Source: a virus. From it: 44,830 nucleotides of DNA. The notes under the pieces are model-generated. The model ran no database searches and was not told the origin of the DNA. It worked only from the letters and a program-made list of their open reading frames with translations. Below, piece after piece: positions 1 to 44,830 of the stretch. How positions within the stretch are numbered: the first letter of the stretch is position 1; the number at the start of each line of letters is the position of its first letter. Made by a program: the position numbers and the translations under genes. The stretch is taken from positions 1 through 44,830 of the IMG/VR virus record IMGVR_UViG_3300024265_000098. One strand, given 5' to 3'.

Positions 1-43
1 GAGGTGGGAGTACCCGCCACATCGTCTACTACCAGGAGAATGT
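1..43. other. Fold-back chimeric end (artefact)
   Basis: Bases 1-47 are the exact reverse complement of 58-104, with a 10-base loop between the arms. The other copy of this locus (44705 onward) is preceded by ordinary coding sequence for a signal peptide, not by this inverted arm. The switch point falls on a 4-base CCGC/GCGG microhomology at 44-47, which is typical of strand-switch chimeras. The ATG at base 4 is therefore not a real start codon. Confidence 0.85.
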
Positions 44-169
44 CCGCCATTGCCGACGCGGACATTCTCCTGGTAGTAGACGATGTGGCGGGTACTCCCA
101 CCTCCAAGAGAATCACCGTTCTGAACTTCTTCGATACGATCGACACATCCGCGAAACTGGCTGCAATCC
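44..169 (+). repeat. Terminal direct repeat, left copy (circular overlap)
   Basis: These 126 bases are identical to 44705-44830. The coding frame passes through without a break when the two copies are overlapped. This is what an assembler leaves at the ends of a circular or circularly permuted genome. Confidence 0.93.
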
Positions 170-2646
170 TGGGCGATGAGACGGGAACGGGCCTGGCAGT
201 CTTCGGCACGAGCCCAACGCTCATAACGCCGGCACTCGGCACGCCGGCGTCGGCTACGCTGACCAATGCGACGGGACTGCCGATATCGACCGGCGTATCG
301 GGTCTGGCGGCGAATATGGCCACATGGCTGGTTACTCCATCAAGCGCGAATCTCGCAGCGACTCTTACCGATGAAACAGGATCGGGCCTGGCTGTATTCG
401 GCACTGGCCCGACATTTCCCACCTTCATTGATATAACCCCAACGGCAAGCCAGGCACATTCCGAAGGACGGATATTTTATGATTCAGATGTAGATACTCA
501 CGTCGGATATAACGCCGAGCCCGATGTGAGCTTGAACTTTGGCGAGGAGTTATGGGTTCCTGTTAGGAATGCTTCTGGCAGCACAATTCTTAATGGCCAG
601 GCCGTGTATTTCGATGGAGATACCGGAGGCAGGACTAATATTCTTCTCGCCAAGGCTGATTCAGCATCAACTGCCTTGGTCGCTGGGTTGGCAACGCACG
701 ATATTGAAAATAATACTGACGGATATGTGGTTGTCTTTGGAGTTGCCCACGGGGCAGAAAACACAGTAGGACTTTCGGGTGGCGATCCATTATATTTATC
801 CGCAGCTACGGGTGGAGATTTAACGGCGACACCCCCAACGCCCCCGGATTTCATAGTCTTGGTGGCAACAGTTAGAACCGTTAGTGCGAATGGTGATGTG
901 TTCGTATGCCCGCAAATAGATTATACGGACGGAGTCGTGTTGAATTCCCTGAACGTTGTGGGGACTGTCACAGCGCCAACATTCGCGGGGGCTCTTACAG
1001 GCAACGCCAGCACAGCGACGGCATTAGAAACCGCCCGGAATATCGGCGGTGTGAGCTTCGACGGCACGGCTTCGATCGTACCGACGACTATTGTCGTCGC
1101 AGACACCGAGGACGCGACGACGTTCGTAGGTTTATGGACGGACGCCACGGGCAGTCTATTGCCCAAGACTGATGAGGAGTTGACCTACGCCGCCGATACG
1201 GGGACTTTGACGGCTACGGAATTCGTAGGCGGTGGAGTTGGAATTACGGGTGTTACCGCCGCGCACGATGGTACAATCACATGGACAGGAACGTCTATTC
1301 TGGAATCCGGCCCAGCCTTCCAGTTTGGCGATGCCACGGACGCTACGCTGACTCACACGTATGCCAATACGGGGACGAACGTAGCCGTTGCGTACAGTTC
1401 GGCGGCAATGGATGTGACGGGGGCACTGTCAGCAACATTGACGGTAAGCGGCACGGATATAATTACGAGTCTCGGCGCTGAAGGAACACCGAGCCATACG
1501 TTTACAGGCGACTTGGATACTGGTATGTGGTCCCCAATTGCCGACGAACTTGCATGGAGTCTGGGTGCATCGGAATCTATGCGACTAGACGCGACCGGAC
1601 TGGGGATTGGGACGGATGATCCCGCCGACAGAGTTGATATCACAGAAGGCGGGCTCCAAATTCAAGAGCAACCGGACGATGCTGTAATCATAGACACTAC
1701 CGTCATTGGGCGCATTGGGTTCTTTGGAGACGACAACAGTGTGGCGGCCGATGTCATTGGTGGGGACATCGAAGTAATTGCAACGGCTACAGTGATTAAC
1801 GGACAGGAAGACTACAAGATGGTCTTCAGGGTAGCGGACGGCGGTGTCTTAAATGCGGACCAATGGGTTCTCCATACGGACGGCACGGTGAGTTCATCCG
1901 GCGCAATTACTGCAACGGGCTCCTTTATCATCGGCGCAGCCGATATGTCAGAGTCCGATCTTGAACAGTTAGACGGTATCACCCCAGGCACGGCGGCGGC
2001 TTCCAAGGCCGTTGTCCTGGATGGCAGCTCCGATACTACCGGAATCAATAGCTTGACGGCCACGACGCTTACAGACGGTACGTTGTCAGTCACTGGTGGA
2101 GCTATTACTGGTGGAACGGGAATAACATCCACGGGAGTAATGGACTTCGGAGCAGCGACAAGTACCGAAATAGTCAACGGCACCGATCCCGACGTGGACG
2201 CCGACGGCGAGATATCCTGGGACACCGACGACAATACATTGAGAGGCTGGGACGGAACTAACCAAGTGGCGGTGGGCTCAAAAAAGAAGCCGGCACAATT
2301 CACAGTCATGGAGCCGGATAATCTGGCAAACAGCACGTTTGTGACGATCTGGGAGAATGATAGCGGGTTTGATTTCATCATCACTGAATTGCGGTCGTAT
2401 TCCGGAACTGACGATGCGGCGTATACGCTTGTCAGACGCGACGCAGACGGCGCGAACCCGACGACAATTGAAGCAGTGACAATCAGCACCGACGGAACGG
2501 CATTGTTCTATAACGTCGTGGCTTCCGGTGACATCGACGTAACGACGGTCGGCGACGGGCAGATAATCGGGTTCGATAATTCCGCGCATGACGACGATTA
2601 TATCAAAGTCCGCATTCAAGGTTATTTTAATGCAGATGTTAACTAA
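44..2646 (+). CDS. Tail-fibre-like protein, main part (true start at 44614)
   Basis: This is the rest of the 897-residue fibre-like protein. The N-terminal third carries alternating motifs common in phage fibres (ATLTNATGLPISTGVSGL; ANLAATLTDETGSGLAVFG, seen twice in variant form). The middle has an ELWVPVRNASG / GQAVYFDG domain seen in many tail fibres. The later part has HTFTGDLDTGMWSP and GLGIGTDDP, the motif pair that often precedes fibre C-terminal domains. I see no peptidase S74 chaperone domain at the end. Composition is rich in Gly, Thr, Ala and Asp and very poor in Cys, as expected of beta-structured fibres. The likely role is receptor binding or surface attachment. The open frame beginning at base 4 is extended falsely by the fold-back. 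Confidence 0.85.
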
Positions 2647-2654
2647 GGAGAATC

Positions 2655-4244
2655 ATGTTAAAGAAGATCATTCTATTTCTATTCTTGATTGGTGTAGCCT
2701 ACAGCCAAGACAATTATTATATGGACTATACGAATGGAATAGACACTGCATTAGGAAAGAAGCAGGGAAACTTCACAGCGGACGGCGGAACGAACACTAC
2801 CACTGTAGTCGATGCAGAGTTGGACGGACTGCCAATAACCGACAACGCGGCGAGTGGTGGCGATTTCGTATGGAACGTCACTAGGAGCCTGGGGGGGTTC
2901 GTGGATGCCTTTGACGACGGAACCGATACGATCACACTGGTAGGGTCGATTGCAGGCCAGACCACCGGAGATACTTACTATCTATTATCTGCATGGAAGA
3001 CGATTACCAAGTACACGACGGAAGCAAGAACCGCCGGTGATGATGGTTTTCTCAGAGCAGGTGATAAGGGAGGAATTTGGCTCCAAGGGACCGAGGCTGT
3101 TGATATTAGCTTTCTATCCGATGGGTCGGTCGATCTTCTTATCGAATTGATAGGATGTGACTCGGTCACGAACGATCCGTGGGTCGATGCTTCGGATGTT
3201 TTACCTATAATAGATTTTGAAAATGGGTCTTTTAACATCGCCGCTTCCGGGGACGACTTCTGGAAGTTGACTCGGTTGGATATTCGGCAATCCGCCGACG
3301 GCAACGGCGCAGTATCAATAGGCAGCGCGTACAAGGGTGACGGGTTCATGCTTGTCGATTGCACGATACGAGACGGAGCCACGACTTCTATAGAGGGTGT
3401 CCGCGTGAGTGGTGGTAAGGCGATGCTTGACAACTGCACTTTTCGGGATTGCGAGGGTGTATCTATTCAATCGCAAGACGGAGGGTTGTTAATTGTTAAA
3501 AACTCTTCAATTGACGCAGGGTCGGCCGGTGGGTCTACTTACGGCGCATACGTAGTGAATGCAGGATGTATAGAAATTATCGACACCACGATGGCTGGGA
3601 CAAATGCGTTCGATACGACGACTCTAAGAGCCCTTAACGGCGGCGACATTATTTTACGCAACGTCACATTTGGAACGGAAACCTACGAGACCGGTGACGG
3701 CATTAGTATATTCTCCGAAGATAACGACGGTGTATTTGAATCACAGGAACGCAGATACCCCCAAGGAATTATAGTAAGAGATACGGCATCTGCGAGGGGT
3801 GGCGGGGCCGATTCGTATACAGTGCTAACTCCCAACGCTGCTTGTGGTGTGAATCAGCCACTTTTGCATGGCGATAGATTGATAGGTTTTTCCCAGTTCT
3901 GGGCGACGGCTTCGACACAATTAGATATTTCGGTATATGCCCGAGTAGGAACTGCATGGGACATCCCGATTGACAGTGGCGGCGAAGGCGGCGACGTGTA
4001 CGTGTCGTTTAGTTACTTGAGCGAAGCGGGGGCCGGGGATGCGACACGGACGGAGATATTTTCTACCGAGACATTAAGTAATGTCGCCGACTGGACGACC
4101 GGCGTACACGCTTTAACCTCCGGTAATTTTACACCACTAAAGACCGGATGGGTCTATATGAAGTTTTTCCTAACTGAAACAGACGGCGTGGATTATGCCG
4201 AGGAAGTCTGGGTTGATATTCTACCTGTTGTATCGGAGACTTAA
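2655..4244 (+). CDS. Secreted beta-helix protein, appendage or tailspike-like
   Basis: Predicted 529 residues; TAAGGAG seven bases before the ATG marks the start. It begins with a clear Sec signal peptide (MLKKIILFLFLIGVAYSQ, cleavage near AYS-Q). From about residue 200 to 360 short strands repeat with patterns such as LVDCTIRDG, LDNCTFRDCEG, IVKNSSIDAG and LRNVTFG, the N-C-x-F/I ladder of right-handed parallel beta-helices (pectate-lyase or tailspike fold). The C-terminal 130 residues look like a separate beta domain. It follows the fibre gene by eight bases. It may bind or cut surface polysaccharide; no catalytic residues can be assigned. The 36498-38090 product has the same architecture. 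Confidence 0.75.
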   Translation: MLKKIILFLFLIGVAYSQDNYYMDYTNGIDTALGKKQGNFTADGGTNTTTVVDAELDGLPITDNAASGGDFVWNVTRSLGGFVDAFDDGTDTITLVGSIAGQTTGDTYYLLSAWKTITKYTTEARTAGDDGFLRAGDKGGIWLQGTEAVDISFLSDGSVDLLIELIGCDSVTNDPWVDASDVLPIIDFENGSFNIAASGDDFWKLTRLDIRQSADGNGAVSIGSAYKGDGFMLVDCTIRDGATTSIEGVRVSGGKAMLDNCTFRDCEGVSIQSQDGGLLIVKNSSIDAGSAGGSTYGAYVVNAGCIEIIDTTMAGTNAFDTTTLRALNGGDIILRNVTFGTETYETGDGISIFSEDNDGVFESQERRYPQGIIVRDTASARGGGADSYTVLTPNAACGVNQPLLHGDRLIGFSQFWATASTQLDISVYARVGTAWDIPIDSGGEGGDVYVSFSYLSEAGAGDATRTEIFSTETLSNVADWTTGVHALTSGNFTPLKTGWVYMKFFLTETDGVDYAEEVWVDILPVVSET

Positions 4245-4245
4245 C

Positions 4246-4503
4246 ATGAAAAAGACAGTTATACTCTTAGTTCTTCTGACTTGCTCCTTAGTGAATGCTA
4301 CATCAGAATGGATGATGGGCAATTCAGTAGTTATCGTTAACGGCGTAGAAGAATGGTCTCTAGGCACTTCGGTGGTTGCGTTTGAACCAGAAGCCGCGCC
4401 CGCCGAAGAGCACACGCAAGTTATCGTTATAACGACAGCTTTGCAATGGATTTTCATACTCGGATTGGTTGGAATATTTCTCTCCTGGAGGAAGTCGGCA
4501 TGA
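4246..4503 (+). CDS. Small secreted protein with C-terminal membrane anchor
   Basis: Predicted 85 residues starting at ATG 4246, one base after the stop of the beta-helix gene. It has an N-terminal signal peptide (MKKTVILLVLLTCSLVNA), a short exported domain with a repeated W-x-x-G-x-S-V-V pattern (EWMMGNSVVIV and EWSLGTSVVAF), an acidic proline/alanine linker, and a C-terminal hydrophobic segment (about residues 60-80) ending in WRKSA. This tripartite layout resembles a single-pass surface protein or a sorting-signal protein. No family was recognised. Its stop overlaps the next start (ATGA). Confidence 0.7.
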   Translation: MKKTVILLVLLTCSLVNATSEWMMGNSVVIVNGVEEWSLGTSVVAFEPEAAPAEEHTQVIVITTALQWIFILGLVGIFLSWRKSA

Positions 4504-5378
4504 ACAGCAGACCGAAAATCCTGTTTTACAGTGAAACGGGAGCGTCGCTGCCGATTGCATGGCGAATGCGCCGTATGGGATTCGAGGTTGCCGTTTTTAT
4601 TGCGGAAAAACAATACAGGAAGTGCTATCAAGGTATTCTGCCTGAAGTGCCTGAAGTTGCCGTGTTCGGATTGGTCGATTCGGCCGATCTTGTTGTTTGG
4701 GATGAAGACCTGCACAGCATTAACCAGCGAGTCGTCAAGGCTATGGACCACAAGAATCAACTGGACCTCAATGCAATACTCGGCGGCTTCAGTACCATCC
4801 AAAACCAGCACCTGATGGACGGAGATCTGGGGCCGGACGTGGCGTGCCAGGGATCGCTCATGAGTCACAATCCCGCAAGGCCGTGCGGCCGGCCGAACGC
4901 CGACGCGATATACGGTATGCTGAGTCTGATCGACGGTGATTGGACGGAGCTATTCACTGATGGGGATGTAAAGTTTAAAGAAGGATGTGTGGCCAGTCAG
5001 CGGGTAACGATCGGTCCGTATCCTTACTTGAATATCGAAGGTCAGCAGGTCGAAATCGAAAGCGACCTATCGAAACTGCCGTGGTTCTGGGCGCAAGACG
5101 TCGCCAGGGTAAACGGCAAGTGGGTATCGGCAGGGGCGGACGGGTTGCTCGGCGTGGCAGCGGGAGTGGGAAACACCCCGAACGAGGCCTGGGGTAGGTG
5201 CTATCAGCATATAAAGTCATTGAAGATTAACGCGAGTATTCAATACAGAAGGGACGGCTTGCGAAGTGCGAGGAGAGAAGTAGAAAAACGAAGTGCGAAA
5301 ATTGCGATTGGTGCGAAGGGTGAGAAGGGTGAAACCGGTGCGAAGGGTTTGAAGGGTGTGAAGGTAAAAACTGTGTGA
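4500..5378 (+). CDS. PurD-like (GARS-type) protein with repeat-derived tail
   Basis: Predicted 292 residues; GGAGG upstream and the ATGA overlap with the preceding gene set the start at 4500. The N-terminus (KILFYSETGASLPIAWRMRR) resembles the Rossmann-like N domain of phosphoribosylamine-glycine ligase, and GVAAGVGNTPNEAWGRCY resembles its C-terminal domain. At under 300 residues it is much shorter than the ~430 usual for PurD, so much of the central ATP-grasp region seems missing and activity as a ligase is doubtful. The last ~28 residues are G-A-K-G-E-K-G-type triplets encoded by the 9-bp repeats at 5293-5391. Its position among morphogenesis genes suggests a non-metabolic role. The family link is from motifs only. 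Confidence 0.6.
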   Translation: MNSRPKILFYSETGASLPIAWRMRRMGFEVAVFIAEKQYRKCYQGILPEVPEVAVFGLVDSADLVVWDEDLHSINQRVVKAMDHKNQLDLNAILGGFSTIQNQHLMDGDLGPDVACQGSLMSHNPARPCGRPNADAIYGMLSLIDGDWTELFTDGDVKFKEGCVASQRVTIGPYPYLNIEGQQVEIESDLSKLPWFWAQDVARVNGKWVSAGADGLLGVAAGVGNTPNEAWGRCYQHIKSLKINASIQYRRDGLRSARREVEKRSAKIAIGAKGEKGETGAKGLKGVKVKTV

Positions 5379-5391
5379 AAGGTTTGAACGG
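5293..5391 (+). repeat. 9-bp tandem repeat, 11 in-register units
   Basis: Eleven consecutive 9-base units can be read in phase, with consensus near GTGYGAAGG (for example GTGCGAAGG, GTGAGAAGG, GTTTGAAGG, GTGTGAAGG). The array covers the 3' end of the PurD-like gene and runs to within three bases of the next start codon. It is the longest member of a family found at about 18 loci. Confidence 0.9.
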
Positions 5392-5393
5392 TA

Positions 5394-5903
5394 ATGGGAA
5401 CAGAAAAAGAGCAACTGAGATTTATACGAGTAATCGATCCGAACGTGTTCGATCTGATACCGCGGAAGCTCTTCGAGCAGGTTGAGAGTCTCGAGCCCGC
5501 GCACGTGGATAATTTGATCAAGTACGGTAAGCACATGCTGAACCGGTTCGAGTCGAAGGGCGGGGAAATGGTGCTTGTGCCGAACATTCTGGTCCACGTA
5601 GCCGTAATGGTGGACTCCAATACCAAGATCCACGGGATCTTATGGGCGGAGTTCGATATCGTCGAAGAACTAATCTACGTGCAACTGGCGTCGGTGGAAA
5701 AGGCATATCAAGGCGGGTCCAGGAAGCTCATAACAGATTATCTTTTTGGTCTTGACGTTGACCCGCGGTGCAAGGGCAAGATAAGAATGAACACTGCAAA
5801 GCCGAGAGCTTACGAGCGAGCGGGCTGGAAGCGATCGAAGATGATCATAATGGAGATTGACAATGTGGGCGAAACAGATCCAGATTCGGACGCAGAGGCT
5901 TAG
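5394..5903 (+). CDS. GNAT acetyltransferase-like phage protein
   Basis: Predicted 169 residues from ATG 5394, immediately after a 9-bp repeat array whose GAA(A/C)GG units may act as the ribosome site. The segment IHGILWAEFDIVEELIYVQL followed by a helix (EKAYQGGSRKLITDYLF) and RAYERAGWKRSK resembles the beta4-beta5-alpha core and C-terminal hook of GNAT folds. Similar proteins often sit just upstream of ejection-protein genes in podoviruses. The acidic tail (ETDPDSDAEA) overlaps the next gene by 41 bases. The acetyl-CoA loop is not a clear match, so this could be a structural descendant of the fold. Confidence 0.5.
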   Translation: MGTEKEQLRFIRVIDPNVFDLIPRKLFEQVESLEPAHVDNLIKYGKHMLNRFESKGGEMVLVPNILVHVAVMVDSNTKIHGILWAEFDIVEELIYVQLASVEKAYQGGSRKLITDYLFGLDVDPRCKGKIRMNTAKPRAYERAGWKRSKMIIMEIDNVGETDPDSDAEA

Positions 5904-6837
5904 CCGGCCGACGCATTCCTGGCGGTTCCTCGGCGGCGGCGGGTCGAAGACAAAGACGGTAGATCCATTCGCGGAAATACGGCCGTTGCAGCAGCAGTTA
6001 AACCAACTGCTCGGCGAGCAGCTCGGCCAGGGAGTGGAGCGGTTCGGCGGTGAGAGAGTGCCGGGAGCATCCGGGCTGCAAACAGCCGGCTTCGACGTTG
6101 CTCGGGGTCTGACCCCGATAGCATCGGGCGGTCAGCAATTCGGAGCTCAGCAAACGGCAGGTCTGGATCCGGGGACAGCCGGCCGCGTAACGGGCCAGGC
6201 GGAACAAGCGCTCAGTGGGATACTCGGACCACAGGACCTGGAAGCAGTGAACCGACTCTTCCAGACGGGCTTCGTTGATCCCGCGCAGGGGAATATCAAC
6301 CGATTACTGAGAGGTGTATCGGAGCGATTCGCAGGGGCGGGCTCGGCGGGAGCGACAGGAGGCGGGGCGTTCGGTCGAAGCCTGGGCCGGGCGGCCGGGG
6401 AGGCGGGTACGCAGTTGAACGCTCAACTTGCCAAGCTGCTCTTCGAGACGGACCAGGCGAATAAGAACAGGCAGTTGCAGGGCGTGGGCGCCGCAACGAA
6501 TCTGGCGCAACTTCCCGGGCAGGTCGCCGGCCAGGGTGAAATACTCGGACTGGGGCCACTGGCCAGTTTACTCGATATCGGCGGGATCCAGCGGGGAATA
6601 CAAGGCGAGCAGGGCGAAGCGGGTTTCCAGGAGTTCCTACGCACGCGAGATTTCAATAATCCGTTCCTGAACCTGCTACCGACGGCGTTTAACGTACCGG
6701 GCAAGACAATCGTTCAGGAGCAGCAAGGACCGGGACTCGGTGGTTTTCTTGGAACGGTGGGAGGTGCGTTCCTGGGTCCAGCGGGCGGCGCGTTGGGAGG
6801 TGCCCTCGGTAAGAGTCTATTCGATGGCGGTGAATAG
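5863..6837 (+). CDS. Internal virion / ejection-type protein, Gly/Ala/Gln-rich
   Basis: Predicted 324 residues. ATG 5863 is preferred over the upstream TTG because GGAG lies eight bases before it. The protein is rich in Gly, Ala and Gln. It has a basic N-terminus, a long low-complexity helical middle (EQLGQGVERFGGER, AGSAGATGGGAFGRSLGRAAGEAG) and a C-terminal glycine-zipper stretch (GGFLGTVGGAFLGPAGGALGGALG) that could insert in a membrane. This composition and its place before two further large proteins match the ejection-protein cluster of short-tailed phages, such as the T7 gp14 or P22 gp7 positions. No direct homology is claimed. Confidence 0.6.
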   Translation: MWAKQIQIRTQRLSRPTHSWRFLGGGGSKTKTVDPFAEIRPLQQQLNQLLGEQLGQGVERFGGERVPGASGLQTAGFDVARGLTPIASGGQQFGAQQTAGLDPGTAGRVTGQAEQALSGILGPQDLEAVNRLFQTGFVDPAQGNINRLLRGVSERFAGAGSAGATGGGAFGRSLGRAAGEAGTQLNAQLAKLLFETDQANKNRQLQGVGAATNLAQLPGQVAGQGEILGLGPLASLLDIGGIQRGIQGEQGEAGFQEFLRTRDFNNPFLNLLPTAFNVPGKTIVQEQQGPGLGGFLGTVGGAFLGPAGGALGGALGKSLFDGGE

Positions 6838-6846
6838 GAGAAAATC

Positions 6847-7794
6847 ATGGCAAATGGTGGATTCGTAAATATACCGTTCGATCCCAACACGGACGCGCTG
6901 AGCATTGCGGGCAGAGCACTCGCTCCCGCGGCTCACGCATTCGGTCAGGGTCTGTTCCAACCATTAGAGCAAAGGGACCAGAACGACGACGTCGCTGCGA
7001 TCAAGCAATGGGTGGATGGCGGCATGGAGGGGGCCCCGCCGTCAGCCCGTACTCCGTTCGGCCAGGAACTTACGGGGACGTTGGTGCTCAGGCAGGCAAA
7101 CGAAGAAATAGCCGACCCCGCCGGTAAGACGTTGCGGCTGGAGCGGCGGAGGTTGACCCGTGAAAGTCAATTGCGAAAGGCCCAGACGTTAGAATCAGGG
7201 GCCCGCGCGGCGGCGATCACTGAGCCGGGGGTGGGAAAGGGCTTTACAGCGGGTGAACGATCTTTGTTCGGCGGCGATATCGTCAGTCGCATAGATAATG
7301 TGAAAACTGAGTTTTCGCCAGGCATAAAAGGTCGCAAGCAATCAAAGTTCATCGAGGAGTGGAAAGCCTTACAAGAGGATCCGACCGTCGGTTGGGAAAA
7401 CCTCAGCCGGCCGCAACGGATACAACTATGGCAGATGTGGAACTCGGCACTTGTCGGACGATCAAAAGAAGATAGTGAAATCCAATGGGACCCGACGAGT
7501 AGTGAAGTTCAAAAACTCAAAAAGGAAATGTTCGGAACCGCCAAGATAGACGACGTGGAAGATCCGAGCGTCAGGCGGCCACTTGGCGAGGAATTGAGCA
7601 AAACACTACCGGAAGGGATAACATTTCAAGAACTGGCGGAGCTCGCACAGGGTCTGGACGGGGCCAGTCAAAACGAACTCCTCGAGATACAGCGTCGATT
7701 CTTCGATGCGCAGAAATCCGGCGACGCGCAGGCAATCGCAAACGCACGTTCGGACTATCAGCAGGCAATCGCAATACTGAGAGGGCGTCGATAA
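6847..7794 (+). CDS. Putative internal virion protein
   Basis: Predicted 315 residues with GGAG upstream of ATG 6847. It is helical and charged, with no signal peptide or membrane segment, and is rich in Glu, Arg and Gln toward the C-terminus (ELLEIQRRFFDAQKSGDAQAIANARSDYQ reads as coiled coil). Its stop codon shares a base with the next start (TAATG), so translation is probably coupled to the giant protein downstream. The most likely role is a second ejection or internal core protein; no specific family was recognised. Confidence 0.55.
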   Translation: MANGGFVNIPFDPNTDALSIAGRALAPAAHAFGQGLFQPLEQRDQNDDVAAIKQWVDGGMEGAPPSARTPFGQELTGTLVLRQANEEIADPAGKTLRLERRRLTRESQLRKAQTLESGARAAAITEPGVGKGFTAGERSLFGGDIVSRIDNVKTEFSPGIKGRKQSKFIEEWKALQEDPTVGWENLSRPQRIQLWQMWNSALVGRSKEDSEIQWDPTSSEVQKLKKEMFGTAKIDDVEDPSVRRPLGEELSKTLPEGITFQELAELAQGLDGASQNELLEIQRRFFDAQKSGDAQAIANARSDYQQAIAILRGRR

Positions 7795-10700
7795 TGGGGC
7801 TGTTCTCAGGCATAGTAGAGGTAAAGAACGCCCCGATCACGGAACCCACCCTTCGGCCGGGGCGGGCGCCGGGGATTGCTATTACACCCGGGCAGACGGC
7901 GGCGCCGAGCGACTCGCTACTGGCGCGAACGGCAACGGGAATTCCAACTCAACCGCAACCGGCCCCGCCGGGCATGTTCGCCGAGATTCTGGAGAAACGG
8001 ACAGGGACCGAAAGCGGCCGCGGATTCTGGCGTGCACTTGCCGAAGATCCGGAAACGAAGATTCCTTTCCTCGGCGGCGTTATTCAAGGCGGGCGATTCG
8101 CGGGAGTGATACAATCGTCTCGGAGATTGAGCAGGAACGATCCGGAAGAATATTTCAGAAGCGCCGCAATCAACGCTCAGGCGGCTGCGCTAACAGCAGG
8201 GCCGGGGCAACCGCAGAATATCCAAGAGCAGGCAGACGCTTTGAGAACAAAAGACCTGCAACAGGTGGAAAACTACCTAGAGCAGGTCAATCGCCAATAC
8301 ACAACCGCCGGGCAGGTTGGTCGGATCGTCGGCGATATGCCGGCGTTCATGATTGAATTTCTCGCAACGGGCGGGTTGAAGAAGCTCGGCGAGGGTACTG
8401 CCAAGCAAATCGGTAAGAGACTTCTGAAAGACCGGGCTACGTCATTGGCGGGAAGAGCGGCTATCGGAACGACGGCTTTCCTCAGCGGGGCGGCTTTGAG
8501 ATCGGCAGGTTTGCCTCAAAGGGGTGTTGAGTCGGTCCTGAAACGGCAGTTGCCCAAAGGCATAACATACGGTCCGGAAGGCGAGATCAGTATCCAGGGA
8601 CCGGGAGAGGAACCGTGGACGTCTGTGGTTAAGGGTCTCGGCGATCATTATATCGAGATTCTCAGCGAGCAATCGGGAGAGGGATTGCAGGCGGCAGCAC
8701 CATTTCTGGGTAAGGCGCTGCAGAAAACACCGTTTCTGGGCAAGTTACTACCGAAGATTCAGAAGAAGTGGCTTGCACTGCCGGCGAATAAAGTCAAAAC
8801 CGCAGCGGACTTCAGTACGGAAATAGGCACAGCGACCGGCTTTAACGGCGTTTTGGGTGAGATCGGTGAAGAATTCCTGGGCGATGGACTCAGGGCGGTA
8901 TTCGATATAGACGACTTCGGCGCCGGCAAAGACGCCGGGCCGCTGGAAAGACTCAACGCCGCAATCGAAAGGGATATTGAGAACCTCCCAGTAATGGCGG
9001 CGGCTTTTGCAGTGCCGGGAGTTGTCAGGTTCGGGGCGGCCAGGGCTCTTGGTGCGGCCGAACCTCAGCGGGACTTCAGGCGAGAGGCAGACGCGGCGGC
9101 GGCCGTTGGCGGCGCCGAAGCCGTGCAGGCGTTTAACCGAGCCGGCGGAGCGGCTGGTATGTCGCTGGAACAACTCGAAGCACAGGTGAAATTTCTCAGA
9201 GACACGCTCGGAGAGGCCCCCGCAGGTCAAAAAAAAAGTGAGATCATCGCCCAGATAACGGAACTGGAAGATATCCTCGGCCAGAGAAAGTCAATAGATC
9301 TCGTAGAAAAATCACAAGCGGCCATCGAAGCGGGCGCCGGTACGAAGTTCGTCAGTAGGCGATCAGATCTCTTGCGAGCGGCGGTAAAGTCGTTCAAGGA
9401 GGGTAAACAGACCGCAGAGGTGGTCCAGGACCGGTTGGATAGACTGAACGAAGGACTGGAAGAGGCGGGGATCCAGCGGCCCGACCAGATCACAGCGGAA
9501 GAAGTCAGACCGGCCTTGCAAGAGCAGTTCAGAGCCGACGTTGCCGCCGGCGAGGCCGAAGCGGATAGAGCCGACGTTGCCGCGGACGCCGAAGAGGCAC
9601 AACTTAACCAGCAACTGGACGATATGACGGAGGCGTTGCGAGATGAACGGACTGAGGAACGCATTGCGACCGAGGCGGTGAGGGAAACCGCTGAACAACA
9701 AGTGTTTGAAGGTGAGAAGGGTGCGAAGGTTGAAGAAGAAGCCTTGGAGGCCCGCGATGAGTTTGAGCTTTACACGCAGAATATCCCCGAGGCGTCTGAG
9801 AAAGAGATCGTGCAGGCCATGCTCGAGGATGGCGCCGAGCCACCCGTCGCCCTGGTTGAGAAGTACACCGACCTGCCCGGGGCCGAGGCTTTCCTGGAGC
9901 AGAAACGCATCGATCAGTTTGTCCCGGAACCGCCGGTAGAACAACCAGTCACCGAACCCGACATTCCCGGTCAGCAGGTGATACCGGAGGGGGAAGAAAA
10001 GCCGCCAGAGGAAATGACAGAGGAAGAGTTCGTCAGAGAGAGGCCCACAATCCTGATGCGACGAATAATCGCACAGCAACAGGCTGAGTTGACGAAATTG
10101 CAGGCGAGACTTGATAAGGTACAGGGTCGCAAAAAGGGCAATGCTGAAAAACGGCGTGGTATACAATCGCAAATTGACAGGTCAAAAGAACGTATTAAGC
10201 TTGCGAGAGCGGCGAACAGCCCAGAAACCTACGCGAAGGCATGGGACCGCAACTTCTCAGCTTCAACAATAACAGTGGAAGGCAAGCCGAGTCCGAATTT
10301 GTTCAAGTTCCAGCCGGAATTTCTTGCATCAGAACACAGAGAACTCCTAAGCCAACCCCGCGGCGTTGCAGAATCTGCTAAATCCACTGTTCAAAAGATG
10401 ATCGAGGCGGAGGTCGCCGAGGAATTGGGACTGACCGAGGGTACGCCGGCGGCTACTACCCAGGAGCGGACTGAGGAAGAGTTGACGGGGCTTTCGAAGT
10501 CGCGGCGGGCTCGGATTAAGGGTCAGACTGCAACGAATATCCTTCAAAGTGAAATCTACCAAACCGCGTTGGAAGGCCAGGACGTTACCGAGCGTGAAAT
10601 CGACGTTGGTTTCTACTTTGTGGAAAAGTCGGGTCAAGGTGAAATCGACCAGGTGATTCAATCCGTTCCCAAGGGCAGGATCAGGACGGCTTTGAAGAAG

Positions 10701-13700
10701 ATGTTTACATTCGACCGTTCAGACCTTGTGAAAAACGGCGGTCAAGCCATCAGTTGGGACGTAGCCGTTCAGGCGGGATTCGAAAGGACTCAGGGCACGG
10801 AGGGGCATCTGGACCTCACAGAGTTCGCAGAGCGTGTGAAACAGGCGTTGGAGGGCAAGAAGCCGGAGCCGGGTAGCAGACGTCTGAATAGCCGGGCGAT
10901 GGACACAGCAGCGGAGCAGGGCGAACCGTTCGTCGAAATGATGGTGAATAAGTTCAGAATGCTCCACAACGGCTCGACCAAGGAAGAAATCAACGATATG
11001 ATCCTTGACGTCGGTGATCGATTCAATATCAAGCGATCCGGGCTTATCGACGATATGATCGACGGGGATCAGATAGTACGCTTGCAGAGCCTCACAGACG
11101 CCGAGTCAGACGAAGAGATCGACAGGCTGGCCGAGCAGCAGGTGGAAGCCGAGGACGTCAGCGACGCAGAGGGGGCGGCTAAGGCGGTACTGGAAGCCAA
11201 CGGCATCGACGTTCACATCGAGCAGGTCGAGATCATCGACGAAGCGACCCTGGCCGATCACCTGCCGGAAAAACCGGACGACGACGTTCCATTCGAAGTC
11301 AGGGGAAAACCCACCGGCGCTGCACTGACAACGAGCGATCGACAGATAATCCTCCTGGCAAACGGCGCGGACTCTCAGACGGGCTACCACGAGGGCTACC
11401 ACGTCATCAGACCGAGACTGACGGCGAGGGACCACGACATTCTAGCTCGTAATTTCGCAAACGAAGAGGCTGAAGCGGCGGCATTCGGTGAGTACGCCCA
11501 GGACAAAGCCACGCAAAAGGGCCAGATTAAGTTCATCTTCGAGAAGCTGATGAGGTTCTTGAGGCAGATCAAATCCGCCTTGACAGGAGCGGGATTCAGG
11601 ACACACGAGCAGATATTCTTTGAAATAGCAGAGGGGACTGCCACGGTTGCAGACGCCAAAGCTGCCAAGGTCCAGTTCGAAAGAAAGCCCGGCGACATTC
11701 AGCGGGAGGCTGAGAAGAGGGCCCGGGTAAAGGCCAAGGCTGCTCGCCTGAAGGCGGCCAGGAAGCCGAAGGTATCCAAGGCTCGGCTCAGGATCAAGCT
11801 GAAAGATACGACTCCATTCCTTAGACCGGATCTCAGACCGTTACCGGAGGAGGAACTTGTCAGGCCGGCGGTTCCGGAGACTAAGGGCGCGGCAAAGCGG
11901 TTCAGTGAAGAGGCGAAGCTGGAATTCAGGACTCGGGAGAAAACATCGCTCAGGGAGGCACTCAGCCGCAAGGCGCAAGAGTACCTTCTCGGATTCGATA
12001 GACGGGTAGAGGCGATGAGCGCCCGGCTGGAAAAGATCCACCCGCTACTGATGAGCAAGGTCAGAAGGTATGTTTTCGACGTCGATACCAGAACGACCCA
12101 ACTGCTCGAGCAGACGGCGCCGTTCATTAAAGGCATAAAAAAGATCAAAGGCGACGACGCCCGCGACTTGAAATATGCTTTGAACAATAACTGGCGAGCG
12201 GAAACCGAGAGGCTTGTAGAAAAATACAACCTTCAGGAAGAATATCAGGCACTCAGAGACGTTCTGGACGCCATTCACGAAGCGGGTAACGAAGTCGGAT
12301 TGGAGATTCTGTACCGGGGTGACCACTTCCCCCGCCGAGTCAAAGACTTGAAAGGGCTATTGCGGTTCCTCGATACATCGGATAAGCATTCGGCATTCTC
12401 AGATGCCATCCGCAAGCGTCAGGAGCAGGCGGGCGGGCGGCCACTCAGCGATAATGAAGTGACGCAAGTCGTCAATACTCTACTCCGCGGCTTTAGAGTT
12501 GGGGGAGTGAGTCTGTCGCGGCCGGGTGTCGTTAAGGATAGATCGATCGAGGAATTCGATCGGAGCATTGAGAACTTCTACTTCGAACTCGACGAGTCGT
12601 TGGAAATGTACATCCAGGACATGATCCAGTCGATCACGACGCGAGAATTCTTCGGGAAGCAGACTTCCGAAATTGCAAAGCTCCGAGCCCAGGAGAGTCG
12701 GTTGCGGACCAGACTGCACAAAACCCAGGCCAGGACGGGAATCACCAAGCCGGTCACGCTGGAAAAGCATAAGAGCACCCTGGCGAGGGCGGCGGAAAAA
12801 CTCCGCGAGATCCACGAAGAGCTCGAGAAGCACAAGAACCAGAAACTGGAAGACTCGATAGGATACTTCGCACTGCAACTCGACCTGGACTTCGAGGACC
12901 AGGCCCAGGTATTCGATATGCTCAAAGCCATTATGGAACCGAGAGGGTTGAACGGAGCGACTCGGGACTATGTGAAGCTGGCTTACGTCGACGTCCTGGC
13001 GAATATTCCCGTTGCCCTGACCCAGTTGGAAGAACTGGGGCTCAGTGTCTATAGGGACAATCTGAACGCAATCCCCGCGGCCCATAAGGCGCTGCTGAAA
13101 AACAACGGACTGAACCTGGAAGATATAGGTATAAGTGACATTAACCAGTACATGCGAGACTTGGGCCTGCAGGGGATTATGGATAAGGCAATGTTCGCAA
13201 TGAGGGCGGTGGATACATTCGGTAAGCAGACGCTGCTCAATACCGAACTCGCCCGATCGGTCCGACTGGCGAAGAACAGCCCGAACAACGCGAAGTTCGT
13301 CTCGGAAATGAGGAGGGTCTTCGGCGACGATGCCAGAGACGTTATTAACGACCTGACCGCCGAGCGCATGACGGATAATGTGAAGTTCCTAATGTTCTCG
13401 AAGATACTCGACCTGCAGCCGTCGGCGATTACAGAAACGCCGGAATATTACGCCGCCGGCGGCAACTGGCGCATCCTCTACATGCTGAGACAGTTCACGT
13501 TGAAGCGCATGAGCGTACTTAGGGACAAAGCAACAAAGACAATGACCGGCACGCCGTCGGAGAGACTAGAGGCAATGGCCGACCTGGCGAAAATGCTGGC
13601 GATACTAACGGCTTTCGGAGTCGGAAAAGACTTCATAAAGGACTGGTATCTGGGTAAAGACTTCGATCTGGCAGATAGTGTGCTCGATAACATGCTGCAA

Positions 13701-13949
13701 TATCTTTTCCTATCGAGGTGGCGGCTGCAGTCGCTCGACCGCAGGAGGATCGGCGCTGTTGTCGGAGAGGAATTCGGGCCGCCGTTCAAAGCGATCGAGG
13801 GGGTATGGAGCGACGTTAAGAAAGGCGAGATCAACCGTAGCGTCCGCAGTATTCCAATCATCGGCGAGGAATATTACTGGTGGTTCGGCGGGGGGAGTAG
13901 AAAAGGCGAGAGGAATGAATTCCTGGATATTTACGATCCGTTTAATTAA
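7794..13949 (+). CDS. Giant internal virion protein with HEXXH metallopeptidase motif
   Basis: Predicted 2051 residues, the longest gene, read without interruption. Residues ~1-400 hold Gly/Ala-rich helical segments with possible membrane-active stretches (PFLGKALQKTPFLGKLLPK). Residues ~430-850 are charged coiled coil. HEGYH at about residues 1199-1203 fits the HEXXH zinc-peptidase signature, with an acidic stretch (ANEEAEAAAFGEY) ~20 residues later that could give the third ligand. The C-terminal ~700 residues are helical and resemble the tails of large internal core proteins. Such proteins are thought to be ejected into the host with the DNA and to modify the envelope or host proteins. A 9-bp repeat patch is embedded in frame near residue 640. 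Confidence 0.75.
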   Translation: MGLFSGIVEVKNAPITEPTLRPGRAPGIAITPGQTAAPSDSLLARTATGIPTQPQPAPPGMFAEILEKRTGTESGRGFWRALAEDPETKIPFLGGVIQGGRFAGVIQSSRRLSRNDPEEYFRSAAINAQAAALTAGPGQPQNIQEQADALRTKDLQQVENYLEQVNRQYTTAGQVGRIVGDMPAFMIEFLATGGLKKLGEGTAKQIGKRLLKDRATSLAGRAAIGTTAFLSGAALRSAGLPQRGVESVLKRQLPKGITYGPEGEISIQGPGEEPWTSVVKGLGDHYIEILSEQSGEGLQAAAPFLGKALQKTPFLGKLLPKIQKKWLALPANKVKTAADFSTEIGTATGFNGVLGEIGEEFLGDGLRAVFDIDDFGAGKDAGPLERLNAAIERDIENLPVMAAAFAVPGVVRFGAARALGAAEPQRDFRREADAAAAVGGAEAVQAFNRAGGAAGMSLEQLEAQVKFLRDTLGEAPAGQKKSEIIAQITELEDILGQRKSIDLVEKSQAAIEAGAGTKFVSRRSDLLRAAVKSFKEGKQTAEVVQDRLDRLNEGLEEAGIQRPDQITAEEVRPALQEQFRADVAAGEAEADRADVAADAEEAQLNQQLDDMTEALRDERTEERIATEAVRETAEQQVFEGEKGAKVEEEALEARDEFELYTQNIPEASEKEIVQAMLEDGAEPPVALVEKYTDLPGAEAFLEQKRIDQFVPEPPVEQPVTEPDIPGQQVIPEGEEKPPEEMTEEEFVRERPTILMRRIIAQQQAELTKLQARLDKVQGRKKGNAEKRRGIQSQIDRSKERIKLARAANSPETYAKAWDRNFSASTITVEGKPSPNLFKFQPEFLASEHRELLSQPRGVAESAKSTVQKMIEAEVAEELGLTEGTPAATTQERTEEELTGLSKSRRARIKGQTATNILQSEIYQTALEGQDVTEREIDVGFYFVEKSGQGEIDQVIQSVPKGRIRTALKKMFTFDRSDLVKNGGQAISWDVAVQAGFERTQGTEGHLDLTEFAERVKQALEGKKPEPGSRRLNSRAMDTAAEQGEPFVEMMVNKFRMLHNGSTKEEINDMILDVGDRFNIKRSGLIDDMIDGDQIVRLQSLTDAESDEEIDRLAEQQVEAEDVSDAEGAAKAVLEANGIDVHIEQVEIIDEATLADHLPEKPDDDVPFEVRGKPTGAALTTSDRQIILLANGADSQTGYHEGYHVIRPRLTARDHDILARNFANEEAEAAAFGEYAQDKATQKGQIKFIFEKLMRFLRQIKSALTGAGFRTHEQIFFEIAEGTATVADAKAAKVQFERKPGDIQREAEKRARVKAKAARLKAARKPKVSKARLRIKLKDTTPFLRPDLRPLPEEELVRPAVPETKGAAKRFSEEAKLEFRTREKTSLREALSRKAQEYLLGFDRRVEAMSARLEKIHPLLMSKVRRYVFDVDTRTTQLLEQTAPFIKGIKKIKGDDARDLKYALNNNWRAETERLVEKYNLQEEYQALRDVLDAIHEAGNEVGLEILYRGDHFPRRVKDLKGLLRFLDTSDKHSAFSDAIRKRQEQAGGRPLSDNEVTQVVNTLLRGFRVGGVSLSRPGVVKDRSIEEFDRSIENFYFELDESLEMYIQDMIQSITTREFFGKQTSEIAKLRAQESRLRTRLHKTQARTGITKPVTLEKHKSTLARAAEKLREIHEELEKHKNQKLEDSIGYFALQLDLDFEDQAQVFDMLKAIMEPRGLNGATRDYVKLAYVDVLANIPVALTQLEELGLSVYRDNLNAIPAAHKALLKNNGLNLEDIGISDINQYMRDLGLQGIMDKAMFAMRAVDTFGKQTLLNTELARSVRLAKNSPNNAKFVSEMRRVFGDDARDVINDLTAERMTDNVKFLMFSKILDLQPSAITETPEYYAAGGNWRILYMLRQFTLKRMSVLRDKATKTMTGTPSERLEAMADLAKMLAILTAFGVGKDFIKDWYLGKDFDLADSVLDNMLQYLFLSRWRLQSLDRRRIGAVVGEEFGPPFKAIEGVWSDVKKGEINRSVRSIPIIGEEYYWWFGGGSRKGERNEFLDIYDPFN
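9702..9735 (+). repeat. 9-bp repeat patch inside the giant virion gene
   Basis: About 3-4 units of the GTGYGAAGG family lie in the middle of the 2051-codon gene and encode FEGEKGAKV. They sit in the charged coiled-coil section, where an insertion would be tolerated. Confidence 0.6.
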
Positions 13950-13980
13950 CTGCGAACAGTGCGAAAGGTGAGAAGGGTAC
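13948..13980 (+). repeat. 9-bp repeat with AACTGC head
   Basis: Begins AACTGCGAA at the stop codon of the giant virion gene and continues with GTGCGAAAG and GTGAGAAGG units, ending five bases before the next ATG. The purine-rich units probably provide the ribosome-binding site of the 13985 gene. Confidence 0.8.
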
Positions 13981-13984
13981 ATCT

Positions 13985-14269
13985 ATGAGTATCAGCGACG
14001 AGGTAAGAGGTTGGTTGAAATTAGGGGGTTGGGTAATGGCTTTGCTTGTCGGCGGCGCTGTCGCGTGGGGTACGTTTTTCGGGGGGACAGAGGCCCGGGT
14101 GACGGCGGTCGAAAAAACCGTTGACATCCACGGAGAAAAGATTGAGGATCTTGCCGACCACGCATCGAAGGCTGAAGCTGATATGGTGTGGATCAAAGAG
14201 GCTGTTAAGGATTACGACGTTAAGCAAACGGCAGTCCTGGACGCGATCAAGGAACTAAAGAAACCATGA
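13985..14269 (+). CDS. Small membrane protein with coiled coil (lysis-cassette candidate)
   Basis: Predicted 94 residues. A single hydrophobic segment (about residues 15-33, GGWVMALLVGGAVAWGTFF) is followed by a heptad-like region (ARVTAVEKTVDIHGEKIEDLADH). This is the layout of phage accessory holin or spanin-like proteins. It is followed by overlapping genes ending in a two-helix holin-like protein. GAGAAGGG from the repeat upstream can act as the ribosome site. Confidence 0.6.
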   Translation: MSISDEVRGWLKLGGWVMALLVGGAVAWGTFFGGTEARVTAVEKTVDIHGEKIEDLADHASKAEADMVWIKEAVKDYDVKQTAVLDAIKELKKP

Positions 14270-14451
14270 TGAGAGAACTGAGCAAATGGCGCAACGCCCT
14301 GGCGGAACGGATCAGGCAACTAATGGTCGTGAAAGCCGACGCAGAGGACTTGCGTAAAACCGCCGACGAAATAATCAAGGATATCGACGAAGAAATATTC
14401 AAAGCAGACGAGGCGCTGGATAAAGATGGAAGAGACAGGATTGAGCGATAA
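14266..14451 (+). CDS. Small charged helical protein
   Basis: Predicted 61 residues, starting inside the stop of the preceding gene (ATGATGA), with the second ATG at 14269 also possible. The sequence is almost entirely charged helix (AEDLRKTADEIIKDIDEEIFKADEALDK), probably a coiled coil, with no membrane segment. It overlaps the downstream holin-like gene by 26 bases. Function unknown; tight coupling suggests it works with its membrane-protein neighbours. Confidence 0.5.
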   Translation: MMRELSKWRNALAERIRQLMVVKADAEDLRKTADEIIKDIDEEIFKADEALDKDGRDRIER

Positions 14452-14713
14452 GATTCTAAAAGCACTCCGCCAGAAGACCACATGGATGGGCCTGGCAATC
14501 ATAGTCAACGGGCCGCTTCTCGCCTTCGGCGTACCGGCTCAGATCGTTGGCGGTATAGTCGCAGTCGTCGGGGGGCTGGCGATCATCTTCCAACGGCAGG
14601 CCACACAGAAGGGGCAAGACAAAGACACGGTGATAAAGGCGCTCAGCGACGAAGTCGAAGGGCTGCGGTCAGTCTGCCAACGCCGAGCGTTTAACGCAAA
14701 CGACCACCACTGA
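14426..14713 (+). CDS. Holin-like membrane protein
   Basis: Predicted 95 residues. Two hydrophobic segments (about residues 19-35, MGLAIIVNGPLLAFGV, and 38-56, QIVGGIVAVVGGLAIIF) are joined by a tight turn and followed by a polar, charged tail. Size and topology match class II phage holins, and it is the last gene of the rightward late run. No endolysin is recognisable beside it. ATG 14426 lies within the previous gene and is preceded by purines (AAAGATGG). Confidence 0.55.
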   Translation: MEETGLSDKILKALRQKTTWMGLAIIVNGPLLAFGVPAQIVGGIVAVVGGLAIIFQRQATQKGQDKDTVIKALSDEVEGLRSVCQRRAFNANDHH

Positions 14714-14748
14714 AAACATGGTTGGTACCTCCGACCAGGCGCCGGACT

Positions 14749-14789
14749 GATACCCTGATATAAGGGTATGCGAGAAAGGCGTCACCTTT
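14749..14789 (+). terminator. Weak terminator-like hairpins after the holin-like gene
   Basis: A 7-bp inverted repeat ATACCCT/AGGGTAT lies at about 14749-14768. It is followed by AAAGG/CCTTT with a short T-run at about 14776-14789. The stems are short, but the position, between the late run and an independent promoter, fits termination. Confidence 0.35.
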
Positions 14790-14806
14790 TAATTGTCGAA
14801 TTTCTA

Positions 14807-14834
14807 TTGACAACTCTCTATTGTGTTCTATCAT
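14807..14834 (+). promoter_or_regulatory. Sigma70-type promoter for the radical SAM gene
   Basis: TTGACA at 14807-14812 and TATCAT at 14829-14834 are separated by 16 bases. The start point would fall near 14841, on top of ATG 14842, implying a leaderless transcript. TTGTC and GACAA (about 14793-14813) form an inverted pair overlapping the -35 box, a possible operator. Confidence 0.55.
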
Positions 14835-14841
14835 TCGGGAC

Positions 14842-15654
14842 ATGACAGATGAAAAGGTTATCCGCGTTTTCCCCCGAAAAACCAAGTGGTCACCAACTGA
14901 CGACCTTGCCTTCTTCGATGAGCCCCCGCTTTTCGACCTGCCCGACCTGCCGGTAATGGTATCTGTGACGTTCACCTGGGACATCAGGCGAGGGCGTGAA
15001 CTCTCGCGGTCCTGGGCTCGTAGGAGTAATGATGTTCGCCTTGGGGGACCTGCGTTTGACAGCCCAGGTAATGAGTTTGTGCCGGGGCGATTTCTCAAAG
15101 AAGGTGTGACAATCACATCGAGAGGTTGCCCAAAGAGCTGTAGTTTCTGCTACGTTAAAGGACGTGAGGGCAAGATCAGAGAACTGCCGATCCGCGACGG
15201 TTGGGTGGTCCAGGACAACAATCTCCTAGCTTGCTCGACAAGTCATATTAAAAAAGTCTTCAACATGCTGCACAGGCAACGTCTTGCAGCATCGTTCCCG
15301 GGCGGACTAGACCTGGACTACCTCAGAGAATGGCACATAGATGCCTTGAAAGAACTCCAGGTGAAGCATAAACTACGCGAGATATGGGTCGCTTTCGACG
15401 GGGTAAGTGGTATAGCGAAACTGGACAAAGCGACAGAATTGCTGGCAGATTTCACGCAAAGTCGAAAACATGCCTACGTCCTCATCGGTTATGAAGGGGA
15501 CACGACGAAAGATGCTGCCGATAGGTGTGAAAAAGTCTACAACGCCGGATTCCTGCCATTTGCCATGCTCTGGGATGGCAACTCAGACCCCGCATGGAAA
15601 CCCGTACAAAGACGATGGATCCGGCCGGCACTCTACGCGAGACCACAGTCATGA
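14842..15654 (+). CDS. Radical SAM family protein
   Basis: Predicted 270 residues from ATG 14842; the frame can be extended to a TTG at 14821, but that would lie within the promoter. Cys96, Cys100 and Cys103 form the CX3CX2C motif (CPKSCSFC) that binds the 4Fe-4S cluster cleaving S-adenosylmethionine. Downstream, LACSTSHIKKVFNML and GGLDLDYL resemble the strands and turns of the TIM-barrel core, and REIWVAFD is another likely strand. No SPASM cysteine-rich tail and no B12 domain are seen. The substrate is unknown: modification of a host or phage protein, tRNA or nucleotide are all possible. It stands alone with its own promoter between late and early regions. Confidence 0.8.
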   Translation: MTDEKVIRVFPRKTKWSPTDDLAFFDEPPLFDLPDLPVMVSVTFTWDIRRGRELSRSWARRSNDVRLGGPAFDSPGNEFVPGRFLKEGVTITSRGCPKSCSFCYVKGREGKIRELPIRDGWVVQDNNLLACSTSHIKKVFNMLHRQRLAASFPGGLDLDYLREWHIDALKELQVKHKLREIWVAFDGVSGIAKLDKATELLADFTQSRKHAYVLIGYEGDTTKDAADRCEKVYNAGFLPFAMLWDGNSDPAWKPVQRRWIRPALYARPQS

Positions 15655-15693
15655 CACAACTTCCAACCAATCAAATCACCGTCGGCGGCCGCC

Positions 15694-15975
15694 GTGAGCA
15701 ATAATCAATCGTCAATAGACAATAGACAATGCCTCTGCGGCCAGCCCGCCCACGTTGCAATTGTTATCGAGGAATTCCCGATCGTCTCTAACGACGTTCC
15801 GTTCGGCCGGCACGTATGCCGGCGCTGTCACTTCAAGCACAAGCAATTCAAAGCGGAGCAGCCTATCGAGTGGCTGGACTACTTCGAACCTCGACTGCCA
15901 CTATTCCCATTCGAGTACGGACTGCCTCAAAACGCGATACTCCGCAGGGGACGCGGTATTCCGTTTGAAAAATAA
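15694..15975 (+). CDS. Small zinc-ribbon-like protein
   Basis: Predicted 93 residues from GTG 15694; the start is uncertain because no strong ribosome site is visible. CLCG near residue 13 and CRRCHFKH near residue 43 make a C-x-C...C-x2-C-x3-H set suited to binding zinc. The rest is acidic and aromatic without a known domain. The first codons lie in a heptamer repeat (15700-15731), so its N-terminus (SIDNRQC) is repeat-derived. The minus-strand 16798-17040 product has a comparable cysteine layout and a similar SIDN start. Confidence 0.5.
   Translation: MSNNQSSIDNRQCLCGQPAHVAIVIEEFPIVSNDVPFGRHVCRRCHFKHKQFKAEQPIEWLDYFEPRLPLFPFEYGLPQNAILRRGRGIPFEK
15700..15731 (+). repeat. Heptamer repeat (AATAGAC type)
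   Basis: Four to five 7-base units related to TCAATAG/ACAATAG in tandem. The same family occurs at about 17024-17050, 25243-25268, 30100-30125 and 32811-32842. Confidence 0.75.
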
Positions 15976-16038
15976 AAGAACTTTTCTACTACTCATAAGT
16001 ACCGTGTCCCAAGAGTGTTACAACGCCCCTGTAATAAA

Positions 16039-16100
16039 TATGTGACACGCCCATATTTTACCCTTGACATATATGTGACACGTCGGCTATAATGTCACAT
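16039..16100. promoter_or_regulatory. Three ATGTGACA operator-like sites
   Basis: ATGTGACA occurs at 16040-16047 and 16073-16080, a spacing of 33 bases (about three helical turns), and inverted as TGTCACAT at 16093-16100. The second and third sites form an inverted repeat with a 12-base gap spanning the -10 box. This suggests cooperative binding by a repressor or activator, phage- or host-encoded. Confidence 0.6.
16064..16093 (+). promoter_or_regulatory. Consensus sigma70 promoter
   Basis: A perfect TTGACA (16064-16069) and a perfect TATAAT (16088-16093) are separated by 18 bases. A start point at about 16100 would place transcription exactly at the base of the structured RNA described next. 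Confidence 0.8.
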
Positions 16101-16190
16101 GCTCATTGATACCAAGTACAAACGATCCAAAAGTGCCGTCGAAGAACCCCGGGTATCCATGAGCAAGGTCACCGCTTCGGCGGCTTTTTT
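16100..16190 (+). ncRNA. Small structured RNA with its own promoter and terminator
   Basis: About 90 bases run from the predicted start to a T-run. TGCTCAT at 16100-16106 pairs with ATGAGCA at 16159-16165, then after one mismatch GATACC pairs with GGTATC, giving a closing stem of about 13 bp around a mostly unpaired 37-base loop (16114-16150). A CCGC-TTCG-GCGG hairpin and T6 (16172-16190) end the transcript. There is no credible open frame. The role is unknown: a regulatory antisense RNA, a protein-sequestering RNA, or the lead-in of a longer message if readthrough occurs. Confidence 0.65.
16172..16190 (+). terminator. Intrinsic terminator of the small RNA
   Basis: CCGC / GCGG closes a TTCG tetraloop and is followed by C and six T residues. 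The stem is short, but the UUCG loop is exceptionally stable. Confidence 0.7.
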
Positions 16191-16230
16191 AACTGCAAGT
16201 GTTTGAAAGTTCGAAAGGTGTGAAGGAAAG
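16191..16230 (+). repeat. 9-bp repeat with AACTGC head
   Basis: AACTGC is followed by GTTTGAAAG and GTGTGAAGG-like units directly after the small-RNA terminator. The repeat leads into the ribosome site of the 16241 gene. Confidence 0.7.
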
Positions 16231-16240
16231 GATCAGAGTT

Positions 16241-16456
16241 ATGTTTTCAGTGCAGCAGAAACGCGATATTTCAGCCTCAGTTCAAGAGACTTTACGGGCA
16301 ACGGGTCACCCAGAGCTACCAGAGACAGAGATAGAGTTCGTGCTTGACGTCAAGGGAAAGGAAAGTTGGTCTTGGGCAAAAATCCAGAACAACGGCAGCG
16401 TAGAGAATCCCTCGGTGAATCCACATAACGAAGCTCAAGACCCAGCAGAAGCTTGA
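16241..16456 (+). CDS. Small hypothetical protein
   Basis: Predicted 71 residues. ATG 16241 has GGAAAGG eleven bases upstream; the longer frame from 16199 would translate the repeat and is rejected. The N-terminal half (QQKRDISASVQETLRATGHPELPETEIEFVLDV) looks like a small helix-strand domain. WSWAKIQNNGS is a conserved-looking core, and the C-terminus is Asn/Pro-rich. No family was recognised. It is the first gene after the strong promoter, so it may be expressed early by readthrough. Confidence 0.5.
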   Translation: MFSVQQKRDISASVQETLRATGHPELPETEIEFVLDVKGKESWSWAKIQNNGSVENPSVNPHNEAQDPAEA

Positions 16457-16475
16457 AAGGGTGAGAAGGTAACGG
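16452..16475 (+). repeat. 9-bp repeat, about 2 units
   Basis: GCTTGAAAGG and GTGAGAAGG units overlap the stop codon of the 16241 gene. Confidence 0.55.
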
Positions 16476-16489
16476 TCTTTGAAAAGTGA

Positions 16490-16760
16490 AGAGGCAAAAC
16501 GGGTACTGGACGGACACATGCCCGTATTAACCTGGCGGTGAGCTAGGGAGAGTCACGGAGATAAACTCCGCTCCGCCAGGGAATCATTATCGCCAGGCTA
16601 CGAGGTGGCGGTGTGCACCTAAGAGACCTGTGGAGCTCCAAGACGTAAGTTGGATTAGTAGCGTGGCTGGCGTGAACGTTGTGTCCTACGGTAGGCTTGT
16701 CCCAGCAAGGCCGGACGCAAAAACCAACACAACAGGCGTCACCTCAAAGCCGGCGATCTA
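16490..16760 (+). ncRNA. Large structured non-coding RNA candidate
   Basis: About 270 bases have no credible gene on either strand but dense complementary segments. Pairs seen by eye: 16499-16503 with 16521-16525; 16531-16538 (CCTGGCGG) with 16573-16580; CGGAG/CTCCG at 16556-16570; 16591-16596 with 16667-16672 and 16597-16601 with 16658-16662, an 11-bp stem with a 4-base bulge; TCCAA/TTGGA at 16637-16654; GTTGTGT 16678-16684 with ACACAAC 16727-16733; CCTA/TAGG at 16685-16695. GAGGTG 16602-16607 could pair with CACCTC 16740-16745 as a pseudoknot. It matches no RNA class I can name. Strand is assigned from its neighbours. Confidence 0.55.
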
Positions 16761-16762
16761 AA

Positions 16763-16793
16763 GACAGAACACAGAATACAGAAGACAGAACAC
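16763..16793 (+). repeat. Heptamer repeat (CAGAACA type)
   Basis: About four 7-base units of CAGAACA/CAGAATA/CAGAAGA. The related array is at 40768-40811. Confidence 0.75.
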
Positions 16794-16797
16794 GAAC

Positions 16798-17040
16798 TTA
16801 CGCCGAGAGGCTGGCTTTTGAGATTACCCCGCCATAGGCGGGTTCGCAATATTCTACTTTGTCGGCAGGGTCACGAAAAGGAGTCCTGAAATGAGCATGG
16901 CCGCAACTCCGGCAGAAGGCACGGCCCGTAAACCCGTTTACGTAATCGCGGGGCCAGATCAGGCATTCAGTAGCGGGTACAAATATGATCCGAGCCGGGA
17001 GAGAAGCCCGGCGACAAAAATAGCAATTGTCAATCGACAA
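16798..17040 (-). CDS. Minus-strand zinc-ribbon-like small protein (candidate)
   Basis: Predicted 80 residues on the opposite strand to almost everything else, beginning at a TTG within a heptamer repeat. CYFC at residues 6-9 and CRSCGHAHFR about 35 residues later form two knuckles spaced as in zinc ribbons. A similar layout is seen in the 15694 product, which favours a real gene over a chance frame. There is no ATG and no visible ribosome site, which argues against it. It lies between two heptamer repeats (16763-16793 and 17024-17050), as if it were a separate cassette. Confidence 0.35.
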   Translation of the reverse strand: MSIDNCYFCRRASLPARIIFVPATECLIWPRDYVNGFTGRAFCRSCGHAHFRTPFRDPADKVEYCEPAYGGVISKASLSA

Positions 17041-17050
17041 TTGACAATAT
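17024..17050 (+). repeat. Heptamer repeat (AATTGAC/AATCGAC type)
   Basis: Tandem CAATTGT/CAATCGA/CAATTGA units; a divergent member of the AATAGAC family. It covers the putative start of the minus-strand zinc-ribbon frame. Confidence 0.65.
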
Positions 17051-17054
17051 AACA

Positions 17055-17219
17055 GTGACAGTCACGGCAAGGGAAATTACAGCGGCCTTGCGGCTTGAAA
17101 AAGAAAGGAGATTCCTGCTCCAAACTATCAAAAAAAAAGCACAGAAGTTACTAACCACCTCAAAGAAAGATCGGGCCGGTGGCCGTGGCCGGCCCGTAAA
17201 AACAAAAACAAAGGTGTGA
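17055..17219 (+). CDS. Small basic protein with AT-hook-like tail (candidate)
   Basis: Predicted 54 residues from GTG 17055. It is strongly basic, with a helical middle (RLEKERRFLLQTIKKKAQKLL) and a C-terminal GGRGRPVK that matches the RGRP core of AT-hook minor-groove binders. The DNA for RGRP lies in an 8-bp GC-rich inverted repeat (CGGGCCGG/CCGGCCCG, 17172-17196), so the motif could be a by-product of a hairpin. No ribosome site is evident, so this is tentative. Confidence 0.3.
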   Translation: MTVTAREITAALRLEKERRFLLQTIKKKAQKLLTTSKKDRAGGRGRPVKTKTKV

Positions 17220-17238
17220 AGGTGTGAACGGTAAAAGG
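17211..17238 (+). repeat. 9-bp repeat, about 3 units
   Basis: AAGGTGTGAAGGTGTGAACGG units stand between the AT-hook-like frame and the DUF2303 gene. Confidence 0.65.
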
Positions 17239-17267
17239 GACGAACCTAAGAAAAAAGGAGTTGAATT

Positions 17268-18092
17268 ATGTCAGACAACACAATCACAGGATTTCTAAGT
17301 GATATTGAACTTGGTAAGAACCATGCAATCTCAGTCGCCAAGGAAGTATTGGCCGATGGAAAGGAAAACGTCACCGTCAATCTTTCGCGGACACCGATAA
17401 TGCCTGAGAGAATGGAGTCGCCTAAGAGGGGGCATATATTCTTTACAGTGACCGGGTTTGTGAACTACTTGAAAAAGAACAAGACGGACAATACCCTGGT
17501 CCTTGCCGACGTTTCCGATTGCAGGATCGTCGCGGTGCTAGACGATAAGGCGAAAGACGGTTTCGAAATGATATACTTGAAGCCGGAAAGACACCCGGAG
17601 TTTGTGCTGCTGTCACAAATGCTGGATCAGCGTATGCCATTACCTCAATTTGCCGAGCTTGCGAAGCGAAATCGGCGACGACTGGGGGCGACAGAAGACG
17701 AGGGCCGTGACTTTGCGATCACGATGCAGCAGATCACGATATCCTCGAAAGTGACGGCTTGCATTGGATCCGGTAAGACCAATACGAACGGCGTGATGTG
17801 CACAACAGAGGTCAAGAGTGGCACGCCCAGGACTGAAGAGGTCGAACTGCCGGACACTATAACAGCAACAGTTCCTCTCTACATACAGAGACCGGAGCGG
17901 ACGTTCACGATCGACCTAACAGTTATTGCGAGCCAGACCGAAGCGAGAATTATGGCGGACGCTCCGGAACTCGAGGTCCTCAAACACCAGGAAATGACGT
18001 TCATTCTGGAAGAGGTTGTCGAGGGTCTTGGCGAAGTGGTCGAAGCGAGCGTCGGGCGTGTAAGCCATAATTGTTGGGCGTACAATAACTAG
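17268..18092 (+). CDS. DUF2303 (YfdQ-like) family protein
   Basis: Predicted 274 residues; AAAAGGAG eight bases upstream gives a strong start. HIFFTVTGFVNYLKKNKTDNTLVLADVSDCRIVAVLDD and MPLPQFAELAKRNRR match the pattern I know from the DUF2303/YfdQ family of phage and prophage proteins (Phe-rich beta segment, then an A-V-L-D-D strand, then a Q-F-A-E-F motif). C-terminal strands complete a mixed alpha/beta protein of normal family length. The biochemical role is unknown; members usually sit in early regions near recombination or single-strand-binding genes, as here beside an HNH-like gene and upstream of the putative origin. Confidence 0.7.
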   Translation: MSDNTITGFLSDIELGKNHAISVAKEVLADGKENVTVNLSRTPIMPERMESPKRGHIFFTVTGFVNYLKKNKTDNTLVLADVSDCRIVAVLDDKAKDGFEMIYLKPERHPEFVLLSQMLDQRMPLPQFAELAKRNRRRLGATEDEGRDFAITMQQITISSKVTACIGSGKTNTNGVMCTTEVKSGTPRTEEVELPDTITATVPLYIQRPERTFTIDLTVIASQTEARIMADAPELEVLKHQEMTFILEEVVEGLGEVVEASVGRVSHNCWAYNN

Positions 18093-18129
18093 ACATAATT
18101 CAATAAAGAGCGGAAAGGAGTTATTAATA

Positions 18130-18507
18130 ATGGCATCAAAACACGAACCAGTCGAATTGGGAAATATAGAGAGAGGCGAATTCGTCAGGGGAATCGGGCA
18201 GGCAGTTCAGGACGCCGAGAAGAAACTCCTAGAGCATGTTTCAGAACACGGCGAAAACGCAAAGAGCGGTGTCGTTGTTAAAATAGATATGGCTTATAGC
18301 AAGGAAAGCGGCGCGGTTTCCCTATTGACTGATATTGAAGTTAAGCCACCCAAACAACCCTCGAGGAAGAAGCTGACGATGGCGTTCATCGAAGAGAACA
18401 CAGACGGCACAGGCGCTTGTCTTTTCACCCAGGCAGGTGGCACGGGAGAGGGCAATCCGCATCAAGAGCCCATCCGCGACGCAGCCGGCGATCCTATAGG
18501 AAGCTAG
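18130..18507 (+). CDS. Hypothetical early protein paired with DUF2303
   Basis: Predicted 125 residues with GGAAAGGAG upstream of ATG 18130. The N-terminal half is helical (FVRGIGQAVQDAEKKLLEHVSEHG), followed by a beta strand KSGVVVKIDMAY and a basic patch PPKQPSRKKLTM. The Gly-rich C-terminus (AGGTGEGNPHQEP) is probably disordered. It lies 38 bases after the DUF2303 gene and is likely its partner in the same transcript. No family name is certain. Confidence 0.6.
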   Translation: MASKHEPVELGNIERGEFVRGIGQAVQDAEKKLLEHVSEHGENAKSGVVVKIDMAYSKESGAVSLLTDIEVKPPKQPSRKKLTMAFIEENTDGTGACLFTQAGGTGEGNPHQEPIRDAAGDPIGS

Positions 18508-18516
18508 GAGGTTACC

Positions 18517-18654
18517 ATGTTCAGTAGCATATTTCTGATTTATCACGTTTTTCGGACCATTGGTCGTTGGGTGATTGGCGGTCTTTTGTATTTGGTTTAC
18601 CCGCAAAAGGCTTTGGAGGATATGAATATGGAGGCTGAACATGGCCAAGAGTAG
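18517..18654 (+). CDS. Small hydrophobic protein
   Basis: Predicted 45 residues. CTAGGAGG at the right distance from ATG 18517 strongly supports translation. Residues 2-28 (FSSIFLIYHVF...WVIGGLLYLVY) can span a membrane once. The acidic tail overlaps the start of the HNH-like gene by 14 bases, and this tail also encodes the GGAGG used by that gene. Function unknown. Confidence 0.6.
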   Translation: MFSSIFLIYHVFRTIGRWVIGGLLYLVYPQKALEDMNMEAEHGQE

Positions 18655-19075
18655 CGTAGAACTCCGATGCCAGGCTTTGTGGTACGAGGCGGTTCACTTG
18701 CAGGGTCCGTATTGCCTGTCGTGTGGCCAGCCTGTCGCCGAGGCGCACCACATCGCTTTGAAATCAAGCGGCAATTGGGAAATCCAATTCGATACCGACT
18801 TTGGGATCACCTTATGCCCGGAAGAACACCGCGGCTGCGAGAACGCCCCTCACGTGAGCCCTGAGCGGTTCGAGAGTTTGGTACTGCCCAGGCTCCTCAA
18901 TACCATGAAGCCGGCCAGGGCGGCTAAGATACAAGCGTTCCTGAACCAGCCAGAGGTGTTGCCGAGAGACAAGCCGGACTTCAAGGCTATCCGGCGACGA
19001 TTGACCGCCCTGGTGAGAGAGTTGCAGGATGATATTGTTTACGAACCCGACGATTTAAGGAGCTATTATGCCTGA
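18641..19075 (+). CDS. HNH-like zinc-binding nuclease (NinG-type context)
   Basis: Predicted 144 residues with GGAGG upstream of ATG 18641. Cys25 and Cys28 (CLSC), His36-His37 (EAHHI), and Cys59 with His63 (TLCPEEH) give the C-x2-C...HH...C-x3-H framework of HNH endonucleases with a structural zinc. A helical C-terminal half follows. Phage members of this class process recombination or packaging intermediates. Placed in the early operon just before the origin, it could act in recombination like NinG, but sequence alone does not separate this from a free-standing homing-type HNH. Confidence 0.6.
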   Translation: MAKSSVELRCQALWYEAVHLQGPYCLSCGQPVAEAHHIALKSSGNWEIQFDTDFGITLCPEEHRGCENAPHVSPERFESLVLPRLLNTMKPARAAKIQAFLNQPEVLPRDKPDFKAIRRRLTALVRELQDDIVYEPDDLRSYYA

Positions 19076-19652
19076 ACCAACAGAGCAAACAACCGGAGAG
19101 GCGAAAGAGAAAGAAAAAGCAGATGAGTTTTGGAAGGACACGCCTCAGCATACGCGAGATTTTGCCGAGCGTCAATGCGCGATGAACCGGGCCCGGGAAG
19201 AAAAGGCCGCAAGAGAGAAGGAAGCAAGAACTTTGGGGAAAAAGGTAGACGGCGGCCCCGATGAAGAAAAGACCTGCCTGGAGCAGTTGCCGGAACAAAT
19301 GGCAAAGAATACGGGAGCTGCGCCGCGGCCCGAGGCGGCGGATATGTGCCCGGTCTGCCCGTATAAAAAGACTTGCCCAGCCGAATCGCCGGACGCCGCG
19401 GACCTGAAAGAGTGTTGTTTCGAAATGAGGGATGAGCTTTTAACGATGATCAACCGATTGGGAGGGTTGATCGTGAATCATCCGGCCATGATGGCGGGGA
19501 TAAATACGGAGACGAAGAAAGTTACGCCTATAGGCCCGGATAACGCCCTGCGGAACGCACTGTTGAGCTACCAGGGGCTGGAGGATGCTTTAATGAGACT
19601 GGGTAAGGTCGTGGAGGTGTTAGACGACGGTCAGAGCAAATATGCAAGATAG
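19068..19652 (+). CDS. Hypothetical early protein with Cys cluster
   Basis: Predicted 194 residues; TTAAGGAG precedes ATG 19068, and the start overlaps the previous stop by eight bases. The N-terminal 60 residues are highly charged helix, the middle has CPVCPYKKTC, a possible iron-sulphur or zinc site, plus a nearby CC, and the C-terminal ~75 residues form an alpha-helical domain (LLTMINRLGGLIVNHPAMMAG). No family was recognised. Confidence 0.6.
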   Translation: MPEPTEQTTGEAKEKEKADEFWKDTPQHTRDFAERQCAMNRAREEKAAREKEARTLGKKVDGGPDEEKTCLEQLPEQMAKNTGAAPRPEAADMCPVCPYKKTCPAESPDAADLKECCFEMRDELLTMINRLGGLIVNHPAMMAGINTETKKVTPIGPDNALRNALLSYQGLEDALMRLGKVVEVLDDGQSKYAR

Positions 19653-19675
19653 AATCAGTTACCGGATGGTGTGTA

Positions 19676-19870
19676 GTGTCATGTGCGGTTTTCCATTATC
19701 GGCCGACCTGTCATTATGACGACTTCCACGAAAAGTTTGCATATCATCCACCCCGGGAGCCCGACGAAAATGAGTTGGTTAGTTTCCACTATGTTAATTT
19801 GGTTTTCGACGCAATCGGGCAGGGCGGTTGTTCCGCCCGTATCCCGGGGGTTTTAACGATGAAGGTTTGA
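19676..19870 (+). CDS. Doubtful small ORF
   Basis: Sixty-four codons from a GTG with no good ribosome site. The product is rich in His, Tyr and Phe (FHYRPTCHYDDFHEKFAYH) and ends in the 9-bp repeat. A GGGCGG/CCGCCC hairpin lies near its 3' end. It may be a gene or only a spacer between 19652 and 19883. Confidence 0.25.
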   Translation: MSCAVFHYRPTCHYDDFHEKFAYHPPREPDENELVSFHYVNLVFDAIGQGGCSARIPGVLTMKV

Positions 19871-19884
19871 AAGGTGTGAAAGAT
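19862..19884 (+). repeat. 9-bp repeat, about 2 units
   Basis: GGTTTGAAAGGTGTGAAAG ends at the ATG of the 19883 gene and probably serves as its ribosome site. Confidence 0.6.
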
Positions 19885-20005
19885 GAAACTTTGGAAAAAG
19901 GCACGTATTGCTGTCGTAGCAACGCTGCTGATCATTATGAACGTCTCTTGGATTAGCCTATGGACTCTGGGTGTTATCCGTGAAATCCGTGTAATCTGTG
20001 GCTAA
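19883..20005 (+). CDS. Very small membrane protein
   Basis: Predicted 40 residues. MKLWKKAR is followed by a hydrophobic segment (about residues 9-31, IAVVATLLIIMNVSWISLWTLGV), so a single-pass protein with cytoplasmic N-terminus is likely. The last eleven codons are formed by a third short repeat type (TTATCCGTG/AAATCCGTG/TAATCTGTG, period 9), so its C-terminus (IREIRVICG) is repeat-derived. Confidence 0.45.
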   Translation: MKLWKKARIAVVATLLIIMNVSWISLWTLGVIREIRVICG

Positions 20006-20264
20006 AGAAGGACTTATATCAAATTGTGCGCAAAACTGTGAGTTTATGTGGATAACCTATTAGAAGTAGAGCCAAAACTATCAGAAAAATAGGACCTAAT
20101 GCAAGAAATGAAAGATTTAACAAAAGACTTTACCGCAAACCTACGGGTTATCCACATCAGATGTCTAGTATTGATAAGGGCTTACAAAAGAACTCCCAAT
20201 TTCACAGGGTATATGACTACTAATACTAATCTTTTAAATATTATAGAAGACAAAGGATACGGCA
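20006..20264. other. Putative replication origin with inverted DnaA boxes
   Basis: TGTGGATAA at 20047-20055 and TTATCCACA at 20148-20156 are both perfect matches to the DnaA-box consensus. With flanks they form an exact 12-bp inverted pair (20046-20057 and 20146-20157). The 3' side (about 20215-20256) is strikingly A/T-rich, a possible unwinding element. The genome encodes no recognisable initiator or polymerase, which fits use of host DnaA. A weak 61-codon frame overlaps the region. Confidence 0.5.
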
Positions 20265-20284
20265 ATGGATATCGAACTGAGTGA
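20099..20284 (+). CDS. Doubtful small ORF within origin-like region
   Basis: Sixty-one codons from ATG 20099 (AGGA six bases upstream), overlapping the next gene by 20 bases. The product is unremarkable (Thr/Asn-rich second half). It covers one DnaA box, so this stretch may be non-coding origin DNA. Confidence 0.3.
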   Translation: MQEMKDLTKDFTANLRVIHIRCLVLIRAYKRTPNFTGYMTTNTNLLNIIEDKGYGNGYRTE

Positions 20285-20540
20285 ATGCAAAGTTGATGAT
20301 TCCTCGATAAGTATGATCGGGAAATTCACCGCTACTTTTAAGGAACTCCGAGCGGACGGTACAGGCTACAGGGCCGAAGGGATAAAAGAAGCTGTGATCC
20401 GTGCGGTGGCCAGCGAGATGGCGGCGGCATACTTGGAACTGCACAGGATGGACATTATAGACGCAATGGACAAGGACAAGATTGTAAACGCGGTCCACCT
20501 AAAGATAATCGAACAATTCAGCATTTCAGGCCGGGCATGA
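20265..20540 (+). CDS. Hypothetical early protein
   Basis: Predicted 91 residues; AAAGGA nine bases upstream of ATG 20265. An N-terminal beta hairpin (IELSECKVDDSSISMIGKFTATF) is followed by two helices (KEAVIRAVASEMAAAYLELHRM and DKIVNAVHLKIIEQFS). No family was recognised. It is the first firm gene after the putative origin and is coupled to the next gene by an ATGA overlap. Confidence 0.55.
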   Translation: MDIELSECKVDDSSISMIGKFTATFKELRADGTGYRAEGIKEAVIRAVASEMAAAYLELHRMDIIDAMDKDKIVNAVHLKIIEQFSISGRA

Positions 20541-20743
20541 AGACCTTCACAGACGAAGATATTTGGACGGGCAGGACCGCAACGGGAAGGATCCCCGAGC
20601 GGACCTGTCCGTATAACGAGATCGGGTGCCTGGGGTACTCGAAAAGCTGCGTGAAGGAGCCGTGCCGGGAGTTGTGGATCTCCTGGACGCCGCAGAAACA
20701 GGTGTGTTTTAGACAAAGGAGTCGGAATGTCGGATCTACGTAA
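20537..20743 (+). CDS. Small cysteine-containing protein
   Basis: Predicted 68 residues beginning in an ATGA overlap with the previous gene. CPYNEIGC, SCVKEPC and a later Cys suggest a small metal-binding protein. It overlaps the next gene by 17 bases. Function unknown. Confidence 0.5.
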   Translation: MKTFTDEDIWTGRTATGRIPERTCPYNEIGCLGYSKSCVKEPCRELWISWTPQKQVCFRQRSRNVGST

Positions 20744-20945
20744 AATACTTGGACTGGAAGATACTGAGGCCGAAAAACGGCAACGGGAATTGGGCGAAAG
20801 GTTGTTCCACTTCGCGATGACAAACCCAGGTCAAGCAGAGGCGTTTCTCCGCATGAACCCAGAAGACTGCGCACCGCATCGCCCACGCAAGCACGTAGAA
20901 TCCAGAGTAATCAAACCGAAGCAGATCGGGGGAGAAACGAAATGA
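20727..20945 (+). CDS. Small hypothetical early protein
   Basis: Predicted 72 residues; AAAGGAG before ATG 20727 is a good ribosome site. A helical N-terminal domain (EAEKRQRELGERLFHFAMTNPGQAEAFLRM) is followed by a basic tail (RPRKHVESRVIKPKQ) that could bind nucleic acid. Not recognised. Confidence 0.55.
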   Translation: MSDLRKILGLEDTEAEKRQRELGERLFHFAMTNPGQAEAFLRMNPEDCAPHRPRKHVESRVIKPKQIGGETK

Positions 20946-21205
20946 AAGCATCGTACAGGTACATAAGGTTTGTGGAGGACTCAGACCCAGAGGCAAAACG
21001 GTGGTTCTGTGAGAATAAGAGGCACGGCGATCAGCTTGGGGAAGTGACTTACTATGAAGAATGGCGTCAATGGGTGATAGCGTTTCAACCGGGCTGTGTA
21101 TTCAACAACACTTGTCTGAACGATATTAGCGACTTCCTGAAGCAGTTGTCGGGTGCGACGGCAGGTGCGAAGGGTGAGAAAGGCTTGAAAGGTGACGATC
21201 GATGA
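20942..21205 (+). CDS. Small hypothetical protein with repeat-derived tail
   Basis: Predicted 87 residues from ATG 20942 (ATGA overlap, GGGGGAG upstream). The folded part (YRYIRFVEDSDPEAKRWFCEN...YYEEWRQWVIAFQPGCVF) is followed by GAKGEKGLKG, which is coded by 9-bp repeat units at 21163-21198. As with the PurD-like gene, the repeat has lengthened the reading frame. Confidence 0.55.
   Translation: MKASYRYIRFVEDSDPEAKRWFCENKRHGDQLGEVTYYEEWRQWVIAFQPGCVFNNTCLNDISDFLKQLSGATAGAKGEKGLKGDDR
21163..21198 (+). repeat. 9-bp repeat, about 4 units, in coding sequence
   Basis: GTGCGAAGG, GTGAGAAAG, GCTTGAAAG and a GTGACG remnant form the 3' end of the 20942 gene and sit just before ATG 21202. Confidence 0.75.
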
Positions 21206-21537
21206 GTCTGATATTTGTAATTCTGGGCGCTGTTGGCGCTGTTTTGAGCGCATTTAAGAACCGATGGTGCTTCGCTGTTTGGGCGCCGTGCAATCTGTAT
21301 TGGATATGGTTCAACTGGCCGGGTATTCAGAGTTGGGTGTTCCTGATAATGACGGCGAGTTGCCTGGCGGGATGGATGCTGTGGAAGGGAGGATCGATAA
21401 GAGAGCAACGCCTCCAGGAGGAAAATGCGATATTCAGGGAGGGATGGACGCAGTCGCAAGATACGATAATCGAACTCAAGGCAGAAATAAAAGAATTGGA
21501 AGATAGAGCGTCCGGATGTGTTCTGTGTACTGGGTGA
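21202..21537 (+). CDS. Membrane protein with C-terminal coiled coil
   Basis: Predicted 111 residues, ATGA overlap with the previous gene. Two or three hydrophobic segments (SLIFVILGAVGAVLSAF, CFAVWAPCNLYWIWF, WVFLIMTASCLAGWMLW) precede a charged coiled coil (REQRLQEENAIFREGWTQSQ...ELKAEIKELEDR). The topology could suit an inner-membrane spanin or a host-envelope modifier. The two lipoprotein genes nearby (21580 and 22204) would be natural partners if this is a lysis or envelope cassette, but that is inference. Confidence 0.5.
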   Translation: MSLIFVILGAVGAVLSAFKNRWCFAVWAPCNLYWIWFNWPGIQSWVFLIMTASCLAGWMLWKGGSIREQRLQEENAIFREGWTQSQDTIIELKAEIKELEDRASGCVLCTG

Positions 21538-21554
21538 AAATCGGTGGCTAAAAG

Positions 21555-21580
21555 TTAAAAAGTGCGAAAGGGACAGAAGA
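21555..21580 (+). repeat. 9-bp repeat, 1-2 units
   Basis: AGTTAAAAAGTGCGAAAGGGACAG precedes the lipoprotein start and supplies GAAAGG as the ribosome site. Confidence 0.5.
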
Positions 21581-21930
21581 TGAAAAAGAATACAGTGATA
21601 ATAGCGTGCCTCCTTGCAGTCACTTTAGCGGGGTGTGCGCCGATGACCAGGAGGAAACAGATCGGCCTGGCTTGCCTGATGGCGGCCCAGGCGGCGGACG
21701 GGTACACGACGAACGAGTACCTCCGAATCGGGGGGACGGAAGCCAATCCCCTCCTGGACGATCGGCCGAGTAGGGACCAGGTGTGGCTGTTCAAGGGCCT
21801 TGTAACGCTGACGTTGTACGGGCTCGGCGAGATCTTCGAAGACGACTGGGAATTCTTCTACGGGCTTGGAATAGCCGGCGGCGGTGTGGCGGCGGTCCAT
21901 AATAACCATTTGTACGAGAAATGGAGATGA
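21580..21930 (+). CDS. Phage lipoprotein
   Basis: Predicted 116 residues from ATG 21580. MKKNTVIIACLLAVTLAGC is a lipoprotein signal peptide with lipobox LAGC; cleavage before Cys19 and lipidation are expected. The mature part has hydrophobic stretches (LFKGLVTLTLYGLGEI and FFYGLGIAGGGVAAV) separated by charged residues. It might be a superinfection-exclusion or envelope-remodelling lipoprotein. The function cannot be fixed from sequence. Confidence 0.6.
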   Translation: MKKNTVIIACLLAVTLAGCAPMTRRKQIGLACLMAAQAADGYTTNEYLRIGGTEANPLLDDRPSRDQVWLFKGLVTLTLYGLGEIFEDDWEFFYGLGIAGGGVAAVHNNHLYEKWR

Positions 21931-22220
21931 ACGTGACAAAAACAAAGAAACCCGAAAGAACCAACCTGACATGGCCGGAACGCGTTAATATGCTATCAGT
22001 GAACCCCGACGCAGCAACCAGGGAAGATGTAGCGAATATGGCCGCGGACATACAGGATTTCATCAGGCTCTTAGTCGATATTGAGGAACTAAGGGTTGGA
22101 TGTGCAATGTCGATATCAGAAGGTGACAAAGAAAAGAAATGCGATCTACTCCACGGATGGTGCGAGTTGGTGCGAATGAAGTTTAGAGAAAGGGAAGTGA
22201 CGTATGAAGGATCGAAGTAG
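21921..22220 (+). CDS. Hypothetical early protein
   Basis: Predicted 99 residues; either ATG 21921 or the in-frame ATG 21927 could start it, both overlapping the lipoprotein stop. The protein is helical and charged (ATREDVANMAADIQDFIRLLVDIEELR), with three cysteines in the C-terminal half. No family was recognised. Confidence 0.5.
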   Translation: MEMNVTKTKKPERTNLTWPERVNMLSVNPDAATREDVANMAADIQDFIRLLVDIEELRVGCAMSISEGDKEKKCDLLHGWCELVRMKFREREVTYEGSK

Positions 22221-22503
22221 ACCGAAGGCGTGCGCTGGAATGAAGGCGCGGAACTGGTTGGTTGGGCTCGCTCTGGCGGTGATATGCTGGTTTGTACTTG
22301 CGTTGATAATCGGCATAGTCTTAGCCGGCTGTGCGCCGGCGCATGACGAATACCTCGCGGTGAGGTTCCAGGCGTTCAACGACTCCGTTCAGGACGGGCT
22401 TGCAGACTGCCGAACGGACCCCAATGCGTGCCGGCCGACGCTCGAGTTGATGGCGGGCGAGTTGGAAGTGTGGACGGAGATATTGACCGATCCGAATCTT
22501 TAA
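22204..22503 (+). CDS. Phage lipoprotein with long signal peptide
   Basis: Predicted 99 residues from ATG 22204, or 87 from ATG 22240. A basic N-terminus (MKARNWLVG) is followed by a long hydrophobic helix and the lipobox LAGC (ALIIGIVLAGC), so lipidation is expected. The mature part is short, acidic and has two further Cys (ADCRTDPNACR). Short lipoproteins of this kind include outer-membrane spanins, but here no nested arrangement is seen. Confidence 0.55.
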   Translation: MKDRSRPKACAGMKARNWLVGLALAVICWFVLALIIGIVLAGCAPAHDEYLAVRFQAFNDSVQDGLADCRTDPNACRPTLELMAGELEVWTEILTDPNL

Positions 22504-22548
22504 CTGCGAAGGTGCGAAAAGTTTGAAGGGTTTGAAGGGTATCAAAGG
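22502..22548 (+). repeat. 9-bp repeat with AACTGC head
   Basis: AACTGCGAA followed by GTGCGAAAA, GTTTGAAGG and GTTTGAAGG units, beginning at the stop codon of the lipoprotein gene. Confidence 0.85.
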
Positions 22549-22558
22549 AGATAGGTAT

Positions 22559-22840
22559 ATGACGCCTCATGAACTGAGTATTTTACTGCACCATTATTGC
22601 TCACACGGCGCTTTCCCAGGCCCTGGTGGACTAGAAGGTAATCCGGCCGACTTGTACAATAGTATATGCACGCAGTTCGTTGGGGACGGGATATTTGCGC
22701 CATGTGCGGGAAGCAGTGGGCGTGAAAACGGTTACGAAGTCACTCCCAAAGGGCGGGCGTGGTTGAGGTGTATATTGGAAACTCCACAACCAGCCCAGGT
22801 GTGGGTTGACGCGGCTGGTGAGGTTATTCCAGAAAGATGA
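22559..22840 (+). CDS. Small hypothetical protein
   Basis: Predicted 93 residues; AAAGGAG eight bases before ATG 22559 fixes the start and excludes the longer frame from 22523 through the repeat. HELSILLHHYCSHG is a helix, then EGNPADLYNSICTQFVGDGIF and GYEVTPKGRAWLRCI resemble the second half of a small winged-helix fold. A DNA-binding or anti-host role is possible but not shown. Confidence 0.55.
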   Translation: MTPHELSILLHHYCSHGAFPGPGGLEGNPADLYNSICTQFVGDGIFAPCAGSSGRENGYEVTPKGRAWLRCILETPQPAQVWVDAAGEVIPER

Positions 22841-22875
22841 ATTCTGTAATCCTGTCAAAGAAATAAGGAGATTTT

Positions 22876-23232
22876 ATGCCAAATCGAAAAGGGTTATTGA
22901 TTGCGAAGATCAGGGCCGCTGTGCCGGAAGATCTGAGACCGTATGCGGCGATTGTTATGCCCGTTCTGCAGGACATGGTGGCGGAGCAGGGGTGGGACGC
23001 GGTGCGGAAATTCTTATTCGCGTACAAGGGTAAGGACCGTAGCTGGGACCGTAAGCTCGAGCGGAGGATGACAATGAGACAAATGCTCGAATGGCGGCAG
23101 ATATCGTCGAATAGAAGAATCAACGAGCTTAAAGAATATAAGGCCAGGCGATTACAGGTGACGGAAATGCGGCGCAAGTTGGTTCAGCGGATAATGACCG
23201 CTGCGATCGAGCTTGGTATAGGAGCTTTATAA
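22876..23232 (+). CDS. Hypothetical basic helical protein
   Basis: Predicted 118 residues; AATAAGGAG precedes ATG 22876. It is almost wholly helical, with arginine/lysine-rich segments (RKLERRMTMRQMLEWRQISSNRRINELKEYKARRLQ) that could bind nucleic acid. Its stop overlaps the next start (TAATG). No family was recognised. Confidence 0.55.
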   Translation: MPNRKGLLIAKIRAAVPEDLRPYAAIVMPVLQDMVAEQGWDAVRKFLFAYKGKDRSWDRKLERRMTMRQMLEWRQISSNRRINELKEYKARRLQVTEMRRKLVQRIMTAAIELGIGAL

Positions 23233-23537
23233 TGGCGTACTTCTCAAACGGATCCGAAGGGATGCAGTATCAAAGCAAATACTGTGATCACTGCATTAAC
23301 TGGCGTGAAGACCCGGACGTTCCTAAAAGCTGGGGATGCCCAATCATCGATTTACACATGGATGGCAATTACGACCAGTGCAAAGACACGCCGGCGGGTA
23401 GATTCTGGAAGAAGGTTTTAGAGCAATTCATCCCGACCGGTGAGGACCACTTCGCAAAACAATGCCGAATGTTCCTGAAAAAACCCTGTGCCGATATTCC
23501 AGGGCAAATGAAGATGTTCGCGGAGGCTGCGAAATGA
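23232..23537 (+). CDS. Small cysteine-rich phage protein
   Basis: Predicted 101 residues. CDHCINW, GCPI and later Cys at KQCRMFLKKPC resemble a recurring small phage family with the pattern C-D-x-C-x-x-W...G-C-P-I (recognised by pattern only; function unknown). Zinc binding is likely. It lies in a chain of overlapping genes leading to the ASCH protein. Confidence 0.55.
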   Translation: MAYFSNGSEGMQYQSKYCDHCINWREDPDVPKSWGCPIIDLHMDGNYDQCKDTPAGRFWKKVLEQFIPTGEDHFAKQCRMFLKKPCADIPGQMKMFAEAAK

Positions 23538-23794
23538 ACCACAGAGAAGCTGCAAAAAGAACATGGTCGACAAGAGGGGACCTTGCAACGAAAGAAGAAA
23601 TAAAAATCGGCGCATTGCTGCGCATAGCCGACTCAACAGAAAAAATGTGCACGGACCGCGACCGTCTTGAACGAGAGCGAGCTATGTACAAGCAATGGTG
23701 GCAGGAAGAGCAGGTAAAGAATACTGACCTCAGAAGAACCATCGCAGGCCTGAAAGGTTATATCACGCGACTCAAAAAGGACCGCCCGAAATGA
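23534..23794 (+). CDS. Small coiled-coil protein
   Basis: Predicted 86 residues from ATG 23534 in an ATGA overlap; the longer upstream frame from 23462 would lie inside the previous gene and is rejected. It is highly charged and helical (DRDRLERERAMYKQWWQEEQ...DLRRTIAGLKGYITRLKK). Function unknown. Confidence 0.55.
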   Translation: MNHREAAKRTWSTRGDLATKEEIKIGALLRIADSTEKMCTDRDRLERERAMYKQWWQEEQVKNTDLRRTIAGLKGYITRLKKDRPK

Positions 23795-24447
23795 AAGAAC
23801 ATGGAATCCTAATGACGCCCGGCAACACTACGGCCATTGACGAAGGGCGCAAGGGCATGACGCGGCGGCTGACGGGCTTGGCAGAGATCAATAAAGAACC
23901 GGATCGGTGGACAATTATAGGCTCTTTAAGCGGTGGTTCTTCATGTGAGACTGTAGTATTTGAAGACGACCACTGTGAGAGGCGTACAGTTCGAGCCCCC
24001 TACGCCGTCGGCGACCGTCTCTACATCAAAGAGCCTTATCAAATCACCGAAGGCGACTTGGATACGTACCGCGTATGGGGAAAATACCAGAGAGACTACA
24101 AGGACTTCTCGGTTGGGTTGACAGTCGATGAATTCACGCGATGGTTCAAGCGAAAGAATCGGTTCGGTCGAACGTCCGGCATGTTCATGTACAAGTCGCT
24201 GGCCCGCAAGTGGTTGAAGGTGACGGCGGTTCGGGTGGAGCGGTTGCAGGATATCAGCGAGGATGATGCGATTGCAGAAGGCGTGACATTGGTAAAACAT
24301 ATTGACGAAGGTGGACACTGGGAATTCATGGGATTTCAGACAGACACCCCGCTTGAAGCATTTTTTGATGGCTGGCACTCCCTCCACGGCGACGACAAGA
24401 ACGAGTGGGTACGGGTTGTGACGTTTGAGAAGATTGTGAAGGAGTGA
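23791..24447 (+). CDS. ASCH-domain phage protein
   Basis: Predicted 218 residues, ATGA overlap with the previous gene. ILMTPGNTTAIDEGRKGMTRR, then VRAPYAVGDRLYIKEPY, then TSGMFMYKSLARKWLKVTAVRVERLQDISEDDAIAEGV is the typical order of phage ASCH (EVE-like) proteins: a P-x-x-x-x-A-I-x-x-G-x-K entry, a GD-x-L-y-v-r-E strand, and a C-terminal v-x-r-l-q-d-I-s-e-e-d-A-x-a-E-G signature. ASCH domains bind RNA or modified nucleotides; the precise target is unknown. Length and motifs appear complete. Confidence 0.8.
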   Translation: MKEHGILMTPGNTTAIDEGRKGMTRRLTGLAEINKEPDRWTIIGSLSGGSSCETVVFEDDHCERRTVRAPYAVGDRLYIKEPYQITEGDLDTYRVWGKYQRDYKDFSVGLTVDEFTRWFKRKNRFGRTSGMFMYKSLARKWLKVTAVRVERLQDISEDDAIAEGVTLVKHIDEGGHWEFMGFQTDTPLEAFFDGWHSLHGDDKNEWVRVVTFEKIVKE

Positions 24448-24448
24448 T

Positions 24449-24601
24449 ATGAGCAAGGATGCTGCAATGATCTTCTTTCCTCAGTACTGCTTCGACTGCC
24501 AATGTGCCTTCATAAGCAAAACAAGACATGCTCGATGCTGGGCTTGTAATGGGACCAATGTGATTAACTGTTTTCGGGAGATTTACGATGTTGACCTATA
24601 A
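24449..24601 (+). CDS. Zinc-ribbon small protein
   Basis: Predicted 50 residues; AAGGAG seven bases upstream of ATG 24449. CFDC and CWAC make a four-cysteine zinc ribbon (C14, C17, C31, C34), the only fold element in the protein. Overlaps the next gene by 14 bases. Confidence 0.6.
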   Translation: MSKDAAMIFFPQYCFDCQCAFISKTRHARCWACNGTNVINCFREIYDVDL

Positions 24602-24860
24602 GGAGCAACTAGAAAAATGGGTGGAAGGTAAATCGTGGCACATGGGCGACAAGGAGGATGAGAAAAGTACGTGCTGTCCAGACTTCTCATGCTGTGTGCC
24701 AGAATTGCAGTCGCCAAAAGAAGAGAGAGAACTATTTCAGGAATTATATCTGGCCGACAAGCATGAAGAATACGAGCGCATGTTGATGATGTTCCTGGGA
24801 AGAAGTTTGGCCGTTCTCGCACCCAAGACCAAAGTATATATCGCAGGCGGCAAGGGCTAA
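24588..24860 (+). CDS. Hypothetical protein with CCPDFSCC motif
   Basis: Predicted 90 residues from ATG 24588, inside the previous gene's 3' end with TTCGGGAG upstream. A C-C-P-D-F-S-C-C cluster at about residues 29-36 is preceded by acidic residues and followed by a helical half (KEERELFQELYLADKHEEYERMLMMFLG). The pattern recalls small phage proteins of unknown role that carry adjacent cysteine pairs. Confidence 0.55.
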   Translation: MLTYKEQLEKWVEGKSWHMGDKEDEKSTCCPDFSCCVPELQSPKEERELFQELYLADKHEEYERMLMMFLGRSLAVLAPKTKVYIAGGKG

Positions 24861-25066
24861 TGACATGGATAATCCCGAACAACTCAGAACTGCGAACGTG
24901 TGAAAGGTTTGAATATTTGAAAGGAGTAAACGGTTTGAAAAATGCGAAGATAAGCAGAATGAAGGCTGTATATTATTGGCTGTGCGGCAAGTTGTTGTGG
25001 TGGCTGGGGGGTCTGGGGGAAAGAAAGTGTGAAGAGTCTGAAAAAACTGAATGGTTTGAAGAGTGA
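24860..25066 (+). CDS. Small Trp-rich protein, start uncertain
   Basis: Open from ATG 24860 (68 codons), but the first 33 codons are mostly 9-bp repeat. The inner ATG 24959 gives a 34-residue product with a W/L-rich hydrophobic helix (VYYWLCGKLLWWLGGLG) and an acidic tail, itself made by a second repeat array. Either start is possible. This is probably a membrane-associated peptide. Confidence 0.4.
   Translation: MTWIIPNNSELRTCERFEYLKGVNGLKNAKISRMKAVYYWLCGKLLWWLGGLGERKCEESEKTEWFEE
24888..24945 (+). repeat. 9-bp repeat with AACTGC head
   Basis: AACTGCGAA followed by GTGTGAAAG, GTTTGAATA, TTTGAAAGG and GTTTGAAAA-like units. Confidence 0.75.
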
Positions 25067-25081
25067 GAAAGGTGCGAACGC
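25020..25081 (+). repeat. 9-bp repeat, six in-register units
   Basis: GTGTGAAGA, GTCTGAAAA, AACTGAATG, GTTTGAAGA, GTGAGAAAG and GTGCGAACG read in phase, ending two bases before ATG 25083. Confidence 0.8.
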
Positions 25082-25082
25082 C

Positions 25083-25241
25083 ATGAGTTGGAATAGATGG
25101 GACGAAAGGACGCCGGAGGAAAGAGACCAGGCCAGGTTTAGGTTGTGTATGATCTTCTTTGCAATCTACGCCCCAATAGCCTTACTCTTGTGCCTTATCG
25201 TAAAAGCCTTGCACCACTATGGATATCTACCTCTAAGGTGA
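25083..25241 (+). CDS. Small membrane protein
   Basis: Predicted 52 residues from ATG 25083. A charged N-terminus (RWDERTPEERDQARFR) precedes one hydrophobic segment (about residues 21-43, LCMIFFAIYAPIALLLCLIVKAL). The frame from 25029 would include the repeat array and is not preferred. Function unknown. Confidence 0.5.
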   Translation: MSWNRWDERTPEERDQARFRLCMIFFAIYAPIALLLCLIVKALHHYGYLPLR

Positions 25242-25242
25242 A

Positions 25243-25268
25243 AAATAGTCAGTAGGAAATAGACAATG
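25243..25268 (+). repeat. Heptamer repeat (AATAGTC type)
   Basis: AAATAGTCAGTAGGAAATAGACAATG runs into the integrase start codon; an imperfect member of the AATAGAC family. Confidence 0.6.
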
Positions 25269-26159
25269 AAAAAGGTCGGTAGGAAGCCGCACGGGTATTT
25301 CAGGGACGAACGGGCGGTTCATGAGATTATTCTTTTGAAGCGGCGGGCGCGCAAAGGCGTTGTGGACCGCGAGGGAAATCCAAAGCCCACGCCCTACGCC
25401 GTGATCGCGCGGGAGCTGAACGACCAGGGCCATCGCACTCAAGCGGAAAAACTTTGGTACGGGCGGCTTGTTTGCCGGATACTGGCGAGAATCGAAAAGG
25501 GCAAGGACCAGCCCAAGCGGCGCCAGAAGAACCAGTTGGAGTCGCGAGACTTCCTGAGCGACGAAGAGATAGCGATGTGCCGGGCTGTTTATAAGGGTCA
25601 GGAGGTGATGCTATTCGAAACACTGCTGCGGACGGGACTTAGAGCGAGCGAACTGTGTTCGCTGCAGGTCCGGGACCTGGGGATATACCGCGGGAAAAGC
25701 CAGATCGACGTCCGGGAGGGGAAAGGGTGCAAGTCCAGAACGGTTTTTGTCGGGCCGGAAATAGGAGTGATGTTGCGAAGGCACGCAGTGCGAGGAACCG
25801 ACAAGGAAAACATCGAAGGGTATAGCTGGGATCAGCGAATTGAGAGAAATCAAAAGCGGCCTGTGTTCTCTAATTCGGAGCACAAACCGATCACATATTC
25901 CAACCTGTACTACCGTATAAAATCTATCGCTCGGCGATCGGGGGTTTTGCACCTGCATCCGCACGCTTTGCGGCATACGTTTGCGCGAACTTTATACAAT
26001 TATAAAAACAACATCCAGTACGTTCAGGAGCAGCTCGGGCATAGTAGTGTATCGACAACCGCGATCTACGCTAAGACCGGCGATAGTAAGAAGTTGCAGG
26101 AAATGGAGGCTGTGGATAACCTGTTCTCACCGAGGGCAGAACCGGCGGTAGTACAATAG
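25266..26159 (+). CDS. int: Tyrosine-family integrase
   Basis: Predicted 297 residues. The catalytic domain is complete: Arg126 (TGLRASEL), Lys about 156 (GKGCKSR), His233-x-x-Arg236 (HALRHTF), His259 (LGHSS) and Tyr268 (TAIYAK). The N-terminal ~85 residues (TPYAVIARELNDQGHRTQAEKLWYGRLVCRILARI) look like the I-A-x-x-L-N-x-x-G...W-x-x-x-x-V-x-x-I-L helix-turn-helix segment familiar from large serine recombinases, rather than a usual SAM-like arm. It catalyses site-specific strand exchange between phage and host attachment sites, or resolution of genome dimers. No repressor was recognised, so temperate life is not certain. Confidence 0.9.
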   Translation: MKKVGRKPHGYFRDERAVHEIILLKRRARKGVVDREGNPKPTPYAVIARELNDQGHRTQAEKLWYGRLVCRILARIEKGKDQPKRRQKNQLESRDFLSDEEIAMCRAVYKGQEVMLFETLLRTGLRASELCSLQVRDLGIYRGKSQIDVREGKGCKSRTVFVGPEIGVMLRRHAVRGTDKENIEGYSWDQRIERNQKRPVFSNSEHKPITYSNLYYRIKSIARRSGVLHLHPHALRHTFARTLYNYKNNIQYVQEQLGHSSVSTTAIYAKTGDSKKLQEMEAVDNLFSPRAEPAVVQ

Positions 26160-26307
26160 TCTGTAGGTAAACGAGTAAGATTTCTGTAAAGGACGATGGA
26201 ACAATGGGTTAGGAGGGCAATCTATTTTGTATTTATTCTTGGGTGACATCAACAAGCATCTGAATTAGCTGGGAGTTTTCCAAAAGAACAGGTATAAAGG
26301 GCCACGG
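26160..26307. other. Non-coding gap after integrase, possible attP
   Basis: About 150 bases without a credible gene lie between the integrase and the packaging genes. This is a usual place for attP, but no tRNA fragment or clear arm-site repeat could be seen. Confidence 0.25.
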
Positions 26308-26979
26308 ATGGCAAAGAAAAAGACGAAAAAGAAGAAGCGAAAGAGTCCGGCCGCTGCACTCAGTAAATACAAAGACTCTTTCGCTGAAACGGTTAAATTC
26401 CTCATAATCGAAGCTGGGATCATAAACACTCGCCGAGAGCCTAAATGGGGGCTGATCGCAAAACTGCTCGGGGTAACCAACGAAACGATTCTCCAGTGGC
26501 GACACCAGTCGGGCAAGCACTACAAGGAGGAATTCGCAAAGGCTTGCCAGGAGGGCATTGACGCAGCCACGGCGGGTAAGGTAAAACTCAACATCATCAG
26601 TATGGCAACTATGCCCGTGCGAGAAAAGACGCTCGAGGTCAGGATAGTCGGGCCGAAGCCGCCGCCTGCCGGTTGGAATAAGCCGGATTATCTCGAATGG
26701 GCAAAGAAGCACTTGAAGCTCAAATTCGGGAAAAAGGACACTATAGCCACGATACGGCGTGCGATTAAGATCGAATGCGCTAAGCGGAAAGTCGAAAAAC
26801 TGGTTGTTGTAGGCGAGAAAAGAAAGAATAAAGTTGACCTCGGAGCGGCAAAGATAATAGTTGCCAACGTCGGCCCCAAAAAGGACCGGTGGCTATCGAA
26901 AGAAGCTGTTGTGCTGGAAGGCGACACGTTCGCCGAGGCGATGGCGAAGGCTTTGAAATCGAAGGATAGGCCGAAGTGA
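26308..26979 (+). CDS. Small terminase subunit-like DNA-binding protein
   Basis: Predicted 223 residues from ATG 26308. A very basic N-terminus (KKKTKKKKRK) leads to a helix-turn-helix (KWGLIAKLLGVTNETILQWRHQSG), then a middle section and a basic C-terminus. Small terminases have this order, and it is two genes before the large terminase. It is longer than average and the C-terminal part (VDLGAAKIIVANVGPKKDR) is unfamiliar. It should recognise the packaging site and form a ring with TerL. The alternative is a transcription regulator. Confidence 0.55.
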   Translation: MAKKKTKKKKRKSPAAALSKYKDSFAETVKFLIIEAGIINTRREPKWGLIAKLLGVTNETILQWRHQSGKHYKEEFAKACQEGIDAATAGKVKLNIISMATMPVREKTLEVRIVGPKPPPAGWNKPDYLEWAKKHLKLKFGKKDTIATIRRAIKIECAKRKVEKLVVVGEKRKNKVDLGAAKIIVANVGPKKDRWLSKEAVVLEGDTFAEAMAKALKSKDRPK

Positions 26980-26986
26980 ACTACCA

Positions 26987-27032
26987 ATGTGCGAAGAGTG
27001 TGAAGGTGTTAAGAGTGTGAAGGGAAAACGGT
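26987..27032 (+). repeat. 9-bp repeat, about five units
   Basis: TGTGCGAAG, AGTGTGAAG, GTGTTAAGA and GTGTGAAGG units between the TerS-like gene and the next start. Confidence 0.8.
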
Positions 27033-27251
27033 ATGGATTATCCGAGTTGGTCATGCCCGGTCCAGGCAAGAATACTGAACGATAGGCTTGTAACTGCGAT
27101 TCAAGTGCCTCCCATGACAACAGCCGAACAAACACAATTCGAGAAGTTATTGAAGATAATCGACAAGCGATACCGCCAATCTAAGAGTAACCGCATGGTG
27201 GAAGAGATCATCGAAGCCATTGAAAGGTCGTTGGGGACAGTTTTGCCGTGA
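27033..27251 (+). CDS. Small hypothetical protein before terminase
   Basis: Predicted 72 residues from ATG 27033, after the repeat. The C-terminal two thirds are helical and basic (EQTQFEKLLKIIDKRYRQSKSNRMVEEIIEAIERS). Its stop overlaps the terminase GTG by three bases, implying translational coupling. It could be a packaging accessory; no family was recognised. Confidence 0.5.
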   Translation: MDYPSWSCPVQARILNDRLVTAIQVPPMTTAEQTQFEKLLKIIDKRYRQSKSNRMVEEIIEAIERSLGTVLP

Positions 27252-28699
27252 GCATATCTGATCAAATTCAGGAGATAGCGGCTTTAGGGCGTAAGGATTA
27301 CGGATGGTTCATGCGTAACGCGCTCGACGTGAAGCCTGAGCACTACTGGGAGGGCATGGAGCGAGTGTGCGCATCCGTGCGGGATAATCCTCAGACAGCT
27401 GTTTCCGCCGGACATGGGGTCTCGAAGACTTATGTGGCCGCCAGGATCGCTTTGACGTTTCTGTATTGCTACGTACCGTCGATCGTGGTCACAACGGCGC
27501 CGAGCGAAGATCAGGTGAAAGGGTTACTCTGGCGGGAGATGCGCGAGGCCCACGCAAACGCCCGTATACCCATGGGCGGTAAGGTCTCAACGCTACAGAT
27601 CGATATGCAGCCGGAAAGCGGACTCAGGTGGTTCGCAATTGGAGTCGCCACCAAGCCCGACACGGTAACAGGTGAGGCAACCAGGCTGCAGGGCTATCAT
27701 TCACCGCATTTCCTATTCATTCTGGACGAAGCGGCTGCTATCCTACCGGAGATATGGAAAGCGGTTAAGCACGTGGGAGGGCCGTTCAAGCGGGTATTGG
27801 CGATCGGCAACGCCACCTCATCAACGGGGGAATTCGTAGCGGCGCTCAAAAGTCCGAATTGGAACCGGCTACAGATATCCGTCAAGGACACGCCGAACTT
27901 CATTAACAGTAATAACGACATTCCGGGCCTGTACGGAACGGAATACGAACGTGATATCCGAACGACTTACGGCGAGGACTCCGACGAATACGCCGTTAGA
28001 GTGCTCGGGGCGATATCTGCAAAGGCGGCCCTCGGCAGTTATTACGGCAGGAAACTGGACGACCTCGAGAGCAAGGGTCGTATCTGTGACTTGGATGCCG
28101 ACCCGCACAAACAAGTTCACATCGTTCGAGATCCCGGTTACACGTCGGCTTTCTGGTTCTTCCAGTTGCTCGACTACGACGTTCATTTCATCAGGTACCA
28201 CGAGGACTCGGGTCTGGGAGTTGAGGATTATGCGAGATATTTCGACGAGTTAAGGCGTGAATGTGGCTATATTTACGGCGATAACATAGTCCCGTGCGAT
28301 ATGGACAACAACGCGGGCCGCGTAATTACAGGGCAGACGGCACTCGAAACGCTGCAGGACCTAGCCATCACTTGCGGCCGCCCCGTGGCGTTACAAGTCG
28401 AGAGGACTGAGATCGAGGGTATCGAGCGGACAGTTAAATTCTTGACCAGGGCCAGGTTCGATAAGACATTGTGTGCGGTTGGGTTAGACCGATTAAGGGG
28501 CTTCCACGAGCGGATCAATAAGCAGATGAGCACGGAGGACCACATCGCCTACACCGGATCCCCGGACAAGGACGGGATCAACGACCACGGCGCCGCCGCT
28601 ATGAGGTATGCCAGTAAGGCCATCGTCGAAGGTAAGGTGGGCGGCGGCAGTATGACGGCCCAGGACGTTGAGGACCTATGGAATGAGGCTAAGAGGTAA
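27248..28699 (+). CDS. terL: Large terminase subunit
   Basis: Predicted 483 residues from GTG 27248. The N-terminal ATPase has a Walker A-like loop (SAGHGVSKT, residues 53-61) and Walker B (FLFILDE, 155-161), followed by a coupling segment (AIGNATSSTGEF). The C-terminal RNase H-like nuclease has acidic residues in RDPGYTS (Asp295), PCDMDNN (Asp351/353) and GINDHGAAAMRY (Asp446), the usual three-carboxylate set. Together they cut concatemeric DNA and pump it through the portal. The domain set is complete and the length is normal. Headful or cos packaging cannot be told from this alone, but the circular map agrees with headful permutation. Confidence 0.93.
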   Translation: MSISDQIQEIAALGRKDYGWFMRNALDVKPEHYWEGMERVCASVRDNPQTAVSAGHGVSKTYVAARIALTFLYCYVPSIVVTTAPSEDQVKGLLWREMREAHANARIPMGGKVSTLQIDMQPESGLRWFAIGVATKPDTVTGEATRLQGYHSPHFLFILDEAAAILPEIWKAVKHVGGPFKRVLAIGNATSSTGEFVAALKSPNWNRLQISVKDTPNFINSNNDIPGLYGTEYERDIRTTYGEDSDEYAVRVLGAISAKAALGSYYGRKLDDLESKGRICDLDADPHKQVHIVRDPGYTSAFWFFQLLDYDVHFIRYHEDSGLGVEDYARYFDELRRECGYIYGDNIVPCDMDNNAGRVITGQTALETLQDLAITCGRPVALQVERTEIEGIERTVKFLTRARFDKTLCAVGLDRLRGFHERINKQMSTEDHIAYTGSPDKDGINDHGAAAMRYASKAIVEGKVGGGSMTAQDVEDLWNEAKR

Positions 28700-28737
28700 C
28701 TGCTAAGGTTTGAATAGTGCGAAAGGTGAGAAGGATG
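28698..28737 (+). repeat. 9-bp repeat with AACTGC head
   Basis: Begins AACTGCTAAG at the terminase stop codon, then GTTTGAATA, GTGCGAAAG and GTGAGAAGG, ending at ATG 28735. Confidence 0.85.
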
Positions 28738-29169
28738 ATTGAGGTTAAGGTCTTCATAAATGGGATGCCATATAAGCTCTTCACGCACGATTTTAGGCGA
28801 GATGGGCTATTTATACGGGTATCAATGATGGAAAGGATGCGAGTAGAGGACGATGTGAAAAGCCGTTGCAAAATGAAAGAGTTCGCAGCGCGTATTGAAT
28901 ATGACGAGAAAGTAGGCTGGAAGGCCAGCATATCGAGCCCTGACATAGAATGGATAGATGGGGGCTTTTATTTGAAAAGTCTAGGTTTGAAAGGAGGCGA
29001 GTATGCCGAATATAGTGATGACTGCTATATGTGTGGGTTGTCTGATTCTGGTAATTGTTGGAATGGTGGGGGCTTACTACGCAGGCATGGGACGTGGGGC
29101 CCGTCTTGCGTGGGAAGAAATAGAGGAGCAGCGACAGGACTACCAGAACAGGGCGGAACTGAGAGATGA
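28735..29169 (+). CDS. Hypothetical protein running through a repeat into the next gene
   Basis: Predicted 144 residues. The N-terminal ~80 look like a compact protein (VKVFINGMPYKLFTHDFRRDGLFIRVSM...RIEYDEKVGWKASISSPDIEWIDGGFYLKS). At about 28973 a 9-bp repeat gives LGLKGGE and the frame then continues 166 bases into the 29003 gene, reading low-complexity Gly/Cys/Arg sequence that does not look native. The ancestral protein probably ended near the repeat, which has removed or shifted the stop. Confidence 0.45.
   Translation: MIEVKVFINGMPYKLFTHDFRRDGLFIRVSMMERMRVEDDVKSRCKMKEFAARIEYDEKVGWKASISSPDIEWIDGGFYLKSLGLKGGEYAEYSDDCYMCGLSDSGNCWNGGGLLRRHGTWGPSCVGRNRGAATGLPEQGGTER
28973..28998 (+). repeat. 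9-bp repeat, about 3 units, at a gene junction
   Basis: TTTGAAAAG, TCTAGGTTTGAAAGG and GGCGAGT units. The GAAAGGAGG at the end is the ribosome site for ATG 29003. Confidence 0.6.
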
Positions 29170-29194
29170 GGAGTACAGGGAGGCACAGGGATGA
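29003..29194 (+). CDS. Small single-pass membrane protein with coiled coil
   Basis: Predicted 63 residues with AAAGGAGG upstream of ATG 29003, a strong start. Residues 5-27 (VMTAICVGCLILVIVGMVGAYYA) are hydrophobic and the rest is charged helix (WEEIEEQRQDYQNRAELRDEEYREAQ). This is the topology of inner-membrane spanin or T7 gp18.5-like proteins, though short. It overlaps the next gene by four bases (ATGA). Confidence 0.6.
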   Translation: MPNIVMTAICVGCLILVIVGMVGAYYAGMGRGARLAWEEIEEQRQDYQNRAELRDEEYREAQG

Positions 29195-29385
29195 GACCAG
29201 CCCTTGAACGGTTATGTTGCCGGACGCGGCACAAATGGAGTGTGCCGGTGATAACGGGCGGTCCGAGCTATTGTTTACGAGAGAGCTGCAACGCTGTTGA
29301 CGACAGGTTCATTAAGATTTACCATATAAAAGTGACCATACATAAAAGAGGCGTCCCAGGCGAACTCGATCCCAACACCGTGTAA
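29191..29385 (+). CDS. Small hypothetical protein
   Basis: Predicted 64 residues from ATG 29191 (GAGGCACAGGG upstream). It is basic with four Cys (LCCRTRHKW, SYCLRESCN), possibly a zinc knuckle. No family was recognised. Confidence 0.45.
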   Translation: MRPALERLCCRTRHKWSVPVITGGPSYCLRESCNAVDDRFIKIYHIKVTIHKRGVPGELDPNTV

Positions 29386-29405
29386 GGCAAGGAGGCGTAG
29401 ACTCA

Positions 29406-29708
29406 ATGGAACAAGCAAAAGAAATTTGGTGGTGCGCTTCGCACAAAAGGCCGGCCACTCACATCGACAGGAGAGGGAAACACTGCTGCGATCCTGCTCT
29501 TGGTGGTATTCTGTTGCCCTGCTTCACCATGCCGACGCCCATGGACCCCAGTGACGATCACGAGTATCATGACCTTGACGCTGCAATGATGGCCTACTTT
29601 GACCGCGCCGTTGAGGCTGTAGACGAAAAGATCAGGGATATGTGCAAACCGGATATCAAGTATCAAGGCAAGGAAGCTGAGGAAAAATGTTGGAAAAAAA
29701 CGAAATAG
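29406..29708 (+). CDS. Small hypothetical protein, Cys/His-rich N-terminus
   Basis: Predicted 100 residues from ATG 29406; AAGGAGG lies fourteen bases upstream. WWCASHKRPATHIDRRGKHCCDP suggests a metal-binding head; the C-terminal half is helical and acidic. It overlaps the next gene by 22 bases. Function unknown. Confidence 0.5.
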   Translation: MEQAKEIWWCASHKRPATHIDRRGKHCCDPALGGILLPCFTMPTPMDPSDDHEYHDLDAAMMAYFDRAVEAVDEKIRDMCKPDIKYQGKEAEEKCWKKTK

Positions 29709-29893
29709 TCTTGACAGACGACGAAGCGTTGTACAAGATGCAGGCGGCTTTGGTAGAGAGAGCAAGAATAATGGACCACGGGAAGATTGAGTTTACCGGA
29801 ACAATGACGATTCACCGCGGTCGTATCATGGACGTTATTTTCAAGGAAGCGATAGGCGGCTTGCACTGGCGAACGACGAAAGACGACGTATGA
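29687..29893 (+). CDS. Small hypothetical protein
   Basis: Predicted 68 residues from ATG 29687 (GAGGAAA upstream inside the previous gene). Helix (EALYKMQAALVERARIM) followed by beta strands (GKIEFTGTMTIHRGRIMDVIF). The ATGA overlap with the next gene indicates coupling. No family was recognised. Confidence 0.5.
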   Translation: MLEKNEIVLTDDEALYKMQAALVERARIMDHGKIEFTGTMTIHRGRIMDVIFKEAIGGLHWRTTKDDV

Positions 29894-30006
29894 GTGCTAA
29901 GAGAAAAGAGAAGCGAGTAGTTCCAGATACGCCGGTCGTGAGGGAGTATTTCTTAAAAATGCTCAGAGTTCATGTTAAACCCAGATTGGTACGTAGAACA
30001 CAATGA
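29890..30006 (+). CDS. Very small basic protein
   Basis: Predicted 38 residues from ATG 29890 in an ATGA overlap. It is strongly basic (KRKEKR, KPRLVRRTQ). Supported mainly by the overlap pattern. Confidence 0.4.
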   Translation: MSAKRKEKRVVPDTPVVREYFLKMLRVHVKPRLVRRTQ

Positions 30007-30092
30007 GCCCAACACGTAGACAATTCAAGCAGTTGGCGGCCGCAATTAGCCCGATGCCCGAACCAATCATTATAATCTCATGGGGGAGATAA
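30003..30092 (+). CDS. Very small peptide
   Basis: Predicted 29 residues from ATG 30003 in another ATGA overlap, ending with a hydrophobic stretch (PIIIISWGR). Could be translated by coupling; otherwise a chance frame. Confidence 0.25.
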   Translation: MSPTRRQFKQLAAAISPMPEPIIIISWGR

Positions 30093-30099
30093 GTGTATT

Positions 30100-30125
30100 G
30101 AATAGAAAATAGACAATAGTCAATG
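30100..30125 (+). repeat. Heptamer repeat (AATAGAC/AATAGTC)
   Basis: GAATAGAAAATAGACAATAG then TCAATG: three to four tandem 7-base units in the gap before the portal gene. Confidence 0.75.
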
Positions 30126-30153
30126 TAAAGCGGCCCTACTCGTTTGAACGAAT

Positions 30154-30225
30154 GGTCCGGTGAAGCTTTGAACTTGAGTACTCTTTTGCGAGAGTTTTCA
30201 AATTCGGTTTTACCGGGCCTTTTTT
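30154..30225 (+). terminator. Nested hairpin terminator abutting the portal start
   Basis: GGTCCGGT (30154-30161) pairs with ACCGGGCC (30212-30219) with one G-U. Inside, TTTGAA pairs with TTCAAA and ACTCT pairs with AGAGT. Six T residues (30220-30225) follow, and the portal ATG is at 30229. The portal has no other ribosome site. This looks like an attenuator or the end of the upstream transcript, possibly bypassed in the late phase. Confidence 0.65.
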
Positions 30226-30228
30226 ATT

Positions 30229-32205
30229 ATGGCAAGCGATAACGAAAAGGATTTCGTATTAGCGAGAACGGAAACGTTCCAGGCGGCTTTCAACAACGCC
30301 TACGATCTATGGTTCCCATGGATCACAGAGGCGCACACCGACTTCAAGTATTTCATTAAGAACCCGTGGACCAGCGCCGACCTGGTGAAATTCGCCAAGG
30401 AGGGGCGTGAGGTTCTGAACTTCAACATTATCCGTCGAATCGTCAAGATGATTTCCGGGTACGAGCGGAAGAACCGATTATCGCTGCGGATCGGGCCGGC
30501 GGAACTCGGCGATAATCCCGTTGCAAGTCAGTATCAGGCGGCTGTAATGCACCTTATGGAGAATAACGGCGGATACCAGGAAATGTCCGACGCCTTTGAG
30601 CTCGGCGCATTGACAACGGGCGCGAACCTCCTGGAACTGTTCTTCGATCGTCAGGGCGACATTCATTACGGCCGCAAGGCATACAACACATTCCTACTGG
30701 ACCCCGGCTTCACTCGCCGGGATCTGAGCGACTGCAATCATATCATCACTCACGATGAGGGTATGAGCGTCGAAGACATCAAGCTGCTGATTCCGGGCAA
30801 GGAGTCGGAGATAGAGGAAGCTGCCGCCGGCGGGCCGGGACAGTCGTTACCGTTCTCGGCATATCTCGGGCAGGGCAGAGATCCGGAAGGGACTCGGGCG
30901 AACTACTCGACCTTCTGGGAGCGAAATACTCGGCAAGCACAATTCCTGGCCGATAAGGGGACCGGTGAAATAATCGAATGGCAGGGTAAGAAGGCGGACC
31001 TTCAGGCAGCGGTCAACTCAGCTCCCACCAAACTCACGAGCTTTACCGATACCGTCGATACGGTAAAGTTCAGCGCCTTTGTGAACGATCATGAAGTCCA
31101 CAGCGGCGACGACCCGAACGGGATTGACGACTATCCCTACGTCCTGCAGGCGGGTTTCTGGTATCCGGAATACGACGATATGGGCGATAAGCTCCAGGGG
31201 ATTATCAGGCCGCTCAGGGACCCGCAGCGAGAAGTCAGTAAGCGAATGAGCCAGATCCTGACCATTATCGATACCCAGACGACCAGCGGATACGAGGCGG
31301 AGGAAGATGCGTTCGTTAATCCCAAGGATGCTTACAAGGCTGGAAGTGGTAAGGCTATAATACTCAAGGCGGGTGCGTTAAACAAAATCAGGCGCATCCA
31401 AGCCCCTCCCATCCCCGGGGGTTTATTCCAGTTGAACAATGACTTGCAGACCTTTGTAAATACGATTTCCGGCGTCAACGAGCAGTTGTTGGGCAACGAC
31501 GAGATTAAGGGTCAGATCTCCACGTATGTAATGAAGCTTAGGACGGGGCTTTCGTTGGTAACGCTCCAGGACTTGTTCGATCATAACCGCGCGGCCAAGG
31601 CTCAGATCGGTCGAAAGACCGTAAAGGCTATCCAGGCGAACTATTCACGGCAGAGGTTCGAAAGGATCATCGGGGAGCCGGCGCATGCAGACTTCCGCAA
31701 GCAGGACCTGGCCAAATACGACATCGTCCCGCAGGAAGGGCTTTACACAGAGACGCAGAAACAGAGTTTCTTCGTTGAGCTCAGGCAGGCGAAGGCTGAC
31801 GGTATGCCAATCCCGTGGTCGTGGATAGCGACGTATTGGCCGACGCCCCTGGCCCCGAAGCTGCTCGAAGCGATCAAAGAAGCGGAGCAGCGGCAAAACG
31901 CCCAGCAAGCCGAACTGATGGAAGAGAAGAAACTACTCGACTCGATGCGCAGGGCAAAGATCGATAAGGACATTTCCCAAGCCGAAGAGAACCGGGCCAA
32001 CGTCCAGGAGCACGAAGGGGACGCGGCACTTTCACAGATCAAGGCCATCAAAGAGATCCAGGAGATCGAGCAGAACATCCAACAGGGCGATAAGAACCTC
32101 GAGGAAGTCGACTTCAACAGGTTGATGCGGGTATTGGAGTTTTTCCAGGCGAAACAAGAGCGAGAGAAAGCCGCCGCGAGTAAACCGGCACTCGTAACAC
32201 GATAG
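30229..32205 (+). CDS. Portal protein (P22-like)
   Basis: Predicted 658 residues. LNFNIIRRIVKMISGYERKNRLSLRIGP is the N-terminal signature of P22-type portals, and GALTTGANLLELFFDR and TISGVNEQLLGNDEIKGQIS are further characteristic stretches. The last ~100 residues are a helical, charged barrel-like tail (EEKKLLDSMRRAKIDKDISQAEENRANVQEHEG). Twelve copies should form the DNA-translocating vertex and the platform for TerL and tail adaptors. The length suits the family. The start follows a T-run with no Shine-Dalgarno site, so initiation may need upstream readthrough or structure opening. Confidence 0.9.
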   Translation: MASDNEKDFVLARTETFQAAFNNAYDLWFPWITEAHTDFKYFIKNPWTSADLVKFAKEGREVLNFNIIRRIVKMISGYERKNRLSLRIGPAELGDNPVASQYQAAVMHLMENNGGYQEMSDAFELGALTTGANLLELFFDRQGDIHYGRKAYNTFLLDPGFTRRDLSDCNHIITHDEGMSVEDIKLLIPGKESEIEEAAAGGPGQSLPFSAYLGQGRDPEGTRANYSTFWERNTRQAQFLADKGTGEIIEWQGKKADLQAAVNSAPTKLTSFTDTVDTVKFSAFVNDHEVHSGDDPNGIDDYPYVLQAGFWYPEYDDMGDKLQGIIRPLRDPQREVSKRMSQILTIIDTQTTSGYEAEEDAFVNPKDAYKAGSGKAIILKAGALNKIRRIQAPPIPGGLFQLNNDLQTFVNTISGVNEQLLGNDEIKGQISTYVMKLRTGLSLVTLQDLFDHNRAAKAQIGRKTVKAIQANYSRQRFERIIGEPAHADFRKQDLAKYDIVPQEGLYTETQKQSFFVELRQAKADGMPIPWSWIATYWPTPLAPKLLEAIKEAEQRQNAQQAELMEEKKLLDSMRRAKIDKDISQAEENRANVQEHEGDAALSQIKAIKEIQEIEQNIQQGDKNLEEVDFNRLMRVLEFFQAKQEREKAAASKPALVTR

Positions 32206-32212
32206 GGGTATT

Positions 32213-32647
32213 ATGGTTGCAAGGGTTAAGACTCGGAAGAAACTGTCGAATATGGGGCGATGCGCTCCGCGCGACTTCAGGATGGTCGAGGCCATGGAGA
32301 AAGTAGCCGGCGTGTGCGAGGATTTCGAGAAGCAGCTTGCCCGCTGCGTACAGGAGAACGCACACCGAAGAGATCCATACTGGATATTGGTCAATTCGCA
32401 ATGGACCAACAACCACTCGGCGCTGCGGACCAATCTTATCCCGTGGGCGAAGAAGCCGCCGAAGATGATCGGGACCATGTGTTGGTACGTAGACAATGTG
32501 CGCGAAATACTGACGCACGAAGAGCCCGACGGGTGGATACTCTTCAAAGACGCGCCAGCCGTGACAATGAGCGGCGAGGACCCGAAAGACGCGGAGATCA
32601 GCGAAGACGTGTTGAATAGTTCAAAAGGAATGCCCCTGGCGAATTGA
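32213..32647 (+). CDS. Hypothetical protein between portal and scaffold
   Basis: Predicted 144 residues from ATG 32213, seven bases after the portal stop, with GGGGTATT upstream. A basic N-terminus (MVARVKTRKKLSN) is followed by a mixed fold (WILVNSQWTNNHSALRTNLIPWAKKPPKMIGTMCWYVDN) and an acidic tail. It may be a head-assembly or maturation factor; no family was recognised. Confidence 0.5.
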   Translation: MVARVKTRKKLSNMGRCAPRDFRMVEAMEKVAGVCEDFEKQLARCVQENAHRRDPYWILVNSQWTNNHSALRTNLIPWAKKPPKMIGTMCWYVDNVREILTHEEPDGWILFKDAPAVTMSGEDPKDAEISEDVLNSSKGMPLAN

Positions 32648-32658
32648 GGAATGGAATA

Positions 32659-32814
32659 ATGCCTAAGATAGACGACGACTTCGAAGCCGAGTTTGACGCC
32701 GATACTCTCGTCAACGCCAAGTTGATCCGGGCAGACAAGAAACGCTTCGAACGTGCCCAGAAGCACCTAGAGAAAAAGAACAAAGCAGTGACAGCGGCGT
32801 TGAAAGACAAATAG
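32659..32814 (+). CDS. Small helical protein in head operon
   Basis: Predicted 51 residues from ATG 32659, with GAGGAATGGA upstream. An acidic head (DDDFEAEFDAD) and basic helix (KKRFERAQKHLEKKNKAV) give it a strongly polarised charge pattern. Function unknown; it is placed where scaffold-associated proteins often occur. Confidence 0.5.
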   Translation: MPKIDDDFEAEFDADTLVNAKLIRADKKRFERAQKHLEKKNKAVTAALKDK

Positions 32815-32842
32815 TCAATAGTCAATAAAAAATAGCCAATTG
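32811..32842 (+). repeat. Heptamer repeat (AATAGTC)
   Basis: AATAGTC, AATAGTC, AATAAAA and AATAGCC units in tandem directly after the stop of the 32659 gene. Confidence 0.75.
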
Positions 32843-32925
32843 AACGCGTGGTTGTGGCGTAAAAGACAGTCGGCTTCGCCCGCCGGCATCAGGTGGATAA
32901 CCGCACCTGGCGAAAGGAAATACTG

Positions 32926-33720
32926 ATGGATAACGAAGGACAGATCATAGTTGAATCGGAAGTGGACTCGTCAATATTGGAAGTTGCTGCACCGGCGGAA
33001 GATGGAGGCATTGAAACCCCGGCGGCCACAGATGCGGCCGAGGGAGCTGCATCCGCAGAGGCGGTCGAGGGCGCTGCGACAGACGGAGCCGTCGAAGGTC
33101 AGACAGTCCCCAAGGAGCGGCTGGACGAAGTTATTGCTAAAAACGCCGAACTGACGAGCCGGCTGGACCTCGTGGAGCAGAACAACGCTCTTGTAGAGGC
33201 CAATACTCAGAAGCCCCAACCTCTCGAGCAGTTTGATATTTACAAAGAGGCCGGCGTCAGTGACGAAGGCAGCGACTCTATTTCCGTAGAGCAGCACCGA
33301 AAGACTCTTGATTACGTCCAGAGGACCCATCAGGCCCAGATCGATGATATCAGGTTCCATCAACAGAACCCTGATTACGTCGATATGGTAGGAACAAACG
33401 AGGGAGCTCGTAAGGGACAGTTTGCCCCGCCTCTGGCGGCGGCAATAAAAGAAAACCCCGCACTATTCGACCAGATCATAAAGAGCGCCAACCCGAAAAT
33501 GGCCGCATTGGCAATCGCACGCTCGGCGGCGGGGAAAGTGCAAAAGCAAGAAAGCACAGAAGGCGAAGACGTGATCGATGAGGCCGTGCGCAACGCAAAA
33601 CGGGTAAAATCCGGACTGACGGTGCGTGGCGGCTCGGGAGTAAGTGAGCAGCACCGGTATCTAACAGAGACCGATGAGGCTTTCGTAGCCCGCGCGAGAA
33701 GGAACGGGGCTAACGTATAA
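32926..33720 (+). CDS. Scaffolding protein
   Basis: Predicted 264 residues; ATG 32926 has AAAGGAA upstream, whereas the GTG at 32893 lacks a site. The N-terminal ~90 residues are acidic and Ala/Glu-rich (PAEDGGIETPAATDAAEGAASAEAVEG), followed by a coiled coil (ERLDEVIAKNAELTSRLDLVEQNNALVEANTQ), then a helical middle and a basic C-terminus (AKRVKSGLTVRGGSG). This is the standard build of scaffolds that nucleate procapsids, and it lies directly before the capsid gene. Confidence 0.75.
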   Translation: MDNEGQIIVESEVDSSILEVAAPAEDGGIETPAATDAAEGAASAEAVEGAATDGAVEGQTVPKERLDEVIAKNAELTSRLDLVEQNNALVEANTQKPQPLEQFDIYKEAGVSDEGSDSISVEQHRKTLDYVQRTHQAQIDDIRFHQQNPDYVDMVGTNEGARKGQFAPPLAAAIKENPALFDQIIKSANPKMAALAIARSAAGKVQKQESTEGEDVIDEAVRNAKRVKSGLTVRGGSGVSEQHRYLTETDEAFVARARRNGANV

Positions 33721-33740
33721 CCCAAGAAGGGAAGTATATC

Positions 33741-34709
33741 ATGGGAATCACAGGCACAAGTATAATCACCCCGGCGGTGAACGCATACTTTTTCAGGCTG
33801 TTACTGATTCGTAACAAGCCGAGATTGATTCACGAAATGTTCGCACAGCGGTTCTCGCTACCGTCCGGTAACGGAAAGTCGGTTGTGTGGCGCCGGTACG
33901 CACAGCTTGCGACGGCTACCGAAGAAGTGGCCGAGGGAGTAACACCGCCCGGTAAGCAACTGTCCAAAACCGATATCCGGGCCACGGTCAGTCAGTACGG
34001 GGATTGGGTCAGTATCACCGACGTTCTGGAGTTCACGGCGGAGAACAACGTTTTGAACTCCGCAGCTTCCGAACTCAACGACCAGATGATGAGAACGGTG
34101 GACGAACTGGCCAGGAACGTTCTGGTCTCGAGCGCCTCGGCGATAACAGCCGATCAGGGCACGCCGGAAGTAACAGCGCTCAACGACGTCGATATCAACC
34201 AGGTCACGAACACATTGCAGAACTCCGACGCACTTCCCGTCGCTCCGATGGTGGGAGCGAGTACGGGGCAAGGAACGGCTCCTATCCAGGAAGCGTACTG
34301 GGTTATGATGAACACCGAGCTCAATACCGACTTGAAGATGGTCTCCGGATACCTGTCGACTGCTGAGTACCCCGGGCAGAGAAGCGTGGTTATGAGCGAG
34401 CGGGGTAGTGTTGAAGAGGCCCGATTCCTGGCCTCCAGTATCGCCCATAAGCAGGGCTCGGCCACGGCGGCCTTCCCGGCGACGGCGGGAACGTATTACT
34501 ACCTGCCGTTCATCGCCCGCAACGCCTACGGTGTGGTGGATCTTGAAAAGGCAAACGCCAAGATGATCATCCACGCACGGGGAACCGCAGGCGCGGCCGA
34601 TCCGTTGAACCAGCGTCAGTCGATGGCCTGGAAACTGATGAACGTGGCTCGTATCCTCAACGATCTGAACGTGATTATTTTGAAGGTTACGAAGAGAAGC
34701 GATACGTAA
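33741..34709 (+). CDS. Major capsid protein (N4-gp56-like)
   Basis: Predicted 322 residues; AAGGGAAG seven bases before ATG 33741. SVVWRRYAQLATATEEVAEGVTPPGKQLSKTDIRATVSQYGDWVSITD matches the N-terminal arm and spine helix region of N4-gp56-type HK97-fold capsid proteins, and FIARNAYGVVDLEKANAKMIIHARG matches their conserved C-terminal strands. It forms the icosahedral shell around the scaffold. No protease gene is evident nearby, so the scaffold may exit intact. Confidence 0.88.
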   Translation: MGITGTSIITPAVNAYFFRLLLIRNKPRLIHEMFAQRFSLPSGNGKSVVWRRYAQLATATEEVAEGVTPPGKQLSKTDIRATVSQYGDWVSITDVLEFTAENNVLNSAASELNDQMMRTVDELARNVLVSSASAITADQGTPEVTALNDVDINQVTNTLQNSDALPVAPMVGASTGQGTAPIQEAYWVMMNTELNTDLKMVSGYLSTAEYPGQRSVVMSERGSVEEARFLASSIAHKQGSATAAFPATAGTYYYLPFIARNAYGVVDLEKANAKMIIHARGTAGAADPLNQRQSMAWKLMNVARILNDLNVIILKVTKRSDT

Positions 34710-34733
34710 AGGTTTGAAGAGTGAGAAGGGTTT
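34709..34733 (+). repeat. 9-bp repeat, about 3 units
   Basis: AAAGGTTTGAAGAGTGAGAAGGG units begin at the capsid stop codon. Confidence 0.6.
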
Positions 34734-34742
34734 GTCAAGGGC

Positions 34743-34773
34743 TTTTTATGCTTTTCAGTGATAGGCATAAAAA
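34743..34773. terminator. Perfect 9-bp hairpin after capsid gene
   Basis: TTTTTATGC and GCATAAAAA are exact inverted repeats with a 13-base loop. The A/T-rich base could terminate transcription in either direction, thinning transcription after the abundant capsid message. Confidence 0.45.
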
Positions 34774-34817
34774 TGCGGTAACACGTTAAACGGTAATCCT
34801 TTATCGAAAGGCAGATT

Positions 34818-35474
34818 ATGATTGCACAAAGCATGGTATTAAGAAGGTTGTTTGGCGGCGCGGCCGACTATAACCTCATTCTAGGTTTCATTCCTTCTTA
34901 CGTCGAAGCGACGGTCATGGAAGGGACGAACCCCGTCACGTATCGCTGGTACGGCAAACAGATGCAGGAATCCCTGGTGGGTATAGCCGATAGCACGGAA
35001 TTCGGCATTAAGAGAACCGGGGCCGACGGGGTCGAAACATACATGGACACCGTCGCCAAGGGTATCAGTGCCTACGACGGTAGCAAAATCGTCCAAACGC
35101 GGATTGAGAACCCCGCGACCGGGATAAAGGAAGCGGTCACCATCGACCCGGACTTCGTCGCAGGCGCTGCGCAACCCACGGCCCGAACGGCAAGTCTAGT
35201 CGGTTCGGTGACCAGACCGTCGGTGCACAACGACTACGTGTACGAATGCACGGCGAGCGCCGGTGTTTACGGCACGGAGCCCGACTGGCCCATCGTACCG
35301 GGCGAAACGGTCTCCGACGGGACCAATACGTGGATATGCCGCGAACAGGACGTGGTTGCCGGCGAGGGTCTCGGTATCACTCTGGGCGGAACGCTGCTTA
35401 CGAACGACGAGGAAGTCTTTATTGTGGCGATGCGCGACCAGTCCGAGGTACAGGACGTCGGCGATATAGGTTAA
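34818..35474 (+). CDS. Putative head decoration or structural protein
   Basis: Predicted 218 residues; AAAGGCAG upstream of ATG 34818. It is a beta-rich protein. YVYECTASAGVYGTEPDWPIVPGETVSDGTNTWICRE is a small module often seen in phage structural proteins (Y-x-C-T-A-x-A-G...G-x-x-V-x-D-G-T-x-T-W). The position right after the capsid gene suggests a decoration or head-tail structural role. Its family has no clear name to me. Confidence 0.6.
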   Translation: MIAQSMVLRRLFGGAADYNLILGFIPSYVEATVMEGTNPVTYRWYGKQMQESLVGIADSTEFGIKRTGADGVETYMDTVAKGISAYDGSKIVQTRIENPATGIKEAVTIDPDFVAGAAQPTARTASLVGSVTRPSVHNDYVYECTASAGVYGTEPDWPIVPGETVSDGTNTWICREQDVVAGEGLGITLGGTLLTNDEEVFIVAMRDQSEVQDVGDIG

Positions 35475-35506
35475 TGACTAAGCACAGTAAGCAGTATTGA
35501 GGAACA

Positions 35507-35962
35507 ATGATGGTAAAGAGGAAGATAGATGGCGAACTTGCAAATCCTGCGAGCAGCGGAAACCTAGATATTTCCGAGCAGGACAAGCAAAACGAAGGGT
35601 CAGTCGCGACACTTGAGGAGCCGAAAGGGAAAACCAAGAAGGAATGGCAGGTCCCTCTCGACCCGAAGATACGGGTTCGGATTGTTAATCTGGACCTGGT
35701 CGGTAGTGAAGACGAGAACGTTCCATGGTCGTTCGCTTTCAGACGCCCTTCGGTGCAGTGCCCGGACGGCACAACGGTTCGGTTTCAGACGATTTCGTAT
35801 CCGTTGAGAGACGGAGGCGAGTACGAACTGGCCGAATCAGTCGTTGTCCACCTCGAGTCGATAGCCTATCCGGTAAAGAGGTACAAAGAGGGTCAGGACG
35901 AAGGCCAGAGTATGGTAGTACAGGAGAAGAAGCGCAGACGCTTTACTGTCAGCCGGCTTTAA
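35507..35962 (+). CDS. Hypothetical virion-region protein
   Basis: Predicted 151 residues from ATG 35507 or ATG 35510. A disordered charged head (ANPASSGNLDISEQDKQNEG) is followed by a small beta domain (IRVRIVNLDLVGSEDENVPWSFAFRRPSVQCPDGTTVRFQTISYPLRDG), and it ends very basic (EKKRRRF). It may be a head-completion or stabilising protein; no family was recognised. Confidence 0.55.
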   Translation: MMVKRKIDGELANPASSGNLDISEQDKQNEGSVATLEEPKGKTKKEWQVPLDPKIRVRIVNLDLVGSEDENVPWSFAFRRPSVQCPDGTTVRFQTISYPLRDGGEYELAESVVVHLESIAYPVKRYKEGQDEGQSMVVQEKKRRRFTVSRL

Positions 35963-36021
35963 CTGCTAAGGTTTGAAGGGTTTGAAGGGTGCGAAGGGTG
36001 CGAAGGGGACAGTGTGAAGGG
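35961..36021 (+). repeat. 9-bp repeat with AACTGC head, about six units
   Basis: AACTGCTAAG at the stop codon is followed by GTTTGAAGG, GTTTGAAGG, GTGCGAAGG, GTGCGAAGG and GTGTGAAGG. One of the cleanest copies of the family. Confidence 0.9.
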
Positions 36022-36063
36022 ATTGGCTCTTCACTCGTATATAAGAAGAAAGGAGAAAGTACG

Positions 36064-36420
36064 ATGTTAACGAATATTACACGTCAAATGTGCGGGCATC
36101 CGAAGAGTCTCGCAAACATCCTCCAGGAATTGGTGGGCCGTGTGTCAGACCTCGAAGCGGAGGTCAGGCCAGTAAAGGGCGCGGGCAAGATTCGCGATAA
36201 ACGCCACGCCGAACGCGAGGCGAAGGCCGAGGGCAAACGCAAACTCGCTGAAGAAAAAGCAGCGAAAAAGGCTGAAGAAGAGCGAGCGCAAGCCAAAGCC
36301 GAGGCCGAAGAAGATGCACTGGCCGCCGCCGAGCAGGGTCGCTTGGATAAGATCAAACGCTCACAGGACAGGGCCGCCGCAAAGAACCCGCCGAAAGACG
36401 ACGGGGAGGAAACGGTTTGA
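36064..36420 (+). CDS. Coiled-coil protein
   Basis: Predicted 118 residues; AAAGGAG upstream of ATG 36064. After a short head (MLTNITRQMCGHPKSLANILQELVGRVSDLEAEV), residues 45-100 are a long Lys/Glu/Ala helix (REAKAEGKRKLAEEKAAKKAEEERAQ), almost surely a coiled coil. The stop lies in the next repeat array (GTTTGA). It may be a structural spacer or adaptor. Confidence 0.6.
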   Translation: MLTNITRQMCGHPKSLANILQELVGRVSDLEAEVRPVKGAGKIRDKRHAEREAKAEGKRKLAEEKAAKKAEEERAQAKAEAEEDALAAAEQGRLDKIKRSQDRAAAKNPPKDDGEETV

Positions 36421-36466
36421 AGAGTGCGAAGGGTGTGAAAGGGGAAAAGGGTATGAAAGTGTGAAT
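36414..36466 (+). repeat. 9-bp repeat, about five units
   Basis: GTTTGAAGA, GTGCGAAGG, GTGTGAAAG, then more degenerate units ending GTGTGAATA; it overlaps the stop of the coiled-coil gene. Confidence 0.8.
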
Positions 36467-36497
36467 AGACTCTAACTGATAGAAAGAGAGGTTTGTA

Positions 36498-38090
36498 ATG
36501 AAGCGTATAACGATTATTCTACTGGCGGTCTTAATGGCCGCACCGGCGTTCGGGGTGATCCCGATAACCAGGCGAAATGTATCGACTTCCCGACTACTCG
36601 ATACCCTGCTACGGGACAGGATAGGGACTCTGGACAGCCAGGTATCCGTCCTGCAGACGGGGGCGACTTCCAGTTCCGGGGTGACGTATTACGTCGATAG
36701 CGCCAACGGCGCCGATACATTCACCGGTAAGACCTGGACAACGGCAAAGGCGACGGTCGAGGGTGCGATGGATATATCCGCCCTGACCAATAAAGACACG
36801 ATCCTTGTCAGAGAAGGCTACTCGGAGACGCAGTCAGTGACAGGGGCGGTTCTGACGGCCGACGTTGCCGGCGTAACCATTAAAGGGCTCGGCGCAGGAA
36901 GGTTGCAGCCGAAGTTCATATTGTCGCATACAGGGGCGACGGTAGACGTAACCGCCGACAATGTGACGTTCGACAATTTCCAGATCGACGCGACCGGTGT
37001 TGACTCGGTGAATACCCCAATCAATCTGAGCGGTGTGGGTGTGCGGTTCGTCAACTGTTACTTGAGGCTCGCCGATACGGTGGGCCAGGCGGACTTGGGC
37101 ATATCGGTCGGGCTTGCCGACGGCGATTCGAACGACTTGATAATCGACAACTGCATATTCCACGCTCCGAACGGAGGGTTGGGGACGGCGCTTACTCTGG
37201 ACTTCGACCACGAAAACGTGATTGTCAGCAACTCGATATTTAACGTCGACGCCAGTACGGCTGTCATAGATATCCCGACGGCCGGCAACGCTCAGGTGAA
37301 TTTCACCGTCGACAACTGTATAATCAATAGCCTGAATGCCGACGAGTTTGCGATCCAGGCGAATGGGACGGGTAACACAGGGACAATCAAGTCATGTATT
37401 CTGATCTCCGACGCCGAGGCGACTATCCTGGACGCGGGCGGCTTGCAGGTCAGTGAAGATACGCGGCTGGTAGTTACAGGCAACGGCGAGCCGGGCGTAC
37501 TGCCGGCGGATATGGGTCTGGTGGACTTGCTCGGCGATTTCACCGGCCCGGACGACGGTGCCGCCCAGGACGATAACGTTAAGGCGTCGCTGGACCTGGC
37601 CCATACCGATCTTGACGCTATATTAGCCCAAGCGGCTTCGTTCAGCAGCCCAAATTACCTGGCGGTCTCGACAGGGGTATTCGATACGACGGGCACGTGG
37701 AGCACCGTTGCTTCTCATGAGATCGCAACGGTCACCGGGCTTGTCAGGATGATAATCATCCCCGAATGCACGGTAAGCGTGGACTCGGTCAGTAATACTG
37801 GCACTATAGAGCTCGGCGACGAAGTCGGGTCGACCAGTATAATCGCCGCCTCCACTCTCGGCGCCGGAGTAATGGTCGCGGGTGAACTCTGGACGGATGC
37901 AACGTTGACAAGAACCATCCTCACACAGACACAGATTGACGCCACTACGATAGTTGTGGGTCAGGGCCAGGATATAGGATATGAAGTGAAGACCAACGCA
38001 CTGTCGGCAGGGACGATTGTCTTCCACATATTCTGGACACCACTCGACTCCACCGGCGCAGTAGCCGCCGGGGCGGGCGGGACGCTGTAA
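36498..38090 (+). CDS. Secreted beta-helix protein, tailspike-like
   Basis: Predicted 530 residues; GAGAGG upstream of ATG 36498. MKRITIILLAVLMAAPAFG is a Sec signal peptide. YYVDSANGADTFTGKTWTTAKATVEGAM is the entry motif common to parallel beta-helix proteins. Repeating strands follow (VTIKGLGAG, VTFDNFQID, VRFVNCYLRL, LIIDNCIFHA, VIVSNSIFN, FTVDNCIIN, IKSCILIS) for about eight coils. The C-terminal third is a different beta domain. The fold is shared by tailspikes and carbohydrate-active proteins. The signal peptide suggests export before or instead of virion assembly. Confidence 0.75.
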   Translation: MKRITIILLAVLMAAPAFGVIPITRRNVSTSRLLDTLLRDRIGTLDSQVSVLQTGATSSSGVTYYVDSANGADTFTGKTWTTAKATVEGAMDISALTNKDTILVREGYSETQSVTGAVLTADVAGVTIKGLGAGRLQPKFILSHTGATVDVTADNVTFDNFQIDATGVDSVNTPINLSGVGVRFVNCYLRLADTVGQADLGISVGLADGDSNDLIIDNCIFHAPNGGLGTALTLDFDHENVIVSNSIFNVDASTAVIDIPTAGNAQVNFTVDNCIINSLNADEFAIQANGTGNTGTIKSCILISDAEATILDAGGLQVSEDTRLVVTGNGEPGVLPADMGLVDLLGDFTGPDDGAAQDDNVKASLDLAHTDLDAILAQAASFSSPNYLAVSTGVFDTTGTWSTVASHEIATVTGLVRMIIIPECTVSVDSVSNTGTIELGDEVGSTSIIAASTLGAGVMVAGELWTDATLTRTILTQTQIDATTIVVGQGQDIGYEVKTNALSAGTIVFHIFWTPLDSTGAVAAGAGGTL

Positions 38091-38166
38091 ACGATATCAG
38101 TGTGCAGGCCGGGCGGCTTGCTGGATTGCCGCCCGGCATTTGACAAACGAAATACGAGATACGAGC

Positions 38167-39273
38167 ATGGACTGGACACTGGCAGAGATCAGAAGTAACG
38201 GGTTCAACGGGGTGCGCGAGTTGACGGGCAAGAAGTCAACTTCCAACCCCACCGACCCTGCACTCACAATCGCAATCAACGATTTCTACCTGAACAGGTT
38301 CCCGCACGAAGTCAAACCGGAAGAACTCAAGAGCACCTTTTCCCAGGCGACGTCGGGGACTGACACGGGCCAGTATCCGGTATCTTCAGACGTTGCTATC
38401 CTCGAAGAGCCGGCGACTATTAACGGCGTGCCGCTGGGCGGATCTTTTAGTTCGCCGTTCTGGTTCGGTCATGCCGGCTTTGGCGGTAGTGGCAGTGGTT
38501 TCTTTTACCAGGATCGGAGTTCGTTCTTTGCGAGGTATCCCGACGAAAAGACGACGGGCGTGGCATTTACACTAACGGCCCCAACGCTATCAATCGGGAT
38601 ATCGAATACCGCAGCGGTGACGAATGCTGCCTTTTCGTACAGAATCAAGCCTCACTCGTATTCGAAAGTAACGGCAGAAACGGCATTGTCGGGCGATACC
38701 GTCCCCCAGAGCAAATACGGGGCCTGGCGGCTGCAAATCGAATCGGACGGCACGATTGCCATACAACCGGCCGATAACAACGCCACCGGCTACGATACAG
38801 CGGCCCAGGCTGTTCAGGACATACCCGCTGAGAGCACTGAGGCCGCCGCCATGGGCTTTGTGACCGCAATCAATACTGGCGGAACGTTCATACCGGGGAC
38901 CACCGCACTGAGCACGGGAGGAACGGTAACGGTCACGTACACCGACGGATTCAATAGTAACAGAGGCCGGCCGGAAGCCCTCCTGCTCGACGGGCAGATC
39001 CTGTACGCCAGACCGATCCCCAACGACGTTTTCATAATTGAAATGCAACAATTCGCAAAGCCGACGGCCTTGGTAGCCGAGAGCGACAAGGTCACGCTTC
39101 CTGAATGGGGACCGGTGGTCGCTTTTGGAACGGCCCTGGAGATCCTGATCGGCAGTAGCGACGACGCTAGAATGGCCGAACTAACGCAGGGGTACCAATA
39201 TTATCTGAACCTAGTGACCAGGAAAGTCGCAATGCAGCTTTCCACGAACCAAACTACGATACCAAGATGGTAA
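38167..39273 (+). CDS. Tail or head-tail adaptor protein
   Basis: Predicted 368 residues; ATG 38167 is chosen over TTG 38140, although neither has a strong ribosome site. DPALTIAINDFYLNRFPHEVKPEELKSTF at the N-terminus and DDARMAELTQGYQYYLNLVTRKVAMQLSTNQTTIPRW at the C-terminus match the helical ends of connector proteins of P22-like and related short-tailed phages. A central inserted beta domain is larger than usual. It should join the portal to the tail. Confidence 0.65.
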   Translation: MDWTLAEIRSNGFNGVRELTGKKSTSNPTDPALTIAINDFYLNRFPHEVKPEELKSTFSQATSGTDTGQYPVSSDVAILEEPATINGVPLGGSFSSPFWFGHAGFGGSGSGFFYQDRSSFFARYPDEKTTGVAFTLTAPTLSIGISNTAAVTNAAFSYRIKPHSYSKVTAETALSGDTVPQSKYGAWRLQIESDGTIAIQPADNNATGYDTAAQAVQDIPAESTEAAAMGFVTAINTGGTFIPGTTALSTGGTVTVTYTDGFNSNRGRPEALLLDGQILYARPIPNDVFIIEMQQFAKPTALVAESDKVTLPEWGPVVAFGTALEILIGSSDDARMAELTQGYQYYLNLVTRKVAMQLSTNQTTIPRW

Positions 39274-39283
39274 GGAGCGAACT

Positions 39284-39613
39284 ATGAGAACAATGTTACT
39301 GGCGATGATCGTGATCGGTCTGGCGGGGTGCAAGACGATTGAGCGATATGAAAACAAAGTGAATCTGCCGAAGAACGTTTACACCCAGCCGATAGACCCG
39401 AACGACCAAGCATATAGCGGGCTTGTCCGAATGACGCCGGCGAGGGAAAAGGCTTTCGGGCCGAGCGAGCGGAACCTTGTTCTATCAAATTTGATTGATG
39501 TTGTGCGAAGGGTGGGACTTCTTGAAAAAGGCGTTCTGAAAAATATAGAGGACATTAAAGCAAACCAAAAAGACATCAAAAAGGTAAAGGACCATGAAGA
39601 CGATAAGAATTGA
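39284..39613 (+). CDS. Lipoprotein in the tail gene cluster
   Basis: Predicted 109 residues; TAAGGAG before ATG 39284. MRTMLLAMIVIGLAGC ends in lipobox LAGC, so Cys16 should be lipidated. The mature protein has an N-terminal extended part (VNLPKNVYTQPIDPNDQAYSG) and a C-terminal coiled coil (NIEDIKANQKDIKKVKDHED). A lipid-anchored coiled coil could span the periplasm. It overlaps the next gene by 20 bases. Confidence 0.6.
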   Translation: MRTMLLAMIVIGLAGCKTIERYENKVNLPKNVYTQPIDPNDQAYSGLVRMTPAREKAFGPSERNLVLSNLIDVVRRVGLLEKGVLKNIEDIKANQKDIKKVKDHEDDKN

Positions 39614-40052
39614 GTCGAGAGCAGGGGCATTGTTGTGTCTATTGGTGGTTCTACTCGTACTCGCAGGGGGAATGGCGAGTCGGGACTTCCGAACGCGAGG
39701 CGAGTCGGTCGGTAAGATCAGCCTCACCGAACAGTCCTGGGCATCGGCCGAGAGCGGCGCTCTGACCGGAACGATAACACTGGTGGGTAGGTGCGAGCAG
39801 GTGGAAGTCGACGTGGCGGAAAATACCACGAACGGTATCACCTTCACAGTGGCGCTCACAACGGCGGACGGCGCCGCTCTGTTCTCGCAGGCGGCGATAG
39901 CCGATAACGGGTCGACGTTATTCAAGGCGACGAGCGACGCGACGGACTTCGATGCGTTCCTTGCCGCCGAGATTGTCACATTCACAATTACACCATCCGG
40001 CGCGCCGGGGGCAACGGGGGCGACTGTGAACGTCGGGGTTTACCTGGAATAG
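39594..40052 (+). CDS. Secreted or virion beta-domain protein
   Basis: Predicted 152 residues from ATG 39594 (AAAGGACC upstream). A basic start (MKTIRIESRAG) precedes a hydrophobic signal segment (ALLCLLVVLLVLAGGMAS). The rest is a single beta-sandwich-like domain (GTITLVGRCEQVEVDVAENTTNGITFTVALTT) with alternating Thr/Ala, close in style to small phage fibre or head-fibre modules. Function unknown. Confidence 0.6.
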   Translation: MKTIRIESRAGALLCLLVVLLVLAGGMASRDFRTRGESVGKISLTEQSWASAESGALTGTITLVGRCEQVEVDVAENTTNGITFTVALTTADGAALFSQAAIADNGSTLFKATSDATDFDAFLAAEIVTFTITPSGAPGATGATVNVGVYLE

Positions 40053-40063
40053 AGGTTTGCGAC

Positions 40064-40762
40064 ATGGCTTATGACAAAAACAGACCGGCGACGAGCGAAC
40101 CGGTTAAGACCGGGTGGCCCGTCCTGATCACGAATCAGCAGGCTATCGAGGCGGCGATCGTACAGGACCACGACTTTACGACCGGCGGCAGCCAGACGGG
40201 TAAGCATAACCGGGCGACGCTGCTCGACGTTGCCGGCGATGAGGCGGGGGTTGCCGGCGCATTGACAATCTGGAACGATGCCGGGACGTTCAAATATCGG
40301 AACACTACAGGAACGGTGCGAAAGATCAGCGCCGACGGCGATGTAATACCGGCGGCAACCAAGATGTGGTTCTACGCTGACAGCGCACCGACGGGATGGA
40401 CGATCGACGGCACGCCGTCAGACGAGCTCTTGGGAATCAAAGGCGGCGCCACGTACACCACAGGCGGCGTCCAGGCGGGAACGTGGACCCAGCCGAACCA
40501 CGCGCACACAACGCCCGATCACTCGCTGACGGCAGCTGAAAACGGCGCCCATACGCACACTTTCCAAGTGGCCAGAGATAATACCGGCTCGGGGCCCAAT
40601 CGTGCAAGCGCCTCTAATAACGCTTACGAGAGTAGCGATACGACTGAATCCAGCGGTAGCGGCGACGCGCATAATCACGGTAATACGGGCAACTCGGCAA
40701 CTGCTAATACATGGCGGCCGCTGGCCAGGGTGGGGATAATCTGCTCGAAGGATGCGTATTAA
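40064..40762 (+). CDS. Tail-fibre tip protein with collar-like domain
   Basis: Predicted 232 residues; GAGG upstream of ATG 40064. No signal peptide. The N-terminal part (KTGWPVLITNQQAIEAAI) is a virion-binding region. From about residue 105, KMWFYADSAPTGWTIDGTP, a histidine-rich centre (PNHAHTTPDHSL, NGAHTHTF, DAHNHGN) and the closing WRPLARVGIICSKDAY match the phage collar/tip domain, in which histidine pairs bind metal in a needle-like trimer (as in T4 gp12 tips). It is a likely receptor-binding tip. Confidence 0.8.
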   Translation: MAYDKNRPATSEPVKTGWPVLITNQQAIEAAIVQDHDFTTGGSQTGKHNRATLLDVAGDEAGVAGALTIWNDAGTFKYRNTTGTVRKISADGDVIPAATKMWFYADSAPTGWTIDGTPSDELLGIKGGATYTTGGVQAGTWTQPNHAHTTPDHSLTAAENGAHTHTFQVARDNTGSGPNRASASNNAYESSDTTESSGSGDAHNHGNTGNSATANTWRPLARVGIICSKDAY

Positions 40763-40767
40763 CGGCA

Positions 40768-40811
40768 GGACACAGAACACAGAACACAGGATACAGGATG
40801 CAGGATACATG
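40768..40811 (+). repeat. Heptamer repeat (CAGAACA / CAGGATA type)
   Basis: About six tandem 7-base units shift from ACAGAAC to ACAGGAT. The ATG at 40798 arises within the array. The sister array is at 16763-16793. Confidence 0.8.
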
Positions 40812-41085
40812 CGATTTCCCGAGTTGTGCGGTAGCGAAAAGGCTGCGGTTCAAGAGCGCGGGGCAGTGTTTCAATAATGTGCAGAACGTTTGGTTGGATT
40901 CCAAGACCGGGCAAAAGAAAGAAATCAGCGACTGCGCTCCGAAGCGAACAATGATGATGGTAATGGACTTATCGAACCGACTAACGGGTGTGCAGCAGAG
41001 TCAGGAGCAGCAGAGAAACGTCTTGAAGCCGCTGGAAGAACTCGCCCGGATCACAATGGAAGAACACAAACTCTTACGATCGTAA
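40798..41085 (+). CDS. Small protein with repeat-born start
   Basis: Predicted 95 residues from ATG 40798, which sits inside the heptamer repeat. CDFPSCAVAKRLRFKSAGQCFNNVQNVW is a Cys-containing head and MDLSNRLTGVQQSQEQQRNVLKPLEELARIT a coiled coil. No strong ribosome site. Its stop overlaps ATG 41085 (TAATG). Function unknown; it may be a tail chaperone by position. Confidence 0.45.
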   Translation: MQDTCDFPSCAVAKRLRFKSAGQCFNNVQNVWLDSKTGQKKEISDCAPKRTMMMVMDLSNRLTGVQQSQEQQRNVLKPLEELARITMEEHKLLRS

Positions 41086-43184
41086 TGGCATACAAACCAT
41101 TTCCAATCTACGATATGAAGGGCGGTAAGGTCACGGCAAGGGAGCCATGGTTGATACCGCGAGACGCCTTTAAGACCATCCGAGGCGGGTATCTTAAACG
41201 CGGCGTTCTGGAAAAGCGACGTGGCACAACAATATTCGGTCAGATCGTCAGTGTGAACACAGCGACGAAAGTCCCGACACTCAGTACGAACCCGGTAATG
41301 GGTATTGTCAATTACTTCAACGGCGACACCGAGACATTACTGACAATGGACAAGAACCGGGTGAATAAGTTCGAATCGAACATTGTCACGGGAGTGGAAA
41401 TCACAGCCTTTGCCGACGGCGGCGGCGGGCAGGTGGTTGTCACGGCGGCGGCTCACGGGCTGAGTGACGACGATATCGTCACGATCACGGGCGACAACGA
41501 CAATAACGGCACATTCAACGTTCAGAACAAGAACGCCGGCGACTTCGAGATAACCGATACATTCGTCGCCACAGGAACCGGGCTGGTATCTCAGGAGCAG
41601 TTCGTCGACTTGACCAGGTTTAGCGTCAGGTACAAAGGTAAGGCCGGCCAGAACTACAATCCACTCGTAAATGAAGTGGTTAAAGGGGCGACGTCAGGCG
41701 CGACCGGAACGGTGAAGTCGAATATTGTGGATTCAGGCAGCGTTGGAGACGAAGACGCGGCGGGAACGATCGTATTTGCCAACGGATCGATCACGGGAAC
41801 ATTCCAGGCGAACGAAGAACTGCAGGAAAACGGAACGCCCGCCAATATCGCGGGCCAGTCGGATACGACCAACGCAGCCTCGGACGACGAGTTCACAGGA
41901 GATAATACGGAATTCGTCCAAATAGCAAACTGGAACGACGTCGGGTATCTGACAAACGACAACGATGTTATCCGCAAGTACAACGGAACCGACCTATCCA
42001 GGTTCCATATAGATCTCGACGTCGAAGGCGGTCCGGACAACGACGTGGCCAGGTGCGGGCTGATATTTGTTGTCAGGAGCCGACTGGTAATATTCGATAC
42101 GACCGAACGAGGGACCAGGCGCAGGCAACGTGGCCGGTTCTCGAATATAGAAGCGCCCGGTATATGGAGTGACGACGACTTTCAAGACTGCCCCACGGAG
42201 GCGACTATCACAGGTGGATCGTGGCTGGGCAATGAACTGTATATATTCTTCGCAAACGGATCCGAGGGTGGGGAAGTGTGGCGATGGACGTATCAACACG
42301 ATCCGGATCTGCCGTTCGCCTGGGACCGGGTCGATAAGATCGAAGGCGGCTACGCGCGAGGGGCGCTGGTGGAGACCAAGGTGCGCGGCGGAGTCGACCA
42401 GATAATAACAGTCGCCCAGGAAAACTTGATCGGTATGGACGGAACGCGGGCCTCTACGATCGATAACAAGATCCCCGACTTTGTTCTGTCATGGCTGCAA
42501 ATGTCGATAGCTTACAGTCAGGGATTTCTATTGAAAGCCGAGAGGCAAGTCCTCATATCTTACGCATCCGAAGAGGCCGCCGCGCACGCCGACGGCAATA
42601 CATATCCGGACAGCATTCTATATTTGAACTACGACGACCTGAACTATGCGACGGCGGTCCTGGACGTCCACGTTTTCGGCAAGTCGAGACTGGAGTCTTC
42701 GTTGACATTTGCCGATATTGCAGAGGCGTTCGAAGATGTCGACTTTGCTCCGGACGATGTGGGGCTCCAGGCGGGGGCCCCGACGAACCTGTACGGCAAC
42801 CACGCCGGTAAGATATTCAAATTGAACAATTCCCTGGCGGACGACGGGGCCGCCATACTATTCGACGTGGTCTCGGCGGATCTTAACCCGTTCGTTCTGC
42901 AAGGATTCGAGGCCCGCCTGGGGTTCATCGATTTTCTTTGCTCCGTGGATGAGGCGGCGTCATTCGAGGTGCAGTCATTCCTGGATAACGACTCGGTGAG
43001 ATTTCAGACCGATACGGTAACGTGTGAGGCCGTGGGACCGTCGAAAGAACTCAGTTGGCACAGGGTGGACGTCAACGCGGTCGGTTTCGCGCATAGAATA
43101 CAACTGGGCAACAACGCCACGGGCAACCGGCCGAGGATACACGCCGTAGTGCCGTGGTTCGAACAGGCGGGGAGAATTATTTAA
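41085..43184 (+). CDS. Tail stabilisation / gp10-like protein
   Basis: Predicted 699 residues; ATG 41085 overlaps the previous stop, and the longer frame from 40890 lies out of phase within that gene. It starts with KPFPIYDMKGGKVTAREPWLIPRDAFKTIRGGYLKRGVLEKRRG, a pattern of P22 gp10-like packaged-DNA stabilisation proteins. Blade-like repeats follow (LIFVVRSRLVIFDT, GSWLGNELYIFFANG, EVWRWTY), suggesting a beta-propeller core, and ATSGATGTV and AHGLSDDDIVTITG insertions resemble structural beta modules. It should plug the portal after packaging and anchor the tail needle or fibres. The length fits with insertions. Confidence 0.7.
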   Translation: MAYKPFPIYDMKGGKVTAREPWLIPRDAFKTIRGGYLKRGVLEKRRGTTIFGQIVSVNTATKVPTLSTNPVMGIVNYFNGDTETLLTMDKNRVNKFESNIVTGVEITAFADGGGGQVVVTAAAHGLSDDDIVTITGDNDNNGTFNVQNKNAGDFEITDTFVATGTGLVSQEQFVDLTRFSVRYKGKAGQNYNPLVNEVVKGATSGATGTVKSNIVDSGSVGDEDAAGTIVFANGSITGTFQANEELQENGTPANIAGQSDTTNAASDDEFTGDNTEFVQIANWNDVGYLTNDNDVIRKYNGTDLSRFHIDLDVEGGPDNDVARCGLIFVVRSRLVIFDTTERGTRRRQRGRFSNIEAPGIWSDDDFQDCPTEATITGGSWLGNELYIFFANGSEGGEVWRWTYQHDPDLPFAWDRVDKIEGGYARGALVETKVRGGVDQIITVAQENLIGMDGTRASTIDNKIPDFVLSWLQMSIAYSQGFLLKAERQVLISYASEEAAAHADGNTYPDSILYLNYDDLNYATAVLDVHVFGKSRLESSLTFADIAEAFEDVDFAPDDVGLQAGAPTNLYGNHAGKIFKLNNSLADDGAAILFDVVSADLNPFVLQGFEARLGFIDFLCSVDEAASFEVQSFLDNDSVRFQTDTVTCEAVGPSKELSWHRVDVNAVGFAHRIQLGNNATGNRPRIHAVVPWFEQAGRII

Positions 43185-43525
43185 TGGAAAATCTCCCTAC
43201 ATTCAAATTTCGGGACCGAAGCCCGGGCGAGGACCTCGGCGAATATGTGGACGCACTCAAAAGTTATACGGATGAATCCCTGAACCAGGTGCGACTGAGG
43301 ACCAACTGGCTCTTGGAGCGTGTGCATGTAGTCACTGAAACAAACGGGGTGAGCGATCGCAACGGAACACGGTTCACGGTCTTCGAGCTGGTTCCGCCGA
43401 AGAAAACGAAGAACACGGACGGTAATTTCAGGTTGAGAATGGTTCCGCACGGCTCGAGCTTCGATTTACAAATAGAGGTGAGGGTGGACGGGGTATGGCT
43501 GGACGTTAAGAAATATCATGGTTAA
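43184..43525 (+). CDS. Hypothetical tail-region protein
   Basis: Predicted 113 residues, TAATG overlap with the previous gene. LPTFKFRDRSPGEDLGEYVDALKSYTDESLNQVRLRTNWLLERV is a helical N-terminal segment and the rest is beta (TRFTVFELVPPKKT, NFRLRMVPHGSSFDLQIEVRVDGVWLDV). It may be a short adaptor fibre or tail-completion protein. It overlaps the next gene by eight bases. Confidence 0.55.
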   Translation: MENLPTFKFRDRSPGEDLGEYVDALKSYTDESLNQVRLRTNWLLERVHVVTETNGVSDRNGTRFTVFELVPPKKTKNTDGNFRLRMVPHGSSFDLQIEVRVDGVWLDVKKYHG

Positions 43526-44606
43526 GAGTATCGTACAGCTCGGCATAGTGTTACTGACGGCCGCCACGGCGATCGGGGCGTACAGCGGCACTCCGTCTCG
43601 TTATGACGAAGAGAATACGCGGGGCAACTTCTTACTATCGGGCGACGAGAAGAATATCGTCTGGTTCAACGGCACGAACTGGGTAGCTTTTCGGGCAGCC
43701 AGCGATATGGTGTCGAATACAGCGTACACATGGCCAATCGCTGACGGCGATCCCGGCGGCGTGCTTGAAACAAACGGACTCGGGGGTCTGACGTGGGCGG
43801 ACAGTCCGTCTGAAAAGGTGTGGGCGTTTATGAGCCGGGACGCATCGAGTGGAACCAACTATATCGGTGGGTTTTATAAATTCGGGGCAACGGACAACGA
43901 CTTCAACCCGTCGATCACGTTCGGTACGGTCAACGCATCCTATGCGGCTCATTTCTTCCTGGTGCAGGCGGCGGGAGCGGGCGGCGGAACCGATACGGTC
44001 ATTCGAATTACCGGGACGACAATAAACGATCAGGGCGTTCGGGTAACTGCGGTGGATGTGGATATTGCAGTAGACGACGCCGGAGCGGCGAATACTTATT
44101 ACGAAACGCCTGAAAAGTGGCTCGGTCAGGTGACTATAGCGAAGCAATCCGGGCCGGACCTGTTGTGCAATTTTGGCTTCTGTAAATACTGGGACGATAA
44201 CAACACAGACTTTAAGGTTGTGGGTATAGAGGCTACGTGGCTGGGCGCTAAGAACGACAATGCTCCCGATATCCAACTGCACCATCACAGAGCGGGCGGG
44301 TGGACGTACAATAACGCAGCGCCGCCGGACCCCCCTACCGAAGTTGCTTCGATGGCGACTGATCACGATACCGAGATATTTATCAAGGCGGCCGAAGAAG
44401 GCGCGTGGAAGAGAGACAATCTGGACGTGAATATACGCGGTGGCAGCAGTGAAGGGACCATAATCGAACTGACTACCACGACGAACCGGACGTATGCGAT
44501 TGGAAATTTCATGATCAGAATTACGCCATTTGGCGACGTCACCATGATATACGAAGACGGCAACACGATGATATACGAAGACGGCAACACAATGGTATAC
44601 CAGTAG
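43518..44606 (+). CDS. Secreted appendage-like protein with tandem C-terminal repeat
   Basis: Predicted 362 residues from ATG 43518. MVKSIVQLGIVLLTAATAIGAYSG is a signal peptide. After it, NIVWFNGTNWVAFRAASDMVSNTAYTWPIADGDPGGVLETNGLGGLTW is a small module typical of fibre proteins. The central region is beta-rich and lectin-like in style. The C-terminus has the octapeptide MIYEDGNT twice and a partial third copy, from 24-base direct repeats. The role is probably surface attachment; the signal peptide is unusual for a virion protein. Confidence 0.65.
   Translation: MVKSIVQLGIVLLTAATAIGAYSGTPSRYDEENTRGNFLLSGDEKNIVWFNGTNWVAFRAASDMVSNTAYTWPIADGDPGGVLETNGLGGLTWADSPSEKVWAFMSRDASSGTNYIGGFYKFGATDNDFNPSITFGTVNASYAAHFFLVQAAGAGGGTDTVIRITGTTINDQGVRVTAVDVDIAVDDAGAANTYYETPEKWLGQVTIAKQSGPDLLCNFGFCKYWDDNNTDFKVVGIEATWLGAKNDNAPDIQLHHHRAGGWTYNNAAPPDPPTEVASMATDHDTEIFIKAAEEGAWKRDNLDVNIRGGSSEGTIIELTTTTNRTYAIGNFMIRITPFGDVTMIYEDGNTMIYEDGNTMVYQ
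44541..44603 (+). repeat. 24-bp direct repeat, about 2.6 copies
   Basis: Two nearly identical 24-base units (44541-44564 and 44565-44588) and a partial third encode MIYEDGNT-type octapeptides at the end of the secreted appendage gene, the kind of array that varies by slippage. Confidence 0.85.
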
Positions 44607-44613
44607 GTGCTTT

Positions 44614-44830
44614 ATGAAGAACTTCAAATCGATAGTGCTGATATTGATGCTTGCAGGCGTTGGTTATGGCGCCGACGTGAAGTGGACGGCGGTTAGTGAA
44701 CTGACCGCCATTGCCGACGCGGACATTCTCCTGGTAGTAGACGATGTGGCGGGTACTCCCACCTCCAAGAGAATCACCGTTCTGAACTTCTTCGATACGA
44801 TCGACACATCCGCGAAACTGGCTGCAATCC
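44614..44830 (+). CDS. Tail-fibre-like protein, N-terminal part (continues at 44-2646)
   Basis: The ATG at 44614 opens a frame that runs off the window and continues in phase at base 44. Bases 44614-44704 plus 44-2646 give 2694 bases, an 897-residue protein. The first residues are basic (MKNFK), followed by a hydrophobic stretch (about residues 6-18) and a small-residue cleavage region (GYGA-D), a typical Sec signal peptide. A TAGGTG lies just upstream as a weak ribosome site. The start follows the 43518-44606 gene by seven bases, so the two are probably co-transcribed. A Sec signal on a tail-fibre-like protein is unusual. Confidence 0.85.
   Translation, partial: MKNFKSIVLILMLAGVGYGADVKWTAVSELTAIADADILLVVDDVAGTPTSKRITVLNFFDTIDTSAKLAAI
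44705..44830 (+). repeat. Terminal direct repeat, right copy (circular overlap)
   Basis: Identical to 44-169. The sequence just upstream (44614-44704) supplies the natural N-terminus of the gene that continues at 44-2646, so this copy has the authentic flank. Confidence 0.93.

What the first reader, a model, noticed from the sequence alone, without database searches (positions are those of the whole stretch)
5293..36466. Family of 9-bp tandem repeats spread through about 18 gene junctions
Degenerate GTGYGAAGG arrays occur at 5293, 9702, 13948, 16191, 16452, 17211, 19862, 21163, 21555, 22502, 24888, 25020, 26987, 28698, 28973, 34709, 35961 and 36414. They are all on one strand, 2-11 units long, and mostly between stop and start codons. 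I know of no phage element like this. They could provide ribosome sites, bind a protein, or be spread by recombination or slippage.
Basis: partly seen in the sequence, partly recalled or inferred. Interest (0 to 1): 0.82.

Follow-up and report, generated by a model that had tools for sequence, protein, structure and literature searches.

The report
Bacterial-type spacer repeats filling phage gene junctions
The gaps between genes of this uncultivated temperate phage are largely built from short, imperfect tandem repeats of the kind that litter the spacers between genes in some bacteria, all in the same reading direction, and they look more like spacer repeats that colonised the junctions than like designed ribosome sites.

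Summary
A strict scan finds 16 arrays of a 9-bp unit (GTKHGAARG) on the + strand and none on the - strand. Two of the 18 listed sites are single units. 24 unit pairs sit 8-10 bp apart; shuffled sequence gives 0.01. The arrays fill junctions, often starting on the upstream stop codon. Three lie in frame inside ORFs and encode Gly-X-Lys.

Other junctions carry 7-bp arrays (ACAGRAN, AATAGWC, ATACGAR), also + only. 43 locus fetches from related phages (551 kb, partly overlapping) have no 9-bp arrays. Where junctions can be compared, the array is an insertion at the gene end. The same unit types occur, sparsely and mostly between genes, in bacterial genomes. The window's four-type mixture was seen almost only in Planctomycetota, some of which also carry the 7-bp families.

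Best explanation: host-type intergenic short tandem repeats invaded and expanded in the junctions of a temperate phage, held there by selection against damage to genes and for sense orientation. A ribosome-site role is disfavoured: the arrays pair with the anti-SD more weakly than their own shuffles. The host assignment and any function are inferred. Closest known kinds are TAACTGA and GGGNATC repeats of bacteria and start-associated sequences of cluster K phages.

The parts
5293..5391 (+). Longest 9-bp array; 3' end of ORF 4446-5378 in frame (GAKGEKGETGAKGLKGVK), then across its stop to the next start at 5394
9702..9729 (+). 3 units in frame inside the 2051-aa ORF (reads EGEKGAK)
13947..13977 (+). 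Header TAACTGC (TAA = stop of 7794-13949) plus array, up to start 13985
15713..15730 (+). 7-bp AATAGAC array just before an ATG
16190..16227 (+). Header TAACTGC plus 3-unit array before start 16241
16448..16470 (+). 2-unit array; its first unit supplies the TGA stop of 16241-16456
16764..16797 (+). 7-bp ACAGRAN array (x5)
17023..17049 (+). Degenerate CAATWG 7-bp array
17211..17231 (+). 2-unit array, 37 nt before start 17268, with a separate AAGGAG
19862..19883 (+). 2-unit array; supplies TGA of 19676-19870; abuts ATG 19883
21162..21195 (+). 3 units, in-frame C-terminus (GAKGEKGLKG) of ORF 20942-21205
21562..21570 (+). Single unit before start 21580
22501..22541 (+). Header TAACTGC (TAA = stop of 22204-22503) plus 4 units
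24888..24950 (+). Header AACTGC plus degenerate array
25024..25081 (+). Degenerate array before start 25083
25244..25265 (+). 7-bp AATAGTC/AATAGAC pair directly before the integrase start 25266
26986..27024 (+). Array (3 strict units; 3.9 copies in TRF), 9 nt before start 27033
28697..28734 (+). Header TAACTGC (TAA = stop of the terminase ORF) plus array up to ATG 28735; absent at the orthologous junction of G005
28985..28993 (+). Single unit merging into an SD-like AAAGGAGG
30101..30124 (+). 7-bp AATAGAC/AATAGTC array upstream of the portal gene
32810..32827 (+). 7-bp AATAGTC array (2.6 copies) overlapping a stop
34709..34731 (+). 2 units directly after the stop of the major capsid gene; absent in G003, G004, G005
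35960..36021 (+). Header TAACTGC (TAA = stop of 35507-35962) plus 4-5 units
36412..36459 (+). 4-unit array; first unit supplies TGA of 36064-36420
38147..38165 (+). 7-bp ATACGAR array shortly before a likely ATG at 38172
40766..40809 (+). 7-bp ACAGRAN array (x6) after the stop of 40064-40762

Best explanation
These are short tandem repeats of the same types that sit between genes in some bacteria, most like Phycisphaerae-type Planctomycetota. They entered this temperate, integrase-bearing phage and were multiplied within its genome by copying of array blocks (shared TAACTGC header, 35-bp higher-order repeat) and by unit gain and loss. They persist almost only where they break no gene: between a stop codon and the next gene. 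Because the unit contains TGA in one or two frames, an array that reaches a gene end usually becomes that gene's stop; in the open frame (GGT NNG AAR) it instead adds a Gly-X-Lys tail. Sense orientation is retained because the sense array is purine-rich, unstructured and mildly SD-like, so it does not obstruct the next start. Shown: the arrays, placement, orientation, absence in relatives, insertion at gene ends, and matching unit types in bacterial genomes. Inferred: the host, the direction of transfer, the spread mechanism and the reason for sense bias.
For: Non-random, + only, junction-placed. The same unit types occur in many bacterial genomes; mixtures of at least 3 of the 4 main types were nearly all planctomycete. 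G018 carries 9-bp, AATAGTC and ATACGAR arrays; G014 carries 9-bp and ACAGRAN arrays within 60 bp of each other. In cells most scored arrays are intergenic and found in all gene contexts. No 9-bp arrays in 43 locus fetches from relatives. The G005 ortholog of 4446-5378 ends EKRIKGLKIA*, the window EKRSAKIA then the array tail; the terminase junction is 1 nt in G005 and 35 nt of array here. Shared header, 35-bp higher-order repeat, 43-bp match between junctions. Integrase. Array RNA unstructured, z -0.1 to +1.9. Distant relative L263 shows the same pattern with another heptamer.
Against: No host is identified: the capsid protein found nothing in 397 genomes of the class, and exact 2-unit arrays are rare there too (17 of 298). 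Array density in the phage (312 per Mb) far exceeds that of candidate host genomes (about 5-31 per Mb). Complete sense bias (16/16) could mean a function that pure invasion does not explain. The header was not seen next to cell arrays.
Confidence: 0.5

Rival explanations
1. The arrays are sense-strand RNA (or DNA) sites for a repeat-binding protein that coordinates many phage genes, as proposed for TAACTGA repeats of Beggiatoaceae.
For: 16/16 sense orientation and position before starts; in cells, tandem-gene junctions also favour sense arrays, 16:4 in Planctomycetota and 38:20 overall, counts that include a few overlapping loci; array RNA is unstructured. Precedent: PMC4679880.
Against: Unit number, spacing and sequence are very loose. 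No candidate binding protein was found in the proteins scanned, but most small ORFs were not scanned. Relatives manage the same junctions without arrays.
Confidence: 0.17
2. The arrays are ribosome-binding or standby sites for the downstream gene: each unit carries AAGG and the last unit lies at SD distance.
For: In about half of the junctions the last unit supplies the only SD-like AAGG near the start, e.g. 13985, 21580, 27033. Each unit pairs with the anti-SD at about -4.6 kcal/mol.
Against: 14 of 15 arrays pair with the anti-SD more weakly than at least 84% of their own shuffles. Many array junctions carry a separate AAGGAG (17268, 22559, 36064). The 7-bp arrays in equivalent positions have no SD character. 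Three arrays lie within or end ORFs in frame.
Confidence: 0.15
3. The arrays are recombination seams: short homologies at gene borders that let the phage swap gene cassettes.
For: Several small genes are flanked by arrays on both sides (16241-16456, 21202-21537, 28735-29169, 36064-36420); block copies between junctions.
Against: The core terminase gene is also array-flanked and syntenic with relatives. No second phage sharing cassettes bounded by these arrays was found.
Confidence: 0.1
4. The arrays derive from collagen-like Gly-X-Y coding sequence that was copied out of genes into junctions.
For: Three arrays read Gly-X-Lys in frame, and the unit variability falls on the middle codon.
Against: The same unit variability is seen in cellular arrays, most of which are intergenic. 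The clearest in-frame array is an extension of a gene whose relative lacks it.
Confidence: 0.05

Closest known systems
TAACTGA direct repeats of marine Beggiatoaceae (MacGregor 2015, PMC4679880)
   Same: Short tandem repeats, low copy per set, scattered through intergenic regions, mostly in forward orientation close to start codons, patchy across phyla
   Different: There a 7-bp unit with low degeneracy, in cellular genomes, largely replacing SD sites; here a degenerate 9-bp unit with extra 7-bp families, in a phage, with SD sites often kept. The TAACTGC header here resembles that heptamer but is not repeated
GGGNATC heptamer repeats of Xanthomonas and Nostoc (PMC4692102)
   Different: Those form G-quadruplexes in vitro; the window unit has only single GG or GGG runs, and quadruplex formation was not tested
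Start-associated sequences of cluster K mycobacteriophages (PMC3203893)
   Same: Short repeats dispersed through a phage genome, nearly all one orientation, at gene starts, with SD-like content
   Different: 13-bp, highly conserved, not tandem, conserved across related phages and essentially absent from the host; here tandem, degenerate, absent in relatives and present in bacterial genomes
Collagen-like Gly-X-Y repeats
   Same: Three in-frame arrays encode Gly-X-Lys
   Different: Most arrays are noncoding, and stops occur in other frames

Membership tests
Dispersed intergenic short tandem repeats of bacteria (general kind) | Tandem units of about 5-11 bp at many unlinked intergenic sites | tested here: met
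   16 arrays, 67% noncoding; 7-bp arrays in further junctions
Dispersed intergenic short tandem repeats of bacteria (general kind) | Same unit types present in cellular genomes | tested here: met
TAACTGA repeats | Tandem TAACTGA heptamers | tested here: not met
   TAACTG occurs 12 times on +, singly
Cluster K start-associated sequences | Conserved, non-tandem 13-bp GGGATAGGAGCCC at start codons | tested here: not met
   The units are a tandem, degenerate GTKHGAARG; definition
Cluster K start-associated sequences | Conserved across related phages | tested here: not met
   No 9-bp arrays in 43 relative loci
Ribosome-binding site array | Enriched anti-SD pairing | tested here: not met
Ribosome-binding site array | Drives translation of the downstream gene | not testable with these tools
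   Needs a reporter assay
Regulatory protein-binding repeats (iterons, stoperators, RNA-binding sites) | A protein that binds the unit | not testable with these tools
   No candidate found in scanned proteins; most small ORFs not scanned
Structured RNA element | Stable conserved fold | tested here: not met
   z between -0.14 and +1.88; no Rfam match
Collagen-like coding repeat | Open Gly-X-Y frame within a protein | tested here: inconclusive
   True for three arrays, not for the majority

The most novel reading that the evidence does not exclude
A phage has co-opted its host's intergenic repeat vocabulary as a junction-wide regulatory code: sense-oriented arrays at many gene borders act as shared RNA sites for a host protein that normally acts on host intergenic repeats, so that the phage operon is controlled by host repeat-reading machinery.
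Probability: 0.12. Interest if true: 0.85.

Novelty: new variant of a known kind. Interest (0 to 1): 0.52.

Why it matters
Scattered short tandem repeats between genes are common in some bacteria but their origin, spread and function are open (PMC4679880 says no exchange mechanism is evident). A phage whose junctions are filled with several such families is a concrete carrier that could move them between cells. It also offers a compact genome in which their effect on translation can be tested, and the unit vocabulary may serve as a host signature for uncultivated phages.

Tried and rejected
RNA folding: arrays are no more structured than shuffles. Rfam: nothing at E up to 1. Capsid protein search for prophages in 397 genomes of the candidate class: nothing, and with no positive control this proves nothing. 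Megablast of the first 25 kb against named phages: no match. Viral-contig scans for other array-bearing phages: hits hold one or a few isolated arrays only, apart from the near-identical contig of the same sample. That contig showed no unit-number change, so it gives no direct view of slippage. Cassette-shuffling: the terminase gene is array-flanked yet conserved in order. RBS as primary function: disfavoured by shuffles, with the caveat that the host 16S tail is assumed canonical.
Full report
WHAT THE WINDOW IS. The window is an uncultivated virus record of 44,830 bases with portal, major capsid and terminase genes and a tyrosine-type phage integrase at 25266-26159. All of the genes I list are on the + strand. 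Positions 38-169 repeat at 44698-44830 with 98.5% identity, and a second contig of the same sample runs across the window's ends, so the genome is close to complete and circularly permuted or terminally redundant. Both contigs come from one sample and are not independent.

The core of the 9-bp unit occurs 62 times on + and 8 times on -, against 18.2 in shuffles; unit pairs at 8-10 bp are 24, 0 and 0.01. A strict definition gives 16 arrays, all +. The unit is GTKHGAARG with GAA fixed; the variable dinucleotide is mainly TT, GC, GT or GA. Two of the 18 listed sites are single units. Three arrays are in frame within ORFs, where they read Gly-X-Lys. The gene list used for placement is hand-made from ORFs, so small genes and start codons are provisional.

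Other junctions carry degenerate 7-bp arrays: ACAGRAN at 16764 and 40766, AATAGWC-type at 15713, 25244, 30101 and 32810, CAATWG at 17023, ATACGAR at 38147. None of the 7-bp patterns occurs on the - strand. By eye, most inter-gene gaps of 30 nt or more contain a 9-bp or a 7-bp array.

HISTORY. Relatives with 54-69% identical portal and capsid proteins are syntenic for the structural genes. Two protein-profile scans fetched 43 relative loci (551 kb, partly overlapping contigs), and none has a 9-bp array; one shows a single chance-level pair. At the terminase 3' end the relative G005 has TAA-A-ATG, while the window has 35 nt of array. The G005 ortholog of ORF 4446-5378 ends ...EKRIKGLKIA*; the window protein reads ...EKRSAKIA and continues IGAKGEKGETGAKGLKGVKVKTV*. 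So at this gene an array was added at the end and extended the protein by 23 residues. The direction (gain here rather than loss in all relatives) follows from parsimony.

COPYING. Five arrays begin with TAACTGC (13947, 16190, 22501, 28697, 35960) and a sixth with AACTGC (24888); in four the TAA is the stop codon of the upstream ORF. The junctions at 22498-22540 and 35957-35999 are 84% identical over 43 bp, and the 5293 array has a 35-bp higher-order period. These point to block copying within the genome as well as unit gain and loss. In other arrays (16448, 19862, 36412) the first unit supplies the TGA stop. Since the unit holds TGA in one or two frames, an array reaching a gene end will often become its stop, which may explain why arrays abut stop codons.

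BACTERIAL COUNTERPARTS. Most scored arrays in cells are intergenic. Loci mixing at least three of the unit types, as the window does, were nearly all Planctomycetota, mainly Phycisphaerae or Sedimentisphaerales by record title, with one Actinoplanes exception; Bacteroidales mix only TT and TC. Planctomycete G018 also holds AATAGTC and ATACGAR arrays, G159 holds 9-bp and ATACGAR arrays, and in G014 a 9-bp and an ACAGRAN array lie within 60 bp of each other. The enrichment is modest and the arrays are rare even there: GTG-type pairs in 10 of 294 non-seed genomes of the class against 8 of 839 elsewhere, p = 0.011. No prophage was found. A Phycisphaerae-type host is therefore a lead, not a result.

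FUNCTION TESTS. The arrays are unstructured as RNA. They are not optimised ribosome sites: 14 of 15 pair with the anti-SD more weakly than at least 84% of their own base shuffles, and several junctions keep a separate AAGGAG. Orientation is the strongest hint of constraint: 16 of 16 in the phage. In cells, arrays in tandem-gene junctions favour sense 16:4 in Planctomycetota and 38:20 overall (simple ORF calls, and a few overlapping loci were counted twice). A purine-rich, unstructured sense spacer is an economical reason; a binding protein is a possible one.

A SECOND PHAGE. The distant relative L263 (39% identical terminase) has AATAATC arrays at three junctions, at 4884, 6870 and 7174. Exact heptamer pairs occur only on the gene-sense strand, and the arrays overlap the upstream stop codons. 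The pattern thus recurs with another unit.

PLACE AMONG KNOWN THINGS. It belongs to the general kind of dispersed intergenic short tandem repeats known from bacteria: TAACTGA (PMC4679880) and GGGNATC (PMC4692102). It resembles in position the start-associated sequences of cluster K mycobacteriophages (PMC3203893), but it is tandem, degenerate, absent in relatives and present in bacteria, so it is not one of those. My limited literature searches found no report of a phage with junctions filled by such repeats; the library is incomplete.

Noticed in passing
window 16525-16760: Part of an 811-bp stretch without listed genes; the + strand folds into a strong multi-branched structure (-88.7 kcal/mol, z = -2.1) with no Rfam match, a possible unknown noncoding RNA.
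   Followed up: partly
window 38-169 and 44698-44830: Near-identical direct repeat at the ends, so the record is close to a complete genome.
   Followed up: yes
window 14821-15654: ORF matching the phage radical SAM family phrog_9298.
   Followed up: no
L263 4884, 6870, 7174: Distant relative with AATAATC heptamer arrays at three gene junctions, in gene-sense orientation and overlapping stop codons.
   Followed up: partly
L164 7461-8192 and L163 7578-9099: Clusters of several 9-bp arrays within 0.7-1.5 kb of ORF-poor DNA in planctomycete genomes, as repeats of larger flanking blocks.
   Followed up: no
window 44540-44600: 24-bp tandem repeat (2.5 copies, 91%) near the end of ORF 43518-44606.
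   Followed up: no

Follow-up and report, generated by a model that had tools for sequence, protein, structure and literature searches.

What is made from the strong promoter that lies between the late and early genes of this uncultured phage: a small RNA that acts in its own right, or the leader of an early operon? The window, by which we mean the whole stretch of DNA that was analysed, corresponds to one virus record, 44,830 bases long, whose main genes lie on the plus strand in one orientation. Its map is circular, since bases 44707–44830 (~125 bases) are found again near the record start and a second, almost identical record, G001, spans the end/start junction. G001 is without 13980–26573 and therefore does not cover the promoter-leader element studied here (16038–16190). 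Bases 1–96, which adjoin the circular overlap, are an inverted foldback copy and an assembly artefact. Tail genes, followed by a gene for a 2051-aa protein, lie 5' of a radical SAM gene starting at 14821. Immediately 3' of the element come a conserved 71-aa gene, a 54-aa frame (start 16891) and the early gene DUF2303/phrog_210 (17268–18092; Pfam and PHROGs match), then many small genes up to a tyrosine integrase (25266), 9 kb from the element, and further on a terminase (27248) and a portal (30229), all on the plus strand. The initial annotation had placed the locus between the late and early regions, and judged from gene content this is a fair label.

The –35 box TTGACA (16064–16069, plus strand) and the –10 box TATAAT (16088–16093, plus strand) both match the consensus exactly and are separated by an 18-bp spacer, forming a sigma-70-type promoter. 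Sites were scored as –35 and –10 hexamers 16–18 bp apart against an assumed consensus, which may not be that of the host. At 12/12, TTGACA-18-TATAAT (16064–16093) has no equal in the window, where shuffles predict 0.01 such sites, a figure that, like all chance figures given here, is a guide only because dinucleotide shuffles ignore selection on neighbouring features. The perfect boxes of the initial annotation are thus borne out. Three sites in the window score at least 10/12: 14807 (11/12), 16064 and 28987 (10/12). One scan of 15600–17300 found 16064 as the sole site of at least 9/12; a second scan, of 15001–17400, added a single site at 15346, upstream of the 16064 promoter. No promoter-like site above 8/12 was found within 16190–17300, which leaves room there for low-scoring or non-sigma-70 promoters.

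Operator-like repeats, absent from the initial annotation, are arranged over this promoter. An exact 12-mer, ATATGTGACACG, occurs on the plus strand at 16038–16049 (O1) and again 33 bp further on at 16071–16082 (O2), within the –35/–10 spacer. On the minus strand, an 8-mer inverted with respect to O2, TGTCACAT, forms a candidate half-site (O3, 16093–16100) that covers the end of the –10 box and the predicted start site and lies 20 bp from O2, centre to centre. The two spacings amount to about three and about two helical turns, which by arithmetic would place O1, O2 and O3 on approximately the same face of the helix. Exact 12-mer repeats no more than 60 nt apart average 0.24 per shuffled window; the real window contains several, mostly coding repeats, and the significance of O1 and O2 therefore rests on their position over the promoter. 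No further copy of the ATATGTGACACG type was found anywhere in the window at zero or one mismatch. The repeats are of the kind that marks a repressor-controlled early promoter, and suggest a repressor encoded by the phage or by its host; no repressor gene was recognised among the frames scanned with PHROGs and Pfam. They lend some support to the lysis/lysogeny control that the initial annotation had expected at this position, but nothing was found in favour of copy-number control, which it had offered as the other option.

Transcription is predicted to start between A16099 and G16101, 6–8 nt past the –10 box, and would give a leader or small RNA of ~92 nt (16099–16190, plus strand) with a predicted fold of –27.2 kcal/mol (z –3.0). 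At its 5' end, two arms (16100–16113 and 16152–16165), recognised both as an inverted repeat and in the fold, form a 14-nt closing stem in which 13 of the 14 positions are paired and one is a U–C mismatch. The enclosed loop (16114–16151) has weak inner pairing only. A stem with the transcript start at its base had been described before and stands, but the loop has 38 nt and not 37. Alone, stem and loop fold with –18.9 to –19.6 kcal/mol (z –3.7 to –3.9), and 0 or 1 of 200 shuffles did as well. Inverted repeats of this class (14-nt arms, at most one mismatch, loop of at most 60) occur once in the window besides the 1–96 foldback and four times in ten shuffled windows. A promoter of at least 9/12 with a 12-nt stem at its start is found once in the window (at 12/12) versus 6 times in 150 shuffled windows, and with promoters of at least 10/12 the combination is found in none of the 150. 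The structure of the neighbouring non-coding stretch 16454–16890 is not unusual (z –0.86).

Directly 3' of the stem lies a short candidate intrinsic terminator (16166–16190, plus strand; hairpin and T run at 16172–16190) of the form CCGC-TTCG-GCGG-C-TTTTTT, with four GC pairs, a UUCG loop and a U6 tail. The UUCG-capped terminator reported initially is thus present, but it is short and weak, with a local fold of –7.0 kcal/mol (z –1.5), and no rarer than chance: two such hairpin-T6 sites occur in the window versus 1.1 expected. A standard terminator scan, with a minimum of 5 pairs, passed over 16172–16190, and in a wider search its T run ranked 20 of 138. The promoter and the stem exceed chance; the terminator alone does not.

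The first gene 3' of the terminator (16241–16453, plus strand; start codon common to relatives) encodes a conserved, unnamed phage protein of 71 aa (MFSVQQKR...HPELP...WSWA.I.NNG). It matched 125 viral loci from diverse phages at 60–72% identity, 80 of which were kept; these overlap the 19 relatives of the first search, and several of the loci are copies of one another. The protein matched nothing in Pfam, nothing in PHROGs (where it was scanned as the longer frame 16199–16453) and had no relative in the named-phage collection. None of the 19 first relatives carries a promoter of at least 10/12 within 300 nt upstream of the gene, and under a wider rule (spacer 15–19, within 350 nt) 9 of the 80 do, none at 12/12. 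In most relatives the gene lies inside an operon, in differing contexts and without a promoter of the 16064 type. By eye, some of the upstream stretches in relatives contain GC-rich hairpins.

The initial annotation regarded the locus as a self-contained small-RNA gene. The sequence does give good support to a strong promoter, located where late and early genes meet, that makes a short structured RNA, but self-containment is not supported: because the terminator is short, no other promoter of at least 9/12 lies near the start of the early operon and the loop has no significant pairing partner in the phage, the RNA could be no more than the leader of the early operon. The same weak terminator and the same lack of another promoter-like site near the early genes argue for an early promoter with a terminated leader and partial readthrough, and a short terminator would suit readthrough. 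Going by sequence, we therefore favour, with modest confidence, the following reading: the phage, which is tailed and encodes a tyrosine integrase, uses the element as its repressor-controlled main early promoter, and the short structured leader made from it is partially read through.

On this reading a dimeric repressor would bind O1, O2 and O3 and shut the promoter. With the repressor off, RNA polymerase would start at about A16099 and make ~92 nt of RNA, which would fold so that its stem closes right at the 5' terminus, with the terminator hairpin stacked on that stem. Most transcripts would end at 16190; the remainder, by readthrough or with the help of antitermination, would continue into the 71-aa gene, DUF2303 and the early genes beyond. 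A stem at the 5' terminus commonly protects an RNA from decay, and shielding of the early mRNA and of the terminated leader is the most likely function of this one; an additional role in trans for the short RNA is possible. Such an arrangement is by itself ordinary for temperate phages, and the locus would then combine an ordinary kind of control region with an orphan RNA. Against the leader reading, a passive leader would not call for so elaborate a closing stem.

A rival reading is a stand-alone gene whose product is the 92-nt RNA itself, pairing with phage or host RNA through the exposed 38-nt loop. In its favour, two hairpins cover nearly all of the transcript, so that the ends are closed and one loop is open; the 5' stem has the low z given above, and the promoter has the full 12/12. 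We nevertheless regard a trans-acting product as doubtful. The terminator is weak, Rfam gave no match, and the target search that the initial annotation had proposed for the loop, run here on the phage, returned no significant partner. The search covered phage targets only (the starts of genes, the leader and the genome on both strands), with shuffles for the plus strand. Pairing of the loop did not exceed that of shuffled loops, whether with 58 phage gene starts (fraction 0.77), with the surrounding leader (0.44) or with the whole plus strand (0.10); a 12-nt loop match to a tail gene near 1041 falls within that last chance level and was rejected. Between the whole RNA and any gene start, the longest perfect match has 9 nt (at 16891), a length reached by 255 of 500 shuffles. 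Regulation by antisense pairing within the leader fares no better. For P4 (CI RNA; PMC4825925) and P1/P7 (c4 RNA; PMC12197685), short structured RNAs are described within the leaders of early or immunity operons, and the element resembles them in this respect; unlike those RNAs, which pair with nearby leader sequence in the accounts cited, it lacks significant complementarity to its own leader, and no c4 match at the element was found in Rfam.

The remaining readings use the same segment differently. A 35-codon frame (16099–16206, plus strand) runs through stem and terminator and could be a leaderless small protein gene: its ATG would begin at the predicted start, A16099, 6 nt past the –10 box, the frame stays open to within 34 nt of the 71-aa gene, and translation would block the terminator, making it an attenuator. 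Its coding score exceeds 85% of wrong-frame segments but is also below 84% of true-frame segments, and has little power here because accepted small genes such as the one at 16241 also score low. As chance often gives open frames of 35 codons, the region of the start codon is part of the stem and the phage collection contains no relative at E up to 1, we judge such a gene unlikely. An RNA-only (put-like) or Q-like antitermination leader, in which the nascent RNA or a promoter-bound protein would make polymerase ignore this terminator and later ones, is less probable still. It would account for the position just 3' of an early promoter, for the similar size and for the two predicted hairpins; AACGAT (16121–16126), at +23 to +28 from A16099, also fits the NANNAT reported at those positions of putL (PMC9378689). 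Yet NANNAT fits by chance about once per 64 positions, the start site is itself a prediction, and we take the fit for a coincidence. The second hairpin, moreover, carries a U6 tail and looks like a terminator, whereas the two stem-loops of put RNA act on polymerase and have no terminator function, and no put or Q relative turned up in the general scans. It is most improbable that the role of the inverted repeat and the 12-mers is confined to the DNA level (protein sites, looping or recombination) and that the RNA fold is incidental. The 12-mers and the inverted 8-mer pair do look like DNA operators, but the beginning of the 14-nt arms coincides with the predicted start site, the hairpin-T6 comes straight after these arms, and the integrase gene is distant.

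Known phage loci resemble the proposed early promoter with a structured leader in several ways. At the isrK locus of the Salmonella prophage Gifsy-1, transcription from one phage promoter yields a short RNA where it terminates and an operon mRNA where it reads through, as outlined in PMC4825925. The element shares with it the single promoter and, by prediction, the short RNA with its candidate intrinsic terminator; partial readthrough into a small ORF and the phage genes after it may be common to both. The two are compared by arrangement; unlike IsrK, which in that outline acts in trans on its own readthrough mRNA, the element offered no counterpart to this action. Lambdoid PR', with tR' and Q, likewise combines a strong promoter, a short leader and a terminator ahead of an operon, and has a protein site in the –35/–10 spacer (PMC6606751), where the element has only the predicted site O2; in contrast, PR' is a late promoter and the element probably an early one, and no Q gene was recognised in the record. 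HK022 putL RNA, as described in PMC9378689, is structured, of similar length and placed just 3' of an early promoter. By description it has two long stem-loops, unlike the element, which has one long stem with a 38-nt loop and a terminator-like hairpin.

Searches for relatives of the element itself found none in the phage and plasmid nucleotide collections. Rfam 15 gave no match in the window at curated score and, up to E 10, four matches within 15600–17300 that all lie outside the element; neither the stem pattern nor the promoter-operator pattern was found in the viral collection. On the strength of Rfam 15 and the literature searched, the RNA resembles no described family and appears to be an orphan. 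The 14 related records are without the element, with only two 14-nt matches, both in one record (E 0.098). Relatives of the terminase (53–59% identity) and portal (31–55%) occur in about a dozen viral records, but the genes flanking the element are not common to these, apart from weak radical SAM matches and a few later early genes. Searches of the viral collection with DUF2303 and with the radical SAM protein gave no relatives, and neither did searches of the genome collection with DUF2303 and the terminase. Under a loose architecture rule, 10 terminase-bearing relatives (G003–G006, G008–G011, G014 and G015; the shorter G002, G007, G012 and G013 were left out), scanned as separate pieces so that sites across cuts would be missed, gave five candidates in four records, with promoters of 9–10/12. 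All five were judged not equivalent; the nearest, in G010, shows by eye no hairpin ahead of the T6 that follows its 3' arm, and the structural genes of that record are on the other strand.

If confirmed, the element would represent the switch into early expression in a clade of uncultured phages, and would provide a compact promoter-leader-terminator cassette; about a dozen metagenomic records have the structural genes of this clade in common, but not its early region. A bolder version, which we think rather unlikely, is that the 5' stem and 38-nt loop make up a novel phage RNA whose target is either polymerase in the act of transcription or the readthrough mRNA. Such an RNA would resemble put or IsrK in function and neither in sequence, and RNA and repressor together would decide early entry in a clade far from the lambdoid phages.

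Several minor features were also observed. The 3' arm of the closing stem, with an in-frame ATG (16159), is similar over 23 nt (74%) to the beginning of the 54-aa frame at 16891, which makes the 5' arm complementary to that beginning for 9 nt, a match that is not significant. The 11/12 promoter TTGACA-16-TATCAT at 14807–14840 lies immediately 5' of the radical SAM gene, which may be expressed on its own from it. A 28-nt repeat, 86% identical between its copies (15697–15724 and 17022–17049), flanks the element on both sides; both copies carry ATTGTC/GACAAT palindromes and are possibly sites for another regulator. In the relative G004, a tRNA-like piece beside the integrase (L016, ~1270–1420), which we take to be the 3' half of a glycine tRNA gene, lies within an inverted repeat and is likely an attachment site. 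Finally, short spacers of the type GTGTGAAGG, GTTTGAAGG and GTGCGAAGG recur in the window, at 16218, 17214, 17222, 26998, 27015 and elsewhere, and several of them directly precede gene starts.

Follow-up and report, generated by a model that had tools for sequence, protein, structure and literature searches.

A gene-free, modestly folded segment in the early region of a tailed phage genome

Does a stretch of phage DNA that lacks genes but can be drawn with many stems encode a large structured RNA, or is it a spacer between the genes of an operon? The question is raised by positions 16490-16760 of a phage genome, which an earlier note proposed as a large structured RNA of an undescribed kind. 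The window analyzed here is the whole of IMG/VR virus record IMGVR_UViG_3300024265_000098 (44,830 bases), whose integrase, terminase, portal, and head genes identify it as a tailed phage, probably temperate. We find that the segment is gene-free, modestly structured on the plus strand, and without detected relatives, and with about even confidence we read it as a phage-specific untranslated spacer within one early operon.

The closest relatives of the portal protein are in uncultivated phages, at 48-55% identity, and in one Desulfobacterales MAG contig, at 53%. The capsid/portal search also identified IMG/VR contig 3300009788_000235 as the same virus; it spans 26574-44830 and 41-13979 of the window, and not the candidate. 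Positions 1-47 of the window match this contig at 18192-18146 in reverse orientation, and window position 41 onward and the window end overlap on it by ~129 bases; this pattern suggests a circularly permuted genome and an inverted artefact of assembly where the window begins.

Genes, promoter and coding signal around the segment

The recognized genes flanking the candidate are all on the plus strand, and the gap that holds it (Table 1) sits in the phage early region. No plus-strand ORF of at least 60 codons is present in the ORF list for 16457-16890, and codon-usage scores across most of 16470-16650 are those of wrong frames. Coding signal is thus absent from most of the gap, and the description of a gene-free segment of about 270 bases is borne out. 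None of the 19 IMG/VR relatives of the upstream 71-codon gene has the candidate segment 3′ of the gene, and the phages sharing this gene pass directly into other sequence behind it. By inspection, the small RNA is not evident 5′ of the gene in these relatives either.

The perfect sigma-70 promoter, ~400 bases 5′ of the candidate, is the only promoter-like site that a consensus scan finds in 15500-17500. The same consensus scan, limited to promoters of this type, found neither a promoter nor a terminator of the candidate's own flanking it. The sigma-70 promoter would drive a short RNA ending at the terminator-like hairpin at ~16166-16187, whose T run, uncounted by the terminator consensus scan, is seen in the sequence; the candidate segment lies 300 bases beyond this small RNA, behind the 71-codon gene. 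Two direct ATATGTGACACG boxes (16038 and 16071) are positioned around the promoter, and a putative RNA of ~90 nt follows, with a long stem and an end resembling a terminator; from its sequence the whole arrangement (16036-16190) has the look of an early promoter under repressor control that is followed by a leader RNA.

Two kinds of short repeated sequence were seen in passing. A GAAAGGTGTGAAGG-like motif occurs at many sites in the phage, several of them just 5′ of genes (16204-16226, 17210-17222, 5352-5367, 19860-19880, 28720-28735, and 35976-36006), and simple repeats of the types TCAATCGACAATTGACAAT and ACAGAACACAGAATACAG occupy gene-free or gene-end sites (15703-15730, 17023-17050, 16764-16795, and 40770-40796).

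Table 1. Positions of genes, predicted RNA elements and alternative pairings in the window
Feature	Position	Strand	Details
Perfect sigma-70 promoter TTGACA-18-TATAAT, 5′ of small RNA	16064-16093	+	Consensus scan
Small-RNA candidate	16097-16190	+	14-nt stem arms TGCTCATTGATACC/GGTATCCATGAGCA (93% complementary), then GC-rich hairpin and T run
71-codon gene, upstream	16241-16456	+	19 IMG/VR relatives
Gene-free gap holding candidate 16490-16760	16457-16890	+	ORF list, codon-usage scan
Predicted hairpin 1	16499-16525	+	7-bp stem ACGGGUA/UGCCCGU, 16499-16505/16519-16525; pair probability 0.98; z -2.3
Predicted hairpin 2	16531-16580	+	8-bp outer stem CCUGGCGG/CCGCCAGG, 16531-16538/16573-16580; pair probability 0.94
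Alternative 11-bp helix, 3′ strand	16587-16597	+	16531-16541/16587-16597; pair probability 0.00
Predicted closed domain	16590-16756	+	Closing helix UCGCCaGGCU/AGCCGGCGA, then 9-bp helix 16602-16610/16737-16745 (pair probability 0.99)
Predicted inner hairpin	16678-16733	+	8-bp stem 16679-16686/16713-16720; pair probability 0.93
Alternative pairing GUUGUGU/ACACAAC	16678-16684/16727-16733	+	Pair probability 0.00
Alternative 12-bp helix (one bulge)	16743-16821	+	CUCAAAGCCGGC/GCUGGCUUUUGAG; region 16740-16850 z -2.7
Probable 53-codon gene, downstream	16891-17052	+	AAGGAG 5′ of ATG; weak positive codon score
Integrase	25266-26159		
Large terminase	27248-28699		
Portal	30229-32205		
Major head protein	33741-34709		

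Predicted folding of the segment

Folding energies were compared with those of dinucleotide shuffles. On the plus strand the candidate folds at -100.3 kcal/mol (z -1.81, with 10 of 200 shuffles as good), and trimming to 16499-16757 gives z -2.3 to -2.4, with 1.3 to 2% of shuffles as good, although the test sequence itself had guided the choice of boundaries, which inflates these z values. The complement strand has a z of about -1, and the plus strand folds better. Ensemble diversity lies at the 10% level of the shuffles, fewer than 1% of which combine energy and diversity as low as the candidate's. Across a grid covering the genome, 13 of 223 windows (~6%) have z of -2.4 or below, and grid windows at 16419 and 16619, which overlap the candidate, have z of -0.7 and +0.9. 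Several gaps of 220-700 bases elsewhere in the genome and in two related phages have z values equal to the candidate's or lower. By the comparison with shuffles that the earlier note recommended, the segment therefore folds modestly better than its controls (z -1.8 to -2.4), but it is equaled by 1.3 to 5% of them and by ~6% of genome windows.

Within the candidate, the hairpin 2 region (16527-16585) is the strongest piece (z -3.5, 1 of 300 shuffles as good), and the closed domain taken whole has a z of just -1.7 to -1.9. The segment had been credited with at least seven compatible stems, including 8-bp and 11-bp pairings; the stems exist, but not all of them can form together. The 11-bp pairing occupies the 5′ arm of the 8-bp stem in hairpin 2, along with part of the closing helix's 5′ arm, and because these strands are shared it is incompatible with both; forcing it changes the predicted energy from -110.3 to -102.2 kcal/mol, a cost of ~8 kcal/mol. 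The 12-bp helix would disrupt the closed domain, and the state using it is ~9 kcal/mol less favorable than the best fold. The candidate contains 18 stems of at least 7 bp, one of them a 7-bp pseudoknot-like pairing (16512-16518/16680-16686), and shuffles contain 17.3 ± 4.8, such that the count is at chance. The longest stem is 11 bp, and stems of at least that length are also found in 19% of shuffles.

Searches for known families and relatives

A search of Rfam 15 (4227 families) gave no match anywhere in the window at the gathering threshold and only chance-level matches at E up to 10, in agreement with the view that the segment resembles no known class. The sole Rfam name returned for the gap at the permissive threshold is isrN (RF01396), a weak match over 16718-16818 whose 15.7 bits are far under the gathering score of 44 and whose E-value (0.35) is that of chance. 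ARAGORN predicted no tRNA or tmRNA genes in the window.

No homologue of the candidate was detected in viral, phage, plasmid, or bacterial collections, by searches that clearly diverged homologues would escape. Searches from the adjacent DUF2303 gene and one more early gene yielded no relatives; the capsid/portal route led to ~14 relatives at 48-55% portal identity that lack the segment, many of these records being short fragments with early regions partly covered. Back-translated segment patterns gave nothing in IMG/VR and GTDB genomes, a loop-based pattern of the candidate had no match, and a single-sequence covariance model had no hits among 34 related records or 291 genomes. A BLASTN search of 395 genomes (around the Desulfobacterales MAG) returned three matches of 21-38 bases; each falls within a long protein-like ORF (aminotransferase-like, peptidase-like, or secretin-like) with no extension of the match, and we took them as chance. 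Because no relatives were found, and phages with the 71-codon gene continue into other sequence, we see no sign of selection keeping the candidate.

A separate gap, directly 5′ of the portal gene (window 30130-30228), contains a terminator-like hairpin and T run that are kept in relatives L042, L025, L047, L048, L052, L040, L024, and L045. Its stem differs between relatives by paired changes (CCCGA/UCGGG, CCUGG/UCAGG, and CCCGG/CCGGG), a conserved GUCGGACnUACUUCUUUACCAnAAGAAAUAG-like stretch lies 5′ of the hairpin in several relatives, and the gap holding it in G004 has a folding z of -6.6; the hairpin region has no Rfam match. Because relatives keep the hairpin with paired stem changes, the portal-upstream gap appears to be a better candidate than 16490-16760 for an RNA whose structure is conserved in these phages.

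Interpretation of the segment

If the segment is an untranslated operon spacer, it would probably share a read-through transcript with the 71-codon gene and the downstream genes, and in the mRNA it would form one or two solid hairpins, at 16499-16525 and 16531-16580, followed by a looser domain rich in GC (16590-16756). Its likeliest role, if any, would be in cis, with the hairpins behind the 71-codon gene protecting or punctuating the message, and they may also separate translation of the two flanking genes. The lack of coding signal through most of 16470-16650, the better folding of the plus strand, the z of -3.5 at hairpin 2, the plus-strand orientation of all surrounding recognized genes, and a sole promoter-like site ~400 bases upstream are all consistent with a spacer. 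So too are structure statistics that are mostly near chance (stem counts, diversity, and the 6% of genome windows), the 220-700-base gaps elsewhere with z values as low or lower, and the absence of conservation in all collections searched. A spacer accounts less readily for the small fractions of shuffles that fold as well (about 1 to 5%) or match energy and diversity jointly (<1%), and long-range helices with pair probabilities near 0.99 are needless in a plain spacer.

The segment could instead be a genuine structured non-coding RNA of an undescribed class, whether a free-standing RNA cut from the operon transcript or a large cis-regulator of downstream genes, and we consider this possible but unlikely. 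The plus-strand folding bias (z -1.8 to -2.4), the well-determined helices, and the empty Rfam search would fit such an RNA, but the number of stems and the longest stem are at chance, homologues were not found in the collections searched, and neither its own promoter nor its own terminator was seen in the consensus scan; as judged from predicted folds, the structured-RNA reading is weakly supported. It is doubtful that the segment represents a new class of ~260-nt structured phage RNA from a temperate-phage early operon, comprising a pair of hairpins and a closed multi-helix domain, perhaps with a long-range pseudoknot as well, and seen so far in a single genome.

Readings as a DNA site or a small gene are less likely. 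TGGCGGTG-like boxes are present in both orientations (at ~16533, 16574, 16591, 16606, and 16667), including a direct repeat TGGCGGTGAGC/TGGCGGTGTGC and inverted copies CCGCCAGG and TCGCCAGG, and might bind a phage regulator or replication protein; however, the boxes are arms of predicted helices, their spacing is irregular, no initiator gene is recognized nearby, and folding is weaker on the complement strand, whereas little strand bias is expected of a DNA palindrome, and we regard a DNA-level element as improbable. A small or decayed gene is highly improbable: the 76 open codons of frame 16531-16761 include a 43-codon GTG ORF (16630-16761) with a weak positive codon score, but the entire open frame scores as wrong frames do (-2.7 per 30 codons), Pfam and tblastn searches gave no match, and no ribosome-binding site is evident. 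Hardly credible is a two-state RNA switch, in which the four helices would form two mutually exclusive sets (hairpin 16531-16580 with closed domain 16590-16756, versus the 11-bp helix 16531-16541/16587-16597 with the 12-bp helix 16743-16821), as the second set is ~12 kcal/mol less stable (-98.2 versus -110.3), neither set on inspection masks the ribosome-binding site at ~16880 or forms a terminator, and such stems are expected by chance.

Few large structured RNAs are known from phages, and the segment, were it truly a new class, would extend that set. On present evidence it illustrates that a GC-rich 270-base spacer easily yields a convincing list of stems by eye, and that shuffles of equal composition give as many of equal length. 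GOLLD and ROOL can occur in phages or prophages, and these RNAs and OLE are several hundred bases longer than the candidate, conserved, covarying, and represented in Rfam. The candidate resembles such large ornate phage or bacterial RNAs (e.g., PMC12286853) in being non-coding and multi-helix, but by Rfam search it matches none of the three. The operon-spacer reading is meant narrowly: an orphan non-coding hairpin spacer of a phage operon, a kind with many examples, for which we claim no new RNA family. Although it is longer than the usual processing hairpin of phage operons, it is comparable to their intercistronic hairpins, which are likewise stem-loops between co-directional genes of one operon.

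Follow-up and report, generated by a model that had tools for sequence, protein, structure and literature searches.

Predicted Sec-type signal peptides (leaders) were found on many outer virion parts of an uncultured podophage and its relatives and never on proteins of the DNA-filled core. This pattern suggests that completion of the particle takes place outside the cytoplasm. The best reading, which we hold at about evenly balanced confidence, is that the core would be built in the cytoplasm, the surface parts would be exported by Sec, and the two would be joined once the inner membrane fails. What was read directly from the genomes is that signal-like leaders exist, that they are confined to outer parts, that leader and leaderless forms meet at exact junctions, and that leaders on tail nozzle and fibre base are coordinated. 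Judging from synteny, folds and families, the exported parts are probably components of the virion.

The window, meaning the whole stretch of 44,830 nucleotides that was analyzed, is a circular IMG/VR record of a podophage; both phage and host are uncultured. Bases 44698-44830 repeat 38-169, and because of this terminal repeat and the circularity of the record, the gene starting at 44614 crosses the record ends and encodes a single fibre of 897 aa. From 39 starting loci plus a further set, 26 related records were retained, and all counts cover these and the window. G001 (identical phage) and G017 (gene list identical to that of the G030 locus) were excluded. Nor did the counts take in short contigs (L009, L010, L039, L040, L043, and L051), distant records (L005 and L015-L021) or weak neck matches (L064-L071, of which L065, L066, L068, and L070 were read), and loci L026-L032 lay outside the analysis. 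A single terminase-based scan of genome contigs gave no host, and one weak match to an Actinomycetales MAG. One paper lists IMG sample 3300009788 among metagenomes screened for magnetotactic bacteria.

Leaders were called by a rule-based scorer (threshold 3.8), not by SignalP. It called 17 of 18 exported Escherichia coli K-12 genes, the miss being the Tat protein HyaA, and none of 52 cytosolic ones. Among phage structural and tail genes it called 1 of 109 from seven phages and 2 of 41 from three further phages (3/150 over ten phages). By comparison, 7 of the 11 genes of the window block from 36498 to 4503, counted across the record ends, carry leaders. The original prediction that seven products of this block begin with export signals was thus borne out by the scorer, six of them being of the signal peptidase I type, with a positive n-region, an uncharged hydrophobic core and a small residue at -1, and one having a lipobox. 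Its description of them as appendages does not plainly hold for all: the products at 4246 and 39284 are a small membrane protein and a small lipoprotein. The leaders look real and functional, and very probably they are true Sec-type signals; in the best reading they would be working and mostly cleavable.

All features described here lie on the plus strand. The first leader gene (36498..38090, score 5.38), between the capsid and neck genes, encodes a leader (MKRITIILLAVLMAAPAFG), a coiled-coil segment and a putative right-handed beta-helix spike. Its predicted structure has a mean pLDDT of 52.6 and is confident only in a core of about residues 60-330 (mostly 70-90), and the best Foldseek matches of the model were beta-helix lyases and phage fibres. 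Six of the eight members of its family have a leader. The small coiled-coil lipoprotein (39284..39613; lipobox LAGC, MRTMLLAMIVIGLAGC) fits the rule [LVI][ASTVIG][GAS]C behind a hydrophobic core and shows weak similarity to small exported proteins in other records. It is followed by a small beta protein of family F17 (39594..40052, score 5.82). The gene next 3' of the fibre base (43518..44606, score 4.45) encodes a fibre-like protein with no database match, and its start lacks a good Shine-Dalgarno sequence. The 897-aa tail fibre begins with its leader at 44614..44830 (score 4.18) and continues at 170..2646 (tail fibre phrog_1833, E 1.4e-4); it is 47% identical over 68 aa to the leader-bearing fibre of L044, the leader lying within the alignment. 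The last two are a Pfam Beta_helix protein (2655..4244, score 4.91; PF13229 at 26 bits, cut-off 25.9) and an 85-aa protein (4246..4503, score 5.29) with a short ectodomain and, judging from its sequence, a membrane helix at the C-terminus. The four leaderless tail proteins of the block are the neck protein (38140..39273; family of 28 sequences, 0 leaders), the collar orthologue (40064..40762, starting MAYDKNRPA), which has a leader in most relatives, the tail nozzle (41085..43184), assigned by PDB nozzle profile and fold, and the fibre base (43184..43525); nozzle and base, leaderless in the window, vary in leader state across relatives. In family-profile searches most window appendages matched no named family, the neck profile matched nothing in the PDB, and tblastn of the 43518 product, the nozzle, the neck, the L047 nozzle and the L065 beta-helix protein against named phages gave no match.

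The distribution of leaders differed sharply between core and appendages. In the window the core comprises the terminase large subunit (27248..28699), the portal (30229..32205), a scaffold-like protein in the portal-capsid interval (32926..33720, named by position), the major capsid protein (33741..34709, named by position and family), and three putative ejection or internal virion proteins (5863..13949, named by position), all leaderless. Across the data set, none of 207 core proteins (terminase, portal, scaffold, capsid, neck, and ejection) had a leader, even with any upstream start permitted; of the 101 proteins that make up eleven appendage families, 54 had one. With the nozzle and P135 moved to the core and default starts used, the counts were 2/242 versus 52/101 (Fisher 1e-30, the genes not being independent). 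Leaders were clustered by genome (p 0.007, in a test where six genes were hand-set to the leader state established earlier, two window genes overlooked by the caller were hand-added, and the G014 collar was entered as 'base0'). All visible tail genes of G002 are leaderless, so the trait is dispensable. The mature leader proteins contain 1.08% Cys, with cut sites uncertain; the figure is 0.61% for their leaderless orthologues and 0.70% for the core. This content is not low, unlike that of many periplasmic proteins, and at most weighs lightly against a periplasmic stage.

The junctions fit cleavable signals. In the collar family, 18 leaders stop at a fixed, homology-anchored site preceding [AGVD][WF]D. 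The residue at -1 is G in 14, S in 2, A in 1, and Q in 1 (17/18 G, S, or A), and that at -3 is C (6), F (4), L (4), A (2), V (1), or G (1), the four Phe being unusual for signal peptidase I. Leaderless collar orthologues begin M-AWD, MC-AWD, or M-AYD, and the predicted mature N-terminus (...G|AWD) coincides exactly with the leaderless M-AWD start. Similarly, the leader of the window F17 protein overhangs the start of the leaderless members: against the family (two leader-bearing and five leaderless members), hhalign gave 99.8% and E 4e-29, with the family starting at residue 26-27; a comparison with L005 yielded no similarity. Leaders are absent from several orthologues (L008, MW202647, G012, G027, and G028), in part the evidence that the original prediction had named against itself. 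A mosaic with such exact junctions points to a functional signal being grafted on and lost rather than to misread starts. Leader state changed at least four times in the collar, three in F17, twice each in F13 and SPK15, and once each in F18 and F21. Together with changes in the nozzle, these rule out a single ancestral leader that was merely inherited. A simulation of leader drift covered three pairs only, picked because both members had leaders, and is hence biased.

The nozzle and fibre base have leaders in a few phages only. The window nozzle matched PDB nozzles 8zkk/8zkm (profile E 2e-10), and its model (pLDDT 77) had only phage tail or virion entries among its best 26 Foldseek matches. 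A nozzle leader is present in 4 of 17 phages (18 nozzle entries, since the G027 nozzle is split in two pieces), with four changes of state on the core tree. These leaders, some beginning at TTG or GTG, stop just ahead of EY[EQ]PFLI, the start of leaderless orthologues. A base leader accompanies the nozzle leader in 4/4 phages versus 0/11 (p 0.0007), including G024, in which the two genes are not adjacent; on the four independent contrasts alone, the sign test gives p 0.125. In view of this coordination, the 0/207 core genes even with any upstream start, the 3/150 controls and the exact junctions, we rejected as extremely unlikely the explanation that start codons were mis-called or that the hydrophobic stretches arose by chance and have no function, although the rule-based caller and the weak starts at 43518 and in some nozzles could be cited for it.

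According to the two-stage reading, portal, capsid, neck, and ejection proteins, and usually nozzle and base, would be made and assembled in the cytoplasm, while spikes, collar, small beta proteins, and distal fibres would be exported. Signal peptidase would cut these to an N-terminus identical to that of the leaderless orthologues, and they would be kept in the periplasm as folded oligomers. At lysis, with the inner membrane ruptured by the phage, the cores would encounter the stored parts, and the virion would be completed there or in the lysate. A base fused to an exported fibre would require base and nozzle to be exported too. Here export, cleavage, oligomerization, and joining at lysis are what we infer. 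The internal signals predicted in the spikes of 13 phages also speak for this reading. The suggestion that released virions are coated outside the cell is favoured in modified form, given outer virion parts with leaders, a leaderless core and leaders coordinated between partners, with host-surface display as its rival. A broader but doubtful proposal is that such two-compartment virions arose in this tailed-phage clade and, independently, in at least one unrelated lineage. The border between core and shell would shift in one piece along the tail, lying at the base-fibre joint in most phages and at the neck-nozzle joint in four. Where a spike has an internal signal, it would be threaded through the inner membrane, its N-domain able to dock on the filled cytoplasmic head with the receptor-binding part already periplasmic.

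There are three further explanations. First, the exported copies may act on the host, by receptor blocking, surface-sugar clearing, or superinfection exclusion on the infected or lysogenic cell, the virions obtaining the same proteins otherwise or never. Lom and Bor of lambda are exported phage proteins that act on the host, and both were called by our scorer; the window encodes a tyrosine recombinase and may thus be temperate; and beta-helix and lectin-like domains are present. We nevertheless consider it unlikely, because neck-proximal or core parts (collar and nozzle) carry leaders, the nozzle having no known cell-surface use, because the mature N-termini match leaderless orthologues, and because no second, leaderless nozzle or base copy was noticed in the four phages, as seen in passing and not by dedicated search. 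Second, the hydrophobic N-terminus could be an uncut anchor tethering nascent tail parts, with assembly on the inner membrane or at a membrane-bound site. In 13 phages the spike has a cytoplasmic-type N-domain of 50-130 residues and then an internal hydrophobic stretch as the predicted signal, as in type II membrane proteins, and spikes usually bind the virion through a domain at the N-terminus. But the N-terminal leaders, with short hydrophobic stretches (about 10-16 residues), a small -1 residue and exact register with leaderless starts, suit cleavage better, and an anchor is quite improbable. Third, an unusual host (e.g., of the PVC group or another exosortase-bearing one) may impose the leaders, through a crowded or compartmented cytoplasm or intracellularly made receptors. 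The clustering by genome and the four consecutive leader genes 3' of the neck gene in the unrelated lineage of L065/L066 would fit this. Nothing points to the unusual cell plan that had been proposed, the sole hint being a protein of the close relative G013 with a leader and a PEP-CTERM-like match (15.6 bits, below the cut-off of 16). The hint comes from a lone protein of one relative, the only scan of host genomes gave no host, and we regard such an unusual host as very unlikely.

Known systems resemble these phages in part. Podophage nozzles (T7 gp12, P22 gp10, VP1 gp16, SU10, and Pa223) share the fold and the gene neighbourhood after the neck genes; no T7 or P22 structural protein has a leader, unlike the nozzles of four relatives here. 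P22-like tailspikes and pectate-lyase-type spikes share beta-helix domains, but P22 gp9, a control, lacks a leader, whereas in the present phages the spike signal is N-terminal or internal. A homologue of the 36498 product, 33.5% identical and directly 3' of the capsid gene, is encoded by podovirus ctMEh928 (MW202647), but it is leaderless, as are all 13 structural genes of that phage. Lambda Lom, Bor, and spanin-type proteins are late or lysogenic phage products with a signal peptide or lipobox, but they belong to the host envelope and not to the virion. In Inoviridae, coat proteins carry Sec signals and reside in the inner membrane before assembly, but those phages are extruded without lysis, whereas a tailed capsid is encoded here. 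Inoviridae have no terminase, portal, or tail nozzle by definition; all three are present here, and membership was rejected. Phage DGR target proteins are without signal peptides according to PMC6199706. No description of Sec leaders on tailed-phage tail parts was found in the accessible portions of the open-licence PMC literature (including PMC12309495, PMC5723332, PMC6199706, PMC7449369, PMC11784390, PMC12989515, PMC3765740, PMC8144416, and PMC3426561).

It is generally assumed that tailed phages complete their virions in the cytoplasm. If the two-stage reading is true, assembly, lysis timing, and the folding of receptor-binding proteins would be coupled to the host secretion system, and it would be explained how a phage's own fibres avoid intracellular receptors. 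Fibres with leaders beside core genes without them provide a genome signature for finding the same strategy, and annotation pipelines may misname such fibres as host surface proteins. The natural pairs of leader-bearing and leaderless orthologues make the strategy directly testable.

Judged from sequence, Sec-type leaders in this podophage and its relatives are confined to outer parts, placed in exact register and coordinated between partners. They were called with a rule-based scorer (positive n-region, uncharged hydrophobic core, small residue at -1, lipobox) that was calibrated on annotated genes. The scorer called 17 of 18 exported E. coli K-12 genes, the sole miss being a Tat substrate, and 0 of 52 cytosolic genes; it called 1 of 109 structural genes from T7, P22, lambda, KPP25, Mae-JY35, ctMEh928 and ctDrO704, and 2 of 41 genes in the tail regions of P-GSP1, HTVC106P and ct52p938. 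A 118-aa tail-region gene of cyanophage P-GSP1 (L117 13097-13453) has a clear leader. The original prediction of export signals on seven products of the window (starts 36498, 39284, 39594, 43518, 44614, 2655 and 4246) was borne out by this scorer for all seven.

The window is an entire IMG/VR virus record (44,830 bases). Because 44698-44830 repeats 38-169, apart from a single mismatch and a single gap, the record is circular or has terminal redundancy; therefore the fibre gene starting at 44614 runs on through 170-2646 in the gene map of the rotated window, giving a single 897-aa fibre. The gene order begins with the terminase (27248), portal (30229), a scaffold-like gene, the capsid (33741) and two head genes, continues with the spike (36498), neck (38140), small genes, collar (40064), nozzle (41085), fibre base (43184) and fibres (43518 and 44614), and ends with a beta-helix protein (2655), a small membrane protein (4246) and three putative ejection proteins, named by position. 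The one near-identical contig comes from the window's own sample; its 44614 fibre (L022 6041-7372) stops after 443 codons, a small indel between two assemblies. Bases 1-47 are the reverse complement of 44719-44765, and the palindrome at the record start (1-104) is probably an assembly chimera where the circle joins. Short tandem repeats of 9-base units, among them GTTTGAAGG and GGTGAGAAG, lie near gene ends (5310-5392, 22521-22540, 26989-27022 and 35975-36007), which gives some ORFs a collagen-like tail of KG repeats. Outside the tail block are two more small membrane or lipoprotein candidates (21580-21930 and 22204-22503). The window also encodes a radical-SAM-like protein also present in two relatives (14842-15654; NCBIfam matches very weak), a gene after the fibres kept in four records (4500-5378; family 26) and a XerC/XerA-like tyrosine recombinase (25266-26159), given which the phage may be temperate.

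Records with terminases 52-57% identical were obtained by two-sequence terminase alignment, and 39 loci by neck alignment; the capsid profile matched 22 of 26 tested records from the latter. Leaders were counted in the window and 26 relatives. Across these 27 records none was found in the terminase (0/21), portal (0/26), scaffold (0/26), capsid (0/27), neck (0/28), head genes H1 (0/27), H2 (0/19) and H2b (0/7) or ejection proteins (0/11, 0/6 and 0/9). This core total of 0/207 stayed at zero when any upstream start was permitted. The appendage families, counted with upstream starts permitted, had leaders in 54 of 101 genes: collar/fibre0 20/29, F13 6/8, SPK15 (the 36498 spike family) 6/8, F17 2/7, F18 4/7, F21 4/6, F25 3/5, F29 4/4, F32 3/3, base 1/8 and SPK10 1/16. 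A further family, P135, had 1/17. Between the neck and ejection genes, 63 of all 140 genes had leaders, versus 0 of 181 for packaging, head and neck and 11 of 179 for genes beyond this block; Fisher values on gene counts are descriptive, because genes share ancestry. Several records (window 39284-39613; L005 4540-4860; L012 10019-10525; L014 4121-4609; L049 4601-4924) encode small coiled-coil proteins, exported or lipoproteins, that share the loose motif FGDxxxxRL; a role as spanin or assembly factor is possible.

The collar register was set by homology, independently of the scorer. Eighteen collar leaders stop directly before a conserved [AGVD][WF]D, with G (14), S (2), A (1) or Q (1) at -1. 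Orthologues without a leader begin M-AWD (relatives G012 and G028), MC-AWD (G027) or M-AYD (window). Since leader ends abut leaderless starts, signal peptidase and methionine aminopeptidase would yield nearly the same N-terminus. The -3 residue is Phe in 4 of 18 collars, which is unusual and counts against this reading. By hhalign (99.8%, E 4e-29) the 39594 product belongs to F17; its leader reaches 25-26 residues upstream of the leaderless F17 start. In 13 records the protein in the spike slot has a putative internal signal: its N-terminal domain of about 50-130 residues is followed by a patch rich in lysine, a hydrophobic stretch and lastly a common segment like AYxxTDIxxEIASNPExL. Such a stretch was found within the first 220 residues of 0/207 core proteins and in 1/18 nozzles, where it is the leader. 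The 36498 model is poor outside residues 60-330, its confident part resembling a beta-helix; the homologues in podovirus ctMEh928 and locus L008 lack both the leader and the segment following it.

Profile and model both identify the 41085 family as the tail nozzle. The family profile matches the solved nozzles 8zkk and 8zkm (E 2e-10), and the top structure matches of its model (mean pLDDT 77) are phage tail structures, including those of SU10, Pa223, VP1, T7 gp12 and P22 gp10. Four of 17 phages (G020, G024, G029 and G033) have a nozzle leader, whose end falls immediately ahead of the point where leaderless nozzles start, suggesting that a core tail part can be exportable. The fibre base has a leader in exactly these phages (4/4 vs 0/11; descriptive Fisher 0.0007); on the core tree the link comprises four independent pairs, all in the same direction (sign test 0.125). 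In each of the four, the base forms a fusion with a longer fibre or spike domain. Most other phages have a base of about 100 aa, and their leader is on the separate next gene, the fibre. One exception is G018, whose 439-aa base lacks a leader. In G024 the nozzle and base genes are not adjacent, yet both have leaders.

At loci L065 and L066, four consecutive leader-bearing genes follow the neck, one of them beta-helix-like by eye. These loci are related to the clade only via part of the neck protein, with no capsid-profile match, so the leader trait seems to have more than one origin. L068 and L070 had no leaders at the scorer threshold. In more distant phages (terminase 36-44%), small genes with leaders lie between the terminase and portal genes (L005 4540-5429; L015 2084-2635). 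A limited full-text search of open PMC papers turned up no description of tailed phages with Sec leaders on their tail parts. According to PMC6199706, signal peptides are absent from phage DGR target proteins; passages of PMC12989515 state that none were predicted in a Klebsiella phage, and elsewhere name them for lysis proteins.

Within the clade, leader states group by genome (permutation p 0.007), and the core tree requires at least four state changes for the collar, three for F17, two for F13 and two for SPK15. The leaders may answer a host-specific demand. A terminase scan of host genomes gave one weak hit. The closest complete relative, G013, encodes a leader-bearing, PEP-CTERM-like phage protein ending VPEPATILLL...RR (L072 2648-3229; 15.6 bits against TIGR02595, below the cut-off of 16), a hint of an exosortase-bearing host. 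Exosortase hosts are often PVC-group bacteria.

As rivals to the reading given below, the exported parts may serve surface display or exclusion, or the leaders may be uncut membrane anchors. Completed particles can take up tailspikes and fibres in vitro, as with P22 gp9 and T4. We propose that the outer parts would be exported and cut, would be held in the periplasm, and would join leaderless cores once the inner membrane is broken.
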